This document shows positions 1 through 35,406 of a stretch of 35,406 bases of DNA, piece after piece (position 1 is the stretch's first letter; every line of letters begins with the position of its first letter). This DNA comes from a bacterium (GTDB lineage: Bacteria > Elusimicrobiota > Elusimicrobia > Elusimicrobiales > UBA9959). The stretch lies in the NCBI GenBank assembly GCA_021811405.1, contig JAJZOZ010000009.1, positions 1 to 35,406 on the forward strand. Reading direction: 5' to 3'. Position numbers and translations under genes: made by a program. The notes beneath the pieces were generated by a model. The model did not search any database and had not been told where the DNA came from. It worked only from the letters and a program-made list of their open reading frames with translations.

Positions 1-2
1 GC

Positions 3-1193
3 TTACAGGTACTGCGGCAGCGCGGCGTAGAACGCGGCGGCCTTCACCAGGTCCTCCGCGGGCATGAACTCGTTGACGGTGTGCGCGTAGACCTCGTTGC
101 CGGGGCCGAAGCCGATGGTCGGGATCTTGAGGCGGCCGGCCGAGGCCACGCCGTTCGTGGAGAACACCCACTTGTCCACCACGGGGTTCCTGCCGAGGGC
201 CACCTTGCCCGCGAGCTCTCCGGCCTTCACCAGTTTGTGCTCGCGCGGCAGCACCCAGGTGGGGAAGTACTTCTCCTGGTCCACCTTCGCGCCGGTCCAG
301 GCGACGGCGTTGTACCAGAGCACCTCCACCTTGGCCTTGGCCTTCTTCACGGCGGGCAGCTTATTGATCTCGGCGACCGAGCTCTTCAGCGTCTCGCCCA
401 CGGTCAGGCGGCGGTCCAGGTAGATCGTGCACTCGTCGGGCACGGCGTTCAAGGACGGGGTCTTGCACTCTATCGAGGTCACGGCCACGGTGCCCTTGCC
501 GATGAACTTGTCGTTCTTGAGGCGCTTGTTCAGCGCGGTGATCTCGTTGATGATGCCGGTCATCTTCACCACGGCGTTGTCGCCGCGTTCGGGGGCGCTG
601 GCGTGGCAGCTGCGGCCCTTCGTGACGACCTTCATCTCCATGCGGCCGCGGTGGCCGCGGTAGACCTTCAGGTCGGTGGGCTCGGTGATCACGACGAAGT
701 CGGGCTTCAGGCCTTCCTTCTGGATCATGTGCAGTATCGGCAGGCCGTCGCAATCCTCTTCCATTACGGAGCCGGTGACCATCAGCGTGTAGTCGCCCTC
801 GAGCTTGAGGTCCTTTATGATCTTGCCCGCGTAGACCATCGAGGCCATCGACAGCTTCTGGTCGGTGGCGCCGCGGCCGTAGATCGTGTCGTTCTTGTAG
901 ATGCCGGCGAACGGGTCTATCTTCCAGGCCTTGGGGTCGCCGATCCCCACGGTGTCGATGTGGGCGTCCATCATGATCTTCTTCCTGCCGTGGCCGATGA
1001 AGCCGATGACGTTGCCGATCCTGTCGATCTTGACCTTGTCGAAGCCGACCTTGAGCATCTCCTTCTTTATGAGGGCGACGAGCTTGCCCTCCTGGCACGA
1101 GAAACTGGGGGTGCGGATGATGTTGCGCGCGAAGGCCACGATGTCCTTCTTGTACTTGTCGGCGGCCTGGCGTATGAGCTTTTCCTTGTTCAT
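3..1193 (-). CDS. M20 family metallohydrolase (YgeY-like, selenium-metabolism-hydrolase type)
   Basis: ORF 3..1256; better start at MNKEKLIRQ (ATG at 1193). Motifs MMDAHIDTVGIG, GRGATDQK, MEEDCDG, TEPTDLKVYRGHRGR, YFPTWVLPREH, VVDKWVFSTNGVASAGR, IGFGPGNEVYAHTVNE match the YgeY/M20 pattern. Confidence 0.88.
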   Translation of the reverse strand: MNKEKLIRQAADKYKKDIVAFARNIIRTPSFSCQEGKLVALIKKEMLKVGFDKVKIDRIGNVIGFIGHGRKKIMMDAHIDTVGIGDPKAWKIDPFAGIYKNDTIYGRGATDQKLSMASMVYAGKIIKDLKLEGDYTLMVTGSVMEEDCDGLPILHMIQKEGLKPDFVVITEPTDLKVYRGHRGRMEMKVVTKGRSCHASAPERGDNAVVKMTGIINEITALNKRLKNDKFIGKGTVAVTSIECKTPSLNAVPDECTIYLDRRLTVGETLKSSVAEINKLPAVKKAKAKVEVLWYNAVAWTGAKVDQEKYFPTWVLPREHKLVKAGELAGKVALGRNPVVDKWVFSTNGVASAGRLKIPTIGFGPGNEVYAHTVNEFMPAEDLVKAAAFYAALPQYL

Positions 1194-1245
1194 TTTCTCT
1201 CCTTGGGGCGTCCGGCGCCTGACGACGGCGGGACGGTACGCCCAT

Positions 1246-1275
1246 ATTCTATTCAATAGCCGCCGGCCTTGTAAA
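1246..1275 (-). promoter_or_regulatory. putative sigma70-like promoter (TTTACA - 18 bp - TAGAAT) for the M20 gene
   Basis: Reverse complement of tgtaaa (1270-1275) and attcta (1246-1251), about 50 bp upstream of the chosen ATG. Confidence 0.4.
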
Positions 1276-1371
1276 CTTGCCGCGCGCTTGCAGGGCCGGG
1301 ATAAAATAGATAAAGTCTAGTTGCCGGAGGAACGGGCCGGGGACCGCGCTCCCCCGCCGTGCCGCCGCCGT

Positions 1372-2883
1372 ATGACCCGAACCACTACCGCGCGTACCGC
1401 CAGGGCCGCCCGCCTGCTGGCTGTGGGCAGGACCGCCCGCCTTCTTTCCGAGAACGGCTTCGACCTCTGCGACCTGTACTACCGCATGTCCAGCAAGAAA
1501 GGCGCGGAGCGCTTCTCCGCGGACAGGGCCGCCGGCCTCTGGGAGGAGTTCCTGCGCTCCCGCCGCCGCCCGGACGGCGCCCTGACCAACGTCTACGTCA
1601 ACGTCCCCTTCTGCAGGACCAGGTGCAGCTTCTGCGGCCTTTATACCCGTCCCGGCGCGGGACAGCGGGAGATGCGGAGCTACGCCGGCGCCCTGATAAA
1701 GGAGATAGAGCATTTCGGGCGCGCGTTCCGCGGCGCGGAAGCGGACCACCTGTACCTGGGCGGCACCCCCAGCAGGCTCGACGACGCGGCTTTCGGCGAC
1801 CTCCTCGAGGCCGTCTTCTCCCGGTTCAGCTTCACTCCCGACGGCAACCGGATACTGGAATGCGCGCCCAGCAGCATGACCTCCGCGAAGCTGCGCGCGG
1901 CCGCGGGCTTCGGCTTCAACAAGATAAACATAGGCGTGCAAACGCTCGACGAGAAGGTGCTCAAGGCCGTAGACCGCCCCCAGGACCGCGACTCGGTGCT
2001 GCGCCTGATCGGGGAGGTGAACTCCCTCGGCCTGAAGTTCGGCTGCAACGCGGACCTGATAATGGGTCTTTACGGCGAGACGGCCGCGGGTTTCCTGGAC
2101 TCCTTCCGCGCCATAGCCAGGAGCTCCCCGCAGACCATCTCGGTCTACGACCTATACCTCATCCCCAGCTACGTGGACCGCTACTACGGCGGCGACCACG
2201 AAGCGGCCGCGGCCGCGCTGGAAAGCTTCCGCGCCGGAACGGCGGGGCCCATGAGGAAGATCGCGGCCGAAGCGGGCTATGTCCTGACCTGCAGGAACAA
2301 CTCCAGGGAATGGATCTTCAGCCGGCGCGAGGCCCTGAAGGATTTTTCGCTCTACACCGTGTATACCGGGGAATTCTCGCCGGCCCCGTCCTCCACGCTG
2401 GGGCTGGGGGCCGCCGCGCGGTCGCTGATGTACGGCCGCTACAGCTATCTCCAGGACGCGGAGGCCATGGTCGAATTCTCCCCCGGCGCGCCGATGTTCT
2501 CCGGCACCCCGGTCAGCATGGAAGGGGAGATGATAAAGTTCCTCTTCGTCTGCTTCAGGACCGGGGTCCCGGTCCCGCTGGACTATTTCAGGAAGCGCTT
2601 CGGGACGGACCTGCTGAAGAAGTTCAAGGGCCCGCTGGCGGAGCTGGCGCGCCTGAACTACGTGAAGATAGCGGACAAGAAGGTTTCCCTGACCAGGTCC
2701 GGCCCGGCCAGTCTGCTCTTCTGCGGCCTCTGCCTGATAGGGATGGAGAGGTTCGTGCGCGAGGCGCTGCCGTTCTTCCCGGAGAACATACGCGCCTCTT
2801 TCGCCGCCAGCGCGGCGGGGCGGCCCGCGAAGCTCTACCCCGCCGTCAACCACCGCAACAGCTGGCCCCGGACCGGCTCCTAG
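1372..2883 (+). CDS. HemN/HemW-like radical SAM protein (coproporphyrinogen dehydrogenase family)
   Basis: VYVNVPFCRTRCSFCGLYTRPG (CX3CX2C), HLYLGGTPSRL, KINIGVQTLDEKVLKAVDRPQ, NADLIMGLYGET. ORF opens at TTG 1321; ATG at 1372 preferred. Confidence 0.85.
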   Translation: MTRTTTARTARAARLLAVGRTARLLSENGFDLCDLYYRMSSKKGAERFSADRAAGLWEEFLRSRRRPDGALTNVYVNVPFCRTRCSFCGLYTRPGAGQREMRSYAGALIKEIEHFGRAFRGAEADHLYLGGTPSRLDDAAFGDLLEAVFSRFSFTPDGNRILECAPSSMTSAKLRAAAGFGFNKINIGVQTLDEKVLKAVDRPQDRDSVLRLIGEVNSLGLKFGCNADLIMGLYGETAAGFLDSFRAIARSSPQTISVYDLYLIPSYVDRYYGGDHEAAAAALESFRAGTAGPMRKIAAEAGYVLTCRNNSREWIFSRREALKDFSLYTVYTGEFSPAPSSTLGLGAAARSLMYGRYSYLQDAEAMVEFSPGAPMFSGTPVSMEGEMIKFLFVCFRTGVPVPLDYFRKRFGTDLLKKFKGPLAELARLNYVKIADKKVSLTRSGPASLLFCGLCLIGMERFVREALPFFPENIRASFAASAAGRPAKLYPAVNHRNSWPRTGS

Positions 2884-4241
2884 TCGAAGCAGAACATCTT
2901 CATTATCTTCTCCGAGAGCGGGGCGCAGGCCGCCGCGTCCCGCGAGGACGCCGCGCGGTAGCGCCAATCCTCGCCCCTGCCGGACCTGACCGCGCCGACG
3001 AAGTCGTAGACTTCGGGAACCAGGCAGGTCTCGGGGTTCATCAGCGGGTTCCAGCACCTCTTCGGGGACGCCGCCGTCAGCAGCTTGTAATACTCGCCGC
3101 AGAACGCGGCCCCGGACTTCGGCCTGACTATCCCGGCCCAGCCGGAACAGAAAGAGTCGTACTTCGCCCGGCCCGCCTTGAGCGCCGCGAAGGCGGAAAG
3201 GTACTGCAGCGCGGTCTCCTCGCAGCCGCGCCTCAGGTCCGGATGTATGGAGCTGAGCCCGGCGCAGCCCTCGGGGGACCCCTTCGAGAGCGACACGCAC
3301 GCGCCGTAGTCCGCCAGCGCGTCCCACAGGTGCTGCTCCGGCATATGCCTGGCGTCCCCGGAATAGTCCGAGATGACGGTGCCTACGTCCACTTTCCTGC
3401 CGGCGCACCTGTCGGCGCCTTCCGGCGGCCGGCCGCCGTCCCCGCCGGAATTGCGGTATTCGCGCAGGGCCGTCACGGCCTTGCCGCCCGGCATGTTCTT
3501 CAGCGCTGCGGCGGCGGCCTCGCGCACTACGGGGGAATCGTCCTTAAGGGCGACTATGGCGGCGTCCACGGCGGCCGGCTTTCCGATCATGGCGAACGCC
3601 TCCACCGCGTAGGTCCTGGCCAGCGGGTCCCTGTCCTTCATCATCTCCAGCGCCGCCCCGAAGGCCTTGTCCCGGTCTATCCGGACCAGGGCCTGCAGTG
3701 CCTTGGTGCGCACGTAGACCACGGGATCCGCCAGCAGGGCCGAGACCGGCTTGTAGGTAGAAGGCTCCGCTATCCTGCCCAGGGCCTGCACGGCCTTCTC
3801 CCGCACCTGGGCCTCCGGGCTGCGCAGGCTCTTCACCAGGAAATCCGCGGCCCGGGCGTCCCCGATGACCCCCAGCACCTTTATCTCCCACAGCATGGCG
3901 GCCGGCCCGCTGCGCTCCGCGGCGAGCAGCAGCGGGGGGACGGCGTCTCCGCCGACGGTCTCCAGCGCCCTCTCGGCCGCGCCCCGCAGCTCCGCGTCGT
4001 CGGAGCCGAGGAAGCCGATCAGCGCGCCGACCGTCCTTTCCCGCGGCCCCCTCAGCAGGGCCCTGGCGGCGGCCTGGCGCTTCCCGTCGTCGGGCGACTC
4101 CACCAGGCGGAGCAGCGCCCTCTCGCTTTCCGGATCGAGCGCGGCGGCGCGCACTTCGCGGGCGGGGGCCTCCGCGGCGGACGCCGGGGCACCGGCGGAA
4201 ACCGCGGCGGCCAACAGCAGGCAAAGCATGGCTATCCTCAT
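2880..4241 (-). CDS. Secreted HEAT-repeat protein with Cys-rich C-terminal domain
   Basis: Start at MRIAMLCLLLAAAVSAGAPASAAEAPA (signal peptide). Tandem HEAT-like repeats (e.g. DPVVYVRTKALQALVRI, SPEAQVREKAVQALGRIA). Cys-rich C-terminus with ...SSRDAAACAPLSEKIMKMFC. The first 99 aa of the supplied ORF lie antisense-like over the neighbour and are not credible. Confidence 0.8.
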   Translation of the reverse strand: MRIAMLCLLLAAAVSAGAPASAAEAPAREVRAAALDPESERALLRLVESPDDGKRQAAARALLRGPRERTVGALIGFLGSDDAELRGAAERALETVGGDAVPPLLLAAERSGPAAMLWEIKVLGVIGDARAADFLVKSLRSPEAQVREKAVQALGRIAEPSTYKPVSALLADPVVYVRTKALQALVRIDRDKAFGAALEMMKDRDPLARTYAVEAFAMIGKPAAVDAAIVALKDDSPVVREAAAAALKNMPGGKAVTALREYRNSGGDGGRPPEGADRCAGRKVDVGTVISDYSGDARHMPEQHLWDALADYGACVSLSKGSPEGCAGLSSIHPDLRRGCEETALQYLSAFAALKAGRAKYDSFCSGWAGIVRPKSGAAFCGEYYKLLTAASPKRCWNPLMNPETCLVPEVYDFVGAVRSGRGEDWRYRAASSRDAAACAPLSEKIMKMFCFD

Positions 4242-4267
4242 TTTTCCTCCCTGGAGACGCCGGGGCT

Positions 4268-5140
4268 TCAGGCCGGCGGCAGCTCCTCCTCTCCGAACTT
4301 TTCCACGTAGGCGGCGTACACCCCGTCGCAGCCGCCGCGCATCGCGCAGCGGCGGCAGGCCGGGATCCGCCTCTTCTCCGGATGCTTCTCCCTGTCCGCC
4401 TTCCGGTAGCGGCCCCGGCCGGACACGTACTGCCTGGCCTGCCGCTCGAACATTTCCACCTTGTCCGCCGCCTCCCGGAAGAAGCACGGGACCGGCGCGT
4501 TTATCAGCGTGGCGTCCGGGTCCCCGGCGCGCAGGCACTCCAGTATGGCCGGCGCCGCTTCCGAGACCCTGGGCGTATGCGGCATCTTCCCCGGCCTCTC
4601 ACCCACGTAGATGATGTTCCACTTCGTCATGCCCAGGCGCTTGAGCAGCTTCCCTATCTTCGGCAGCCGGGCCGCGTTCTCCCTGACCACGGTGGTATTG
4701 GCCGAGACGCAGGAGAAGCCGGCGGCACGCAGGTTGGCCACGCCTTTCAGAATGCGGGCGAACCCGCCCCTGGTCCCGGTCAGGGCGTCGTGCACTGAGG
4801 CCCTGTCGCCGTGCACGGAAAAGCGCACCTCGGTCACCCCGGCCCTTAGCAGCGCCTTCACGAACCTCCCGTCGGCGAACATCCAGCCGTTAGTGGTCAG
4901 CAGGCGCTGGCGGAAGCCCAGCCTTTTGGCCGCCTCGAATATGGCGAAGATATCCTTTCTCAGCGTGGATTCCCCTCCGAGCACGTCCACCGCCTCCGCG
5001 CCCGCCCGCCTGGCCGCGGCCAGCTCGCCCAGCACCGCGCGGTAGCTCTTGTCAGGGACCGCGCCGCGGTACTCCCTGTCCCAGCAGAAGGCGCAGGAAT
5101 TGTTGCAGGTATAACCGGTTATCAGCTTGAGCGATCTCAT
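4268..5140 (-). CDS. Radical SAM protein with C-terminal auxiliary Cys motif
   Basis: MRSLKLITGYTCNNSCAFCWD; VDVLGGESTLRKD; FSVHGDRASVHDALTGTRGGF; C-terminal CRRCAMRGGCDGVYAAYVEKFGEEEL. ATGA overlap with the 5137 stop. Confidence 0.9.
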   Translation of the reverse strand: MRSLKLITGYTCNNSCAFCWDREYRGAVPDKSYRAVLGELAAARRAGAEAVDVLGGESTLRKDIFAIFEAAKRLGFRQRLLTTNGWMFADGRFVKALLRAGVTEVRFSVHGDRASVHDALTGTRGGFARILKGVANLRAAGFSCVSANTTVVRENAARLPKIGKLLKRLGMTKWNIIYVGERPGKMPHTPRVSEAAPAILECLRAGDPDATLINAPVPCFFREAADKVEMFERQARQYVSGRGRYRKADREKHPEKRRIPACRRCAMRGGCDGVYAAYVEKFGEEELPPA

Positions 5141-6066
5141 GGCGCCCGCCCCCGCTTCCGCCGGGCCGCGGCCCTTTTGAAGCAGAAGTAGGCGTCCAGC
5201 GTCCTGCCCGCCCCTCCGGCGCCGTCGCCGGCGGCGAACAGCACCGGGGCCATCGTCATGCCGGAGCGCCGCGCGTAGGCGACCAGCCCGAGTATCCGCT
5301 CCAGGGCCGCCGGATGCCCGCCCGAGGCGTAGAGGCCGCAGATCTCCCTCATCGCAGGGGTGAGGTCCCCGATGCCGCCGGTCTCGTACACCTTGTAGGC
5401 CTTCTTCCGGCCGGAGCCGGCCGCGCGCATCTCGTAATAAAAACACTTTTTTTCCAGCTTCAGCCCCGCCATGGCCCTCTTCTGCCAGGGCGGCACGCGC
5501 AGCCCGCCGGGGGCTTCCCGCCTGAAATAGAACTTGAAGTCGCCGCCGCCGTCCGGGGTCAGGTCCAGGCATACCGCCGACAGCGCGGCCAGCTCTGCGC
5601 CGGCCGGAGCCGCCGACGGTCCGCAGGCCGCGGAGAGCAGCCGCTCCTTGGCGGCCCCGCCGTGAACCGGGTAAAGCTCCTCGTGGTAGACCTTAAGCCG
5701 GGGGGCGTCCTTGCCCGTCCCCCAGTCCAGGCCGAGCGTGGTCTGGTGTGAGCGCCCCAGGGACGCGCCGGCCCTCAGGAAGCGCCCGAGGGCGGCCAGG
5801 TCGTAGCGTCCGCCGAAAGAGGCCGCGTAGCGCATTATGACGGGGCCGAGGGCGCCCCGCTCGCCGAAATCGCTGACGCTGAAGCGGAAAGCCCCAGGGT
5901 CGGAGGAGGAGACGCAGACGTCCAGCTTCTGGTTGAGCGGCAGCCAGCTCCGCTTCACCCTGCGGGCGAAGAGGCCGGTGAGGCCGGCCAGCCCGGAGGG
6001 CGGCACCTGCGGGGCGCCTTCCCCCAGCAGCCTGAACAGGCCGGGCAGGAACCCCTCGCGCCGCAT
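5137..6066 (-). CDS. Uncharacterised protein; possible ABBA-type (DMATS/aromatic prenyltransferase-like) repeat fold
   Basis: Intact ORF inside the operon with overlapping neighbours. Internal beta-hairpin-like repeats TTLGLDWGTGKDAPRLKVYHE and SAVCLDLTPDGGGDFKFYFRRE. Fold suggestion is speculative. Confidence 0.75.
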   Translation of the reverse strand: MRREGFLPGLFRLLGEGAPQVPPSGLAGLTGLFARRVKRSWLPLNQKLDVCVSSSDPGAFRFSVSDFGERGALGPVIMRYAASFGGRYDLAALGRFLRAGASLGRSHQTTLGLDWGTGKDAPRLKVYHEELYPVHGGAAKERLLSAACGPSAAPAGAELAALSAVCLDLTPDGGGDFKFYFRREAPGGLRVPPWQKRAMAGLKLEKKCFYYEMRAAGSGRKKAYKVYETGGIGDLTPAMREICGLYASGGHPAALERILGLVAYARRSGMTMAPVLFAAGDGAGGAGRTLDAYFCFKRAAARRKRGRAP

Positions 6067-7088
6067 CAGCGCCCCTCTATGTCGCTGGTGAGCTTATTAT
6101 ATTTCTTCAGCAGCCGCTTCTTCGCCAGCTCGGCGCGCATCTTCCCGGCGAACTCCGTGAAGAGCAGGCCCGCCTTCACGTTGTTGCGCAGGTTGCCCAC
6201 GATGCCGTTCTCGCGGTAGATGATGGACATGGCCCGCGTGTTGGACAGCCGGCCCGGGTGCAGGTCGTCTATCTTCAGCTCGGGGTCCGAGATATGGCCC
6301 AGGATGTAGCGGTTGCGCACCGCGTCGTCCTTGACCAGGTAGGCCAGGCAGGCCGAGTAGATGTTGCCGTCGATGTTCACGGACAGCTCGGTGTTCATCG
6401 GCATCGGCGAGAGCCAGTTCTTGACGTTCAGCAGGGCCACGCCCCTGTCCTTCAGCGCGGCCACCGCCGCCGGGACCAGCTCCTTGAGCTTCTTCCTCAG
6501 CAGCTTCAGCTTGGCGTCCGTGAACTTCGGGCCGCAGGAGACCATGATCCAGACCTTCTTGAACCCCAGCTCCACCAGGGAGTTGAAGCTCTCTATCAGG
6601 CGCGGCGCGGTGTCCGGCGTGACCACCGTGTAGCAGTAGGCGTCCAGCCCGTTGCGGAAGATCATCGGCAGGTTCTTCACCACCAGCGGGTAGGTCTCGT
6701 CCTTGCAGCCCATCCGCGGCCTGTTCTTGTTGTGCGAGCGGCGGTCGCCGTCCAGGCTGACTATCAGCAGCACGCCGTGCTCCTTGAAATAGGCTATCTT
6801 CGCCTCGTCGAGCAGCGTCGCGTTCGTGGTCATGATGAACTTGACCGTCTTGCCTAGCGAGGCCGCCTTCCGCTCGCCGTACTCTATCGTCCTGCGGATC
6901 AGGTCGAACGGCAGCAGCAGCGGCTCGCCGCCGAAGAACTCCAGCTTCAGCTCCTTGTCCTGCGAGCCGCAGAGCAGGTCCACCGCCTTGAAGAGGTAGT
7001 CCTCGGGTATATACTTGTTCTCGAAATGGACCTTGCAGTACGTGCAGCGCAGGTTGCAGGCCCAGGTGGTGACGACTAGAAGGTACAT
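6066..7088 (-). CDS. Radical SAM protein (anSME/SPASM-like)
   Basis: VVTTWACNLRCTYCKVHFENKYI; LEFFGGEPLLLPFDLI; MTTNATLLDE; SLDGDRRSHNKNRP; ELSVNIDGNIYSACLAY. Confidence 0.9.
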   Translation of the reverse strand: MYLLVVTTWACNLRCTYCKVHFENKYIPEDYLFKAVDLLCGSQDKELKLEFFGGEPLLLPFDLIRRTIEYGERKAASLGKTVKFIMTTNATLLDEAKIAYFKEHGVLLIVSLDGDRRSHNKNRPRMGCKDETYPLVVKNLPMIFRNGLDAYCYTVVTPDTAPRLIESFNSLVELGFKKVWIMVSCGPKFTDAKLKLLRKKLKELVPAAVAALKDRGVALLNVKNWLSPMPMNTELSVNIDGNIYSACLAYLVKDDAVRNRYILGHISDPELKIDDLHPGRLSNTRAMSIIYRENGIVGNLRNNVKAGLLFTEFAGKMRAELAKKRLLKKYNKLTSDIEGR

Positions 7089-7092
7089 GTTC

Positions 7093-8859
7093 TCATCCTA
7101 TTTCCCCGGCCCCGAATTTGCCCAGGTACTCGGCGAAAACCCCGGGGCAGCGCCGGCAGCCGCCGCAGGAGGCCGGCCTTACCCGGCCGAACTCGGCGGA
7201 GGAATTTATCTCATTATAATAAAATAAGCCGTCCCGGAAGACCAGCAGCCTGGCGGCCGGCGCCTGGCGGAAGCGCAAGGCGCCCGGGAAGACGCCGCGC
7301 AGCCTGTCCGCCACGCAGTCCGGGAAAAGGGTGAAAGCAGCGCGGCCGGAGGCGGGCCTCCGGCGGTAGGCCTCCAGCAGCCCGGAGTAGGAAGGCAGGG
7401 CGGCCAGGTAGCGCTTCTCCCCGCCCGGGCCCTGGTTGTCCGGGTAGTAATGCCAGACGGCGAAGTCCCAGTCCGGAGAGAAAGAGCGCACAAGCCCGCT
7501 CAGGGCCGGCAGCTCCCGTAAATTCTTCTTCAGAGCCACGGAATGCAGGCTGACATCCAGGTCGCCGCGCCTGGCCAGCCTCTCCATAAGCGAAGCGAGT
7601 TTCCGCCAGGAGCCGGGCCGGCCGGTGACCGCGTCGTGCGCCTTCGCCGACGCGCCGTATATCGGCAGCTCGAGCCCCGTGACGCCGAGCCCCTTCAGCC
7701 TGTCCAGCGCGGCGTCGCCGTCCAGCGCCAGGCCGGTGGTCCAGAGCTTTATCTTACCGTAGCCCGCGCCGCGGCAGCGCCGCAGCAGCTCCCCCAGCGC
7801 CGGGAAGCGGTCGGCCCTGTCCCTGCCCCAGATATTCAGGGTCCTCTCTTTGTTGAGCACGGAGAGGAACCTGCCCAGCACCGGAGACCCGGGGTCGAAA
7901 TCCAGCTTCTCCCGCGCCAGCCGGTGATACTGCCTGCCGCGTATGACGCGCGAGTCGAAGGAGCCCGTAAAATCGCTGGGACCGTACTGCAGGTCTATCG
8001 CGGCCAGGAAATCCGCGCCCGCCGCTGGCCGCTCCCCGGCCAGCACGGCGTCCGGCATTACGAGGCGCCCGCCCCCCACGGCGTCGAAGTAAAGGTACCT
8101 GTTGCGCCGCAGCTCGTCTATGCGGCAGGCGGGCGGCAGGAAACCGAGGTCTCCGCCCAGTTCCTCTACCAGCACCCTGGTGGAAAGCCCGGCTATGCGG
8201 GAACGCACGGCCTTCACGGCCGCTATAAAGCCTTTCCGGTCCAGCAGCCCGCGCGGCGCGGCGCCGCCCGGATAGCCGGCCAGCGGCCTCGCCAGCGTGA
8301 TGAAGGAGAGGCCGAAGCCGTCGAGCAGGGCGAGAATGTCCCCGAGCGAGGCCGAGTTGGCACGCGTCACGGGCACGGAAGCGCCCACTTCCCTGATGCC
8401 GGCCGCCCGGGCCGCGCGCAGGCCGGCGAGGTTCTCCGCGAAGCCTTCGCGGCCGGTACCGCAGATGCGCGCGTAGTTCTTCCCGTCTGCGGCAGGAACC
8501 GAAACTACGGCGTAGCCGAGACCGGCGGAAGCCAGTCCCGCGGCCAGACCGGGACGCAGCAGGCCGCGGCCGTTGGTGGACAAGCCTATGGTGGAGTAAC
8601 CCAGGGCGCGCGCGGCCGCAGCGAAGCGCGGCAGCCCCGGATGCAGGGCAGGCTCTCCGCCGGTAAATTCTACGTGCTTAAGTCCCATGGCCCTGCCGTA
8701 TCTGAGACCAGCCAGCACCTTGCCGTCCGGAGCCAGCGAGCCGGACAGACCGCAGGCGCAATAGCCGCAGCGGTTGCCGCAGGCGTCGGAAACGGAGAGG
8801 GAAAGCCTGCTGAGGCTCTCCCCTGAAACTCCGCCTGTGGGCGCGGCCGCTTCAGCCAC
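7093..8859 (-). CDS. Tandem radical SAM protein: active-type N-terminal barrel plus degenerate second barrel
   Basis: First half: SVSDACGNRCGYCACG and EFTGGEPALHPGLPRF. Second half has barrel motifs (LNIWGRDRADRFPALGELLRRCRGAGYGKIKLWTTG, LPIYGASAKAHDAVTGRPGSW) but no CX3CX2C and no GGEP. Ends CGGCRRCPGVFAEYLGKFGAGEI. Confidence 0.85.
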   Translation of the reverse strand: MAEAAAPTGGVSGESLSRLSLSVSDACGNRCGYCACGLSGSLAPDGKVLAGLRYGRAMGLKHVEFTGGEPALHPGLPRFAAAARALGYSTIGLSTNGRGLLRPGLAAGLASAGLGYAVVSVPAADGKNYARICGTGREGFAENLAGLRAARAAGIREVGASVPVTRANSASLGDILALLDGFGLSFITLARPLAGYPGGAAPRGLLDRKGFIAAVKAVRSRIAGLSTRVLVEELGGDLGFLPPACRIDELRRNRYLYFDAVGGGRLVMPDAVLAGERPAAGADFLAAIDLQYGPSDFTGSFDSRVIRGRQYHRLAREKLDFDPGSPVLGRFLSVLNKERTLNIWGRDRADRFPALGELLRRCRGAGYGKIKLWTTGLALDGDAALDRLKGLGVTGLELPIYGASAKAHDAVTGRPGSWRKLASLMERLARRGDLDVSLHSVALKKNLRELPALSGLVRSFSPDWDFAVWHYYPDNQGPGGEKRYLAALPSYSGLLEAYRRRPASGRAAFTLFPDCVADRLRGVFPGALRFRQAPAARLLVFRDGLFYYNEINSSAEFGRVRPASCGGCRRCPGVFAEYLGKFGAGEIG

Positions 8860-9706
8860 GGCGCCTCCGGGCCATAAGGAATTTCACCATCCCCACCGCG
8901 TAAGCCTTTACGAACCCGGGGCAGGAGGCGGAATGCGGACAGGCGGAGCATACCCCGGCCGGCTTCACCCGCAGGCGCGGCTGGAAGTCCGCGCCGGACA
9001 CCTCTCCGGCCGGGCAGTGAAGGCCCAGCTCCTCCGCCACGCAGGGCGGCACGGCGCCGCCGGCCGGCAGCATGCACCTCAAGCCCAGCTTCCGGCGCAG
9101 GCCGGCTATGGCGGAAAGCGAGCGCAGGGCGGCGGCCGCGTCGGGGATCAGCCAGCGCCTGGCCCGGACGCGTTCGCAGTCCGGCTCCAGCAGCGAGAGC
9201 ACGATATCCTTCACGCCATGTTTCTTCCTCAGCTCCCGCACCAGGGCCGGCGCGGAGGACTGGTTGCCGGAATAGACAAGGAAATTGACGGAGGTCTTTA
9301 TTCCGGAGCGGCGCAGGTTCTTCAGCGCGGCGGCCTTTTTGGCGAAACCGCCCTTCACTCCGGCGAGAGCGTCGTATCTTTCAGGCTCCGATTCGAAGAA
9401 GCTGACCACCACTTCGTCCAAACCGGCCATTGCCAGCTCCCGCAGGTAATCGGCCGAGGCCAGCCTCAGCCCGTTCGTCAGCAGCGCCACGTACTTGCCG
9501 CCCTTCTTAAGCCGGCGCACGAGGCCGGGCAGGCCCGGATGCAGAGTGGGCTCCCCGCCGGTGATGTTGACACGCGCGTTCCCCGGGTCCGCGGCAAGCG
9601 CGGCGGCCCGCCCGGCGGCTCCGGCCGTCCGCTTCACGCCGCCGGCGTCGCAGAACAGGCAGTCCTGGTTGCAGCCGCAGGAAAGTACCAGGCGCGAGGT
9701 CTTCAT
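8852..9706 (-). CDS. Radical SAM protein
   Basis: MKTSRLVLSCGCNQDCLFCDAGG; VNITGGEPTLHPGLPGLV; LLTNG; C-terminal CSACPHSASCPGFVKAY. Start at 9706 overlaps the upstream stop at 9703. Confidence 0.9.
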   Translation of the reverse strand: MKTSRLVLSCGCNQDCLFCDAGGVKRTAGAAGRAAALAADPGNARVNITGGEPTLHPGLPGLVRRLKKGGKYVALLTNGLRLASADYLRELAMAGLDEVVVSFFESEPERYDALAGVKGGFAKKAAALKNLRRSGIKTSVNFLVYSGNQSSAPALVRELRKKHGVKDIVLSLLEPDCERVRARRWLIPDAAAALRSLSAIAGLRRKLGLRCMLPAGGAVPPCVAEELGLHCPAGEVSGADFQPRLRVKPAGVCSACPHSASCPGFVKAYAVGMVKFLMARRRRG

Positions 9707-10653
9707 CCGCCTCTCTTGCGCCGCTTCGGAGCGGCCGCGGGAGCCGCCGGGCGGCACGGGACGAACTCGCCCCACCCGAAAAGCTCCGGGTACTCGCGCC
9801 ACGGGCCCTCGCACCTGCCGAAGAAGGCGCACGACGGGCATTTCGGCCCCTTGGCCTTGCCCTCGTTCAGCCGGTATTTCCCGAAATCCTCTATGACGGT
9901 GCCGGCGTCGAAGATCTTCGTGCGCGGGATTATCGTCTCGGCCACGTATTCCTCGTAGCCGCCCATGAAGCAGTACGGTATGGCCTCGGTCATCACGCGC
10001 AGGCCCGCCGCCAGGCCTATGTCCAGCCCGTGCTTGACGAACGGCTCGATGACGGTCTTCTTCGGGACGAGCCACTTGGCGTTGGCGGCGGCGCTGCCGA
10101 GGATATGGACGAAGGCGAACTGGAACTGGTCCACGCCCAGCTTGGCCAGCAGCGCGGCTATGGCCGGGAGGTCCTGGGTATTGGGCTTGGTCACCACCGT
10201 GTTGGTGATGACGCGGAAACCGGCCTTCTTGAGGTTCATTATGCCGGTCACGGTCTCCTTGAAAGAGCCGGCGGCGCCGGTGAGGTAGTCGTGTATCTCC
10301 GCCCTGGAGCCGTGCAGCGCCGGGGAGGCCTCGGTGGCGCCGGCCGCGGCGGCGGCGCGGCAGAACTCCGGGTAGCGGAACATGCGGCCGTTGCTCTGTA
10401 TCTGGATGTTGCGGTAGCCGATCTTCTTCGCCTCGCGCACCACCCGCAGGAACTCCCCGTGCAGCGTGGGCTCCCCGCCGGTCAGGACCAGCTCCCTGCC
10501 GCCGTCCTCGTAGCCGCGCTTCAGCTCCCCGCGCAGCTGGGCCAGGGGCTTAGGCTGGTGCTTCTCGCGCTTCTTGCCCTGCACGCAGAACACGCACATG
10601 TTGTTGCAGCCGAAGGCCACCTTGAGATCTATCCTCTTCAACGGTCCGTTCAT
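9703..10653 (-). CDS. Radical SAM protein with C-terminal auxiliary Cys motif
   Basis: VAFGCNNMCVFCVQG; LVLTGGEPTLHGEF; LHGSRAEIHDYLTGAAGSF; CPSCAFFGRCEGPWREYPELFGWGEF. Confidence 0.9.
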   Translation of the reverse strand: MNGPLKRIDLKVAFGCNNMCVFCVQGKKREKHQPKPLAQLRGELKRGYEDGGRELVLTGGEPTLHGEFLRVVREAKKIGYRNIQIQSNGRMFRYPEFCRAAAAAGATEASPALHGSRAEIHDYLTGAAGSFKETVTGIMNLKKAGFRVITNTVVTKPNTQDLPAIAALLAKLGVDQFQFAFVHILGSAAANAKWLVPKKTVIEPFVKHGLDIGLAAGLRVMTEAIPYCFMGGYEEYVAETIIPRTKIFDAGTVIEDFGKYRLNEGKAKGPKCPSCAFFGRCEGPWREYPELFGWGEFVPCRPAAPAAAPKRRKRGG

Positions 10654-11861
10654 ATCAGGCTCCAGAGACGCGCCAGGCCCAGCTTGGCCAGCAGCAGCAC
10701 GTTGCCGCCGGACAGCGCCGCGGTCACGGCGAGGCCGGCGCCGATCCAGAAAGCGAAGGGGCGCACGTGGAAGACCGGCACCCCCACGTCGTCCGGGGAA
10801 TCGGCCGGCCGGCTCCTTACGTATTCCTTCAGGCCGGCCAGCTGCTCCGGGGTCAGGCCGTCGCGGTACCGGTCGAAGCCGTATTTCTCGGCGAGTTCGG
10901 GCTCGGCCTCGTGCAGCTGCCGCAGGTATTCCTCCGAGATTATCATGCCGGGTGCCAGGCTGTCCAGGCAGACGCGCCGCGTGCCGGAAAGCTTCAGGTG
11001 GCGGTCGGCCACGGCGTACAGGACGCCCCTGAACACCATGAACTGCAGGCTCATCGCGAAGCCGTAAAGCATCAGCTTGGCGAGGCTCAGCGTCCCCGGG
11101 TCCAGCCTGGAGGCGACGGCCAGCGCCAGCAGCCCGCCCAGCAGGACTTTCGGGCCGGCCTTTTCCGCCAGCGCGCCGGCGCGCCCGCCGAAAGCGAACA
11201 TCAGGATGAAGAGGATATTGCTGTTCACCTGGAAGCCGCCCCTGTTCACCCCGTTCCAGGCGGAGACGAAGCTGAACAGCAGCGCGCTGAAGGAGAACGT
11301 CACCAGCCTCCCCGGCTCCTTCGCCAGCCCGGCGGCCGCGGCGCGGGCGCCGGCCCAGCCGCGCCCGAAGGCGCGTATCGTGCCCTCGGAGAACAGCTGG
11401 CCCAGTTGTTCCCTCGCCATCTGCCAGAAATACACGGCGGCCGGCGGAACGAAGATGTTCACCAGGAGCGACATCACCAGCGCCACCGGCGTCCAGCTGG
11501 CGTAGGAGATCACCACCGGCAGCGCCGCGCAGAGCAGCGCGAAGAGCTTGGCGTCGCCGGCCGGCCAGACCGCGGTCTTCCAGAGTATGACGCCGGCCAG
11601 CAGCCCGAGGGCCGCGTTCTCGAGCAGGACCAGGTAGTACCTGTAGACGAAGAAGGGCTCCCAGAAGAGGCCGTGCAGGCCGTACCTGATGCCGGCCACG
11701 CTGACGGCCAGCAGTACCGCGGCGGCGGCGAGGACGGCCAGCCCTCCCCGGAGCAGGCTCTTGTTGCGTATCTTGCCGCAGAGGTCGTCCTCCCTGACCA
11801 CCCCGAGCAGCAGGACGGTCAGGTAGAGCGTCAGCAGCAGGCTTACGATCGGCAGGTACAT
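10650..11861 (-). CDS. Polytopic membrane protein, A24 (type IV prepilin peptidase / GXGD aspartyl protease)-like
   Basis: TM1 followed by VREDDLCGKIRNKSLL (D...KI-x-N), then TM segments and WPAGDAKLFALLCAALP (GDxKL). Long C-terminal extension ending in a further hydrophobic segment. Confidence 0.7.
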   Translation of the reverse strand: MYLPIVSLLLTLYLTVLLLGVVREDDLCGKIRNKSLLRGGLAVLAAAAVLLAVSVAGIRYGLHGLFWEPFFVYRYYLVLLENAALGLLAGVILWKTAVWPAGDAKLFALLCAALPVVISYASWTPVALVMSLLVNIFVPPAAVYFWQMAREQLGQLFSEGTIRAFGRGWAGARAAAAGLAKEPGRLVTFSFSALLFSFVSAWNGVNRGGFQVNSNILFILMFAFGGRAGALAEKAGPKVLLGGLLALAVASRLDPGTLSLAKLMLYGFAMSLQFMVFRGVLYAVADRHLKLSGTRRVCLDSLAPGMIISEEYLRQLHEAEPELAEKYGFDRYRDGLTPEQLAGLKEYVRSRPADSPDDVGVPVFHVRPFAFWIGAGLAVTAALSGGNVLLLAKLGLARLWSLI

Positions 11862-11864
11862 AGT

Positions 11865-12794
11865 CTAGCGCCCGAGTATCCGGTCCGCTATCGCGGCCGG
11901 GTCGGTGAACAGCGGGCAGAGCTCCTCGGACTTGTAGTAGACGTCCTTCTTGTAAAGCCCGGCGCAGATCCTCCTCAGCGTGCAGACGGCGCAGCGCTCC
12001 CCCTTGCCGTAGCTCCAGTCCTCCTGCACGATAAGCTCCTTCTCGTCGAGGAAATACGTGAGCCGGTTCTCTCCCTTCACTATCTTCCTGGTCTCGGTGG
12101 AGCAGTGGGCGAACTCGGCCATGAAGCAGAGCGGCACCCGCTCCACGCGGAACGTGCGCCCGCTGCCGGAGAGAAAGCGCATCGCGGCGGCCAGCGAGGC
12201 CTCGAAGCCGGCCAGCGTGGGTATGGTGTCCGGGAACTCCACCACGCGCTCCATACCCGGGTCCATGTTGTTGAAGACGAAATGCGAGATGAACGGGTAC
12301 TTAGAGCAGAGGAAGCGGACGGCCAGGTGCAGGTGGCCGGAGTTGTAGCGGTTGATGACGGTGTTGACGTTGACGGAGACCCCCAGCCTGCCCGCGTTCC
12401 CGAGGGTCTTGAAGAGGTTGGCCAGCGAGCCCTTGGTCCTGGAGAGGTGCTCCTGCAGCGCGGGCACGTGGGAATGTATGGAGACGTGCAGGTGCCTGAG
12501 CCCGGCGCCGCGCAGCCTGGAGAAATACCTGAAGTCGGCGGTGCGCTGGCCGTTGGTGACTATCCTGGGCTCCATGCCCAGCGTCCTCGCGTAGGCTATG
12601 AAGTCCGGCAGCTTCGGGTGCAGCGTGGGCTCGCCTCCGGTGAAGATTATGCCGGAGGCTTTGCGCTTCGCGTAGTCGCGCATCATCGCGCCGGCCTTCT
12701 CGGCGCTGATCACGCTGCCGTTGGAGGGATTGGAGCAGAACCGGCAGTTCTGGTTGCATTCCCTGGTCAGCTGAAGGTAGTATAGCTTCGCCAT
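11865..12794 (-). CDS. Radical SAM protein
   Basis: MAKLYYLQLTRECNQNCRFCSNPS; IIFTGGEPTLHPKLPDFI; VTNGQ; C-terminal CAVCTLRRICAGLYKK. ATG at 12794. Confidence 0.9.
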   Translation of the reverse strand: MAKLYYLQLTRECNQNCRFCSNPSNGSVISAEKAGAMMRDYAKRKASGIIFTGGEPTLHPKLPDFIAYARTLGMEPRIVTNGQRTADFRYFSRLRGAGLRHLHVSIHSHVPALQEHLSRTKGSLANLFKTLGNAGRLGVSVNVNTVINRYNSGHLHLAVRFLCSKYPFISHFVFNNMDPGMERVVEFPDTIPTLAGFEASLAAAMRFLSGSGRTFRVERVPLCFMAEFAHCSTETRKIVKGENRLTYFLDEKELIVQEDWSYGKGERCAVCTLRRICAGLYKKDVYYKSEELCPLFTDPAAIADRILGR

Positions 12795-12796
12795 GG

Positions 12797-13711
12797 TTAT
12801 AAAGCTCCGAGACCGCTGACGCCGTGTATCTCCAGGTATTCCGGCCAGACCCCGCCGCAGTACGCCCTGGCCCGGCAGCCGGAGCAGGGCGGCGGGAAGA
12901 CCTTCCCGGCCTCGTACCGGCGGCCGGTCCTGCGCAGCGCGGTCTCCACGCACCTCTCCGCGCGCCTGTGCCAGCCCCCGACGCAGAGCGGCAGGCCGCA
13001 GACCGGGTTGTTCACCGTTATCCCGCTCCTCTCCGCCCGGGAGAGCGCGGCCTCCACGAAGGGGGACAGCGCCGCGTAATCGGGCACAAGGCGGGGGTCG
13101 GACTTGGCGCGCCCCCGGGGCTGCACCACCGAGAGCGAGACCGTCCTTACCGCCGGGAAGCGCTTCGCGACGAAAGCCATGTACCCGGCCGCGCCGCGGT
13201 AATTGCGCGAGCACAGCACCGGGTTCAGTATGACCTCCAGCCCGCAGGCCAGCAGGTTGTCTATCCCCTTCAGGCAGAGCGCGTGCGAGCCGCGCACCCC
13301 GGTTATCCCGTCGTGCACGCGGGCCGAATGGCTGTGCAGCGAAACGAAGGCGCTGGTGGCCCCGGCCGAGGCCGCGGCGGCGGCCAGCCGCCGGTCCGCG
13401 AAGCGGACCGCGTTGGTCTGCACGTCCACCCTGGCCGCTTTCTTCGAGCGGTAAAGCTTTATCAGCGCCGGCAGCCCCTCGTAGAGCCCGGGCTCCCCGC
13501 CGCTGATCGAGATCCGCGCGCCGGGCCTGACCCCGGCCAGCAGCGCCGCCCTCATCGCGGCGCGCAGGACGCCGTCGTCGCGGCGCCGCTCCTCCGGCTG
13601 GCATTCCACGTTGCAGAACACGCAGTTCTCGTTGCACGCGTAGCCGAGCCTGACCAGCTCGTACGGGATATCCTCCCTCGGGTCCCCGCCTTTCCCGGCC
13701 TTAGAGCGCAT
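12797..13711 (-). CDS. Radical SAM protein with C-terminal auxiliary Cys motif
   Basis: VRLGYACNENCVFCNVE; ISISGGEPGLYEGLPAL; SLHSHSARVHDGITGVRGS; CSGCRARAYCGGVWPEYLEIHG. Confidence 0.9.
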   Translation of the reverse strand: MRSKAGKGGDPREDIPYELVRLGYACNENCVFCNVECQPEERRRDDGVLRAAMRAALLAGVRPGARISISGGEPGLYEGLPALIKLYRSKKAARVDVQTNAVRFADRRLAAAAASAGATSAFVSLHSHSARVHDGITGVRGSHALCLKGIDNLLACGLEVILNPVLCSRNYRGAAGYMAFVAKRFPAVRTVSLSVVQPRGRAKSDPRLVPDYAALSPFVEAALSRAERSGITVNNPVCGLPLCVGGWHRRAERCVETALRRTGRRYEAGKVFPPPCSGCRARAYCGGVWPEYLEIHGVSGLGAL

Positions 13712-14585
13712 GGAACTCCCCGTCCCCGTAGGTCTCTAGATATCTGGCGTACACGCCGCCGCAGACGGAAAGCTTCGCGCAGGCGCGGCAGCAGCGCAGC
13801 GCTTTTTTTTCGCGGTGGCCGTCCACGCAGCCGCCGCGGCGCTTCAGCATCTCGGTGCGCCGCATAGCGAACTCGCAGGCGCCCTCCGGCGCGCGCGGCA
13901 GGGCCGCGCAGAGCGGCACGTCCCAGAGGCGGAGGTTCTCCGGCCAGCCGCGCTCCGGGGCCAGCTCTTCCACCAGCCGGGAATACCTGACCGACAGCTT
14001 CTTCCAGTCCTTCAGCGCCCGGCCGAAAGGCAGCAGGCCGTGGAAGACGGCGTTCTTCAGCCCGCGGAGCGAGAGGAAGAAGTCCCTGAGCTCCGCCAGG
14101 CCGCCGATATTGAGCGCGTTCACGGTGGCGTTCACCGAGACCTGCACGCGGGAACCCTTGGGCCGCAGCGCCAGCAGGTTGGACAGGCCGCGCACGGTCT
14201 GCGCCCAGCTCCCTGGCACGCCGGTTATCGCGTCGTGCACTTCCGGCCTCGCCCCGTGCAGCGAGACGATGACCTCGCTGGCCCCGGAGGAGAGCAGTCT
14301 GGAGCAGTAATCCTTGTAGGCCAGCATCCTGCCGTTGGTTATCACGGAGACGCCGCTGCAGCCGAGCCGGGCCGCCTCCGCTATCAGGGCCGGCAGGTCC
14401 GGGTTCAGCGTGGGTTCGCCGGAGGTGAAGACCACCCGCCGGCCTTTCGCGGCGGCCGGCAGCCCCTTCACGGCGCCGCCGCCGCGGCGGCGGCCGCTCC
14501 AGGAAACGTCGGTGCAGAAGACGCAGTTGTTGTTGCACTCCCCGGAGGAGGCCGCGTACAGCGCTTTTCCGGCCGGTTTCGTCAT
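13701..14585 (-). CDS. Radical SAM protein with C-terminal auxiliary Cys motif
   Basis: MTKPAGKALYAASSGECNNNCVFCTD; VVFTSGEPTLNPDLPALI; SLHGARPEVHDAITGVPGSW; CRACAKLSVCGGVYARYLETYGDGEF. ATG at 14585. Confidence 0.9.
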   Translation of the reverse strand: MTKPAGKALYAASSGECNNNCVFCTDVSWSGRRRGGGAVKGLPAAAKGRRVVFTSGEPTLNPDLPALIAEAARLGCSGVSVITNGRMLAYKDYCSRLLSSGASEVIVSLHGARPEVHDAITGVPGSWAQTVRGLSNLLALRPKGSRVQVSVNATVNALNIGGLAELRDFFLSLRGLKNAVFHGLLPFGRALKDWKKLSVRYSRLVEELAPERGWPENLRLWDVPLCAALPRAPEGACEFAMRRTEMLKRRGGCVDGHREKKALRCCRACAKLSVCGGVYARYLETYGDGEFHAL

Positions 14586-15871
14586 GCGCTCCTCGCGGCG
14601 TTGAACATACGCTGCACCAGGTTCACCGCCCCGGCGAAGCCCAGGAAAGGCTCCGGCCGCAGCGCGTGGTAGCGGTAGGACGGGAAGCCCAGGTCCATGC
14701 CCGGCAGCCCCAGGAAGGCGGAGCGGCGGCCGACGCTGCTGGACACCAGCAGGTCGCAATGCCCGCCGGAGAACAGCCCCTCCACGGCCCGGGCGTAGGT
14801 CCCCGCCGGGAAATCCCTCAATACCGGCCTCCCCGGGAACGAGGCTTCGGCGGAGGCCCATTTCCCGCCGGAGCAGGTCAGGAAGACGCCGGCCACGCCC
14901 ATGCCCAGCTCCGCTGCGAAAGCGCAGAAGGCCCTGCCCAGGTACGGGTCCCCGGTGAAGCAGAGGCGCCTGCCGGCCAGCGCGCCGCCCACGGCAGCGC
15001 GCGCCGGCGAATGGGCGGCGGAGAGCTCGGCCGCTATCAGGGCGTCCGCCTTCGCCGCCGGCGTCCCGGCCGCGCAGGCCGCGGCCTTCAGCCAGGCGGC
15101 CGAGGCGGCCAGTCCCAGCGGCAGCTCCAGCTCGAGCAGTTTAGCCCCCGTCCTGCGCGCCAGCGTGGCGGCCGCCCCGCGCGCGTAAGGCAGCGAGATT
15201 ATCAGGCCGGCCTTCTCCGCGTTTTTCAAAGAGGCGTGATCTCCGCCGCCGGGCCACGCGCAGACCAGCTCCACGCCGGCCAGCGCCAGCATGCGCCGCA
15301 GCTCGGCTATGTTGCCGGTCTGGTCGCCCTCGTTGCGGTCCATGAAATGTCCTACTACGGCGGCCCTGCCGCGGCGCCCGGCGCCTTCTCTCAGCGGGAT
15401 GTCGGCGGCCAGCCTCTCCAGCGCCAGCGCGTAGCCGTCCAGGTAGTCGAGGTCCAGCGCGTTGGCGGCGACGCTCACCACCCTGGTGCCTTTTCGCCCG
15501 GTCAGGGAGGCCGCCAGCTTCCCGTAGTCCCGGCCGGTGAGCGTCATCACGGGCAGGGAGGAGAGCAGCACCGCGCCGGCGCGGCCGCACAGCGCGCCGG
15601 CCAGGGCCTCCGCGCCGGAGCTGTCGCCGGCTATTATCTCCCCGGAGTGGGAGCGGGTATGCAGCACGCGGCCGTCGCCGCGGCAGTCGAGCAGCGTGGA
15701 GAACAGGTCGTGCGAGCCGTGCACGCACTCGGCCTTGCGGGTCACGCAGTCCGTGCCGTCCACCACGGCGTAAGCGTCCGAGACGGCGTTGACCGCCAGG
15801 TAAAGGCCCGTCAGGAAGGACGGCGTGCAGCTCTCGCCCCGGTCCGGGGCTTCAGTTCTTTTTTCTGCCAT
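14582..15871 (-). CDS. Nitrogenase component 1-like protein (NifD/NifK/BchB/CfbD superfamily), set A
   Basis: Collinear with 27614..28885: PSFLTGLYLAVNAVSDAYAVVDGTDC / PAVYPYLLGAYACVNAVPGVTMLVDGPKC; VELVCAWPGGGDHASLKNAEKAGLIISLPYARGAAATLARRTG; GFPSYRYHALRPEPFLGFAGAVNLVQRMFNA. Overlaps the NifH-fusion CDS by 20 bp. Confidence 0.75.
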   Translation of the reverse strand: MAEKRTEAPDRGESCTPSFLTGLYLAVNAVSDAYAVVDGTDCVTRKAECVHGSHDLFSTLLDCRGDGRVLHTRSHSGEIIAGDSSGAEALAGALCGRAGAVLLSSLPVMTLTGRDYGKLAASLTGRKGTRVVSVAANALDLDYLDGYALALERLAADIPLREGAGRRGRAAVVGHFMDRNEGDQTGNIAELRRMLALAGVELVCAWPGGGDHASLKNAEKAGLIISLPYARGAAATLARRTGAKLLELELPLGLAASAAWLKAAACAAGTPAAKADALIAAELSAAHSPARAAVGGALAGRRLCFTGDPYLGRAFCAFAAELGMGVAGVFLTCSGGKWASAEASFPGRPVLRDFPAGTYARAVEGLFSGGHCDLLVSSSVGRRSAFLGLPGMDLGFPSYRYHALRPEPFLGFAGAVNLVQRMFNAARSA

Positions 15872-18071
15872 AGCTCGCGAAATCCGCCCCGCAGACCGCC
15901 AGGATGGTCTCCAGCGTCCTGCAGGCCCCGGCGAAGCCGGGCCTGAACATGTCCAGCGAGACCTGCGCCTTGCCGGCGTCGGAGACCCGGTAATCGCAGT
16001 TGAAATCGCTCCAGACGGCGGAGATGCCGGGCGCCGCCAGCCGGCGCCGCAGTTCGGCCTCGGTCGAGAAAGCCGAAGTCCTGATGCCGAGGGCGGAGAT
16101 CCGGCCCCGGAAACGGCCGAGGCTTTTCGCCTCGGGGGCGTAGACCAGCAGGTCCAGCCCGAAGCCGGCCTCGGCCAGGAAGCCGGCCGGCGGTATGCCG
16201 GCGGAGCGGGCCGGCACGAAGACCCGGTCCAGGTCGGCCTCGCCGGCCACGAAAGCTATCCTCTTGCCGGCAGCGCGCGCCTTCAGCGCGGCCCATTCGC
16301 CGGCCCTGGCCGCCATGGCCTTCCGCGCGGCTTCCCGAGCGGCCTTCTCCCGGCCCGCCAGCGCGGCGGCCTCCAGCAGCCAGGCCGCGGTGGCGGGGAA
16401 GCCGTAGGGCGAAGGCGGGCGCCTGAAAGACTTCTTCCAGCGCCCGCTGAAAGCGGCCTCCAGCCTGTCGTAGATGGACGAATCGCTCAGCAGGGCGCGG
16501 CCGGCCGACCTGAGGGCCTCCAGCGACTCCCCGTCGTATTCCGGCAGCATCCAGCGGGCCTTTACGCCCGCCGCGGCCAGTATGCCGTCCAGCTCGCGCA
16601 GCCCGGACCCGCCGTAGCCCAGCAGCAGCGCCGCGCCGGCGGGCAGGCGCGCGGGCTTCCGGCCGCCGCCCTTCGCGTACGCGCGCAGGAAGCCCATCAG
16701 TTCGCCGGGCACCGAGCAGCCGTCCAGGCAGGTGGAGCTGATCACCACCGGCACGCCGCTGGCCTTCTCGGCTTCCGCGGCCAGCTTCTGCACGTCCTCG
16801 CCCATCGCGTAGGGGACGCAGCCGTTCGTCATGAAGATGTAGTCGGGCCCGCCGCGGCCCAGGCCGGCGGCTATCTCGGCCACGCGGGAGCCGCTGCCCA
16901 TTATCACTTCCCGCGTGCCCAACGCGCTGGAGCTCCTGGAGGAGCCCTCCTCGCGGCGCAGCTCGCTGCCCGGCAGCAGACTGGCCGGGCCGCGCAGGAA
17001 AGGCACCTTCTCGCTCTCCTCCAGCCGCTCCTGGCCGTAGGCGCATTCCCTGTCCTCGTGGGCCAGGAAGGCCTGCCGGCCGGTATAGCGGACCAGGCCG
17101 GTGCCGGCGAAGACGCCCTCGGAGAAGAAGCGGCGCCAGCCGCCGCCGTCCGGCGGGGAGAGCTTGCGCGCGGGAGAGGAGACGGGGAAGGAGCCGGCCC
17201 CCGCCCCGGCCGCGGGGCAGGCCGCCGGAGCGGCGGGAGGCGGCGCCGCCGCCGCGGGCTTCTTCCGCCCCCGCCCGGAGAGCAGCGGCAGCAGTATCCT
17301 GCCGTCCACCGGGCGCGGCAGCCCGCGCGGCGGGTCGCCGGCGTCGAGGGCGGCCTTGATCTTCCTGACCGCGGCGGCGAAAGGCGAGCGCGGGGCCACG
17401 CGCACCACCGCGGCGCCGGCGGCCTCGGCCTCCCGGACGGCCGGGTCCGAAGGGCAGCGGGCCAGTATGCCCGCCTTGATCAGCGAGGCGAACTTGTCCA
17501 CCGCGCCTCCGCGGCCGCCGTCGGCCCCGTTGGCCACCAGCCCCATCAGGCCGGCGCCGCTGCCGGCGTGCACGGTCATGGCCCTGGCGATGTTGTTGGC
17601 GGCGTAAAGCGACATCAGGTCCTCTGAGACCACTATCAGCACCTTCCGCCCGAAACCTTTGCGCAGCGGCACCGCGAAGCCGCCGCAGACTATGTCGCCC
17701 AGCACGTCGAAGACCACCGCGTCGTAATCCGCGGCCACCTTCTCGCGGCCGGACTCCAGCAGCTCGAAGGTCTTCAGCAGGCCCATGCCGGCGCAGCCCT
17801 CTCCCGGCGCCGGGCCTCCGGCCTCCAGGCAGTCCACGCCCCTGCCGGTCCTGTAGATCAGGTCCTCCAGCGCCGGGCTGCCGCCGCGCAGCGCCTCCAC
17901 CACGGTGGGGATGCCCTCGCCGCCGGTCAGCAGCAGGGCGGAATCGCTCTTCGGGTCGCAGCCGACGTGCAGCACGCGCTTGCCCTCCAGCGCGTAGAGC
18001 TCGCTGAGGTTGGCGGCTATCGTGGACTTGCCTATGCCGCCCTTGCCGAGGATGACTATGCGCTCAGCCAT
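15852..18071 (-). CDS. NifH-like ATPase fused to nitrogenase component 1-like domain, set A
   Basis: N-terminus: VILGKGGIGKSTIAANLSELY (P-loop), GCDPKSDS, CAGMG, DVLGDIVCGGFAVPLR (both NifH cluster Cys), AANNIARAM. Ala/Pro-rich linker KKPAAAAPPPAAPAACPAAGAGAG. C-terminus: ECAYG, DYIFMTNGCVPYAMGEDVQKLAAEAEKASGVPVVISSTCLDG and a component-1-like tail. Confidence 0.85.
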   Translation of the reverse strand: MAERIVILGKGGIGKSTIAANLSELYALEGKRVLHVGCDPKSDSALLLTGGEGIPTVVEALRGGSPALEDLIYRTGRGVDCLEAGGPAPGEGCAGMGLLKTFELLESGREKVAADYDAVVFDVLGDIVCGGFAVPLRKGFGRKVLIVVSEDLMSLYAANNIARAMTVHAGSGAGLMGLVANGADGGRGGAVDKFASLIKAGILARCPSDPAVREAEAAGAAVVRVAPRSPFAAAVRKIKAALDAGDPPRGLPRPVDGRILLPLLSGRGRKKPAAAAPPPAAPAACPAAGAGAGSFPVSSPARKLSPPDGGGWRRFFSEGVFAGTGLVRYTGRQAFLAHEDRECAYGQERLEESEKVPFLRGPASLLPGSELRREEGSSRSSSALGTREVIMGSGSRVAEIAAGLGRGGPDYIFMTNGCVPYAMGEDVQKLAAEAEKASGVPVVISSTCLDGCSVPGELMGFLRAYAKGGGRKPARLPAGAALLLGYGGSGLRELDGILAAAGVKARWMLPEYDGESLEALRSAGRALLSDSSIYDRLEAAFSGRWKKSFRRPPSPYGFPATAAWLLEAAALAGREKAAREAARKAMAARAGEWAALKARAAGKRIAFVAGEADLDRVFVPARSAGIPPAGFLAEAGFGLDLLVYAPEAKSLGRFRGRISALGIRTSAFSTEAELRRRLAAPGISAVWSDFNCDYRVSDAGKAQVSLDMFRPGFAGACRTLETILAVCGADFASYGRKKN

Positions 18072-19089
18072 GCGCAGCCCCCTCCGCCGCCGGCCGGCCG
18101 CGCAGTATCCGCGCCGCCGCGGCCGCGGCGACCGGGCGCAGCTCGCCGTCCCCGAACCTGTCCAGGTAGGCCTTGAAGACCCCGGCGCAGCGGTCCGCCA
18201 GCGCGCAGCCCAGGCAGCGCACGGTCCTGGTCCGCTTCAGCGGCGGGACCGCGCTCTTCTTCACCGAGAGCACGTTCTCCTTCAGGTAGGAGCGCCCGCG
18301 CTCCAGCACGAGGCGCGGCGAGAAGAGCAGGTCGTTGGAGAAAGGGGCCAGCGGGCCCAGCGCGCAGAAAGGGGCGCCGGAGACCACGGGCCTGGCGCCG
18401 TTGGCCCGTATCACGCCCGCGGCCGCCCGCGCGGCGCGGGCGAATTCCGGCAGCCGGACCGTCAGCCCGCCGTAGGAGGAGCGCACGCTGCCCCACGGTA
18501 TCAGCTGCGAAAGCATGTAGACGCCCGGACGCCCGCGGGAGAAGACGTACTTCGCTATGCCGGCGGCCTTCCGGGCGTTGAGCGAGCAGATCACGGTATG
18601 GCACATGAAAAGCTTCAGGCGGCCGTGGCGCCCGACGTTCCCGAAGACCCGCTCCACGGCCTCGAAGGCCGAGGGCAGCCTGGTCACCGCGCGCGCCAGC
18701 TCCGGGCCGTCCCAGTGCACCGACAGGCAGAGCTCGTCGATATCCGGCAGCAGCGCGGCGGCAGCGGCCGGGTCCGCCAGGCCGGTGCCGTCGGTGGTGA
18801 CCTGCACCGAGTAGCCCAGCAGCCTGGCCACCCGCAGTATGCGGCCGAACTGCGGGTGCACGGTGGGCTCCCCGCCCAGCAGCGTCAGGTGCCGGGCTCC
18901 GCCGCTCCTGAGCCTCTTCATGATCGCGCAGGCCTCGGCCAGCGGCATGAAGCCGCCCCCGGAGCGCAGGTTGCGCGCCTCGCAGCAGAAGACGCAGCGG
19001 CGGCGGCAGACCTTGGAGATCCGGAGCTCGGCCCGGTCCCCGGCGGCCCCGAAGGCGGCCCCGGCGCTCAGTAGGTCCTTTCCGTGCAT
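18064..19089 (-). CDS. Radical SAM protein with C-terminal auxiliary Cys motif
   Basis: Start MHGKDLLSAGAAF (ATG 19089). LRISKVCRRRCVFCCEAR; LTLLGGEPTVHPQFGRIL; CLGCALADRCAGVFKAYLDRFGDGEL. Confidence 0.88.
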   Translation of the reverse strand: MHGKDLLSAGAAFGAAGDRAELRISKVCRRRCVFCCEARNLRSGGGFMPLAEACAIMKRLRSGGARHLTLLGGEPTVHPQFGRILRVARLLGYSVQVTTDGTGLADPAAAAALLPDIDELCLSVHWDGPELARAVTRLPSAFEAVERVFGNVGRHGRLKLFMCHTVICSLNARKAAGIAKYVFSRGRPGVYMLSQLIPWGSVRSSYGGLTVRLPEFARAARAAAGVIRANGARPVVSGAPFCALGPLAPFSNDLLFSPRLVLERGRSYLKENVLSVKKSAVPPLKRTRTVRCLGCALADRCAGVFKAYLDRFGDGELRPVAAAAAARILRGRPAAEGAAHG

Positions 19090-19799
19090 ATGTTGTACTT
19101 GACGTAGTTCGGCGCCCGGTCCTTGCGCACCCGGCTGTCCACGGCGCGCTGCTTGCGGGGCAGGGCCCCGTCGGGCCTGAGCGCGGCGTAGTCCACGTGG
19201 GTGTCCGTCTCGTTCTCCTTGAGGTCCCAGACCGCGCATTTCAGTCCCAGCGCCATCATGCCGGAGACGGTCTCCCGGATCCGGCCCTGGTTGGCCTTCA
19301 GGCGCAGCGTGTGCATCTCTATCTTCGTCCCGGGGAAGGACCTGATGTTCCCGATGGCCTTCAGCAGAGCGGCGTAGCTGCCCTTCTTCCTGGTCACGGC
19401 GTCGTGCGTCGCGGCGTCCGGCCCGTAGACCGGCAGCAGGAAGGCGTTGACCCCGGCCTTCACCAGGGTCTCCACCAGCCTGCGGCCGCGCAGCTTGACG
19501 CCGTTCGACATCAGCTCTATATAGGTGAACCCTTCCTTCACCCCCATCCGGACCACCGACTCCAGCAGCCAGGCCGGGGCCATCGTCGGCTCGTCGCCGC
19601 CGAGGCAGAGGCGCCTGACCCCGCGCCGGCGGAGCACCCGCATCAGCGCGCGGAAGCGGATCAGCACCTCGCGCCACCGCTCGTCGGTGAAGGCGAAGGC
19701 CGTCCTGTGCGGGTGCCTGTTGCGCTGGCAGAAGACGCAGTCGATGTCGCATCCGAAAGGGAACGCGAGCAGCAGCTTGTCCTCCTTCCTCGGGCTCAT
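19068..19799 (-). CDS. Short radical SAM protein lacking C-terminal Cys module
   Basis: LAFPFGCDIDCVFCQRNRHPH; LCLGGDEPTMAPAWLL; LLPVYGPDAATHDAVTRKKGSY; ends at 243 aa without CX2CX5C. Confidence 0.88.
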   Translation of the reverse strand: MSPRKEDKLLLAFPFGCDIDCVFCQRNRHPHRTAFAFTDERWREVLIRFRALMRVLRRRGVRRLCLGGDEPTMAPAWLLESVVRMGVKEGFTYIELMSNGVKLRGRRLVETLVKAGVNAFLLPVYGPDAATHDAVTRKKGSYAALLKAIGNIRSFPGTKIEMHTLRLKANQGRIRETVSGMMALGLKCAVWDLKENETDTHVDYAALRPDGALPRKQRAVDSRVRKDRAPNYVKYNICTERTY

Positions 19800-20782
19800 G
19801 CCGGCTTCGCCTCCCTCACCGGGCGGAAGAAGGCGGCGTGCCCGGGGAACGCCTCGAGGTACTTCCTGAATATGCCGCCGCAGGAACGCCGCAGCGGACA
19901 GGGGCGGCAGGTCTCCAGGTACACCCGCCGGCGCGTCGGGCGCAGCGAGACCGTCTCCTTCAGGCCGGCGCGCCCGCCGGGCAGCGCGGCCCGCTCCACG
20001 GTAAGCCGGGGGGAGTAATAGAGGTCGTTGGAAAGGTCGTAATGCCCGCCCAGCGCGCAGGCCGGCACGCCGAAGAAGCGCAGCGTCACGCCGAACAGCT
20101 CGGCCTGCTCCCGCAGCGCGCCTATGCGGGGGCCTATCGCGGTGAGGTCCGGCGCCAGCGCGGCGTAATCCGCGCAGGCCCCGCCTTCGGGGGCCGGGTT
20201 GGAGATCAGGTAATGCCTGACCAGTCCGGTGCCGGCGACGCGGCGCAGGATGTCCGAGACCCGCATGAAATTCTTCCTCATGGCGACGGTGTTAACCATC
20301 AGGAACGGCCGGCCTCGGCCCGCCTTGCCCAGGTTGTCGAGCGCGGCCATAACGTCGTCGAAGCTGCCTTTCCTGCCTGTCAACGCGTCGTGCAGCGCCG
20401 CGGTAGGGCCGTGGCAGGAGAGCATGGCCTCGTCCAGCAGCGGCGCGGCGCGCCGCGCGAAGGCCGGGTCCGCGAAAGCGGCCCCGTTGGTGGTGACGGC
20501 GGTCCTGTAGCCCAGGGCCCTGGCGGCGCCGATGGCGGCCGGAAGGGCGGCGCAGAGCGAAGGCTCGCCGCCGGTAAAGGTCACGTGGGAGAAGCCGGCC
20601 CGCCGCTTCTCCCTCAGGATGCCGGCTATCTCCGCGCCTGAAAGGTCCAGAGTCCGGAACCGCCGCAGCCTGTTGCGCTCGCTGCAGAACAGGCAGCTGT
20701 TCCCGCAGGTGTAGGAAACGTGTATCTCCAGCCGCTCCGGGGCCGCTCTCTTCGCGTCGGTCATCCGGACGTCCCCGCTCAT
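19796..20782 (-). CDS. Radical SAM protein with C-terminal auxiliary Cys motif
   Basis: IHVSYTCGNSCLFCSERN; VTFTGGEPSLCAALP; SCHGPTAALHDALTGRKGSF; CRPCPLRRSCGGIFRKYLEAF. ATGA overlap with the 20779 stop. Confidence 0.9.
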   Translation of the reverse strand: MSGDVRMTDAKRAAPERLEIHVSYTCGNSCLFCSERNRLRRFRTLDLSGAEIAGILREKRRAGFSHVTFTGGEPSLCAALPAAIGAARALGYRTAVTTNGAAFADPAFARRAAPLLDEAMLSCHGPTAALHDALTGRKGSFDDVMAALDNLGKAGRGRPFLMVNTVAMRKNFMRVSDILRRVAGTGLVRHYLISNPAPEGGACADYAALAPDLTAIGPRIGALREQAELFGVTLRFFGVPACALGGHYDLSNDLYYSPRLTVERAALPGGRAGLKETVSLRPTRRRVYLETCRPCPLRRSCGGIFRKYLEAFPGHAAFFRPVREAKPA

Positions 20783-21921
20783 GCGCGGCACCTCCCGGCG
20801 CGCACCGGCTTCAGCGCCGAAAAGCCCGCGGCCATCACGGTCTTTATCCGCGCGCCGCGGCAGGCGGCGGAGGCGCGGCACCTGCGGCAGGCCGAACCCT
20901 TCACGGTCAGCCTCTCGGCGATGAAGAACTCCGCCACCTTCATGATCCCGGCGCGGGGCGTTATCCTCTTCGCCCTCCGCCGGTCCTCCGGCAGGCAGGC
21001 CGGCGGAGGCACCGTCTTCAGAGAGCCCTCCGCCCGCAGCAGCTCCAGGTCCGAGCAGAACTGCGCCATCACGCAGGAGGCGCAGCGCGGCCCCCTGCAG
21101 TGCATCTCTTCGCCGGAGTACAGGAAGGCCTCGAGCGGCCGGCGCATGCCGCGCACCTCGTCCATCAGCTTGTCCGGGTGCTGGATGTAGCGCTCGTTGC
21201 CCTCCAGGACCGCGGCGGGGAACCTGTTGGTCCAGACGTGCGCGCCGACGGATTCGGAGAAGCGGAACACCTTTTCCAGCATCCCCTTCTTGGAAGCCGG
21301 GGAATAGGAGAGCCGCTTCCAGTTCTCCCAGGCGCGGCCGAAAGGTATCAGGTTCAGCAGGTCGTACTCGTCCACGCCCAGCCGGTGCAGCATGGCGACT
21401 ATGTCGTAGACGGAATCGGCGTTCAGCCTGTTCACCACGATGTCGCTGCTGACGATCAGGCCGGGCACCTTCTTGGCGTTGGCGACGGCCAGCATGGTCT
21501 GCGCGAACGCGCCCGGGACCCCGACCAGCGCGTCGTGCTGCGCGGCGGTGGCCCCGTGCACGGAAAAAGTGATCTCGGTCAGGCCGGACTTCACGGCGCG
21601 CCTCAGGAACGCCCCGTAGCAGAACATGCGCCCGTTGCTGATGGCCTGCACATGCGTGTAGCCCAGCTTCCGGGCCTTCGCCACTATGGCCGTGAACCCG
21701 GGATGTATAGTGGGCTCGCCGCCGCTCAGCACCACCCGGCGGCAGCCCTCGGCCCGCCCGCGCTTCAGGTCGGCCTCTATCTCGGCGAGCGGCAGGTGCT
21801 CGCCGCAGATGGAGTCCGCGTCGAGACAGAAGAGGCAGCGGTTGTTGCAGGCCCTGGTGAGCCTGACCCATTTGCGCTTTTCCGGGGCCGCAGCGGTCTT
21901 TTCCGTCATCGTGTCATCCAA
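20779..21921 (-). CDS. Radical SAM protein with extended Cys-rich C-terminus
   Basis: VRLTRACNNRCLFCLDADSICG; VVLSGGEPTIHPGFTAIV; SVHGATAAQHDALVGVPGAF; CRGPRCASCVMAQFCSD plus ACRRCRASAACRG. Confidence 0.9.
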   Translation of the reverse strand: MDDTMTEKTAAAPEKRKWVRLTRACNNRCLFCLDADSICGEHLPLAEIEADLKRGRAEGCRRVVLSGGEPTIHPGFTAIVAKARKLGYTHVQAISNGRMFCYGAFLRRAVKSGLTEITFSVHGATAAQHDALVGVPGAFAQTMLAVANAKKVPGLIVSSDIVVNRLNADSVYDIVAMLHRLGVDEYDLLNLIPFGRAWENWKRLSYSPASKKGMLEKVFRFSESVGAHVWTNRFPAAVLEGNERYIQHPDKLMDEVRGMRRPLEAFLYSGEEMHCRGPRCASCVMAQFCSDLELLRAEGSLKTVPPPACLPEDRRRAKRITPRAGIMKVAEFFIAERLTVKGSACRRCRASAACRGARIKTVMAAGFSALKPVRAGRCRA

Positions 21922-22861
21922 GAAGTATCTTCTCCGCCAGCCGGTCGGCGGCCAGCCCGCCCGCCACCGCCCCGGCCCCGAACAGCGCCTTCGCCATCCC
22001 GGCGTAATCCGGCGGGACCCGCGGCGGCCCGTCCAGGGCCTCCAGCCCGCCCGCCAGCATATGCGCCGCCTGCCCCGCGTTCTTCGCGGCCAGGACGAGG
22101 TTGGAGTGATAGCATCTCCCGTCCGTGTCCACGGTTATCCCCGGGTTGAACAGCGGCACCGGGCCCGAGCGCGAGGCGTTCTCTATGAGGACCGCCCCGG
22201 AATCCGCGAGCTCCCTGATGCGCCGCAGCGCGCCCGAGAGCCTGGAGAGGCCGGCCGGCGTCCAGGCGCGGTAGTAGGCCGGCAGCACGTTGACGCGCGG
22301 CGGCCTGCCGCCGGAGACGTCCAGCACCCGCCGCAGCACCTCCAGCGCCGAGCACGGGTCGCGCTCCGGCAGCAGCAGGTTCCAGATCAGGTTGGGCAGC
22401 CCGGAGAACCTTGCGCTGACGCTCACCGAGGTGTTCACGTTCACCTGCACCCCGGGCCTGGCGGAAAAAAAACGCACCTTGGCCGCGTCCAGCAGCAGGC
22501 CGTTGGTGCCCACTTCCACGCGGCCGCCGAAGCCGGCGGCCTCCAGCTGAGCTATCCCCGCTCGCACGAGCGCGAAGCGCAGCAGCGGCTCTCCGCCGAA
22601 AAACTTCACCGCGCCGCCCTCGGGGGCGGCGGCGCAGTACCGCTTTATAGCGCTTTTCAGGACCGCCCCGGGCATATCCGCCCGGCCGGTCGCGACGGGG
22701 CATTCGGGGCAGGCCGACTGGCAGCGCCGGGTAACTATAAGGGTCAGCTGCGGGGCCGGCGCGCCCCCGCGGCGGGCCGGCAGGGCCGGTTTACTGGCCT
22801 TTCTCCGCCTGTTTGCCCTTGGGCTGCTTGCTCTGCTGCTGTACGCCCATCCTCTTGTCAT
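21914..22861 (-). CDS. Divergent radical SAM protein
   Basis: LTLIVTRRCQSACPECPVATG; VKFFGGEPLLRFALV; VGTNGLLLD; FNPGITVDTDGRCYHSNLVLA. The only ATG overlaps the upstream gene by 71 bp, so the start is uncertain. Confidence 0.8.
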   Translation of the reverse strand: MTRGWAYSSRASSPRANRRRKASKPALPARRGGAPAPQLTLIVTRRCQSACPECPVATGRADMPGAVLKSAIKRYCAAAPEGGAVKFFGGEPLLRFALVRAGIAQLEAAGFGGRVEVGTNGLLLDAAKVRFFSARPGVQVNVNTSVSVSARFSGLPNLIWNLLLPERDPCSALEVLRRVLDVSGGRPPRVNVLPAYYRAWTPAGLSRLSGALRRIRELADSGAVLIENASRSGPVPLFNPGITVDTDGRCYHSNLVLAAKNAGQAAHMLAGGLEALDGPPRVPPDYAGMAKALFGAGAVAGGLAADRLAEKILLG

Positions 22862-23840
22862 CTTCAGCCTTCTGCTTTACCATGTCGGCCATTATCTTGT
22901 GCCGGAACGAGCTGGTGCAGTAGCCGGTGGCGAGTTTCTTGGCCAGAGGAGCGCAGACCGACGGGTCCCTGGACTCCAGCACGCGCGGCAGCCACTTGTC
23001 GTCGGGGATGGCGTCCCCTATCACCAGCGCGGCGCTGAGCTGGCATTCCTTCTTCCTGGGGCCGCTCAGCCTGCTGCAGGCCGCCCGCCCGCGTATGAAC
23101 AGGAAGTTGGATTCGCAGCCCGGGGGCAGGCCGAGCGACCTGCACTCCGGGGTCCGCTTCCGGGCTATGGAGTCGGAGATGACGCGGCAGAAGTCGGGGC
23201 TGGGCCGGCCGTCCCTGAACGCGTTGTTTATGAACTTCTCGCATTTGCCGTCGTTGATGGTCTTGCGCATCGCGGAGTACAGGAACTCGTAGTAGTCCGC
23301 GGCGTAGCAGACCCGGTTCAGGTTGTCCTGGACGCAGTCGAGCTGCCCGCCGCTTATCAGCCGGCAGACCCCGTAATCCAGGAACAGGTTGAGGATGGTA
23401 TCGTCCTCAGGCATGTTGCTGTTGGTGTTGAAGAAGAACTTGAAGTTCTTGTCGAAATGCCGGATGATCGCGTCCGGGTTGTCCGAGAACGCCTTCACGC
23501 AGTCGGCGTCGGCCGCGTTCACGGGGACGTCCTCCGGCTGGGAATAATACCCGCCGTAAGAGCCCTCGTACTGGCCGCCCTGCGGGATGTTGCTCCGGGT
23601 CTCCGTGGAGACCGGGCTGCTCAGCGCCGCGGCGTCCGGCGGCAGCGCCTGGCCGACCTCCTGCTGCGCCTCCGACGGCGAAGGGGGCGGGACCGGCTGC
23701 TCCAGCCCCATGTTGGCGGCCTTCTTGTCCGTCACCATCTTCAGGGCCAGCAGCACGCCCATCAGCGCCACCAGCAGCGCCACCAGCAGCTTCGGGGACA
23801 TCGCCCCGCGCCTGTATCCCTTCCTCATGGCGCTCACCAT
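22791..23840 (-). CDS. Membrane-anchored Cys-rich protein
   Basis: N-terminal TM (MSPKLLVALLVALMGVLLALKMV), Pro-rich stalk, Cys-rich domain ending LESRDPSVCAPLAKKLATGYC, similar to the C-terminus of 2880..4241. Confidence 0.78.
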   Translation of the reverse strand: MVSAMRKGYRRGAMSPKLLVALLVALMGVLLALKMVTDKKAANMGLEQPVPPPSPSEAQQEVGQALPPDAAALSSPVSTETRSNIPQGGQYEGSYGGYYSQPEDVPVNAADADCVKAFSDNPDAIIRHFDKNFKFFFNTNSNMPEDDTILNLFLDYGVCRLISGGQLDCVQDNLNRVCYAADYYEFLYSAMRKTINDGKCEKFINNAFRDGRPSPDFCRVISDSIARKRTPECRSLGLPPGCESNFLFIRGRAACSRLSGPRKKECQLSAALVIGDAIPDDKWLPRVLESRDPSVCAPLAKKLATGYCTSSFRHKIMADMVKQKAEDDKRMGVQQQSKQPKGKQAEKGQ

Positions 23841-24130
23841 TGCCCGTGGCTGCCGTGCGAGCCGTGGCTGCCGTGCGAGCCGTGGCTGCTGTGCGAGCCG
23901 TGCGAGCCGTGCGAGGCGTGGCTCACGTGGCCCGACGCGTTGCCGCTGCTGTGGAAGTAATTGGAATGGGTCGCCGCGTCGGCGTGCTCGGTCACGGCCC
24001 CGACGGCCGTGGCCACCAGGCCCAGGACGACCGCGGCCTTGACCACGTCGCTCTTGACTATCTTTCCTTCCTCGCTGGAGAGGAAGCGAGAAAGGTCCCC
24101 CGACAGCTTCTTTTTCTGTTTTCCAGCCAT
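23834..24130 (-). CDS. His-Xaa-Ser repeat peptide, HxsA-like putative RiPP precursor
   Basis: 98 aa: leader-like SGDLSRFLSSEEGKIVKSDVVKAAVVLGL and C-terminal HVSHASHGSHGSHSSHGSHGSHGSHGSHGQW. Adjacent to the HxsB-like maturase. Confidence 0.8.
   Translation of the reverse strand: MAGKQKKKLSGDLSRFLSSEEGKIVKSDVVKAAVVLGLVATAVGAVTEHADAATHSNYFHSSGNASGHVSHASHGSHGSHSSHGSHGSHGSHGSHGQW
23846..23930 (-). repeat. Tandem repeat encoding (His-Gly-Ser)n; 18-bp higher-order unit GTGGCTGCCGTGCGAGCC (+ strand), degrading to 9-bp units
   Basis: Perfect copies 23846-23863 and 23864-23881; third copy 23882-23899 with one mismatch; then GTGCGAGCC-type 9-mers. Confidence 0.85.
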
Positions 24131-24149
24131 AATTTGCCCCGTGTTCCCT

Positions 24150-25622
24150 CTAGACGTGTATCCCGGCCACTCCGGCGCTGCTGCCGGCCCAGGACTCGAA
24201 CAGCTTCTTGACTTTCGGCTCGCGCAGGCGCGCGAACAGGTAATCCATGACCCCGGTGTAGATCTCGCACCGGAAGTTGGGATGGTGCATGTACAGGTCG
24301 TTGTGCTCGGAATAGTTGAAGACCGGGCAGACGCCGCAGTAAGGCTTGTAGACGCAGGAGGAGCAGAGCGTCTGTATGTCCGTCACCGAGGCGGTGACCA
24401 CGCATTTCACGGTCGGGCTGGCCGCCAGGTCCGCGTAGGCCTCCTTCTTCAGGTCGCCCATGCAGAAGGCGTCGGTGCCTTCGGCGGCGAGCATGCGGCC
24501 CTCGTCGCAGGTGAACACCCTGCCGTCGTAGTCGTACGCGATCTGGCCTATCCCGGCCCCGCACGGCGACCGCAGGTCCATGAAGTTCGGGTCGGTATCG
24601 GTCAGGATCTTGCGCAGGAATATCCTGGCGGTGTGCTCGACCAGCGAGGCCTTCTTCTTCAGGTTCAGGTCTATGACGTAGTCCAGCGCCTTCGTGTAGA
24701 ACTCTATGTACTCCCGGGCGGTGTAGCCTATCCGGCCCCAGGCCTTCTTGGCCGCGCCGAACGGGTTGAGGAAGCGCAGGAAGATGGAGCGGGCGCCGAT
24801 GCGGACGTATTCGTCCACTATGTCCTTGTGCCGCCCGAGGGACTGCTTCGTCACGGTCAGCAGAGCGTCGGGCCCGTTCTTGCTCCGGGCCGTGCGCTTC
24901 TTTATGATCTTCCACCACTTCAGCACCTCGGCGTGGCTGCCGCCGCCGGTGGCTACGCGGTTCTTGTTGTGCAGGTCGGCCGGACCGTCCAGCGAGGTGC
25001 AGATGGCCACGTTGTGCTTGAGCAGGAAATCCAGGCGCTCCGCCGTCATGGCGGAAAGGTTGGTCACCAGGCTCAGGCCCACCTTCTTGTCGGTGGTCTT
25101 AAGGCGCTCGGCGGCCTCCTTCACCATGAACTCCAGCACCGGCCAGTTGAGCAGCGGCTCGCCGCCCTGGAACTCTATGGTGACCGACGGCGCCGGCGAC
25201 GCGAAGACGGAATCCAGCACCTTCAGCGCGGTCTCCTTCGTCATGTCCAGCCCGCGGCCGCCCTTCTTAGAAGAGGCGTGGCAGTAGACGCAGTCGTGGT
25301 TGCAGCGGCGGGTCAGCACCGCTATGTGCAGGGCCGGGCCGGAGAAGAGGAAGTGGTTCTTCTCGTGCCACCTGTCGGCCAGGCCGGCGAAGTCCATGTA
25401 GTCCCGCACGAAGCCCTTGCGGGAGAGGTCCTTGTACTCCGCGGACTTCTTGTCCAGCGTGCCGGCGGCCAGCTTCGAGAAGACCTTCTCCGTTAGAAAA
25501 GCGTACTCGCCTATGTCGTTGGTGACCAGGTATTCGTCCCCGGACCGCTTGAAGCGGAGGAAGCCGGTCCTCTGGGGGTTGAACTCAATTTCCTTTTTTT
25601 GTTTTCTTGGCATTTTTGGCAT
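24150..25622 (-). CDS. hxsB: His-Xaa-Ser system radical SAM maturase HxsB-like
   Basis: GFLRFKRSGDEYLVTNDIGEYAFLTEKVFSKL N-terminal domain; IAVLTRRCNHDCVYCHASSKKGG; VTIEFQGGEPLLNWPVLEF; TSLDGPADLHNKNR; SPASM Cys run CDEGR...CSSCVYKPYCGVCP. Confidence 0.85.
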   Translation of the reverse strand: MPKMPRKQKKEIEFNPQRTGFLRFKRSGDEYLVTNDIGEYAFLTEKVFSKLAAGTLDKKSAEYKDLSRKGFVRDYMDFAGLADRWHEKNHFLFSGPALHIAVLTRRCNHDCVYCHASSKKGGRGLDMTKETALKVLDSVFASPAPSVTIEFQGGEPLLNWPVLEFMVKEAAERLKTTDKKVGLSLVTNLSAMTAERLDFLLKHNVAICTSLDGPADLHNKNRVATGGGSHAEVLKWWKIIKKRTARSKNGPDALLTVTKQSLGRHKDIVDEYVRIGARSIFLRFLNPFGAAKKAWGRIGYTAREYIEFYTKALDYVIDLNLKKKASLVEHTARIFLRKILTDTDPNFMDLRSPCGAGIGQIAYDYDGRVFTCDEGRMLAAEGTDAFCMGDLKKEAYADLAASPTVKCVVTASVTDIQTLCSSCVYKPYCGVCPVFNYSEHNDLYMHHPNFRCEIYTGVMDYLFARLREPKVKKLFESWAGSSAGVAGIHV

Positions 25623-26049
25623 TTTTGCTCTTTTCCCACGGCACGGCTATGCCCAGAGAATCGTCCTTGTAGTCGCCGCTCTCCGCTTCCTTCAGCAGCT
25701 TCTCGATCTCCTTCTCCAGCTCCGCGTCCAGCACCGGCGCCGCGGCGGCCGGCTCGGCGGTCTTCGGCTGGGCCGAGAGCAGCGCCCTGACCACTATCCT
25801 TTCGCGCAGGACCTGGTTGACGGAGGAGACCTTCAGGCGGAAGGCGTGGTGCAGCAGCTCGTTGCGGAACTCGCCCTCCAGGTCGCGGCCCTCCGGGAAC
25901 TTGCCGTTCTTCGGCTCCAGCTCCACGGAGAGCGAACCGCCCTTGTCCTTGCCCAGCTTCACGTAGGCGTCCTTGGAGAACGTGTACGCCGCGGCGTAGA
26001 CGCTCTCAAGGGGATATACCGAAAGATCGATCTTAACCTGTTTTTTCAT
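25585..26049 (-). CDS. hxsD: His-Xaa-Ser system protein HxsD-like
   Basis: IDLSVYPLESVYAAAYTFSKDAYVKLGKDKGGSLSVELEPK...EFRNELLHHAFRLKVSSVNQVLRERIV matches the HxsD pattern; overlaps hxsB. Confidence 0.75.
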   Translation of the reverse strand: MKKQVKIDLSVYPLESVYAAAYTFSKDAYVKLGKDKGGSLSVELEPKNGKFPEGRDLEGEFRNELLHHAFRLKVSSVNQVLRERIVVRALLSAQPKTAEPAAAAPVLDAELEKEIEKLLKEAESGDYKDDSLGIAVPWEKSKNAKNAKKTKKGN

Positions 26050-26068
26050 GCTGTTCCTCGGACGTAGT

Positions 26069-26632
26069 TTATTTCAGCCTGCAGCAAAGCATTTCGCCGG
26101 AGCTCGGGATGGACCCCGGGGGGCCCATGGACTGCATCTGGCTGCCCACCCTGGCCGCCACGACGGCGGTCTTGGTGCCGATGCAGGTGGAGACGGTGCC
26201 GTAGGAGTAGGTCTGCCAGGAGCAGTCGAGCAGGCCGGGGGGGTCGGCCCAACTGGAAAGGCCGCTCCCGTCCGAGGTAAGCACCCTGCCGTTGGACTGG
26301 GAGCCGTTCTGCAGCTCGAAGCTGCCGACCACGTGGAGCTTGGCCGCCGGGGCGCCGGTGCCTACTCCGACGTTGCCGCCGTCCCGGGCCAGTATGGTCT
26401 GGCTGGTGGTGAGTATGCTGACGTAGCCGCCGTAGGGCGCCGGGTAATACGTGGTGAGCGTCAGCGTTTCCGAGCCTATGAAGCCCGGGTGCCAGCAGAC
26501 GAACAGCCAGGCCAGCAGGCCCACGGCCGTCTTCCGGTGCGAAAGACCCAACCGGCTCAACCAGCCCGTCAGGCCGGGCCGATCAAGCCAGTCCGATGAG
26601 AACTTGATAACGATCTCGTTATTGTTCCTCAT
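26069..26632 (-). CDS. Anchored surface protein with tail-fibre-like motif
   Basis: TM segment KTAVGLLAWLFVCWHPGF followed by SETLTLTTYYPAPYGGY and NVGVGTGAPAAKLHVVG; four Cys in the C-terminal third. First gene after the putative promoter. Confidence 0.65.
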   Translation of the reverse strand: MRNNNEIVIKFSSDWLDRPGLTGWLSRLGLSHRKTAVGLLAWLFVCWHPGFIGSETLTLTTYYPAPYGGYVSILTTSQTILARDGGNVGVGTGAPAAKLHVVGSFELQNGSQSNGRVLTSDGSGLSSWADPPGLLDCSWQTYSYGTVSTCIGTKTAVVAARVGSQMQSMGPPGSIPSSGEMLCCRLK

Positions 26633-26713
26633 AATGCGCCCCCGATAAGAGCGAAAATAAACACCTGCGCTGCGCGGCCAGCTGCGGCCCCGCGGCGTAT
26701 ATATATCATTAAG

Positions 26714-26742
26714 AGTATAACAGAAAACCCCCCCCTTTTCAA
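26714..26742 (-). promoter_or_regulatory. Putative sigma70-like promoter TTGAAA - 17 bp - TATACT with a G8 run in the spacer
   Basis: Minus strand TTGAAA (26742-26737), spacer AGGGGGGGGTTTTCTGT, TATACT (26719-26714); about 80 bp upstream of the 26632 ATG and in the only sizeable gap above the 23-gene run. Confidence 0.6.
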
Positions 26743-26769
26743 TAGCTGTTCCGGGGTCCGTTTTTTAGG

Positions 26770-27624
26770 TCATTTCGGGGCGCGGCCGCGGCCGGCCGCG
26801 CGCGCCCTGGCGGCGAGCTCCAGCTTGAACTTGGCGAAGACGGCGTCCGACATCGGCCTGGGCCTGGGGCAGGACTTCAGGGCCAGCATCCGGCCCACCG
26901 CGGCCCTGACGGCGGCGGTGAAAGGCGCTCCGGGGCTGAACGCCGGCACCGGCTCCCCGGCGAAGTCCGCCGAAACGACGGCCGGGTCGTCCGGGAGGGC
27001 GCCGATCACGCGCGAGTTTATGGCCGAGGAGAAGAGCGCGAGCGGGGCGTGGTCGGCCTTCCGCACGCGGTTGACTATCAGCCCCCCCAGCGTCACGCCG
27101 TTGGCGGAGTAGCGCGCCACGGCCTTGGCTATGTTGTTGGCCGCCAGCATCGACATCAGGTCCACCCCCAGCACTATGAAGGCCCTGTCCGCGAAGCCCA
27201 TGCGCATCGGGGCGGCGAAGCCGCCGCAGACCACGTCGCCGAGCACGTCGTAGACCACGGAGTCGTAGCCGCGCCGCCGCACCAGGCCGCTCTCGTTCAG
27301 GTAATCCAGCAGCAGCGAGACGCCGCGGCCGGCGCAGCCGGTGCCGGGTTCCGGGCCGCCGGCCTCGACGCAGTCTATCCCGTATTCGTTGGACATTATC
27401 AGCCTGTCCTCGGAGACCTTCCCGGCGCAGTACAGCTCGGAGTAGGTGACCACCGGACGGTGCCCCATCAGCCCGGATGAGGAATCCTTCTTCGGGTCGC
27501 AGCCCACCCGCAGCACCTTATGGCCCCGGGCCGCCAGCTCGCAGCACACGGCGGAAGATATCGTGGATTTCCCGATCCCGCCCTTGCCGAAGAACACCCA
27601 GCGCAAAGCTTTCTCAGACGACAT
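26770..27624 (-). CDS. NifH-like ATPase (stand-alone), set B
   Basis: FFGKGGIGKSTISSAVCCELA, GCDPKKDSSS, CAGRG, DVLGDVVCGGFAAPMR, AANNIAKAV. Confidence 0.9.
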   Translation of the reverse strand: MSSEKALRWVFFGKGGIGKSTISSAVCCELAARGHKVLRVGCDPKKDSSSGLMGHRPVVTYSELYCAGKVSEDRLIMSNEYGIDCVEAGGPEPGTGCAGRGVSLLLDYLNESGLVRRRGYDSVVYDVLGDVVCGGFAAPMRMGFADRAFIVLGVDLMSMLAANNIAKAVARYSANGVTLGGLIVNRVRKADHAPLALFSSAINSRVIGALPDDPAVVSADFAGEPVPAFSPGAPFTAAVRAAVGRMLALKSCPRPRPMSDAVFAKFKLELAARARAAGRGRAPK

Positions 27625-28885
27625 ATGGAGGGTCCTTTCTGGCGGCCAGCACCGTGTTGGCCGCCTGCTCTATGAACCGCAGAAAACCGGAATACCCCAG
27701 GAAAGGGCTCTCTTCCAGGCAGTGCCGGTTGTAGACCGGGAAGCCGAACTCCAGATAGGCGCCGCCGACGTAGACGAAGAACGGCGAGAGATTGGACGAG
27801 ATCAGCAGGCCGCACTTCCCCGGGAACGACTCCTTTATAAGGCGCTTGAGGCCGGCGGCGCTGCCGGCCCGCCCGCCGGCCGCGCGCGAAGTATGAACGA
27901 CCTCCGCCGGCTCCACCCCGATATCCGACAGCACGGAGCGCAGGCCCGGCTCCAGCAGGGGGTCGATCACGCAGACGGCCCTGCCGCCTGAGAGGACCGC
28001 GCTCACGAGGCGCGCGCTGCGCCCGTATACCCTGGCCCTGGCCTCCTTTATCACCGCCGCCATTTCCGCGCAGCGGCCGGCGCAGCGGGCCGCCGCCGCC
28101 AGGAAAGCCCCGGTGCCGGCGAGCCCGAAGGGCAACGGCGCCCCGACGAAAGGAACTCCCATCCGCCGGGCCAGAACTTCGGCGGCCTTCAGCCCGTGCG
28201 GCAGCCCGATCACGGCCGAGGCGCCCGCTAGCTCGCGGGCCGAGCTCCGCAGCGAGCCCCCGCCCGGCCACACCGCCAGCTCCACCCCGGCCGCGGCCGC
28301 CAGCGACTCCAGTTCCCTGACGTTGCCGAGGCAGTCGTATTCCCTGCGGTACATCGGATTGCCCACCACCGCCACCTTCCGGGGGCGGCGAGCGGCCCGC
28401 CCGAGCGGCATTATGCCCGCCAGCGCCGCCAGCGCGTCGCCGTAGCCCGCCAGCCAGTCTCCGGAAAGGGAGCTGCCTGGCAGCGCGGAGAACGGCACCC
28501 CGGAAGAGGAGAAGAGCGGCCCGAGCGCCCGGGCGTAATCCAGGCCGGCCACGGCCGCGAACGGCATGGGCGCCAGCAGGCACGCCTCCGGGGACGAGGT
28601 CTCCAGCATCCTCCCGGCGCGCGCGACGATCCCGCTTTCGGGGTCCGCGGTCATCCGCTCCGGAGAGGTGCCGGTGCAGACGACCCTGTTGGGGGCGGAA
28701 TGTCCGAGCAGGTCGGAGAACAGGTCCCCGCTGCCGTAAAGGTACTCCGCCTTAGCCTCCGCGCATTTCGGGCCGTCAACCAGCATCGTGACCCCGGGCA
28801 CGGCGTTGACGCAGGCGTAGGCGCCGAGCAGGTAGGGGTAAACCGCCGGCTGGGAAAAATCCCCGGTCTCCATGTTTTTTTTCAT
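27614..28885 (-). CDS. Nitrogenase component 1-like protein, set B
   Basis: Real start MKKNMETGDFSQ (ATG 28885). Collinear with 14582..15871: VDGPKC, ELAVWPGGGSLRSSARELAGASAVIGLPHGLKAAEVLARRMG, FGFPVYNRHCLEESPFLGYSGFLRFIEQAANTV. Confidence 0.75.
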   Translation of the reverse strand: MKKNMETGDFSQPAVYPYLLGAYACVNAVPGVTMLVDGPKCAEAKAEYLYGSGDLFSDLLGHSAPNRVVCTGTSPERMTADPESGIVARAGRMLETSSPEACLLAPMPFAAVAGLDYARALGPLFSSSGVPFSALPGSSLSGDWLAGYGDALAALAGIMPLGRAARRPRKVAVVGNPMYRREYDCLGNVRELESLAAAAGVELAVWPGGGSLRSSARELAGASAVIGLPHGLKAAEVLARRMGVPFVGAPLPFGLAGTGAFLAAAARCAGRCAEMAAVIKEARARVYGRSARLVSAVLSGGRAVCVIDPLLEPGLRSVLSDIGVEPAEVVHTSRAAGGRAGSAAGLKRLIKESFPGKCGLLISSNLSPFFVYVGGAYLEFGFPVYNRHCLEESPFLGYSGFLRFIEQAANTVLAARKDPPYVV

Positions 28886-30612
28886 CCGAACAGCCCCGCG
28901 GACAGCTTGCGCGCCAGGATCTCGTAGCCGGCCAGGGCCCCGGAAACGCCCTGCCCCACGAGCTCCAGGTCCAGCGGCATCCTGCCGCGCTCCAGCGCCC
29001 TGTCGTCGAAACGGTACCCGGAGAAGACGCCGCGCTGCCTGCCCGAGCCGAGCGCGGCGTAAAGCGCGTCCTCCGTGCCGAAAATGCGCGCGGAGGAACC
29101 GGGGAAAGCCGCCCTGAGCGCGCGGAACATCGCGGCGCGGATCCCGGGCAGCGGGGGGCGCCTGGCCAGCAGGAAGAAATCCAGGCCAAGCCCCGCGTCC
29201 TCGCGCAGGGCCCTCAGCCTGGCCGAAGTCTCCAGCGGGGCCTCCGCCATGTCCGCGCCGGACAGGAACGAGGCCGCGGTTATATCCGCGCGCAAGCGCG
29301 GATCGCGGCAGCCGAGGGCCTGATGCAGTTCGCCTGCTTCCAGTACTACGGCGGCGCGGAGGCCGCGGAACGCGCGCCTGACGGCCGCCAGCCGGGCGGC
29401 GGCGCCCGGGCAGAGCAGGTCCGCGGGCAAGGCGCGGGCCGCGCGGACGCCGGCCGCGGCGGCCAGGCGGGCGGCCAGGCGGGACATCTGCGCCGGGCCG
29501 AAACACTCGTCGCCCAGCAGCGGCGCGACCCCTCCCAGCACGGACCTGACGGCGCCCGCGTTGCGCGCCGACGAGAATACCACCGCCACGGCGCCGCGGC
29601 CGTAGGACGGGGCCAGCGCGCGGGAATACTCCGGCAGGCAGAACGAGTTCACCGAAAGCCCCGCCGCCGCGCAAAGCGCGCGCAGCTCGGCGCGGAACCC
29701 GTCGTCCCCGGCGTTGAAGAAGTCCACCGAGCGCGGGCGCCCGGCCCCGCGTTTTTTGGCGCGGTCCCCGGGAAGAAAAGGCTGTTCCGCCCGCGAGACC
29801 GGCGTGGTAAGGGTCACGAAAGCGGCGCCGGCGGCACGCAGCCCGTCGGCCACGCCGCGCGTGTCCACCCCGCAGACCTGCGCCAGGCAGCCGGAATCCA
29901 GCACCACGCCGGCCTTCCCGCCGGCGGCCTTGCCGGCGCGCCCGGCGGCCTCCGCCAGGCCGGCCCAGCCGGTGAGCATCTCGCCGTCGCCGAGAGGATA
30001 GAAGAAGGTCCGTCCGGCCCGGTACCCCAGGTATTCGCCGCGCAGCGCGCCGCGGGACCTGTCGTACGGGTCCAGCGCATCCCCGGCGGGGGCGGCGTAG
30101 GAAAGGCAGAACGGTTCTATGTGGTTGGCCACGTCGAACCAGCACTCCTCGTCGCCGATCAGCAGCGAGGCGCTCCGGGAAGCGTCTACCGCGGCGGACA
30201 GGGAACGCCCGGAAAGCGGCGGGACCGACAGGAAGCCCCGGAAGAAGGCCCCCGGCACCGGAGCGAAATCGCTCAGCTCCGCCGCGGCCGCGCCGAACCG
30301 CCCGCGGCGTTCGAACTCGCCCGAGATACGCCGGAAGAGTTCTACTCCGAAAAGCCGGAAATCCACGCTCCTGCCGGCGGACAGGTCGCCGGACTCGTGG
30401 AACAGGCGCTCTTTCAGGCGGGCGCCCCCGGCGTCGCGTTCCAGGAAGACCAGCTGCCTGATATCCCCGGTCCGGTCCAGGAGCAGCGAGCCGTCGGCCA
30501 GCTGCCTGACGCAGCACGGGGCGGCCTCCCCGCCCGGGAAGGGCGGGAATTCGCGGAGCAGCTTCGCCAGCCGCGCGGCCGGCAGGACCCGGCAGAAGAC
30601 CAGCCTACGCAT
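28882..30612 (-). CDS. Nitrogenase component 1-like protein with extra N-terminal region, set B
   Basis: Start MRRLVFCRVLP (ATG 30612). LLIGDEECWFDVANHIEPF, YPLGDGEMLTGWAGLAEAAGRA, GVVLDSGCLAQVCGVDTRGVADGLRAAGAAFVTLTTPV parallels the fusion-protein component-1 half. ATGA overlap with 28885. Confidence 0.7.
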   Translation of the reverse strand: MRRLVFCRVLPAARLAKLLREFPPFPGGEAAPCCVRQLADGSLLLDRTGDIRQLVFLERDAGGARLKERLFHESGDLSAGRSVDFRLFGVELFRRISGEFERRGRFGAAAAELSDFAPVPGAFFRGFLSVPPLSGRSLSAAVDASRSASLLIGDEECWFDVANHIEPFCLSYAAPAGDALDPYDRSRGALRGEYLGYRAGRTFFYPLGDGEMLTGWAGLAEAAGRAGKAAGGKAGVVLDSGCLAQVCGVDTRGVADGLRAAGAAFVTLTTPVSRAEQPFLPGDRAKKRGAGRPRSVDFFNAGDDGFRAELRALCAAAGLSVNSFCLPEYSRALAPSYGRGAVAVVFSSARNAGAVRSVLGGVAPLLGDECFGPAQMSRLAARLAAAAGVRAARALPADLLCPGAAARLAAVRRAFRGLRAAVVLEAGELHQALGCRDPRLRADITAASFLSGADMAEAPLETSARLRALREDAGLGLDFFLLARRPPLPGIRAAMFRALRAAFPGSSARIFGTEDALYAALGSGRQRGVFSGYRFDDRALERGRMPLDLELVGQGVSGALAGYEILARKLSAGLFG

Positions 30613-30823
30613 GCGCGGTCCTTCCGGCGGTCGCCGCGGAAAGCCTCTGGCCGCAAAAGCGGGATAATGAACGCATAGTACGGACACCCATAGCGCGGAG
30701 CATGTCACGATAGCCGCGCGCCCCGGCCCGGGGCGCCGGGTGACAGGAAAGATGATAGCAAACTTGGGCGTCCCGGGGACCGGCGCGCTTCTCCCGGGTC
30801 GGGGCGCGGCGCCGGAAAGGCCC

Positions 30824-31210
30824 CTAGAGAAGGACCACCCTCAGGTCGGAAGCGCGTTTTTCGCGCAGGAAGGTCCGGGCCTCCCCCGCCATGTCCGCGA
30901 ACGCCTCCCGGTCGGAGGCGGAGGCGGACAGGAAGGCAGAGGAGTTCCGGACCGCCAGCACGAAGCCCTTCGCGGGGAGCTCGTCCGGCAGCGAGCGCAG
31001 GCAGTCCAGCAGGGCGTCCCAGTTGCGCCCGAAATAGGTCGGGAACCTGAAAGCGGAGGAGACGGCCTCCATCAGCCCGGCCTTGTCGACGGCCGCGGCG
31101 CCGTCCACGTAGGCGATAAAATAGTCCGGCGGAGGGAATCTTCTCTCCAATCCCTCCGCCGCTTCCGAACCTCTCAGGTCGAGGAAAAGGCCTTCTTCCC
31201 CGGGAGCCAT
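30824..31210 (-). CDS. Barstar-family RNase inhibitor
   Basis: YFIAYVDGAAAVDKAGLMEAVSSAFRFPTYFGRNWDALLDCLRSLPDE, the barstar FP-YFG-NWDAL-D-L signature. Confidence 0.88.
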   Translation of the reverse strand: MAPGEEGLFLDLRGSEAAEGLERRFPPPDYFIAYVDGAAAVDKAGLMEAVSSAFRFPTYFGRNWDALLDCLRSLPDELPAKGFVLAVRNSSAFLSASASDREAFADMAGEARTFLREKRASDLRVVLL

Positions 31211-31213
31211 GGT

Positions 31214-31777
31214 TCAGTAAACTATCGTCAGCTCTATGAAATGCGCGTAGTGGTCCGGCGTGTAATAGATCCGCTCGCCGCCGCCGATTATGATCCGCTC
31301 AGCGCCGCGGGCGCTCAGCGCCGGGGCCACGGGATAGGTGGTCCCGCCTATCACCACCGAGCTGGCGCCGTCGCCTATGATCAGCGTGTACTCCTTGTAA
31401 AAGCCCCTGGGCATGTCCGGCAGGCGGCCTTCCTTGTTGGTGAAGATGGTGCCGTCGTGGGCGTACGGCAGCGGCTGGCCGTTATGGATCTTGCCTATCA
31501 GGCTCATGATCTTGGCGGCGCGGTTCTGGTCGCCGATGACGGGCGTCAGCGAGCGGCCGGGGGCCGGGGCCGGGGAAGAGGCGCGGACCGCGTCCTGCGC
31601 GGGCGCGGCCAGCGGGACCACTATCTCGCTCGGGGAAGGTATGGCGTCCAGGCCCTGCAGGACCACGGCGCCGGACAGGTCGCCCAGCGCGGCGCCGGCC
31701 GGGCGCTCGGCGAAGACCCGCGGCGAGTACGCCAGCAGGGAAAGTATTACGGCGGTCTTGAACCATCTTTTGATCAT
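31214..31777 (-). CDS. Secreted guanyl-specific ribonuclease (barnase/RNase Sa family)
   Basis: Signal peptide MIKRWFKTAVILSLLAYSPRVFA. Catalytic domain LPYAHDGTIFTNKEGRLPDMPRGFYKEYTL...GAERIIIGGGERIYYTPDHYAHFIEL with the expected Glu, Arg, His. Confidence 0.85.
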   Translation of the reverse strand: MIKRWFKTAVILSLLAYSPRVFAERPAGAALGDLSGAVVLQGLDAIPSPSEIVVPLAAPAQDAVRASSPAPAPGRSLTPVIGDQNRAAKIMSLIGKIHNGQPLPYAHDGTIFTNKEGRLPDMPRGFYKEYTLIIGDGASSVVIGGTTYPVAPALSARGAERIIIGGGERIYYTPDHYAHFIELTIVY

Positions 31778-31867
31778 GTTCTTTTTCCTTGTGTTGTAAT
31801 GGCGCCGGCCCGCTTTCGCCCCGGCATTTCCGCACCTATATTTTAGTATATAGCCGCCGGCTGCCTA

Positions 31868-31898
31868 GGGCCCTAGGGCCCAGGCCAGCCTGGGCCCA
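31868..31898. repeat. Dense palindromic intergenic element (GGGCCCTAGGGCCC; GGGCCCAGGC-CA-GCCTGGGCCC)
   Basis: 14-bp perfect palindrome at 31868-31881 overlapping a 10-bp inverted repeat (31876-31885 / 31888-31897). Confidence 0.6.
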
Positions 31899-31922
31899 AA
31901 GACCCAGACGCCCCGAAATCAA

Positions 31923-31950
31923 GGAAGGCCGGGGCACGGCCCGGCCTTCC
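31923..31950 (-). terminator. Putative terminator hairpin GGAAGGCCGGG-N6-CCCGGCCTTCC downstream of the PIN-PhoH gene
   Basis: 11-bp perfect stem with 6-nt loop in the intergenic gap just after the PIN-PhoH stop; no strong U-tract. Confidence 0.5.
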
Positions 31951-31971
31951 CGCACTGCTTACCGCGGGGAG

Positions 31972-33276
31972 CTACAGCAGCTCGGCCACCAGCGCCGCCA
32001 GCGAACTGCGCTCCGTCTTCGTGAACGTCAGGTGGCCGTACATCTTCTGGCCGCGCATGCGGTCCACTATGTAGGTAAGGCCGTTGGACGCGATGTCCAG
32101 GTACGGGTTGTCTATCTGGTACGGGTCGCCGGTCACTACGACCTTCGTGCCTTCGCCCGCGCGCGAGAGGATGGTCTTGATCTCGTGCGGCGTCAGGTTC
32201 TGCGCGTCGTCGACTATCATGTACTGCTTCGGCAGCGAGCGGCCGCGGATGTGCGTGACCGAGGCGATCTCTATCTTCTCGTTCTGCAGCAGGTATTCGA
32301 ACTTCTCCAGCGCGCTCTCCTGGTGGCGCTTGTCCATCACGAACTCCAGGTTGTCGTAGATGGCGCCCATCCACGTCGAGAGCTTCTCCTCCTTGGTGCC
32401 GGGAATGAAGCCTATGTCCTTGCCCACCGGGACTATCGGGCGGCAGATGATCAGCTTGCGGTAGACGTTCTCCTCGACGGACTTCTGCAGCCCGCAGACC
32501 AGCGTGCAGAGCGTCTTGCCGGTGCCGGCCGCGCCCAGCAGCGTGACGAGCTTGACCGAATCGTCGAGCAGCAGCTCCATAGCGCAGCGCTGCTCCTTGT
32601 TCAGGGGACGGATGCCCCACGGCGACGGCTCCGGGTTCAGCGAACGGATCTTCGACGGGTCGGCCGGGTCCACGCGGCCGAGCGCGGACTTCTTCTGGTC
32701 GTCCTTGGCGTGCAGCACCACGAACTCGTTGGGCGAGAGCTCGCTGTCCTTCGGGCTGTCCAGCACGTGGTCCTTGTAGAACTTGTCCACGGCCGCGGCG
32801 GGCACCTGCAGCGTGACCAGGCCGGGGTAGAGCTCGTCCACCTTGACCTTGCCGGACTCGTAGTCCTGCGACACCAGCCCCACGGCCTCCGCCTTCAGGC
32901 GCAGGTTTATGTCCTTAGTGACCAGTATCGCCGTGTGCTTCTTCTGCCCGTACCAGTAGGCCGTGTTCAGGATGCGGTTGTCCATCTCCGTCAGCTTGAA
33001 TTCCTTCGGCAGGACCTGCACGTGGTCCAGGTCCACCACCAGGGTGCCGCCGCTCTCCATCTTCACTCCGGCGTTCAGCTTGCCCTTCAGGCGGTATTCG
33101 TCCAGCTTGCGCGAGACGATGCGCGCGCTCTTGCCGCGCTCGTCGGCCGCGTGCTTGAAGGTGTCCAGTTCCTCGATCACGGAGATCGGGATGACCACCG
33201 TATTATCCTCGAATTTGGTGAAAGAAAGCGGGTCGTGGATCAGCACGTTGGTGTCGAGGATGAATACTTTTTTCAT
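31972..33276 (-). CDS. PIN domain-PhoH family ATPase
   Basis: MKKVFILDTNVLIHDPLSFTKFEDNTVVIPISVIEELDTFK (PIN); LVTLLGAAGTGKTLCTLVCGL, IICRPIVPVGKDIGFIPGTKEEKLSTWMGAIYDNL, MIVDDAQNLTPHEIKTILSRAGEGTKVVVTGDPYQID (PhoH). Confidence 0.95.
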   Translation of the reverse strand: MKKVFILDTNVLIHDPLSFTKFEDNTVVIPISVIEELDTFKHAADERGKSARIVSRKLDEYRLKGKLNAGVKMESGGTLVVDLDHVQVLPKEFKLTEMDNRILNTAYWYGQKKHTAILVTKDINLRLKAEAVGLVSQDYESGKVKVDELYPGLVTLQVPAAAVDKFYKDHVLDSPKDSELSPNEFVVLHAKDDQKKSALGRVDPADPSKIRSLNPEPSPWGIRPLNKEQRCAMELLLDDSVKLVTLLGAAGTGKTLCTLVCGLQKSVEENVYRKLIICRPIVPVGKDIGFIPGTKEEKLSTWMGAIYDNLEFVMDKRHQESALEKFEYLLQNEKIEIASVTHIRGRSLPKQYMIVDDAQNLTPHEIKTILSRAGEGTKVVVTGDPYQIDNPYLDIASNGLTYIVDRMRGQKMYGHLTFTKTERSSLAALVAELL

Positions 33277-33390
33277 TGAGTTCCTCCGTTTCCGGCCCGC
33301 CGGGCGGAAGCCGGGACCGCAGCCCCGCCGGACCGCAACCTTTCCGCCCCCCGGTCCGTAATTGTGATAATGGGATATCAGGCCCCGCTA

Positions 33391-33399
33391 ATTCTAGCA
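33391..33399 (-). promoter_or_regulatory. Possible extended -10 (TGCTAGAAT) upstream of the PIN-PhoH gene
   Basis: Reverse complement of attctagca; no clear -35. Confidence 0.3.
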
Positions 33400-33512
33400 T
33401 AAATCCCGCGGAAGCGGTTTTATGAGCGGGCGCCAAAAATAGTAAGATATCGATATCCACCGCCACCGCCCCACGGGGCGGCGGCGCCGTTCATCTGACA
33501 ACAAGGACAAAG

Positions 33513-35406
33513 ATGCGAATTTCCACGGTTCTTCTCCTGCTTTCCTCCCTGCCGGCCGCCATGGCCGGCGCCCAATCTACGGCCACCGCCCCGGGAGACC
33601 TCCCCGGTATGCAGCAGCAGGCGCCGGCCGCGCCGCGCGTGGTGCTGCCGGCCGAGCACCTGGTCATAGAGGTGCCGAAGTCCGACTCCGACGAGCCGGA
33701 CGCGGGGCCCTGGGCCGTCGCGGAGGCGGCCGTAAAGGGCAACGTCAACCTCAAGCCCAAGACCGTCATCAAGGCCGGCAAGGCCCGGAAGGGCCGGGTC
33801 TACATGAAGGACTTCGTGCAGGACGACATCGAGGCCATCCTGGCGCTGGGCAGCGTGGACAAGGTCTCCGTGGACATAGCCAAGGTGCCCGGAGCGGAGG
33901 TGCCGGAGAAGCTGGCCAGGGCCGCCGGGGTGACGGAGGCCGTACGCGTCACCTACATCGTCACGGAGAAGCCGATCATCCGCAGCCTCGAGGTCAGCGG
34001 CAACAAGGGCCTGTCCAAGGGCCGCGTCAAGGACGAGATGACGCTTAAGAAGAAGGACTATTTCGACGAGCTGAAGGTGCGCGAGGACCTGATAAAGATA
34101 GCCGACATGTACCGCGAGAAGGGCTACATCGACATACAGACCGACTACGAGGTGAAGTTCGACTCCGCGGCCTCCGCCTGCGACCTGACCATCAAGCTGA
34201 AGGAGGGCAACAAGGCCCGGGTGGCGGACGTCCGGATAAACGGGGCGGAGGGCTTCCCGGTGAAGAAGCTGGTCAAGAAGTTCAAGAACCGCCCGAAGAA
34301 GATCTACGCGCCGCAGGAGCTCTCCTCCGACATAGAGAAGCTCAAGGAGTTCTACAAGAACAACGGCTACGCCGATTTCTCCGTGGACAGGACCTCGACC
34401 ACGTTCAACGAGAACCGCTCCAGCGCCACCATAGACATAACCATCACCGAGGGGAAGAAGATAAAGTTCGGCGGCACCTACTTCTCCGGCAATTCCGTCT
34501 ACCTGCCCAGCGACCTGCTGCCGCTGGTGGAGTACCGCCGGGGCAAGTACTTCAGCCAGGAGAAGCTGGACGACACCGTGCGCGCGCTGCAGGACAAGTA
34601 CGCCGACAAGGGCTACCTGAAGGCCGTGATCGTACCGCAGCGCAGCTTCATCGAGGCTACCGGCGAGACGGACATCACCTTCCTGATCACCGAGAACTCG
34701 CAGATCTACGTGGACCACATCGACGTGGAGGGCAACAAGGCCACGAAGACCTACGTGCTGCGCCGCGAGATCACGCAGAAGGAGAGGGAGGTGTTCAGCT
34801 CCTCCAAGATCCGCCGCAGCCAGGAGAAGATCTTCAACCTCGGCTTCATCGACGACGTCGCCCCGGTCATCAACCCGACCCCGGACCCGGACAAGGTGGA
34901 CCTCGTTTTCGACGTGACCGAGGGCAAGCCCGGCATGCTGACCGCCGGCGCCGGCATCTCCTCCACCGACGGCCTCGTCGGCACGCTGTCGATGTCGCAC
35001 ATGAACCTGTTCGGCAGGGCGCAGCGGACCTCGCTCTCCTGGAACTTCGGCAAGCGCGTGCAGGACTACTACCTGAGCTGGATGACCCCCTGGGTGGGAG
35101 ACCACCCCACCTCGCTCGGCGTGGACGTGTTCAACACGCGCCACTACAAGCCCTACCGCGACACGATCTCTGCCTACACGGAGCGCCGCACCGGCGGCAA
35201 AATCTCCCTCGGCCCGCGCTTCCAGGAGGACAAGTACCAGCTGCGCACCTCGTACACCTACGAGAAGGTGCGCATAACCGGGGTAGACCAGATCTACCAG
35301 GGCGAGCTGCAGGAGGGCACCAGCGTGACCTCCTCGGTGTACGTGGAGCTCACCAGGGACACCCGCGACAACGTCTGGGACCCGACGAAAGGCACCAAGA
35401 CCTCGC
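33513..35406 (+). CDS. bamA: Outer membrane protein assembly factor BamA (Omp85), 3' truncated by the window edge
   Basis: Own translation from ATG 33513: MRISTVLLLLSSLPAAMAGAQS... then POTRA repeats (IIRSLEVSGNKGLSKGRVKDEM, ADVRINGAEGFPVKKLVKKF, IYVDHIDVEGNKATKTYVLRREI) and barrel onset (GMLTAGAGISSTDGLVGTLSMSHMNLFGRAQ...). Open to 35406; absent from the supplied ORF track. Confidence 0.92.
   Translation, partial: MRISTVLLLLSSLPAAMAGAQSTATAPGDLPGMQQQAPAAPRVVLPAEHLVIEVPKSDSDEPDAGPWAVAEAAVKGNVNLKPKTVIKAGKARKGRVYMKDFVQDDIEAILALGSVDKVSVDIAKVPGAEVPEKLARAAGVTEAVRVTYIVTEKPIIRSLEVSGNKGLSKGRVKDEMTLKKKDYFDELKVREDLIKIADMYREKGYIDIQTDYEVKFDSAASACDLTIKLKEGNKARVADVRINGAEGFPVKKLVKKFKNRPKKIYAPQELSSDIEKLKEFYKNNGYADFSVDRTSTTFNENRSSATIDITITEGKKIKFGGTYFSGNSVYLPSDLLPLVEYRRGKYFSQEKLDDTVRALQDKYADKGYLKAVIVPQRSFIEATGETDITFLITENSQIYVDHIDVEGNKATKTYVLRREITQKEREVFSSSKIRRSQEKIFNLGFIDDVAPVINPTPDPDKVDLVFDVTEGKPGMLTAGAGISSTDGLVGTLSMSHMNLFGRAQRTSLSWNFGKRVQDYYLSWMTPWVGDHPTSLGVDVFNTRHYKPYRDTISAYTERRTGGKISLGPRFQEDKYQLRTSYTYEKVRITGVDQIYQGELQEGTSVTSSVYVELTRDTRDNVWDPTKGTKTS

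Follow-up and report, generated by a model that had tools for sequence, protein, structure and literature searches.

What does a nitrogenase-like enzyme reduce when it is encoded among genes for peptide maturation? The locus that raises this question lies in a 35,406-nt stretch (the window), contig JAJZOZ010000009.1 of assembly GCA_021811405.1 from the Elusimicrobiota (UBA9959). The whole locus encodes 14 radical SAM (rSAM) proteins, two nitrogenase-like (NFL) sets, and an Hxs precursor with its partners. To our knowledge, the substrates of known nitrogenase-like enzymes are N2, tetrapyrroles, or small sulfur compounds. We consider it probable (roughly 60%) that the locus encodes an Hxs pathway for peptide modification to which two dedicated nitrogenase-like reductases have been added, their substrate and product being predictions.

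Extent and gene order of the locus

A recount of the minus-strand run from 26632 to 2880 gave 23 genes (g23 to g01), in agreement with the original prediction, and its claim that gaps are 26 bp or shorter also held for all 8 gaps among the 22 junctions, the other 14 being overlaps. The junctions had been called mostly ATGA-type, but 4-bp overlaps occur at only 5 of the 22. A 71-bp overlap had also been pointed out at 21914/22791; it is probably an artefact of the start call of g18, because g18 resembles its counterpart in a relative (G156) only from residue 32 onward. While the 23 genes are contiguous, their description as a single run left out g24–g26 (26770–30612), which lie upstream of g23 on the same strand after a 137-bp gap, so the run extends to 30612. 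These three genes, a second and complete NFL set, may form their own transcription unit. The gap contains the following element:

26714..26742, minus strand: promoter-like TTGAAA-17-TATACT before g23, a consensus match only (10 of 12 positions)

The second hexamer of this site (read 26742–26714) is preceded by TG, and three promoter-like sites of such quality occur in the stretch against 1.4 expected. Our search for internal terminators found terminator-like sites at chance level (9 vs. 9.2 and 12 vs. 10.2 expected), and no tRNA genes were found in the window. Sixteen consecutive genes (g07–g22) are in the same order in G156, with 35–81% identity, and the arrangement is thus not a product of chance.

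The Hxs module and its accessory proteins

The His-Xaa-Ser (Hxs) system, named as such in PMC9062424, is represented by genes at the head of the run, with accessory genes further along:

26069..26632, minus strand: g23, exported "TTYYPAPYG" protein (187 aa), head of the Hxs run; family members in 12 of 22 mapped stretches
25585..26049, minus strand: g22, HxsD (TIGR03976, 50.9 bits; cut-off 50)
24150..25622, minus strand: g21, HxsB radical SAM/SPASM maturase (TIGR03978, 490 bits; cut-off 370)
23834..24130, minus strand: g20, HxsA4 precursor, 98 aa (NF038313, 62.5 bits; cut-off 55)
22791..23840, minus strand: g19, 349 aa, with an N-terminal hydrophobic segment; G156 counterpart 35% identical
10650..11861, minus strand: g08, 403-aa membrane protein, putative A24 (prepilin-peptidase-like) family; D25, N33, and WPAGDAK invariant
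5137..6066, minus strand: g03, 309 aa, no NCBIfam or Pfam match; frame GC3 0.91
2880..4241, minus strand: g01, exported HEAT-repeat protein (PF13646, 123 bits)

The HxsA-type precursor, HxsB, and HxsD each score above the curated NCBIfam cut-off. The leader motif census identified a SEEG motif in g20, which carries His-Xaa-Ser repeats at its C-terminus, and a conserved SEE-G/A site precedes a hydrophobic segment in HxsA4. Members of the g23 family are frequently found immediately before HxsD in the mapped stretches, and g19-like proteins adjoin HxsA4 in other islands. The g08 family was found in 61 of 65 chosen HxsB-positive genomes and in G224, and in none of 14 HxsB-negative genomes. Its putative A24 identity is based on PF01478 matches in relatives (7 of 11 family members, g08 itself not among them) and on two invariant aspartates. 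The AF2 model of g08 (pLDDT 68) had no significant structural match, and a profile search of the PDB returned none.

The radical SAM array

Thirteen further genes encode rSAM proteins:

21914..22861, minus strand: g18, degenerate PapB/HxsB-like, start uncertain (CQSACPEC; 59% identity with G156, beginning at residue 32)
20779..21909, minus strand: g17, HxsC-like (CNNRCLFC plus auxiliary CX2CX5C motifs), paralogous to the other HxsC-like proteins
19796..20764, minus strand: g16, HxsC4-like (NF038332, 80.2 bits; below the cut-off of 500)
19068..19799, minus strand: g15, short HxsC4-like (NF038332, 56.3 bits)
18064..19089, minus strand: g14, HxsC4-like (NF038332, 56.6 bits)
13701..14585, minus strand: g11, HxsC4-like (NF038332, 129.3 bits)
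12797..13711, minus strand: g10, HxsC-like (TIGR03977, 99.1 bits; cut-off 267.9)
11865..12794, minus strand: g09, HxsC4-like (NF038332, 84.3 bits; 81% identical in G156)
9703..10653, minus strand: g07, HxsC4-like (NF038332, 121.8 bits; 81% identical in G156)
8852..9706, minus strand: g06, MoaA/HxsC-like (both models below cut-off; CNQDCLFC)
7093..8859, minus strand: g05, 588 aa, two radical SAM-like halves (PF04055 in two stretches; CX3CX2C in the first half only)
6066..7088, minus strand: g04, PapB-like (NF047865, 141.8 bits; cut-off 340)
4268..5140, minus strand: g02, HxsC4-like (NF038332, 91.3 bits)

With HxsB, exactly 14 products contain CX3CX2C, the number first reported. None reaches an HxsC cut-off, the best scores being 104.9 vs. 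267.9 bits (TIGR03977) and 129.3 vs. 500 bits (NF038332). Because ten paralogous HxsC-like proteins are present and no HxsC scores above cut-off, we describe the locus as an Hxs variant and not as an orthodox HxsABCD system. The Hxs system of Haft and Basu, HxsABCD, reportedly includes two rSAM proteins and lacks a nitrogenase-like enzyme. Our locus resembles it in HxsA4, HxsB, and HxsD (all over their cut-offs) and in its HxsC/HxsC4-like rSAM proteins, but differs in its 14 rSAM proteins, two NFL sets, and lack of an HxsC over cut-off.

Two nitrogenase-like sets

The NFL genes form set A, upstream of g23, and set B, within the rSAM array:

28882..30612, minus strand: g26, strongly diverged NFL alpha, set A, 576 aa (84.6 bits, E 2.8e-27, against an alpha profile built without g26)
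27614..28873, minus strand: g25, NFL beta, set A, 419 aa (PF00148, 103.6 bits; beta profile, 308.6 bits; invariant beta Cys)
26770..27624, minus strand: g24, stand-alone NifH-like ATPase/Fe protein, set A, 284 aa (nifH model, 217 bits; cut-off 394)
15852..18071, minus strand: g13, NifH-alpha fusion, set B, 739 aa (one reading frame with PF00142, 221.6 bits, and PF00148, 67.8 bits)
14582..15871, minus strand: g12, NFL beta, set B, 429 aa (PF00148, 125.2 bits; 64% identical in G156)

Scores over the Pfam gathering thresholds (PF00142 and PF00148) place g12, g13, and g25 in the nitrogenase-like superfamily, with NifH domains in g13 and g24. The g13 fusion is 64% identical in G156, and g24 has the P-loop and both cluster cysteine motifs. 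On its own, g26 has no Pfam or NCBIfam match, and only the family profile and fold place it in the superfamily. It scores –4.4 bits against the beta profile and retains C157 and C242, the two alpha cysteines, which are conserved without exception in all 26 rows, and the top 50 PDB matches of its AF2 model (pLDDT 65) are all nitrogenase, MAR, DPOR, or NifEN chains. The possibility that g26 is an unrelated protein was ruled out by this profile score and these fold matches. With only 14–25% identity to its relatives, the diverged set A alpha could be in decay.

The original prediction had recognized no nifB/E/N/V, bch, or cfb genes, and no window product in fact scores over any such equivalog cut-off. 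The shortfalls are wide for NifHDK (nifH 217 vs. 394, nifK 28 vs. 427), for DPOR/COR (BchL 172 vs. 345, BchN 44.7 vs. 324), and for the F430 reductase CfbCD (CfbC 223.7 vs. 402, with no cfb genes recognized in the window). Like BchLNB, these sets combine a NifH-like ATPase with two component-1 subunits whose few Cys ligands fit one [4Fe-4S] cluster. They differ from it in scoring far under the Bch cut-offs, in a ligand set of two cysteines from alpha and one from beta (C39, invariant in 18 of 18 rows), and in a window without chlorophyll genes.

These cysteines also bear on whether the NFL pair could be a NifEN-like scaffold, in which case the rSAM and NFL proteins would assemble a metal cluster for loading onto the His-rich repeat of HxsA4. 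FeMo-co is made by an rSAM protein with NifEN and NifH, poly-His-Xaa-Ser is able to bind metals, and alpha has NifE chains among its top profile matches. However, a P-cluster plus an L-cluster would need more ligands than the three invariant cysteines, and the window has no recognizable NifB-like, NifV-like, or metal-insertion protein, which leaves a scaffold quite improbable.

Co-occurrence and linkage of NFL and Hxs genes

We then used the distribution of these genes among genomes to evaluate their association. Within the phylum of the window, the NFL beta subunit is found in 46 of 340 genomes and HxsB in 92, with 45 genomes having both; in the sole exception, the contig ends before the expected site. 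A second phylum is that of G351 (which we infer to be Myxococcota), where beta is found in 28 of 188 genomes, HxsB in 66, and both in 27. G507 has a weak beta match (155.7 bits) and no HxsB. The Fisher values (5e-29 and 2e-13, respectively) are uncorrected for phylogeny and inflated by phylogenetic inertia, HxsB being present in nearly all genomes of the window's genus. A wider scan found HxsB in all 16 NFL genomes (15 non-elusimicrobial and one elusimicrobial) and HxsA4 in 15 of them.

The genes are also close in position. At least 18 of the 46 genomes have beta and HxsB no more than 20 kb apart, compared to about 1.5 expected by chance, and the two are also linked in 3 of the 15 non-elusimicrobial genomes at distances of 81 bp to 3.8 kb. 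G200/L073 has a compact order on one strand (HxsD-HxsB-HxsA4-rSAM-NifH-alpha-beta-rSAM-rSAM-g08-rSAM-rSAM). A chance neighborhood of NFL and Hxs genes was ruled out by this occurrence and linkage. The NFL family thus depends on Hxs in occurrence and is linked to it in position, which is new here; in our literature search, no paper connected a nitrogenase-like enzyme with Hxs or with a RiPP. The earlier proposal that rSAM, nitrogenase-like, and Hxs proteins belong to one pathway is strongly supported, as its parts are linked in other genomes, related ones included.

This dependence must be weighed against similarities to enzymes acting on small molecules. The best sequence match of alpha is 9d9u_A, the best match of the predicted g26 fold is methylthio-alkane reductase 9fmg_B, and non-elusimicrobial branches are nested in the NifH tree, a topology that suggests transfer. 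The NFLs might therefore reduce a small molecule, for example at a C-S bond as methylthio-alkane and isethionate reductases do, with Hxs merely sharing an rSAM-rich mobile region. The genes of isethionate reductase IsrBHDK (PMC11423573), an NFL, adjoin a radical SAM gene and sulfur-assimilation genes. Our locus is similar in its adjacent rSAM genes and in alpha subunits whose best PDB matches are MAR, but instead of one rSAM gene and sulfur-assimilation genes it has an rSAM array and Hxs genes. HxsB dependence in two phyla (45/46 and 27/28) and repeated adjacency would be unexpected for a bystander, and we regard a small-molecule substrate as very unlikely.

Tetrapyrrole or peptide

Elusimicrobial loci with nitrogenase paralogs and rSAM genes were reportedly described by Meheust and colleagues (ISME J, 2020), who are said to have predicted a tetrapyrrole substrate and to have also named Myxococcales. 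The present locus is similar in its phylum, nitrogenase paralogs, and extensive rSAM suite, but differs in its Hxs dependence and linkage (that description is not known to include an Hxs partner) and in hosts that lack HemC. Under such a prediction, the NFLs would reduce a tetrapyrrole to a novel cofactor, and Hxs would be a separate neighbor or a user of that cofactor. The nearest functional analogues, BchLNB and CfbCD, do act on tetrapyrroles, the top NCBIfam models are CfbC (g13 NifH domain), nifH (g24), and BchN (g12), and HemC is present in the window's own genome. A HemN/STM4012-like rSAM protein, which recurs in six islands and flanks the present one, could likewise point to a tetrapyrrole and counts against a peptide substrate. 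HemC is absent, however, from 16 of 38 NFL genomes (three 100% complete and six more at 95–99%), which argues against a tetrapyrrole substrate. No window product scores over a heme, siroheme, Cfb, or Bch cut-off, and the HxsB dependence would be left unexplained. The tetrapyrrole idea mentioned in the original prediction is thus weakened, and we consider it unlikely. That prediction's own proposal of a cofactor-like or peptide-derived intermediate is narrowed toward the peptide by the association with Hxs. The near-absence of this NFL type without Hxs in several bacterial groups suggests that nitrogenase chemistry has been co-opted for the modification of a ribosomal peptide.

Proposed pathway

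In an Hxs pathway with acquired reductases, HxsB and the HxsC4-like rSAM proteins would modify the His-Xaa-Ser repeats of HxsA4. With ATP as its energy source, each NifH would send low-potential electrons through a [4Fe-4S] cluster at the alpha-beta interface, similar in kind to that of protochlorophyllide reductase, with two cysteines of alpha and one of beta as ligands. The NFL would then act on the peptide, or on a fragment of it, by reducing an unsaturated or ring structure created there; two sets would correspond to two reductions. The membrane protein g08 may serve to process the product or to anchor it, and the SEE-G/A site preceding the hydrophobic segment may be where it acts. By eye, HxsA4 did not differ between NFL-positive and NFL-negative genomes (30 loci), and so no peptide feature marks the NFL substrate.

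More tentatively, and at somewhat less than even odds, the two ATP-driven NFLs may reduce the rSAM-remodelled peptide itself (e.g., an imidazole or a radical-made unsaturated crosslink) to a new product class, which we know of no other enzyme family to make. If true, an NFL family dependent on peptide maturation in at least two phyla would represent a new substrate class for the fold of the most strongly reducing ATP-driven reductase. Orphan Hxs systems would gain a first chemical handle, and substrate prediction would shift from tetrapyrroles to peptides. Compact one-strand versions such as that of G200/L073 bring this reading within reach of heterologous expression. Many HxsB genomes are without NFLs, and the NFLs would therefore be an optional elaboration of the Hxs pathway.

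Organization of the gene run

Contig C58, which forms the window, belongs to a genome of 2.83 Mb in 234 contigs (88% complete, 6.5% contamination). Analysis of open reading frames, frame-specific GC3, start codons and junctions placed 26 minus-strand genes at 2880-30612, numbered g01 to g26. The 23-gene run of the original prediction corresponds to g01-g23 and held up: all intergenic gaps are 26 bp or less, and 14 of the 22 junctions are overlaps, five of them of 4 bp. The remaining genes, g24-g26, lie upstream of g23 across 137 bp, a gap containing a promoter-like match to consensus. A motif census confirmed CX3CX2C in 14 proteins, as previously claimed, and located a C-terminal CX2CX5C in nine HxsC-like proteins.

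The His-Xaa-Ser (Hxs) peptide system is represented by g20, g21 and g22, which exceeded the NCBIfam cut-offs for HxsA4, HxsB and HxsD. Most remaining radical SAM proteins had HxsC4 or HxsC as best NCBIfam match, always below cut-off, and ten HxsC-like proteins were mutually paralogous in an all-against-all comparison. A double radical SAM-like protein (g05, 7093-8859, minus strand) lacks the cluster motif in its second half. Among 40 distinct HxsA4 leaders, S-E-E-G/A precedes a hydrophobic stretch, with G in 37 and A in two; the last, from G223, reads SEEA. An AxA-like site lies further along. The leader sequences raise the suggestion of prepilin-like cleavage at S-E-E-G/A.

Two nitrogenase-like sets

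NCBIfam and Pfam assigned g12 and g25 to the component-1 proteins and g24 to NifH, and showed g13 to be a fusion of NifH with a component-1 domain; none of the window's nitrogenase-like (NFL) proteins reached an NCBIfam equivalog cut-off. The g26 protein was matched by an alpha-subunit profile (E = 2.8e-27; 27 sequences, including g13 and excluding g26) and not by the beta profile, and the top 50 fold matches of its AF2 model were all nitrogenase-type chains. The window thus holds two complete NFL sets, A (g24, g26, g25) and B (g13, g12). By topology of the NifH tree, g24 groups with stand-alone NifH of G193, G213, G200 and one spirochaete, while g13 sits beside the syntenic relative G156, in a part with mostly fused forms. 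The DxLGDxVCGGF cysteine motif is kept in all 31 mapped NifH reading frames and the pattern for the other cysteine in 23; g13 and g24 have both.

Alpha C157 and C242 are invariant (26/26 alignment rows), as are beta C39, D35 and D52 (18/18). From the sequence, we infer that two cysteines of alpha, one of beta and an acid could hold a single interface [4Fe-4S] cluster, alike in kind to that of protochlorophyllide reductase. A P-cluster needs six cysteines, for which the family's three invariant ones would be too few. In profile searches alpha was nearest to methylthio-alkane reductase (9d9u, so named in the fold-match results) and NifE chains, and beta to Anf/NifK chains.

A further divergent alpha-beta NFL lineage occurs in tandem at L068 (G186:C9), 446-6233 (132-158 bits to the beta profile). 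Weak matches of the beta query A1 in the second phylum surveyed may belong to this same lineage; HxsB is also present in 11 of these 12 genomes.

Association of nitrogenase-like and Hxs genes

Maps of 22 stretches in 21 genomes, picked mostly for having NFL and HxsB genes on one contig, showed recurrent groups of g23 (an exported protein), HxsD, HxsB, HxsA4, radical SAM genes, NFL genes and g08. Gene order is kept in G156 for 16 consecutive window genes, and in G200 the genes from HxsD to the last radical SAM gene occupy one strand over about 12 kb. Of the 46 beta-bearing genomes of the window's own phylum, at least 21 carry HxsB on the same contig and at least 18 within 20 kb, versus about 1.5 expected. 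In three of 15 non-elusimicrobial genomes the NFL-HxsB distance is 81 bp to 3.8 kb.

Co-occurrence was assessed in two phyla, with Fisher values that ignore phylogeny. In the window's own phylum (340 genomes), beta was found in 46, HxsB in 92 and both in 45. The exception, G224, has the gene order of G223, and its 23.4-kb contig stops short of the site where G223 carries HxsA4-HxsB-HxsD. In the phylum of G351 (188 genomes), which we infer to be Myxococcota because it contains genomes titled Deltaproteobacteria, Myxococcota and Bradymonadales, the counts were 28, 66 and 27; the exception, G507, has a beta match of 155.7 bits, and HxsB was present in 16/16 genomes with beta above 300 bits. All 15 non-elusimicrobial genomes of the contig scan (one Spirochaetes and one Bdellovibrio title included) carry HxsB, and 14 of them HxsA4. 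The reverse dependence fails, with beta absent from 47/92 and 39/66 HxsB genomes, respectively. Many own-phylum genomes have two to four HxsB copies, which points to several Hxs systems per cell.

Given this dependence in two phyla and the adjacency of the genes, we consider a functional tie between NFL and Hxs proteins likely (roughly 0.85). Direct action of the NFL enzyme on the peptide goes a step beyond this, and we hold it tentatively, at even odds or somewhat less. The system unites two already described kinds of locus in a new form.

The membrane protein g08

In an 80-genome selection, the g08 family was found in 30/31 NFL-positive genomes (including G224, the only one without a found HxsB), 32/35 NFL-negative genomes with HxsB and 0/14 without HxsB. 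Five of those 32 matches are weak (E 1e-18 to 1e-30) and may be other A24 proteins. By this census, g08 accompanies the elusimicrobial Hxs core, not NFL alone. Two invariant aspartates and a Pfam A24 match in seven of 11 members suggest an A24 peptidase, an identity that a fold search did not confirm.

Tetrapyrrole synthesis

Of the 38 NFL-positive elusimicrobial genomes tested (of 46), 22 have HemC, the window's own among these, and in 16 it was not found. Those lacking it include genomes at 100% (G119, G120, G121), 99% (G152), 98% (G156), 97% (G136, G148), 96% (G124) and 95% (G147) completeness. Such genomes may import tetrapyrroles. A HemN/STM4012-like radical SAM gene (1321-2883, plus strand) faces the cluster. 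Its recurrence, through related genes, in six of the mapped genomes (G000, G119, G152, G193, G213, G223) raises the possibility that it is part of the pathway.

Flanking genes and recurrent neighbors

The window's flanks hold these features:

3-1256, minus strand, YgeY-family M20 hydrolase (above cut-off)
31214-31777, minus strand, exported protein
31972-33276, minus strand, PhoH2-like helicase (below cut-off)
33513-35405, plus strand, BamA (above cut-off)

The YgeY-family hydrolase gene lies near islands in seven mapped genomes. A 724-aa exported protein (G143:C27:60942-63113), a candidate SGNH hydrolase, and its relatives lie beside islands in 11. U32-like proteins recur in seven mapped genomes and SufS-like proteins in six.

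Follow-up and report, generated by a model that had tools for sequence, protein, structure and literature searches.

In nitrogenase, where two Fe-protein subunits serve each alpha-beta half, every cycle involves docking and departure of the Fe protein, and the influence of the two halves on each other is debated. DPOR (BchL-BchNB) also pairs an Fe protein with an alpha-beta reductase, the cluster of which rests on three Cys from N and an Asp from B. Negative cooperativity between the nitrogenase halves has been reported (PMC10207099), and besides the aspartate that holds the DPOR cluster together with Cys, Dos Santos et al. (2012, PMC3464626) described clades of unfused nitrogenase-like (NFL) proteins in which the NifD/E-like subunit has two conserved Cys and the NifK/N-like subunit one. 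The same work mentions fused NifH/NifE-like NFL proteins in Archaea, Firmicutes and Deltaproteobacteria, with the data not shown and the proteins left out of the tree, and PMC4153887 has an entry "fused nifH/nifE" under Ca. Methanomassiliicoccus intestinalis. Methylthio-alkane reductase, MarHDK (PDB 9fmg, 9d9u; PMC12552129), is made up of separate H, D and K proteins; all six P-cluster Cys are retained in MarD and MarK, as is Cys270, the ligand of [Fe8S9C]. Elusimicrobiota have a nitrogenase paralogue known as the group VI homologue (cited in PMC11257099 after Meheust et al. 2020). In the literature searched, we found no study of the fused NifH/component-1 architecture going beyond mention.

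The window, the whole 35,406-nucleotide stretch of DNA analysed here, comes from the same phylum and harbors on its (-) strand a single ATG-started frame of 739 aa (15852..18071; set A) that unites both kinds of component. As delineated with Pfam and AlphaFold, a NifH-like reductase domain (17277..18071, residues 1-265) is followed by an Ala/Pro-rich tether (17139..17276, residues 266-311) and a component-1 alpha domain (15852..17138, residues 312-739). Fer4_NifH (PF00142) matches residues 4-265 with an E value of 1.7e-65 and Oxidored_nitro residues 378-628 with 1.1e-18, confirming the preliminary description of a full NifH-like ATPase joined to a component-1-like domain in one uninterrupted frame. 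The P-loop GKGGIGKST, the switch residues and both cluster Cys (C93 and C129) listed there are all present, and they are invariant in 19 aligned fusions. The AlphaFold model (mean pLDDT 85, pTM 0.70) displays two confident domains flanking a disordered stretch at about residues 273-307, mostly with pLDDT < 50, in agreement with the proposed Ala/Pro-rich linker; within the alpha domain, confidence is lower around residues 350-372 and 449-452. The best Foldseek match of the NifH part is MarH (9fmg), and its fold resembles MarH and the nitrogenase Fe proteins. MarHDK also provides the best sequence match of the NifH part and of the alpha profile, which matches MarD most strongly and then NifE (E 8e-28); in contrast to the separate Mar proteins, H and alpha are fused in the window.

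Upstream, the fusion gene overlaps a radical SAM frame by 8 bases, and at its 3' end it overlaps by 20 bases the gene of a component-1 beta partner (14582..15871, (-), 429 aa), which is modeled with a confident component-1 fold (pLDDT 92; best matches NifK, AnfK and NifN). The presence of NifH-like and NifE-like domains in one ORF, their order and the downstream beta-type gene all agree with the fused NFL proteins of Dos Santos et al., a likeness by description, as PMC3464626 gives no sequences. A reading of the fusion as unprecedented does not hold, given that such proteins were noted in 2012. The fusion of the window differs from those in its Elusimicrobiota origin, its short linker, the loss of the CAGRG Arg, the accompanying Hxs cluster and, in genomes of its family, the frequent lack of any other NifH.

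The fusion is an old and genuine one: a single frame of 820-1212 aa encodes both NifH and component 1 in 16 of the 31 congener genomes, and a search of the phylum retrieved the fusion from further Elusimicrobiota genera and families. A scan of genome contigs yielded 79 NFL loci in Elusimicrobiota, Myxococcota and others, with 36 fused frames against about 25 loci with separate H, alpha and beta genes. Together with the adjoining beta partner, this bears out the idea of a natural, conserved tether between a NifH-like reductase and a component-1 subunit. One proteobacterial and one unclassified genome carry the fusion as well, and in GWA2_56_46 it stands in full synteny with the radical-SAM/Hxs block of the window, in the same gene order and without set B. 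The GWA2 and GWF2 genomes among the carriers of the fusion are metagenome-assembled and belong to Elusimicrobia.

The fused form is the sole NifH (every NifH match > 190 bits sits in a frame of at least 745 aa) in 10 of the 11 family genomes tested, some of them 96-100% complete. With no second NifH available in these 10 genomes, the function of the reductase must fall to the tethered domain. With mislabelled and long rows removed, a single origin of the fusions is not rejected by the beta tree (p-AU 0.61) or by the NifH tree (p-AU 0.30). With these rows kept, the NifH tree rejects it (p-AU 0.004), indicating that the origin test is sensitive to sampling. An independent fusion event in each clade is not supported by the values from the pruned trees.

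Comparison of the window with GWA2_56_46 offers a closer look at constraint along the gene. For codon positions 1/2/3, identity amounts to 77/83/52% over the NifH domain and 71/77/44% over alpha, indicating that purifying selection acts on both domains. The linker displays 31% residue identity at nearly equal length, and GC3 is 0.92-0.93 throughout NifH, linker and alpha. Such variability in sequence, with hardly any in length, is as expected of a tether. The distance from H to alpha is about 50 residues in these two proteins and 144-177 in most fusions of the family, where a middle region of roughly 110 aa takes the place of the short tether. This region matches the N-terminal region of split alpha proteins with an hhalign probability of 34% and an E value of 4e-4, which is only suggestive of the two being the same domain.

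The CAGRG motif reads CAGMG in the fusion and is kept as CAGRG in the stand-alone NifH-like protein of set B (26770..27624, (-)), both as first described. A reading of this Arg in terms of ADP-ribosylation gained no further support from the analysis. A link between loss of the Arg and the tether is not supported: 13 of the 36 fused NifH domains keep CAGRG, f7 and other fusions among them, and fusion as the cause of the loss is rejected. The Arg is kept in all 30 frames scored as not fused, and the 23 fused domains that have lost it all come from the window's family. The loss is hence a sublineage trait rather than a consequence of tethering. As this Arg also takes part in docking of the Fe protein, one may speculate that its loss suits a tethered partner. 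Set B further comprises a component-1 beta (27614..28885, (-), 423 aa) and a diverged component-1 alpha without Pfam hit (28882..30612, (-)), which was found by hhalign with the fusion alpha profile (probability 95.9, E 6e-9). With its genes arranged alpha-beta-H, set B is not what simply splitting the fusion would give, and this origin was rejected.

Conservation of Cys, counted over 39 alpha and 47 beta sequences, points at the type of cluster in component 1. Alpha Cys343 is kept in 36/36, alpha Cys418 in 39/39 and beta Cys42 in 47/47, and the C-terminal alpha Cys727 is present in 37/39. The fusion family thus follows the NFL pattern of two Cys in alpha and one in beta, which, at the level of sequence, is suggestive of a [4Fe-4S] cluster whose fourth ligand is not a Cys. 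The proposed enzyme resembles DPOR in having a cluster on three Cys and one other residue; however, all cluster Cys of DPOR come from N, and DPOR is not fused and serves the chlorophyll pathway. Only three of the usual six P-cluster Cys are conserved in the family, the equivalent of the FeMo-co ligand Cys275 is absent in 39/39 alpha homologues, and no NifB scored over the cut-off in 32 genomes (the window's own and 31 relatives). These observations rule out nitrogenase (NifHDK). A Mar-type cofactor is ruled out as well, as the ligands of the P-cluster and of [Fe8S9C] (MarD Cys270) are not conserved.

The genes around set A, likewise on the (-) strand, include HxsA4, a His-Xaa-Ser repeat precursor peptide of 98 aa found by motif scan (23834..24130; NCBIfam NF038313, 62.5 bits, cut-off 55), the radical SAM maturase HxsB (24150..25622; TIGR03978, 490.4 bits, cut-off 370) and HxsD (25585..26049; TIGR03976, 50.9 bits, cut-off 50). 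With these three components, common to Hxs systems, at their cut-offs, profile matches identify the cluster as a His-Xaa-Ser radical SAM system. HxsC-like radical SAM genes lie at 7093-8859, 8852-9706, 9703-10653, 11865-12794, 12797-13711 and 13701-14585 (-), and further radical SAM genes at 18064-19089, 19068-19799, 19796-20764, 20779-21909 and 21914-22861 (-). These are accompanied by a TYYPAPYG-motif protein that is syntenic in relatives (26069..26632, (-)) and by an open frame without NCBIfam match, a putative prepilin peptidase as read from its sequence (10650-11861, (-)). The fusion is flanked by about a dozen radical SAM genes. Unlike in described Hxs systems, the HxsC-like genes are many (about ten), and all those in the window stay below the HxsC cut-off (best HxsC 104.9 of 267.9 bits, HxsC4 130.3 of 500). 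To our knowledge, a nitrogenase-like component is not part of the described His-Xaa-Ser system.

In six further genomes of the family (G008, G018, G026, G092, G122 and G147), HXS-repeat genes and NFL genes share a contig, and in the Myxococcota loci L102 and L133 they lie near each other; a NifH-radical SAM fusion is encoded in locus L088. The background rate, taken from a whole-genome pattern search, is 34 of 35 family genomes with HXS repeats, with or without NFL, and 13 of 14 congeners without NFL. Several congener NFL pairs have no radical-SAM neighbors and are found amid housekeeping genes (e.g., L048 beside IF3/PheST). As HXS repeats are common without NFL and NFL pairs occur without radical SAM genes, the Hxs link is not obligate, and we infer that NFL is an optional partner of radical-SAM peptide chemistry.

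The conserved fusion, the intact ATPase and cluster residues, the loss of the FeMo-co ligand and the gene context all support reading the protein as part of an NFL reductase. With a confidence slightly above even, we regard the fusion as the reductase plus alpha chain of such an enzyme, of (H-alpha)2(beta)2 composition and most likely performing a reductive step in a radical-SAM pathway. The enzyme is probably an ATP-driven [4Fe-4S] reductase with a built-in 1:1 ratio of reductase to alpha, acting in a tailoring step of the Hxs or a related pathway. Two fusion chains and two beta chains would assemble into the tetramer, in which the two tethered NifH domains would pair into an Fe-protein dimer with a [4Fe-4S] cluster held between Cys93 and Cys129. 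Since the fusion fixes H to alpha at 1:1, only one such dimer is available per tetramer. In its MgATP-bound form, the dimer would dock on an alpha-beta half and pass electrons to a second Fe-S cluster at the alpha-beta interface, presumably of the [4Fe-4S] type and with alpha Cys343 and Cys418, beta Cys42 and a fourth residue as its ligands. The flexible linker would still allow docking and release of NifH, and, judging by the stoichiometry, the single dimer may serve one half at a time or alternate between halves. The pocket for substrate reduction would lack FeMo-co and [Fe8S9C], and the reaction would most likely be a step of a radical-SAM pathway, which in the window would be the His-Xaa-Ser (HxsA4/B/D/C-like) peptide system. 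A more specific proposal, in which the tethered NFL is the dedicated ATP-driven reductase of Hxs-type maturation, with no diffusion of free reductase and one docked dimer per tetramer, is put forward tentatively, with odds clearly against it.

The well-known NFL enzymes with simple clusters all act on tetrapyrroles, and the fusion could be a tetrapyrrole double-bond reductase in the manner of DPOR, COR or CfbCD. This has been proposed for the Elusimicrobiota group VI homologue, cited in PMC11257099 as potentially involved in tetrapyrrole modification. HemN-like radical SAM genes adjoin some NFL loci, and among NCBIfam families the NifH part matches CfbC best; this match is nonetheless far below cut-off (223.7 of 402 bits), and no DPOR, COR or CfbC equivalog cut-off is reached by the fusion (BchX 176.7 of 331, BchL 172 of 345, BchN 44.7 of 324 bits). 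Moreover, HemB (ALAD), matched by the same search in most control genomes, is present in the window's genome and G018 and was not found in the other nine of the 11 fusion-carrying family genomes, several of them 96-100% complete. The tetrapyrrole suggestion therefore fits the window's family poorly, and we consider it improbable.

An equally small chance is given to a scaffold or maturase that assembles or carries an Fe-S cofactor destined for set B or the many radical SAM enzymes, in the way NifEN serves NifDK. The strong match of the alpha profile to NifE and the two NFL sets in one cluster, recalling nifDKEN, speak for such a role, but the ligands for a large cluster are absent, NifB was not found in the genomes searched, and GWA2_56_46 carries the same cluster without set B. 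Flavodoxin or ferredoxin are the usual reductants of radical SAM enzymes, which counts against the fused pair being a dedicated low-potential electron source for the [4Fe-4S] clusters of its radical SAM neighbors instead of acting on a small substrate. The number of adjoining radical SAM genes and the NifH-radical SAM fusion of L088 would fit this role; the substrate-binding halves of alpha and beta would, however, be unnecessary for it, and some fused pairs have no radical SAM neighbors, leaving it quite unlikely. Finally, an artificial union of two genes, through misassembly or a frameshift, is rejected with near certainty, for although the source genome was assembled from a metagenome and is in fragments (234 contigs, 88% complete), dozens of independent assemblies carry the same fusion, GWA2_56_46 in full synteny, and the coding signature continues through the linker.

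The NFL fusion architecture itself was already known; the present analysis adds its spread in Elusimicrobiota, the existence of genomes in which all NifH is fused, the link to Hxs, the lineage-specific loss of the Arg and the variants in tether length. For itself, the fusion family argues against the published tetrapyrrole suggestion, and it links nitrogenase-like reductases to radical-SAM peptide chemistry. With its reductase attached 1:1 and forming the sole NifH of the genome, it lends itself as a test case provided by nature for the need of free dissociation and of two Fe-protein dimers.

Set B, the second nitrogenase-like (NFL) set of the window, comprises a split NifH, a beta gene and a very diverged alpha gene (26770-30612, minus strand). 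It lies in the interval between the genes for the TYYPAPYG-motif protein and PhoH, which in the family genome G147 holds a fused pair, a NifH-alpha fusion with a beta gene. Set B is absent from the relative GWA2_56_46.

The His-Xaa-Ser repeat peptide HxsA4 (23834-24130, minus strand) displays nine consecutive H-X-S triplets, and its gene is flanked by HxsB on one side and by a gene for a secreted-type protein (22791-23840) on the other. Among the radical SAM genes of the window, a 588-aa protein (7093-8859, minus strand) apparently consists of two radical SAM halves, with a Pfam match for the first half and none for the second. A 309-aa protein with radical SAM genes on both sides (5137-6066, minus strand) has no Pfam match.

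In relatives, G122 carries three fused NifH-alpha/beta pairs within a 40-kb stretch of contig C42 (loci L157 and L158) and an additional NifH inside a 1213-aa frame on contig C54. At L159 (G147, contig C40), five HemN-like radical SAM genes form an array next to a fused pair. Loci L085 and L098 each harbor two tandem NFL sets, one of which contains a long-branch NifH (L085:2468-3355, L098:1650-3380). At L088:1678-3672 (plus strand), a single 665-aa frame joins a NifH domain to an HxsC-like radical SAM domain.

Follow-up and report, generated by a model that had tools for sequence, protein, structure and literature searches.

What would a peptide-modification system of the His-Xaa-Ser (Hxs) type be doing beside two sets of nitrogenase-like genes and a long array of radical-SAM genes? 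This question is raised by a 35,406-nucleotide stretch of DNA from an Elusimicrobiota genome, called the window below. Nitrogenase-like enzymes catalyse difficult reductions at low potential; their proven substrates are N2, tetrapyrroles, F430 precursors and small sulfur compounds. A group VI nitrogenase paralogue accompanied by a radical-SAM suite was reportedly described in Elusimicrobia by Meheust et al. 2020 (ISME J 14:2907). We consider it somewhat probable that the locus is an enlarged Hxs operon for peptide maturation, and that its peptide, HxsA4, is modified by radical-SAM enzymes and tailored by an ATP-driven nitrogenase-like reductase. The features at the centre of this proposal are as follows:

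23834..24130, minus strand: HxsA4 precursor peptide, 98 aa (NF038313; alignment of 14 relatives)
24150..25622, minus strand: HxsB radical SAM maturase (TIGR03978; Pfam Radical_SAM, weak SPASM match)
25585..26049, minus strand: HxsD (TIGR03976; alignment of relatives)
26069..26632, minus strand: fibre-like protein with motifs TYYPAPYG and GNVGVGT..KLHV (from sequence)
26714..26742, minus strand: promoter-like site TTGAAA-17-TATACT, with TG before the second hexamer (consensus scan, 10/12 matches)

The sequence-only reading had named an HxsD-like protein, an HxsB-like maturase and a 98-aa (HGS)n peptide, and computation against curated cut-offs confirms all three at this place on the minus strand. 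HxsB scores 490 bits with TIGR03978 (cut-off 370, E 5e-147) and HxsA4 62.5 bits with the NCBI curated model NF038313 (cut-off 55, E 5e-17); HxsD passes TIGR03976 marginally (50.9 bits vs cut-off 50, E 1.6e-13), and its alignment exhibits a conserved C-terminal DD(S/P)LGIA.PWE. An AlphaFold model of HxsD (pLDDT 75, four sequences) is predicted to run strand-helix-strand-strand-long helix, and a comparison with the PDB gave no match below E 0.001. Given that the predicted fold is not a winged helix and that no PDB match is significant, a role for HxsD as a winged-helix peptide-recognition domain is not supported by its fold. HxsA4 has 10 overlapping H-x-S units and a C-terminal (HGS)n that ends in GQW, and its leader (..RFLSSEEGK..) is kept among relatives, including those from other phyla. 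Because the leader is conserved and 22 of the 35 leader codons that differ from the closest relative do so synonymously (dN 0.18, dS saturated), the peptide is no chance repeat. Among the papers searched, none was a biochemical study of HxsA or HxsC.

The module had also been placed at the head of the operon, which needs a qualification. NifD/K/H-like genes (30612-26770) stand upstream of the fibre-like gene, HxsD, HxsB and HxsA4. A downstream unit may start with these four genes, given that the promoter-like site falls in a 137-bp gap directly before the fibre-like gene and HxsD, and that the syntenic relative G156 yielded no NifH/D/K-like match upstream of its fibre-like gene. The consensus scan returned two sites in the region vs 0.7 expected, and its match is not evidence of function. 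Relatives of the fibre-like protein adjoin HxsD/HxsB in many islands. Its identification as a pilin was rejected, the motifs being fibre-like and Pfam giving no match.

After the Hxs genes come about 13 more radical-SAM genes, as the sequence-only reading had it, on the same strand and mostly with overlapping ends; one encodes a double protein. These genes, together with others in this part of the window, are:

22791..23840, minus strand: Cys-rich protein, hydrophobic segment at the N-terminus (no NCBIfam/Pfam match; G156 homologue, 232 bits)
21914..22861, minus strand: radical SAM protein a, weakly HxsB/nif11-maturase-like (model scores)
20779..21921, minus strand: radical SAM protein b, HxsC-like (HxsC4 94, HxsC 88 bits; top hits, below cut-off)
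19796..20764, minus strand: radical SAM protein c, HxsC-like (HxsC4 80, HxsC 64 bits)
19068..19799, minus strand: radical SAM protein d, HxsC-like (HxsC4 56, HxsC 51 bits)
18064..19089, minus strand: radical SAM protein e, HxsC-like (HxsC4 59 bits)
13701..14585, minus strand: radical SAM protein f, HxsC-like (HxsC4 130 bits)
12797..13711, minus strand: radical SAM protein g, HxsC-like (HxsC 99, HxsC4 97 bits)
11865..12794, minus strand: radical SAM protein h, HxsC-like (HxsC4 87 bits)
10650..11861, minus strand: membrane protein with prepilin-peptidase-like (A24) motifs (invariant residues; no Pfam match)
9703..10653, minus strand: radical SAM protein i, HxsC-like (HxsC4 122, HxsC 105 bits)
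8852..9706, minus strand: radical SAM protein j (MoaA 73, HxsC 55 bits)
7093..8859, minus strand: radical SAM protein k, a double protein (Pfam finds two Radical_SAM stretches)
6066..7088, minus strand: radical SAM protein l, peptide-maturase-like (PapB family 142, HxsB 111 bits; below cut-off)
5137..6066, minus strand: 309-aa protein (no Pfam match)
4268..5140, minus strand: radical SAM protein m, HxsC-like (HxsC4 93 bits)
2880..4241, minus strand: HEAT-repeat protein, the gene that closes the run (Pfam HEAT_2, E 3e-37)
1321-2883, plus strand: HemN/HutW-like radical-SAM gene, near the operon

For nearly all array members, the best-scoring models computed are HxsC4 and HxsC, which makes the array resemble an expanded set of HxsC-like enzymes. 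Every score is below cut-off (at best 105 bits vs 267.9 for TIGR03977 and 130 vs 500 for NF038332), so a canonical HxsC within the array was rejected and the locus is, by these model scores, an Hxs-type system without one. The search with HxsA/B/C/D models recovered HxsA4, HxsB and HxsD above cut-off, but neither HxsC nor HxsC4. The HxsC-like character of the array strengthens the earlier idea that the peptide is its substrate. Protein i is the most widely retained HxsC-like member (matched at 340-576 bits in many islands, whether these carry Nif or not), and protein h is retained in many Nif-bearing islands (300-570 bits in relatives). The A24-like membrane protein carries the two Asp residues that are catalytic in prepilin peptidases, the second in a GD.K motif, and its Asp25, Asn33, Gly102, Asp103 and Lys105 are invariant in 21/21 relatives.

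The Hxs system comprises HxsA, HxsB, HxsC and HxsD (Haft and Basu, cited in PMC9062424). The locus resembles it in having an HxsA4-type precursor (leader plus HxS repeats) as well as an HxsB and an HxsD that pass the curated cut-offs. It differs in carrying about 10 diverged HxsC-like radical-SAM proteins instead of a canonical HxsC, and in adding two NifHDK-like complexes, an A24-like membrane protease and the fibre-like protein. The nitrogenase-like genes are:

28882..30612, minus strand: NifD-like subunit (NifD1), 576 aa (hhalign vs group VI NifD alignment, probability 98.5)
27614..28885, minus strand: NifK-like subunit (NifK1) (Pfam Oxidored_nitro PF00148, E 1.4e-29)
26770..27624, minus strand: NifH-like ATPase (NifH1) (TIGR01287 217 bits, NF033200 CfbC 207 bits; below cut-off)
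15852..18071, minus strand: NifH-NifD fusion, 739 aa (Pfam Fer4_NifH E 1.7e-65, Oxidored_nitro E 1e-18)
14582..15871, minus strand: NifK-like subunit (NifK2) (Pfam Oxidored_nitro, E 3.8e-36)

NifD1 has no match in Pfam or NCBIfam and carries both invariant NifD cysteines. The NifH and NifDK homologues fall outside the nif, bch and cfb cut-offs, adjoin a radical-SAM suite and belong to Elusimicrobiota. Judged by family scores and neighbourhood, they appear to correspond to the nitrogenase paralogues published as ‘group VI’, as in the account ascribed to Meheust et al. 2020; unlike in that account, the suite here goes together with an Hxs peptide in several phyla. Two Cys in NifD (57/57), one Cys in NifK and one Asp were computed to be invariant. 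Together, these residues would be consistent with one bridging iron-sulfur cluster, like that of DPOR. A NifK-VI profile also matches BchB/BchN chains in the PDB, and DPOR/COR (BchLNB, BchXYZ) and CfbCD share with the locus a NifH-like ATPase, a NifDK-like partner and few conserved cysteines. Unlike those enzymes, the locus scores below every curated cut-off and is linked to a peptide system. In Rhodobacter, a nitrogenase-like enzyme (NFL) is paired with a radical SAM enzyme in isethionate assimilation; unlike the locus, that system serves sulfonate metabolism with one radical SAM enzyme, and the portion of PMC11423573 consulted names no peptide precursor.

NifK2 served as the query for finding NifK-VI relatives. 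Among Elusimicrobiota, HxsB occurs in 45/46 NifK-VI genomes vs a base rate of 92/340 (Fisher p 5e-29, relatedness ignored), and in the phylum sample around G340 (Myxococcota) in 34/36 vs 98/282 (Fisher p 1e-15, relatedness again ignored). All 17 non-Elusimicrobiota genomes reached via NifK have HxsB, and 16 of these have an HxsA4-type peptide. The linkage of Hxs to NifH-like genes noticed in the window thus recurs across phyla. In 22/46 Elusimicrobiota genomes NifK and HxsB share a contig, at most 49 kb apart; in the other 24/46, many of them fragmented MAGs, they do not. Relatives with radical-SAM/Nif genes and no Hxs peptide were sought, and exceptions are few: HxsB was not detected in four NifK-VI carriers, namely G224 (Nif contig of 23.4 kb, ending in HemN-like genes), G225 (contig ends beside NifH), G585 (contig only 6.4 kb) and G508 (weak NifK match, 159 bits). 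In the first three, the contig that bears the Nif genes breaks off close by.

The converse does not hold, and the dependence of NifK-VI on Hxs is one-way. Given that more than half of HxsB genomes are missing NifK-VI, the nitrogenase-like reductase seems to be a facultative extension of an Hxs pathway. What is new here is that group VI reductases track Hxs in several phyla, with the peptide system almost never absent. This pattern suggests the peptide as their substrate, in preference to nitrogen or a heme-like cofactor. Regardless, co-occurrence is no proof that the reductase touches the peptide.

In the proposed scheme, HxsA4 would be made on the ribosome as a precursor that consists of a leader and a core of His-Xaa-Ser repeats, and HxsB, HxsD and the diverged HxsC-like set would modify the core. 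One or two group VI complexes (NifH plus NifDK-like) would next draw on ATP and low-potential electrons and reduce a peptide group built by the radical-SAM enzymes, and the leader could be removed by the membrane aspartyl protease of prepilin-peptidase type. Four points of this scheme are what we infer: that the peptide is the substrate, in which sequence the steps follow, what kind of reduction takes place and what the protease does. That an ATP-dependent reductase of nitrogenase-like type has as its substrate a ribosomal radical-SAM-modified peptide, for example by reducing an unsaturated or ring group on His-Xaa-Ser, we rate slightly short of an even chance. If true, a peptide substrate would define a new branch of the nitrogenase superfamily and a new class of peptide-tailoring enzyme. 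The orphan group VI paralogues would gain a testable function, and Hxs peptides, long known yet chemically unexplained, would gain a partner set that limits the possible modification.

Alternatively, the Hxs and Nif/radical-SAM genes could be separate pathways that share no substrate and travel together in radical-SAM-rich islands. Such islands are extensive and variable and need not include Nif, and many draft genomes have NifK and HxsB on different contigs. However, the association spans several phyla and persists where gene linkage is not seen, which hitch-hiking would not maintain, and many Nif-adjacent radical-SAM genes are HxsC-like; we regard separate pathways as unlikely. N2 fixation, or a FeMo/L-type cluster, is improbable in the extreme. 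NifH1 does retain its P-loop (GKGGIGKST) and both cluster cysteines, but it scores 217 bits against a nifH cut-off of 394, and NifD and NifK together conserve only three Cys. NifB was not found in any of 39 NifK-VI genomes searched (the window’s own and 38 others), whereas the same search gives a match in an Endomicrobia-type comparison genome, G292; no FeMo-type cofactor is therefore expected.

The published proposal is that the radical-SAM array and nitrogenase-like enzymes make a modified tetrapyrrole cofactor, in which case the His-rich Hxs peptide would be a carrier or metal donor. We find this rather improbable, even more so than separate pathways. In its favour, tetrapyrroles are the substrates of the Nif relatives DPOR, COR and CfbCD, passages in PMC11257099 and PMC9391474 cite group VI as putative tetrapyrrole genes, the HemN/HutW-like gene lies nearby, and the window’s genome has both HemB and HemC. 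Their contig, C104, matches the window in composition (GC 0.67, tetranucleotide correlation 0.94), so contamination is not supported and the argument rests on relatives. Genome searches found no HemB in 17/46 NifK-VI Elusimicrobiota and, in the same 17, no HemC apart from one 24-bit fragment (G136); 14 control genomes gave the results expected of the search. The 17 include G119, G120 and G121 (MAGs, completeness 100%) and the window-syntenic G156. Given this computed loss of tetrapyrrole entry enzymes, an endogenous tetrapyrrole cannot be the general substrate of NifK-VI, and such carriers would require a salvaged one. The proposal thus fails for these carriers, which also sets them apart from DPOR/COR/CfbCD, and the earlier suggestion that the His-rich tail might bind a tetrapyrrole is weakened. 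In the near-complete hem-negative genomes now identified, the tetrapyrrole proposal is directly testable; one of them, G119, still has several HemN-like genes.

Approximately 27 genes run along the minus strand of this high-GC (68%) Elusimicrobiota genome from about position 30612 down to 2880, with ends that mostly overlap or nearly touch. The sequence-only reading had placed genes for a repeat peptide, an HxsB-like maturase and an HxsD-like protein at the head of this operon, and all three are found in place, each scoring above the curated cut-off of its Hxs model, HxsD only marginally.

30612-26770, minus strand: NifD1, NifK1 and NifH1
25585-26049, minus strand: HxsD (50.9 versus 50 bits, marginal)
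24150-25622, minus strand: HxsB (490 versus 370 bits)
23834-24130, minus strand: HxsA4 peptide, 98 aa (62.5 versus 55 bits)
18071-14582, minus strand: NifH-NifD fusion and NifK2

Their position at the operon head holds in part. NifD1, NifK1 and NifH1 lie upstream of a 137-bp gap that precedes the fibre-like gene before HxsD, but the gap contains a promoter-like site (26742-26714, 10 of 12 matches), and thus the Hxs genes may head a downstream unit.

We judge the 98-aa HxsA4 peptide to be a genuine gene. Leader residues F16, E20 and E21 and the HxS core are invariant in an alignment of 14 relatives, and 22 of the 35 leader codons that differ from the closest relative are synonymous (dN 0.18, dS saturated). 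Outside the Elusimicrobiota, the peptides have a core of the same type that terminates in GSW, and a related SEEGK leader is common among them. HxsA4 and HxsB frequently lie near contig ends among the genomes examined, many of which are fragmented MAGs; perhaps the repeat is the cause.

We take the window's Nif-like genes to be the published ‘group VI’ paralogues, and the Hxs linkage to NifH-like proteins noted from the window recurs beyond it. Among 340 Elusimicrobiota genomes, HxsB is found in 92 and NifK-VI, the NifK-like subunit of this group, in 46, of which 45 carry HxsB; in a phylum sample of 282 genomes around the Myxococcota genome G340, the numbers are 98, 36 and 34. Fisher tests of co-occurrence, uncorrected for relatedness, give 5e-29 and 1e-15, respectively, from counts that include many fragmented MAGs. 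Scanning GTDB contigs with NifK yielded 17 non-Elusimicrobiota genomes, affiliated by record title with Myxococcota, Bradymonadales, Bdellovibrio, Spirochaetes and others (one is titled just ‘bacterium’); HxsB is present in all 17 (above cut-off in 16), and an HxsA4-type peptide in 16. NifK and HxsB share a contig, at most 49 kb apart, in 22 of the 46 Elusimicrobiota genomes, and are only a few kb apart in genomes G230, G231 and G354 and locus L141. HxsB genomes lacking NifK-VI number 47 of 92 and 64 of 98, and NifK-VI carriers without detected HxsB comprise four exceptions (G224, G225, G508 and G585). This one-way dependence suggests an Hxs pathway with the nitrogenase-like reductase as an add-on.

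About 13 further radical-SAM genes are present, and among 18950 NCBIfam models the top match for nearly all is HxsC4 or HxsC. The exceptions are gene a (21914-22861), with weak HxsB/nif11-maturase likeness, gene j (8852-9706), which matches MoaA/PqqE models first and HxsC fourth, and gene l (6066-7088), which is PapB/HxsB-like. No array member reaches the HxsC4 or HxsC cut-off (at most 130 bits against 500 for HxsC4 and 105 against 268 for HxsC), and we therefore read the array as a radiation of HxsC-like enzymes in an operon that lacks a canonical HxsC. Gene i (9703-10653) is the member kept most widely, in islands both with and without Nif. The gene at 7093-8859 (minus strand) encodes a radical SAM protein with two tandem domains, and a HemN/HutW/STM4012-like radical SAM gene lies on the opposite strand (1321-2883, plus).

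Neither Nif-like set reaches the curated nif, bch or cfb cut-offs. Two cysteines are invariant in NifD (57 of 57 sequences), and NifK has an invariant cysteine and an invariant aspartate. A search for NifB in 39 NifK-VI genomes found it in none of them; the Endomicrobia-type comparison genome G292 does match. Whether group VI paralogues carry an active-site cluster is under debate, according to a 2025 paper (PMC12176620).

Published work cites group VI paralogues as potentially tetrapyrrole-modifying (PMC11257099, PMC9391474). The search for HemB and HemC covered 54 NifK-VI genomes, with matches in 11 of 14 control genomes. HemB is missing from 17 NifK-VI Elusimicrobiota, where HemC is at most a 24-bit fragment (G136). 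These include G119, G120 and G121 (completeness 100%), G152 (99%) and G156 (98%), the last with a locus syntenic with the window. Both genes are also missing from the Spirochaetes genome G353 and the Bdellovibrio-labelled G355. By this evidence, such carriers cannot make tetrapyrroles de novo, although they could import them. The window's own genome has both HemB and HemC, on a contig of fitting composition, and the argument therefore rests on its relatives. Several HemN-like copies occur in the islands of G119 and G223; G119 nevertheless lacks HemB and HemC.

The computed basis for a mechanism comprises gene identities, co-occurrence, one-way dependence, hem gene loss, the lack of NifB and conserved ligands. 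HxsB and the HxsC-like enzymes would modify HxsA4, and the NifHDK-like complex would then reduce a group borne by the product. The analogy for this last step is DPOR, an enzyme that reduces a ring double bond. Co-occurrence is not chemistry, and the peptide's role as reductase substrate is an inference. A membrane protein (10650-11861, minus strand) may cleave the leader; it has A24-type (prepilin-peptidase-like) aspartates (D25, WPAGDAK) that are invariant in 21 relatives, and a Pfam search with it gave no match. Its relatives occur in islands with and without Nif.

Several other proteins and loci were noted. The predicted model of HxsD shows no resemblance to a winged-helix recognition domain. 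The HxsA-like peptides of loci L201 and L202 have the usual HCSHASHGSH core with an unrelated leader, and no HxsB within the fetched flanks. The HxsB of G230 occupies two open frames (L227:12693-14215), a frameshift either real or assembly-made, and adjoins a long HxsA4 that contains 34 HxS units. A 273-aa peptide adjoining HxsB (L199:468-1289) has scattered, non-tandem HxS units, as opposed to the (HGS)n type. The fibre-like protein (26069-26632, minus strand) has TYYPAPYG and GNVGVGT..KLHV motifs, and its relatives adjoin HxsD in many islands. The Cys-rich protein at 22791-23840 (minus strand) shows weak Cys-rich similarity (BLASTP E 0.015) to the C-terminal part of the HEAT protein at 2880-4241 (minus strand).
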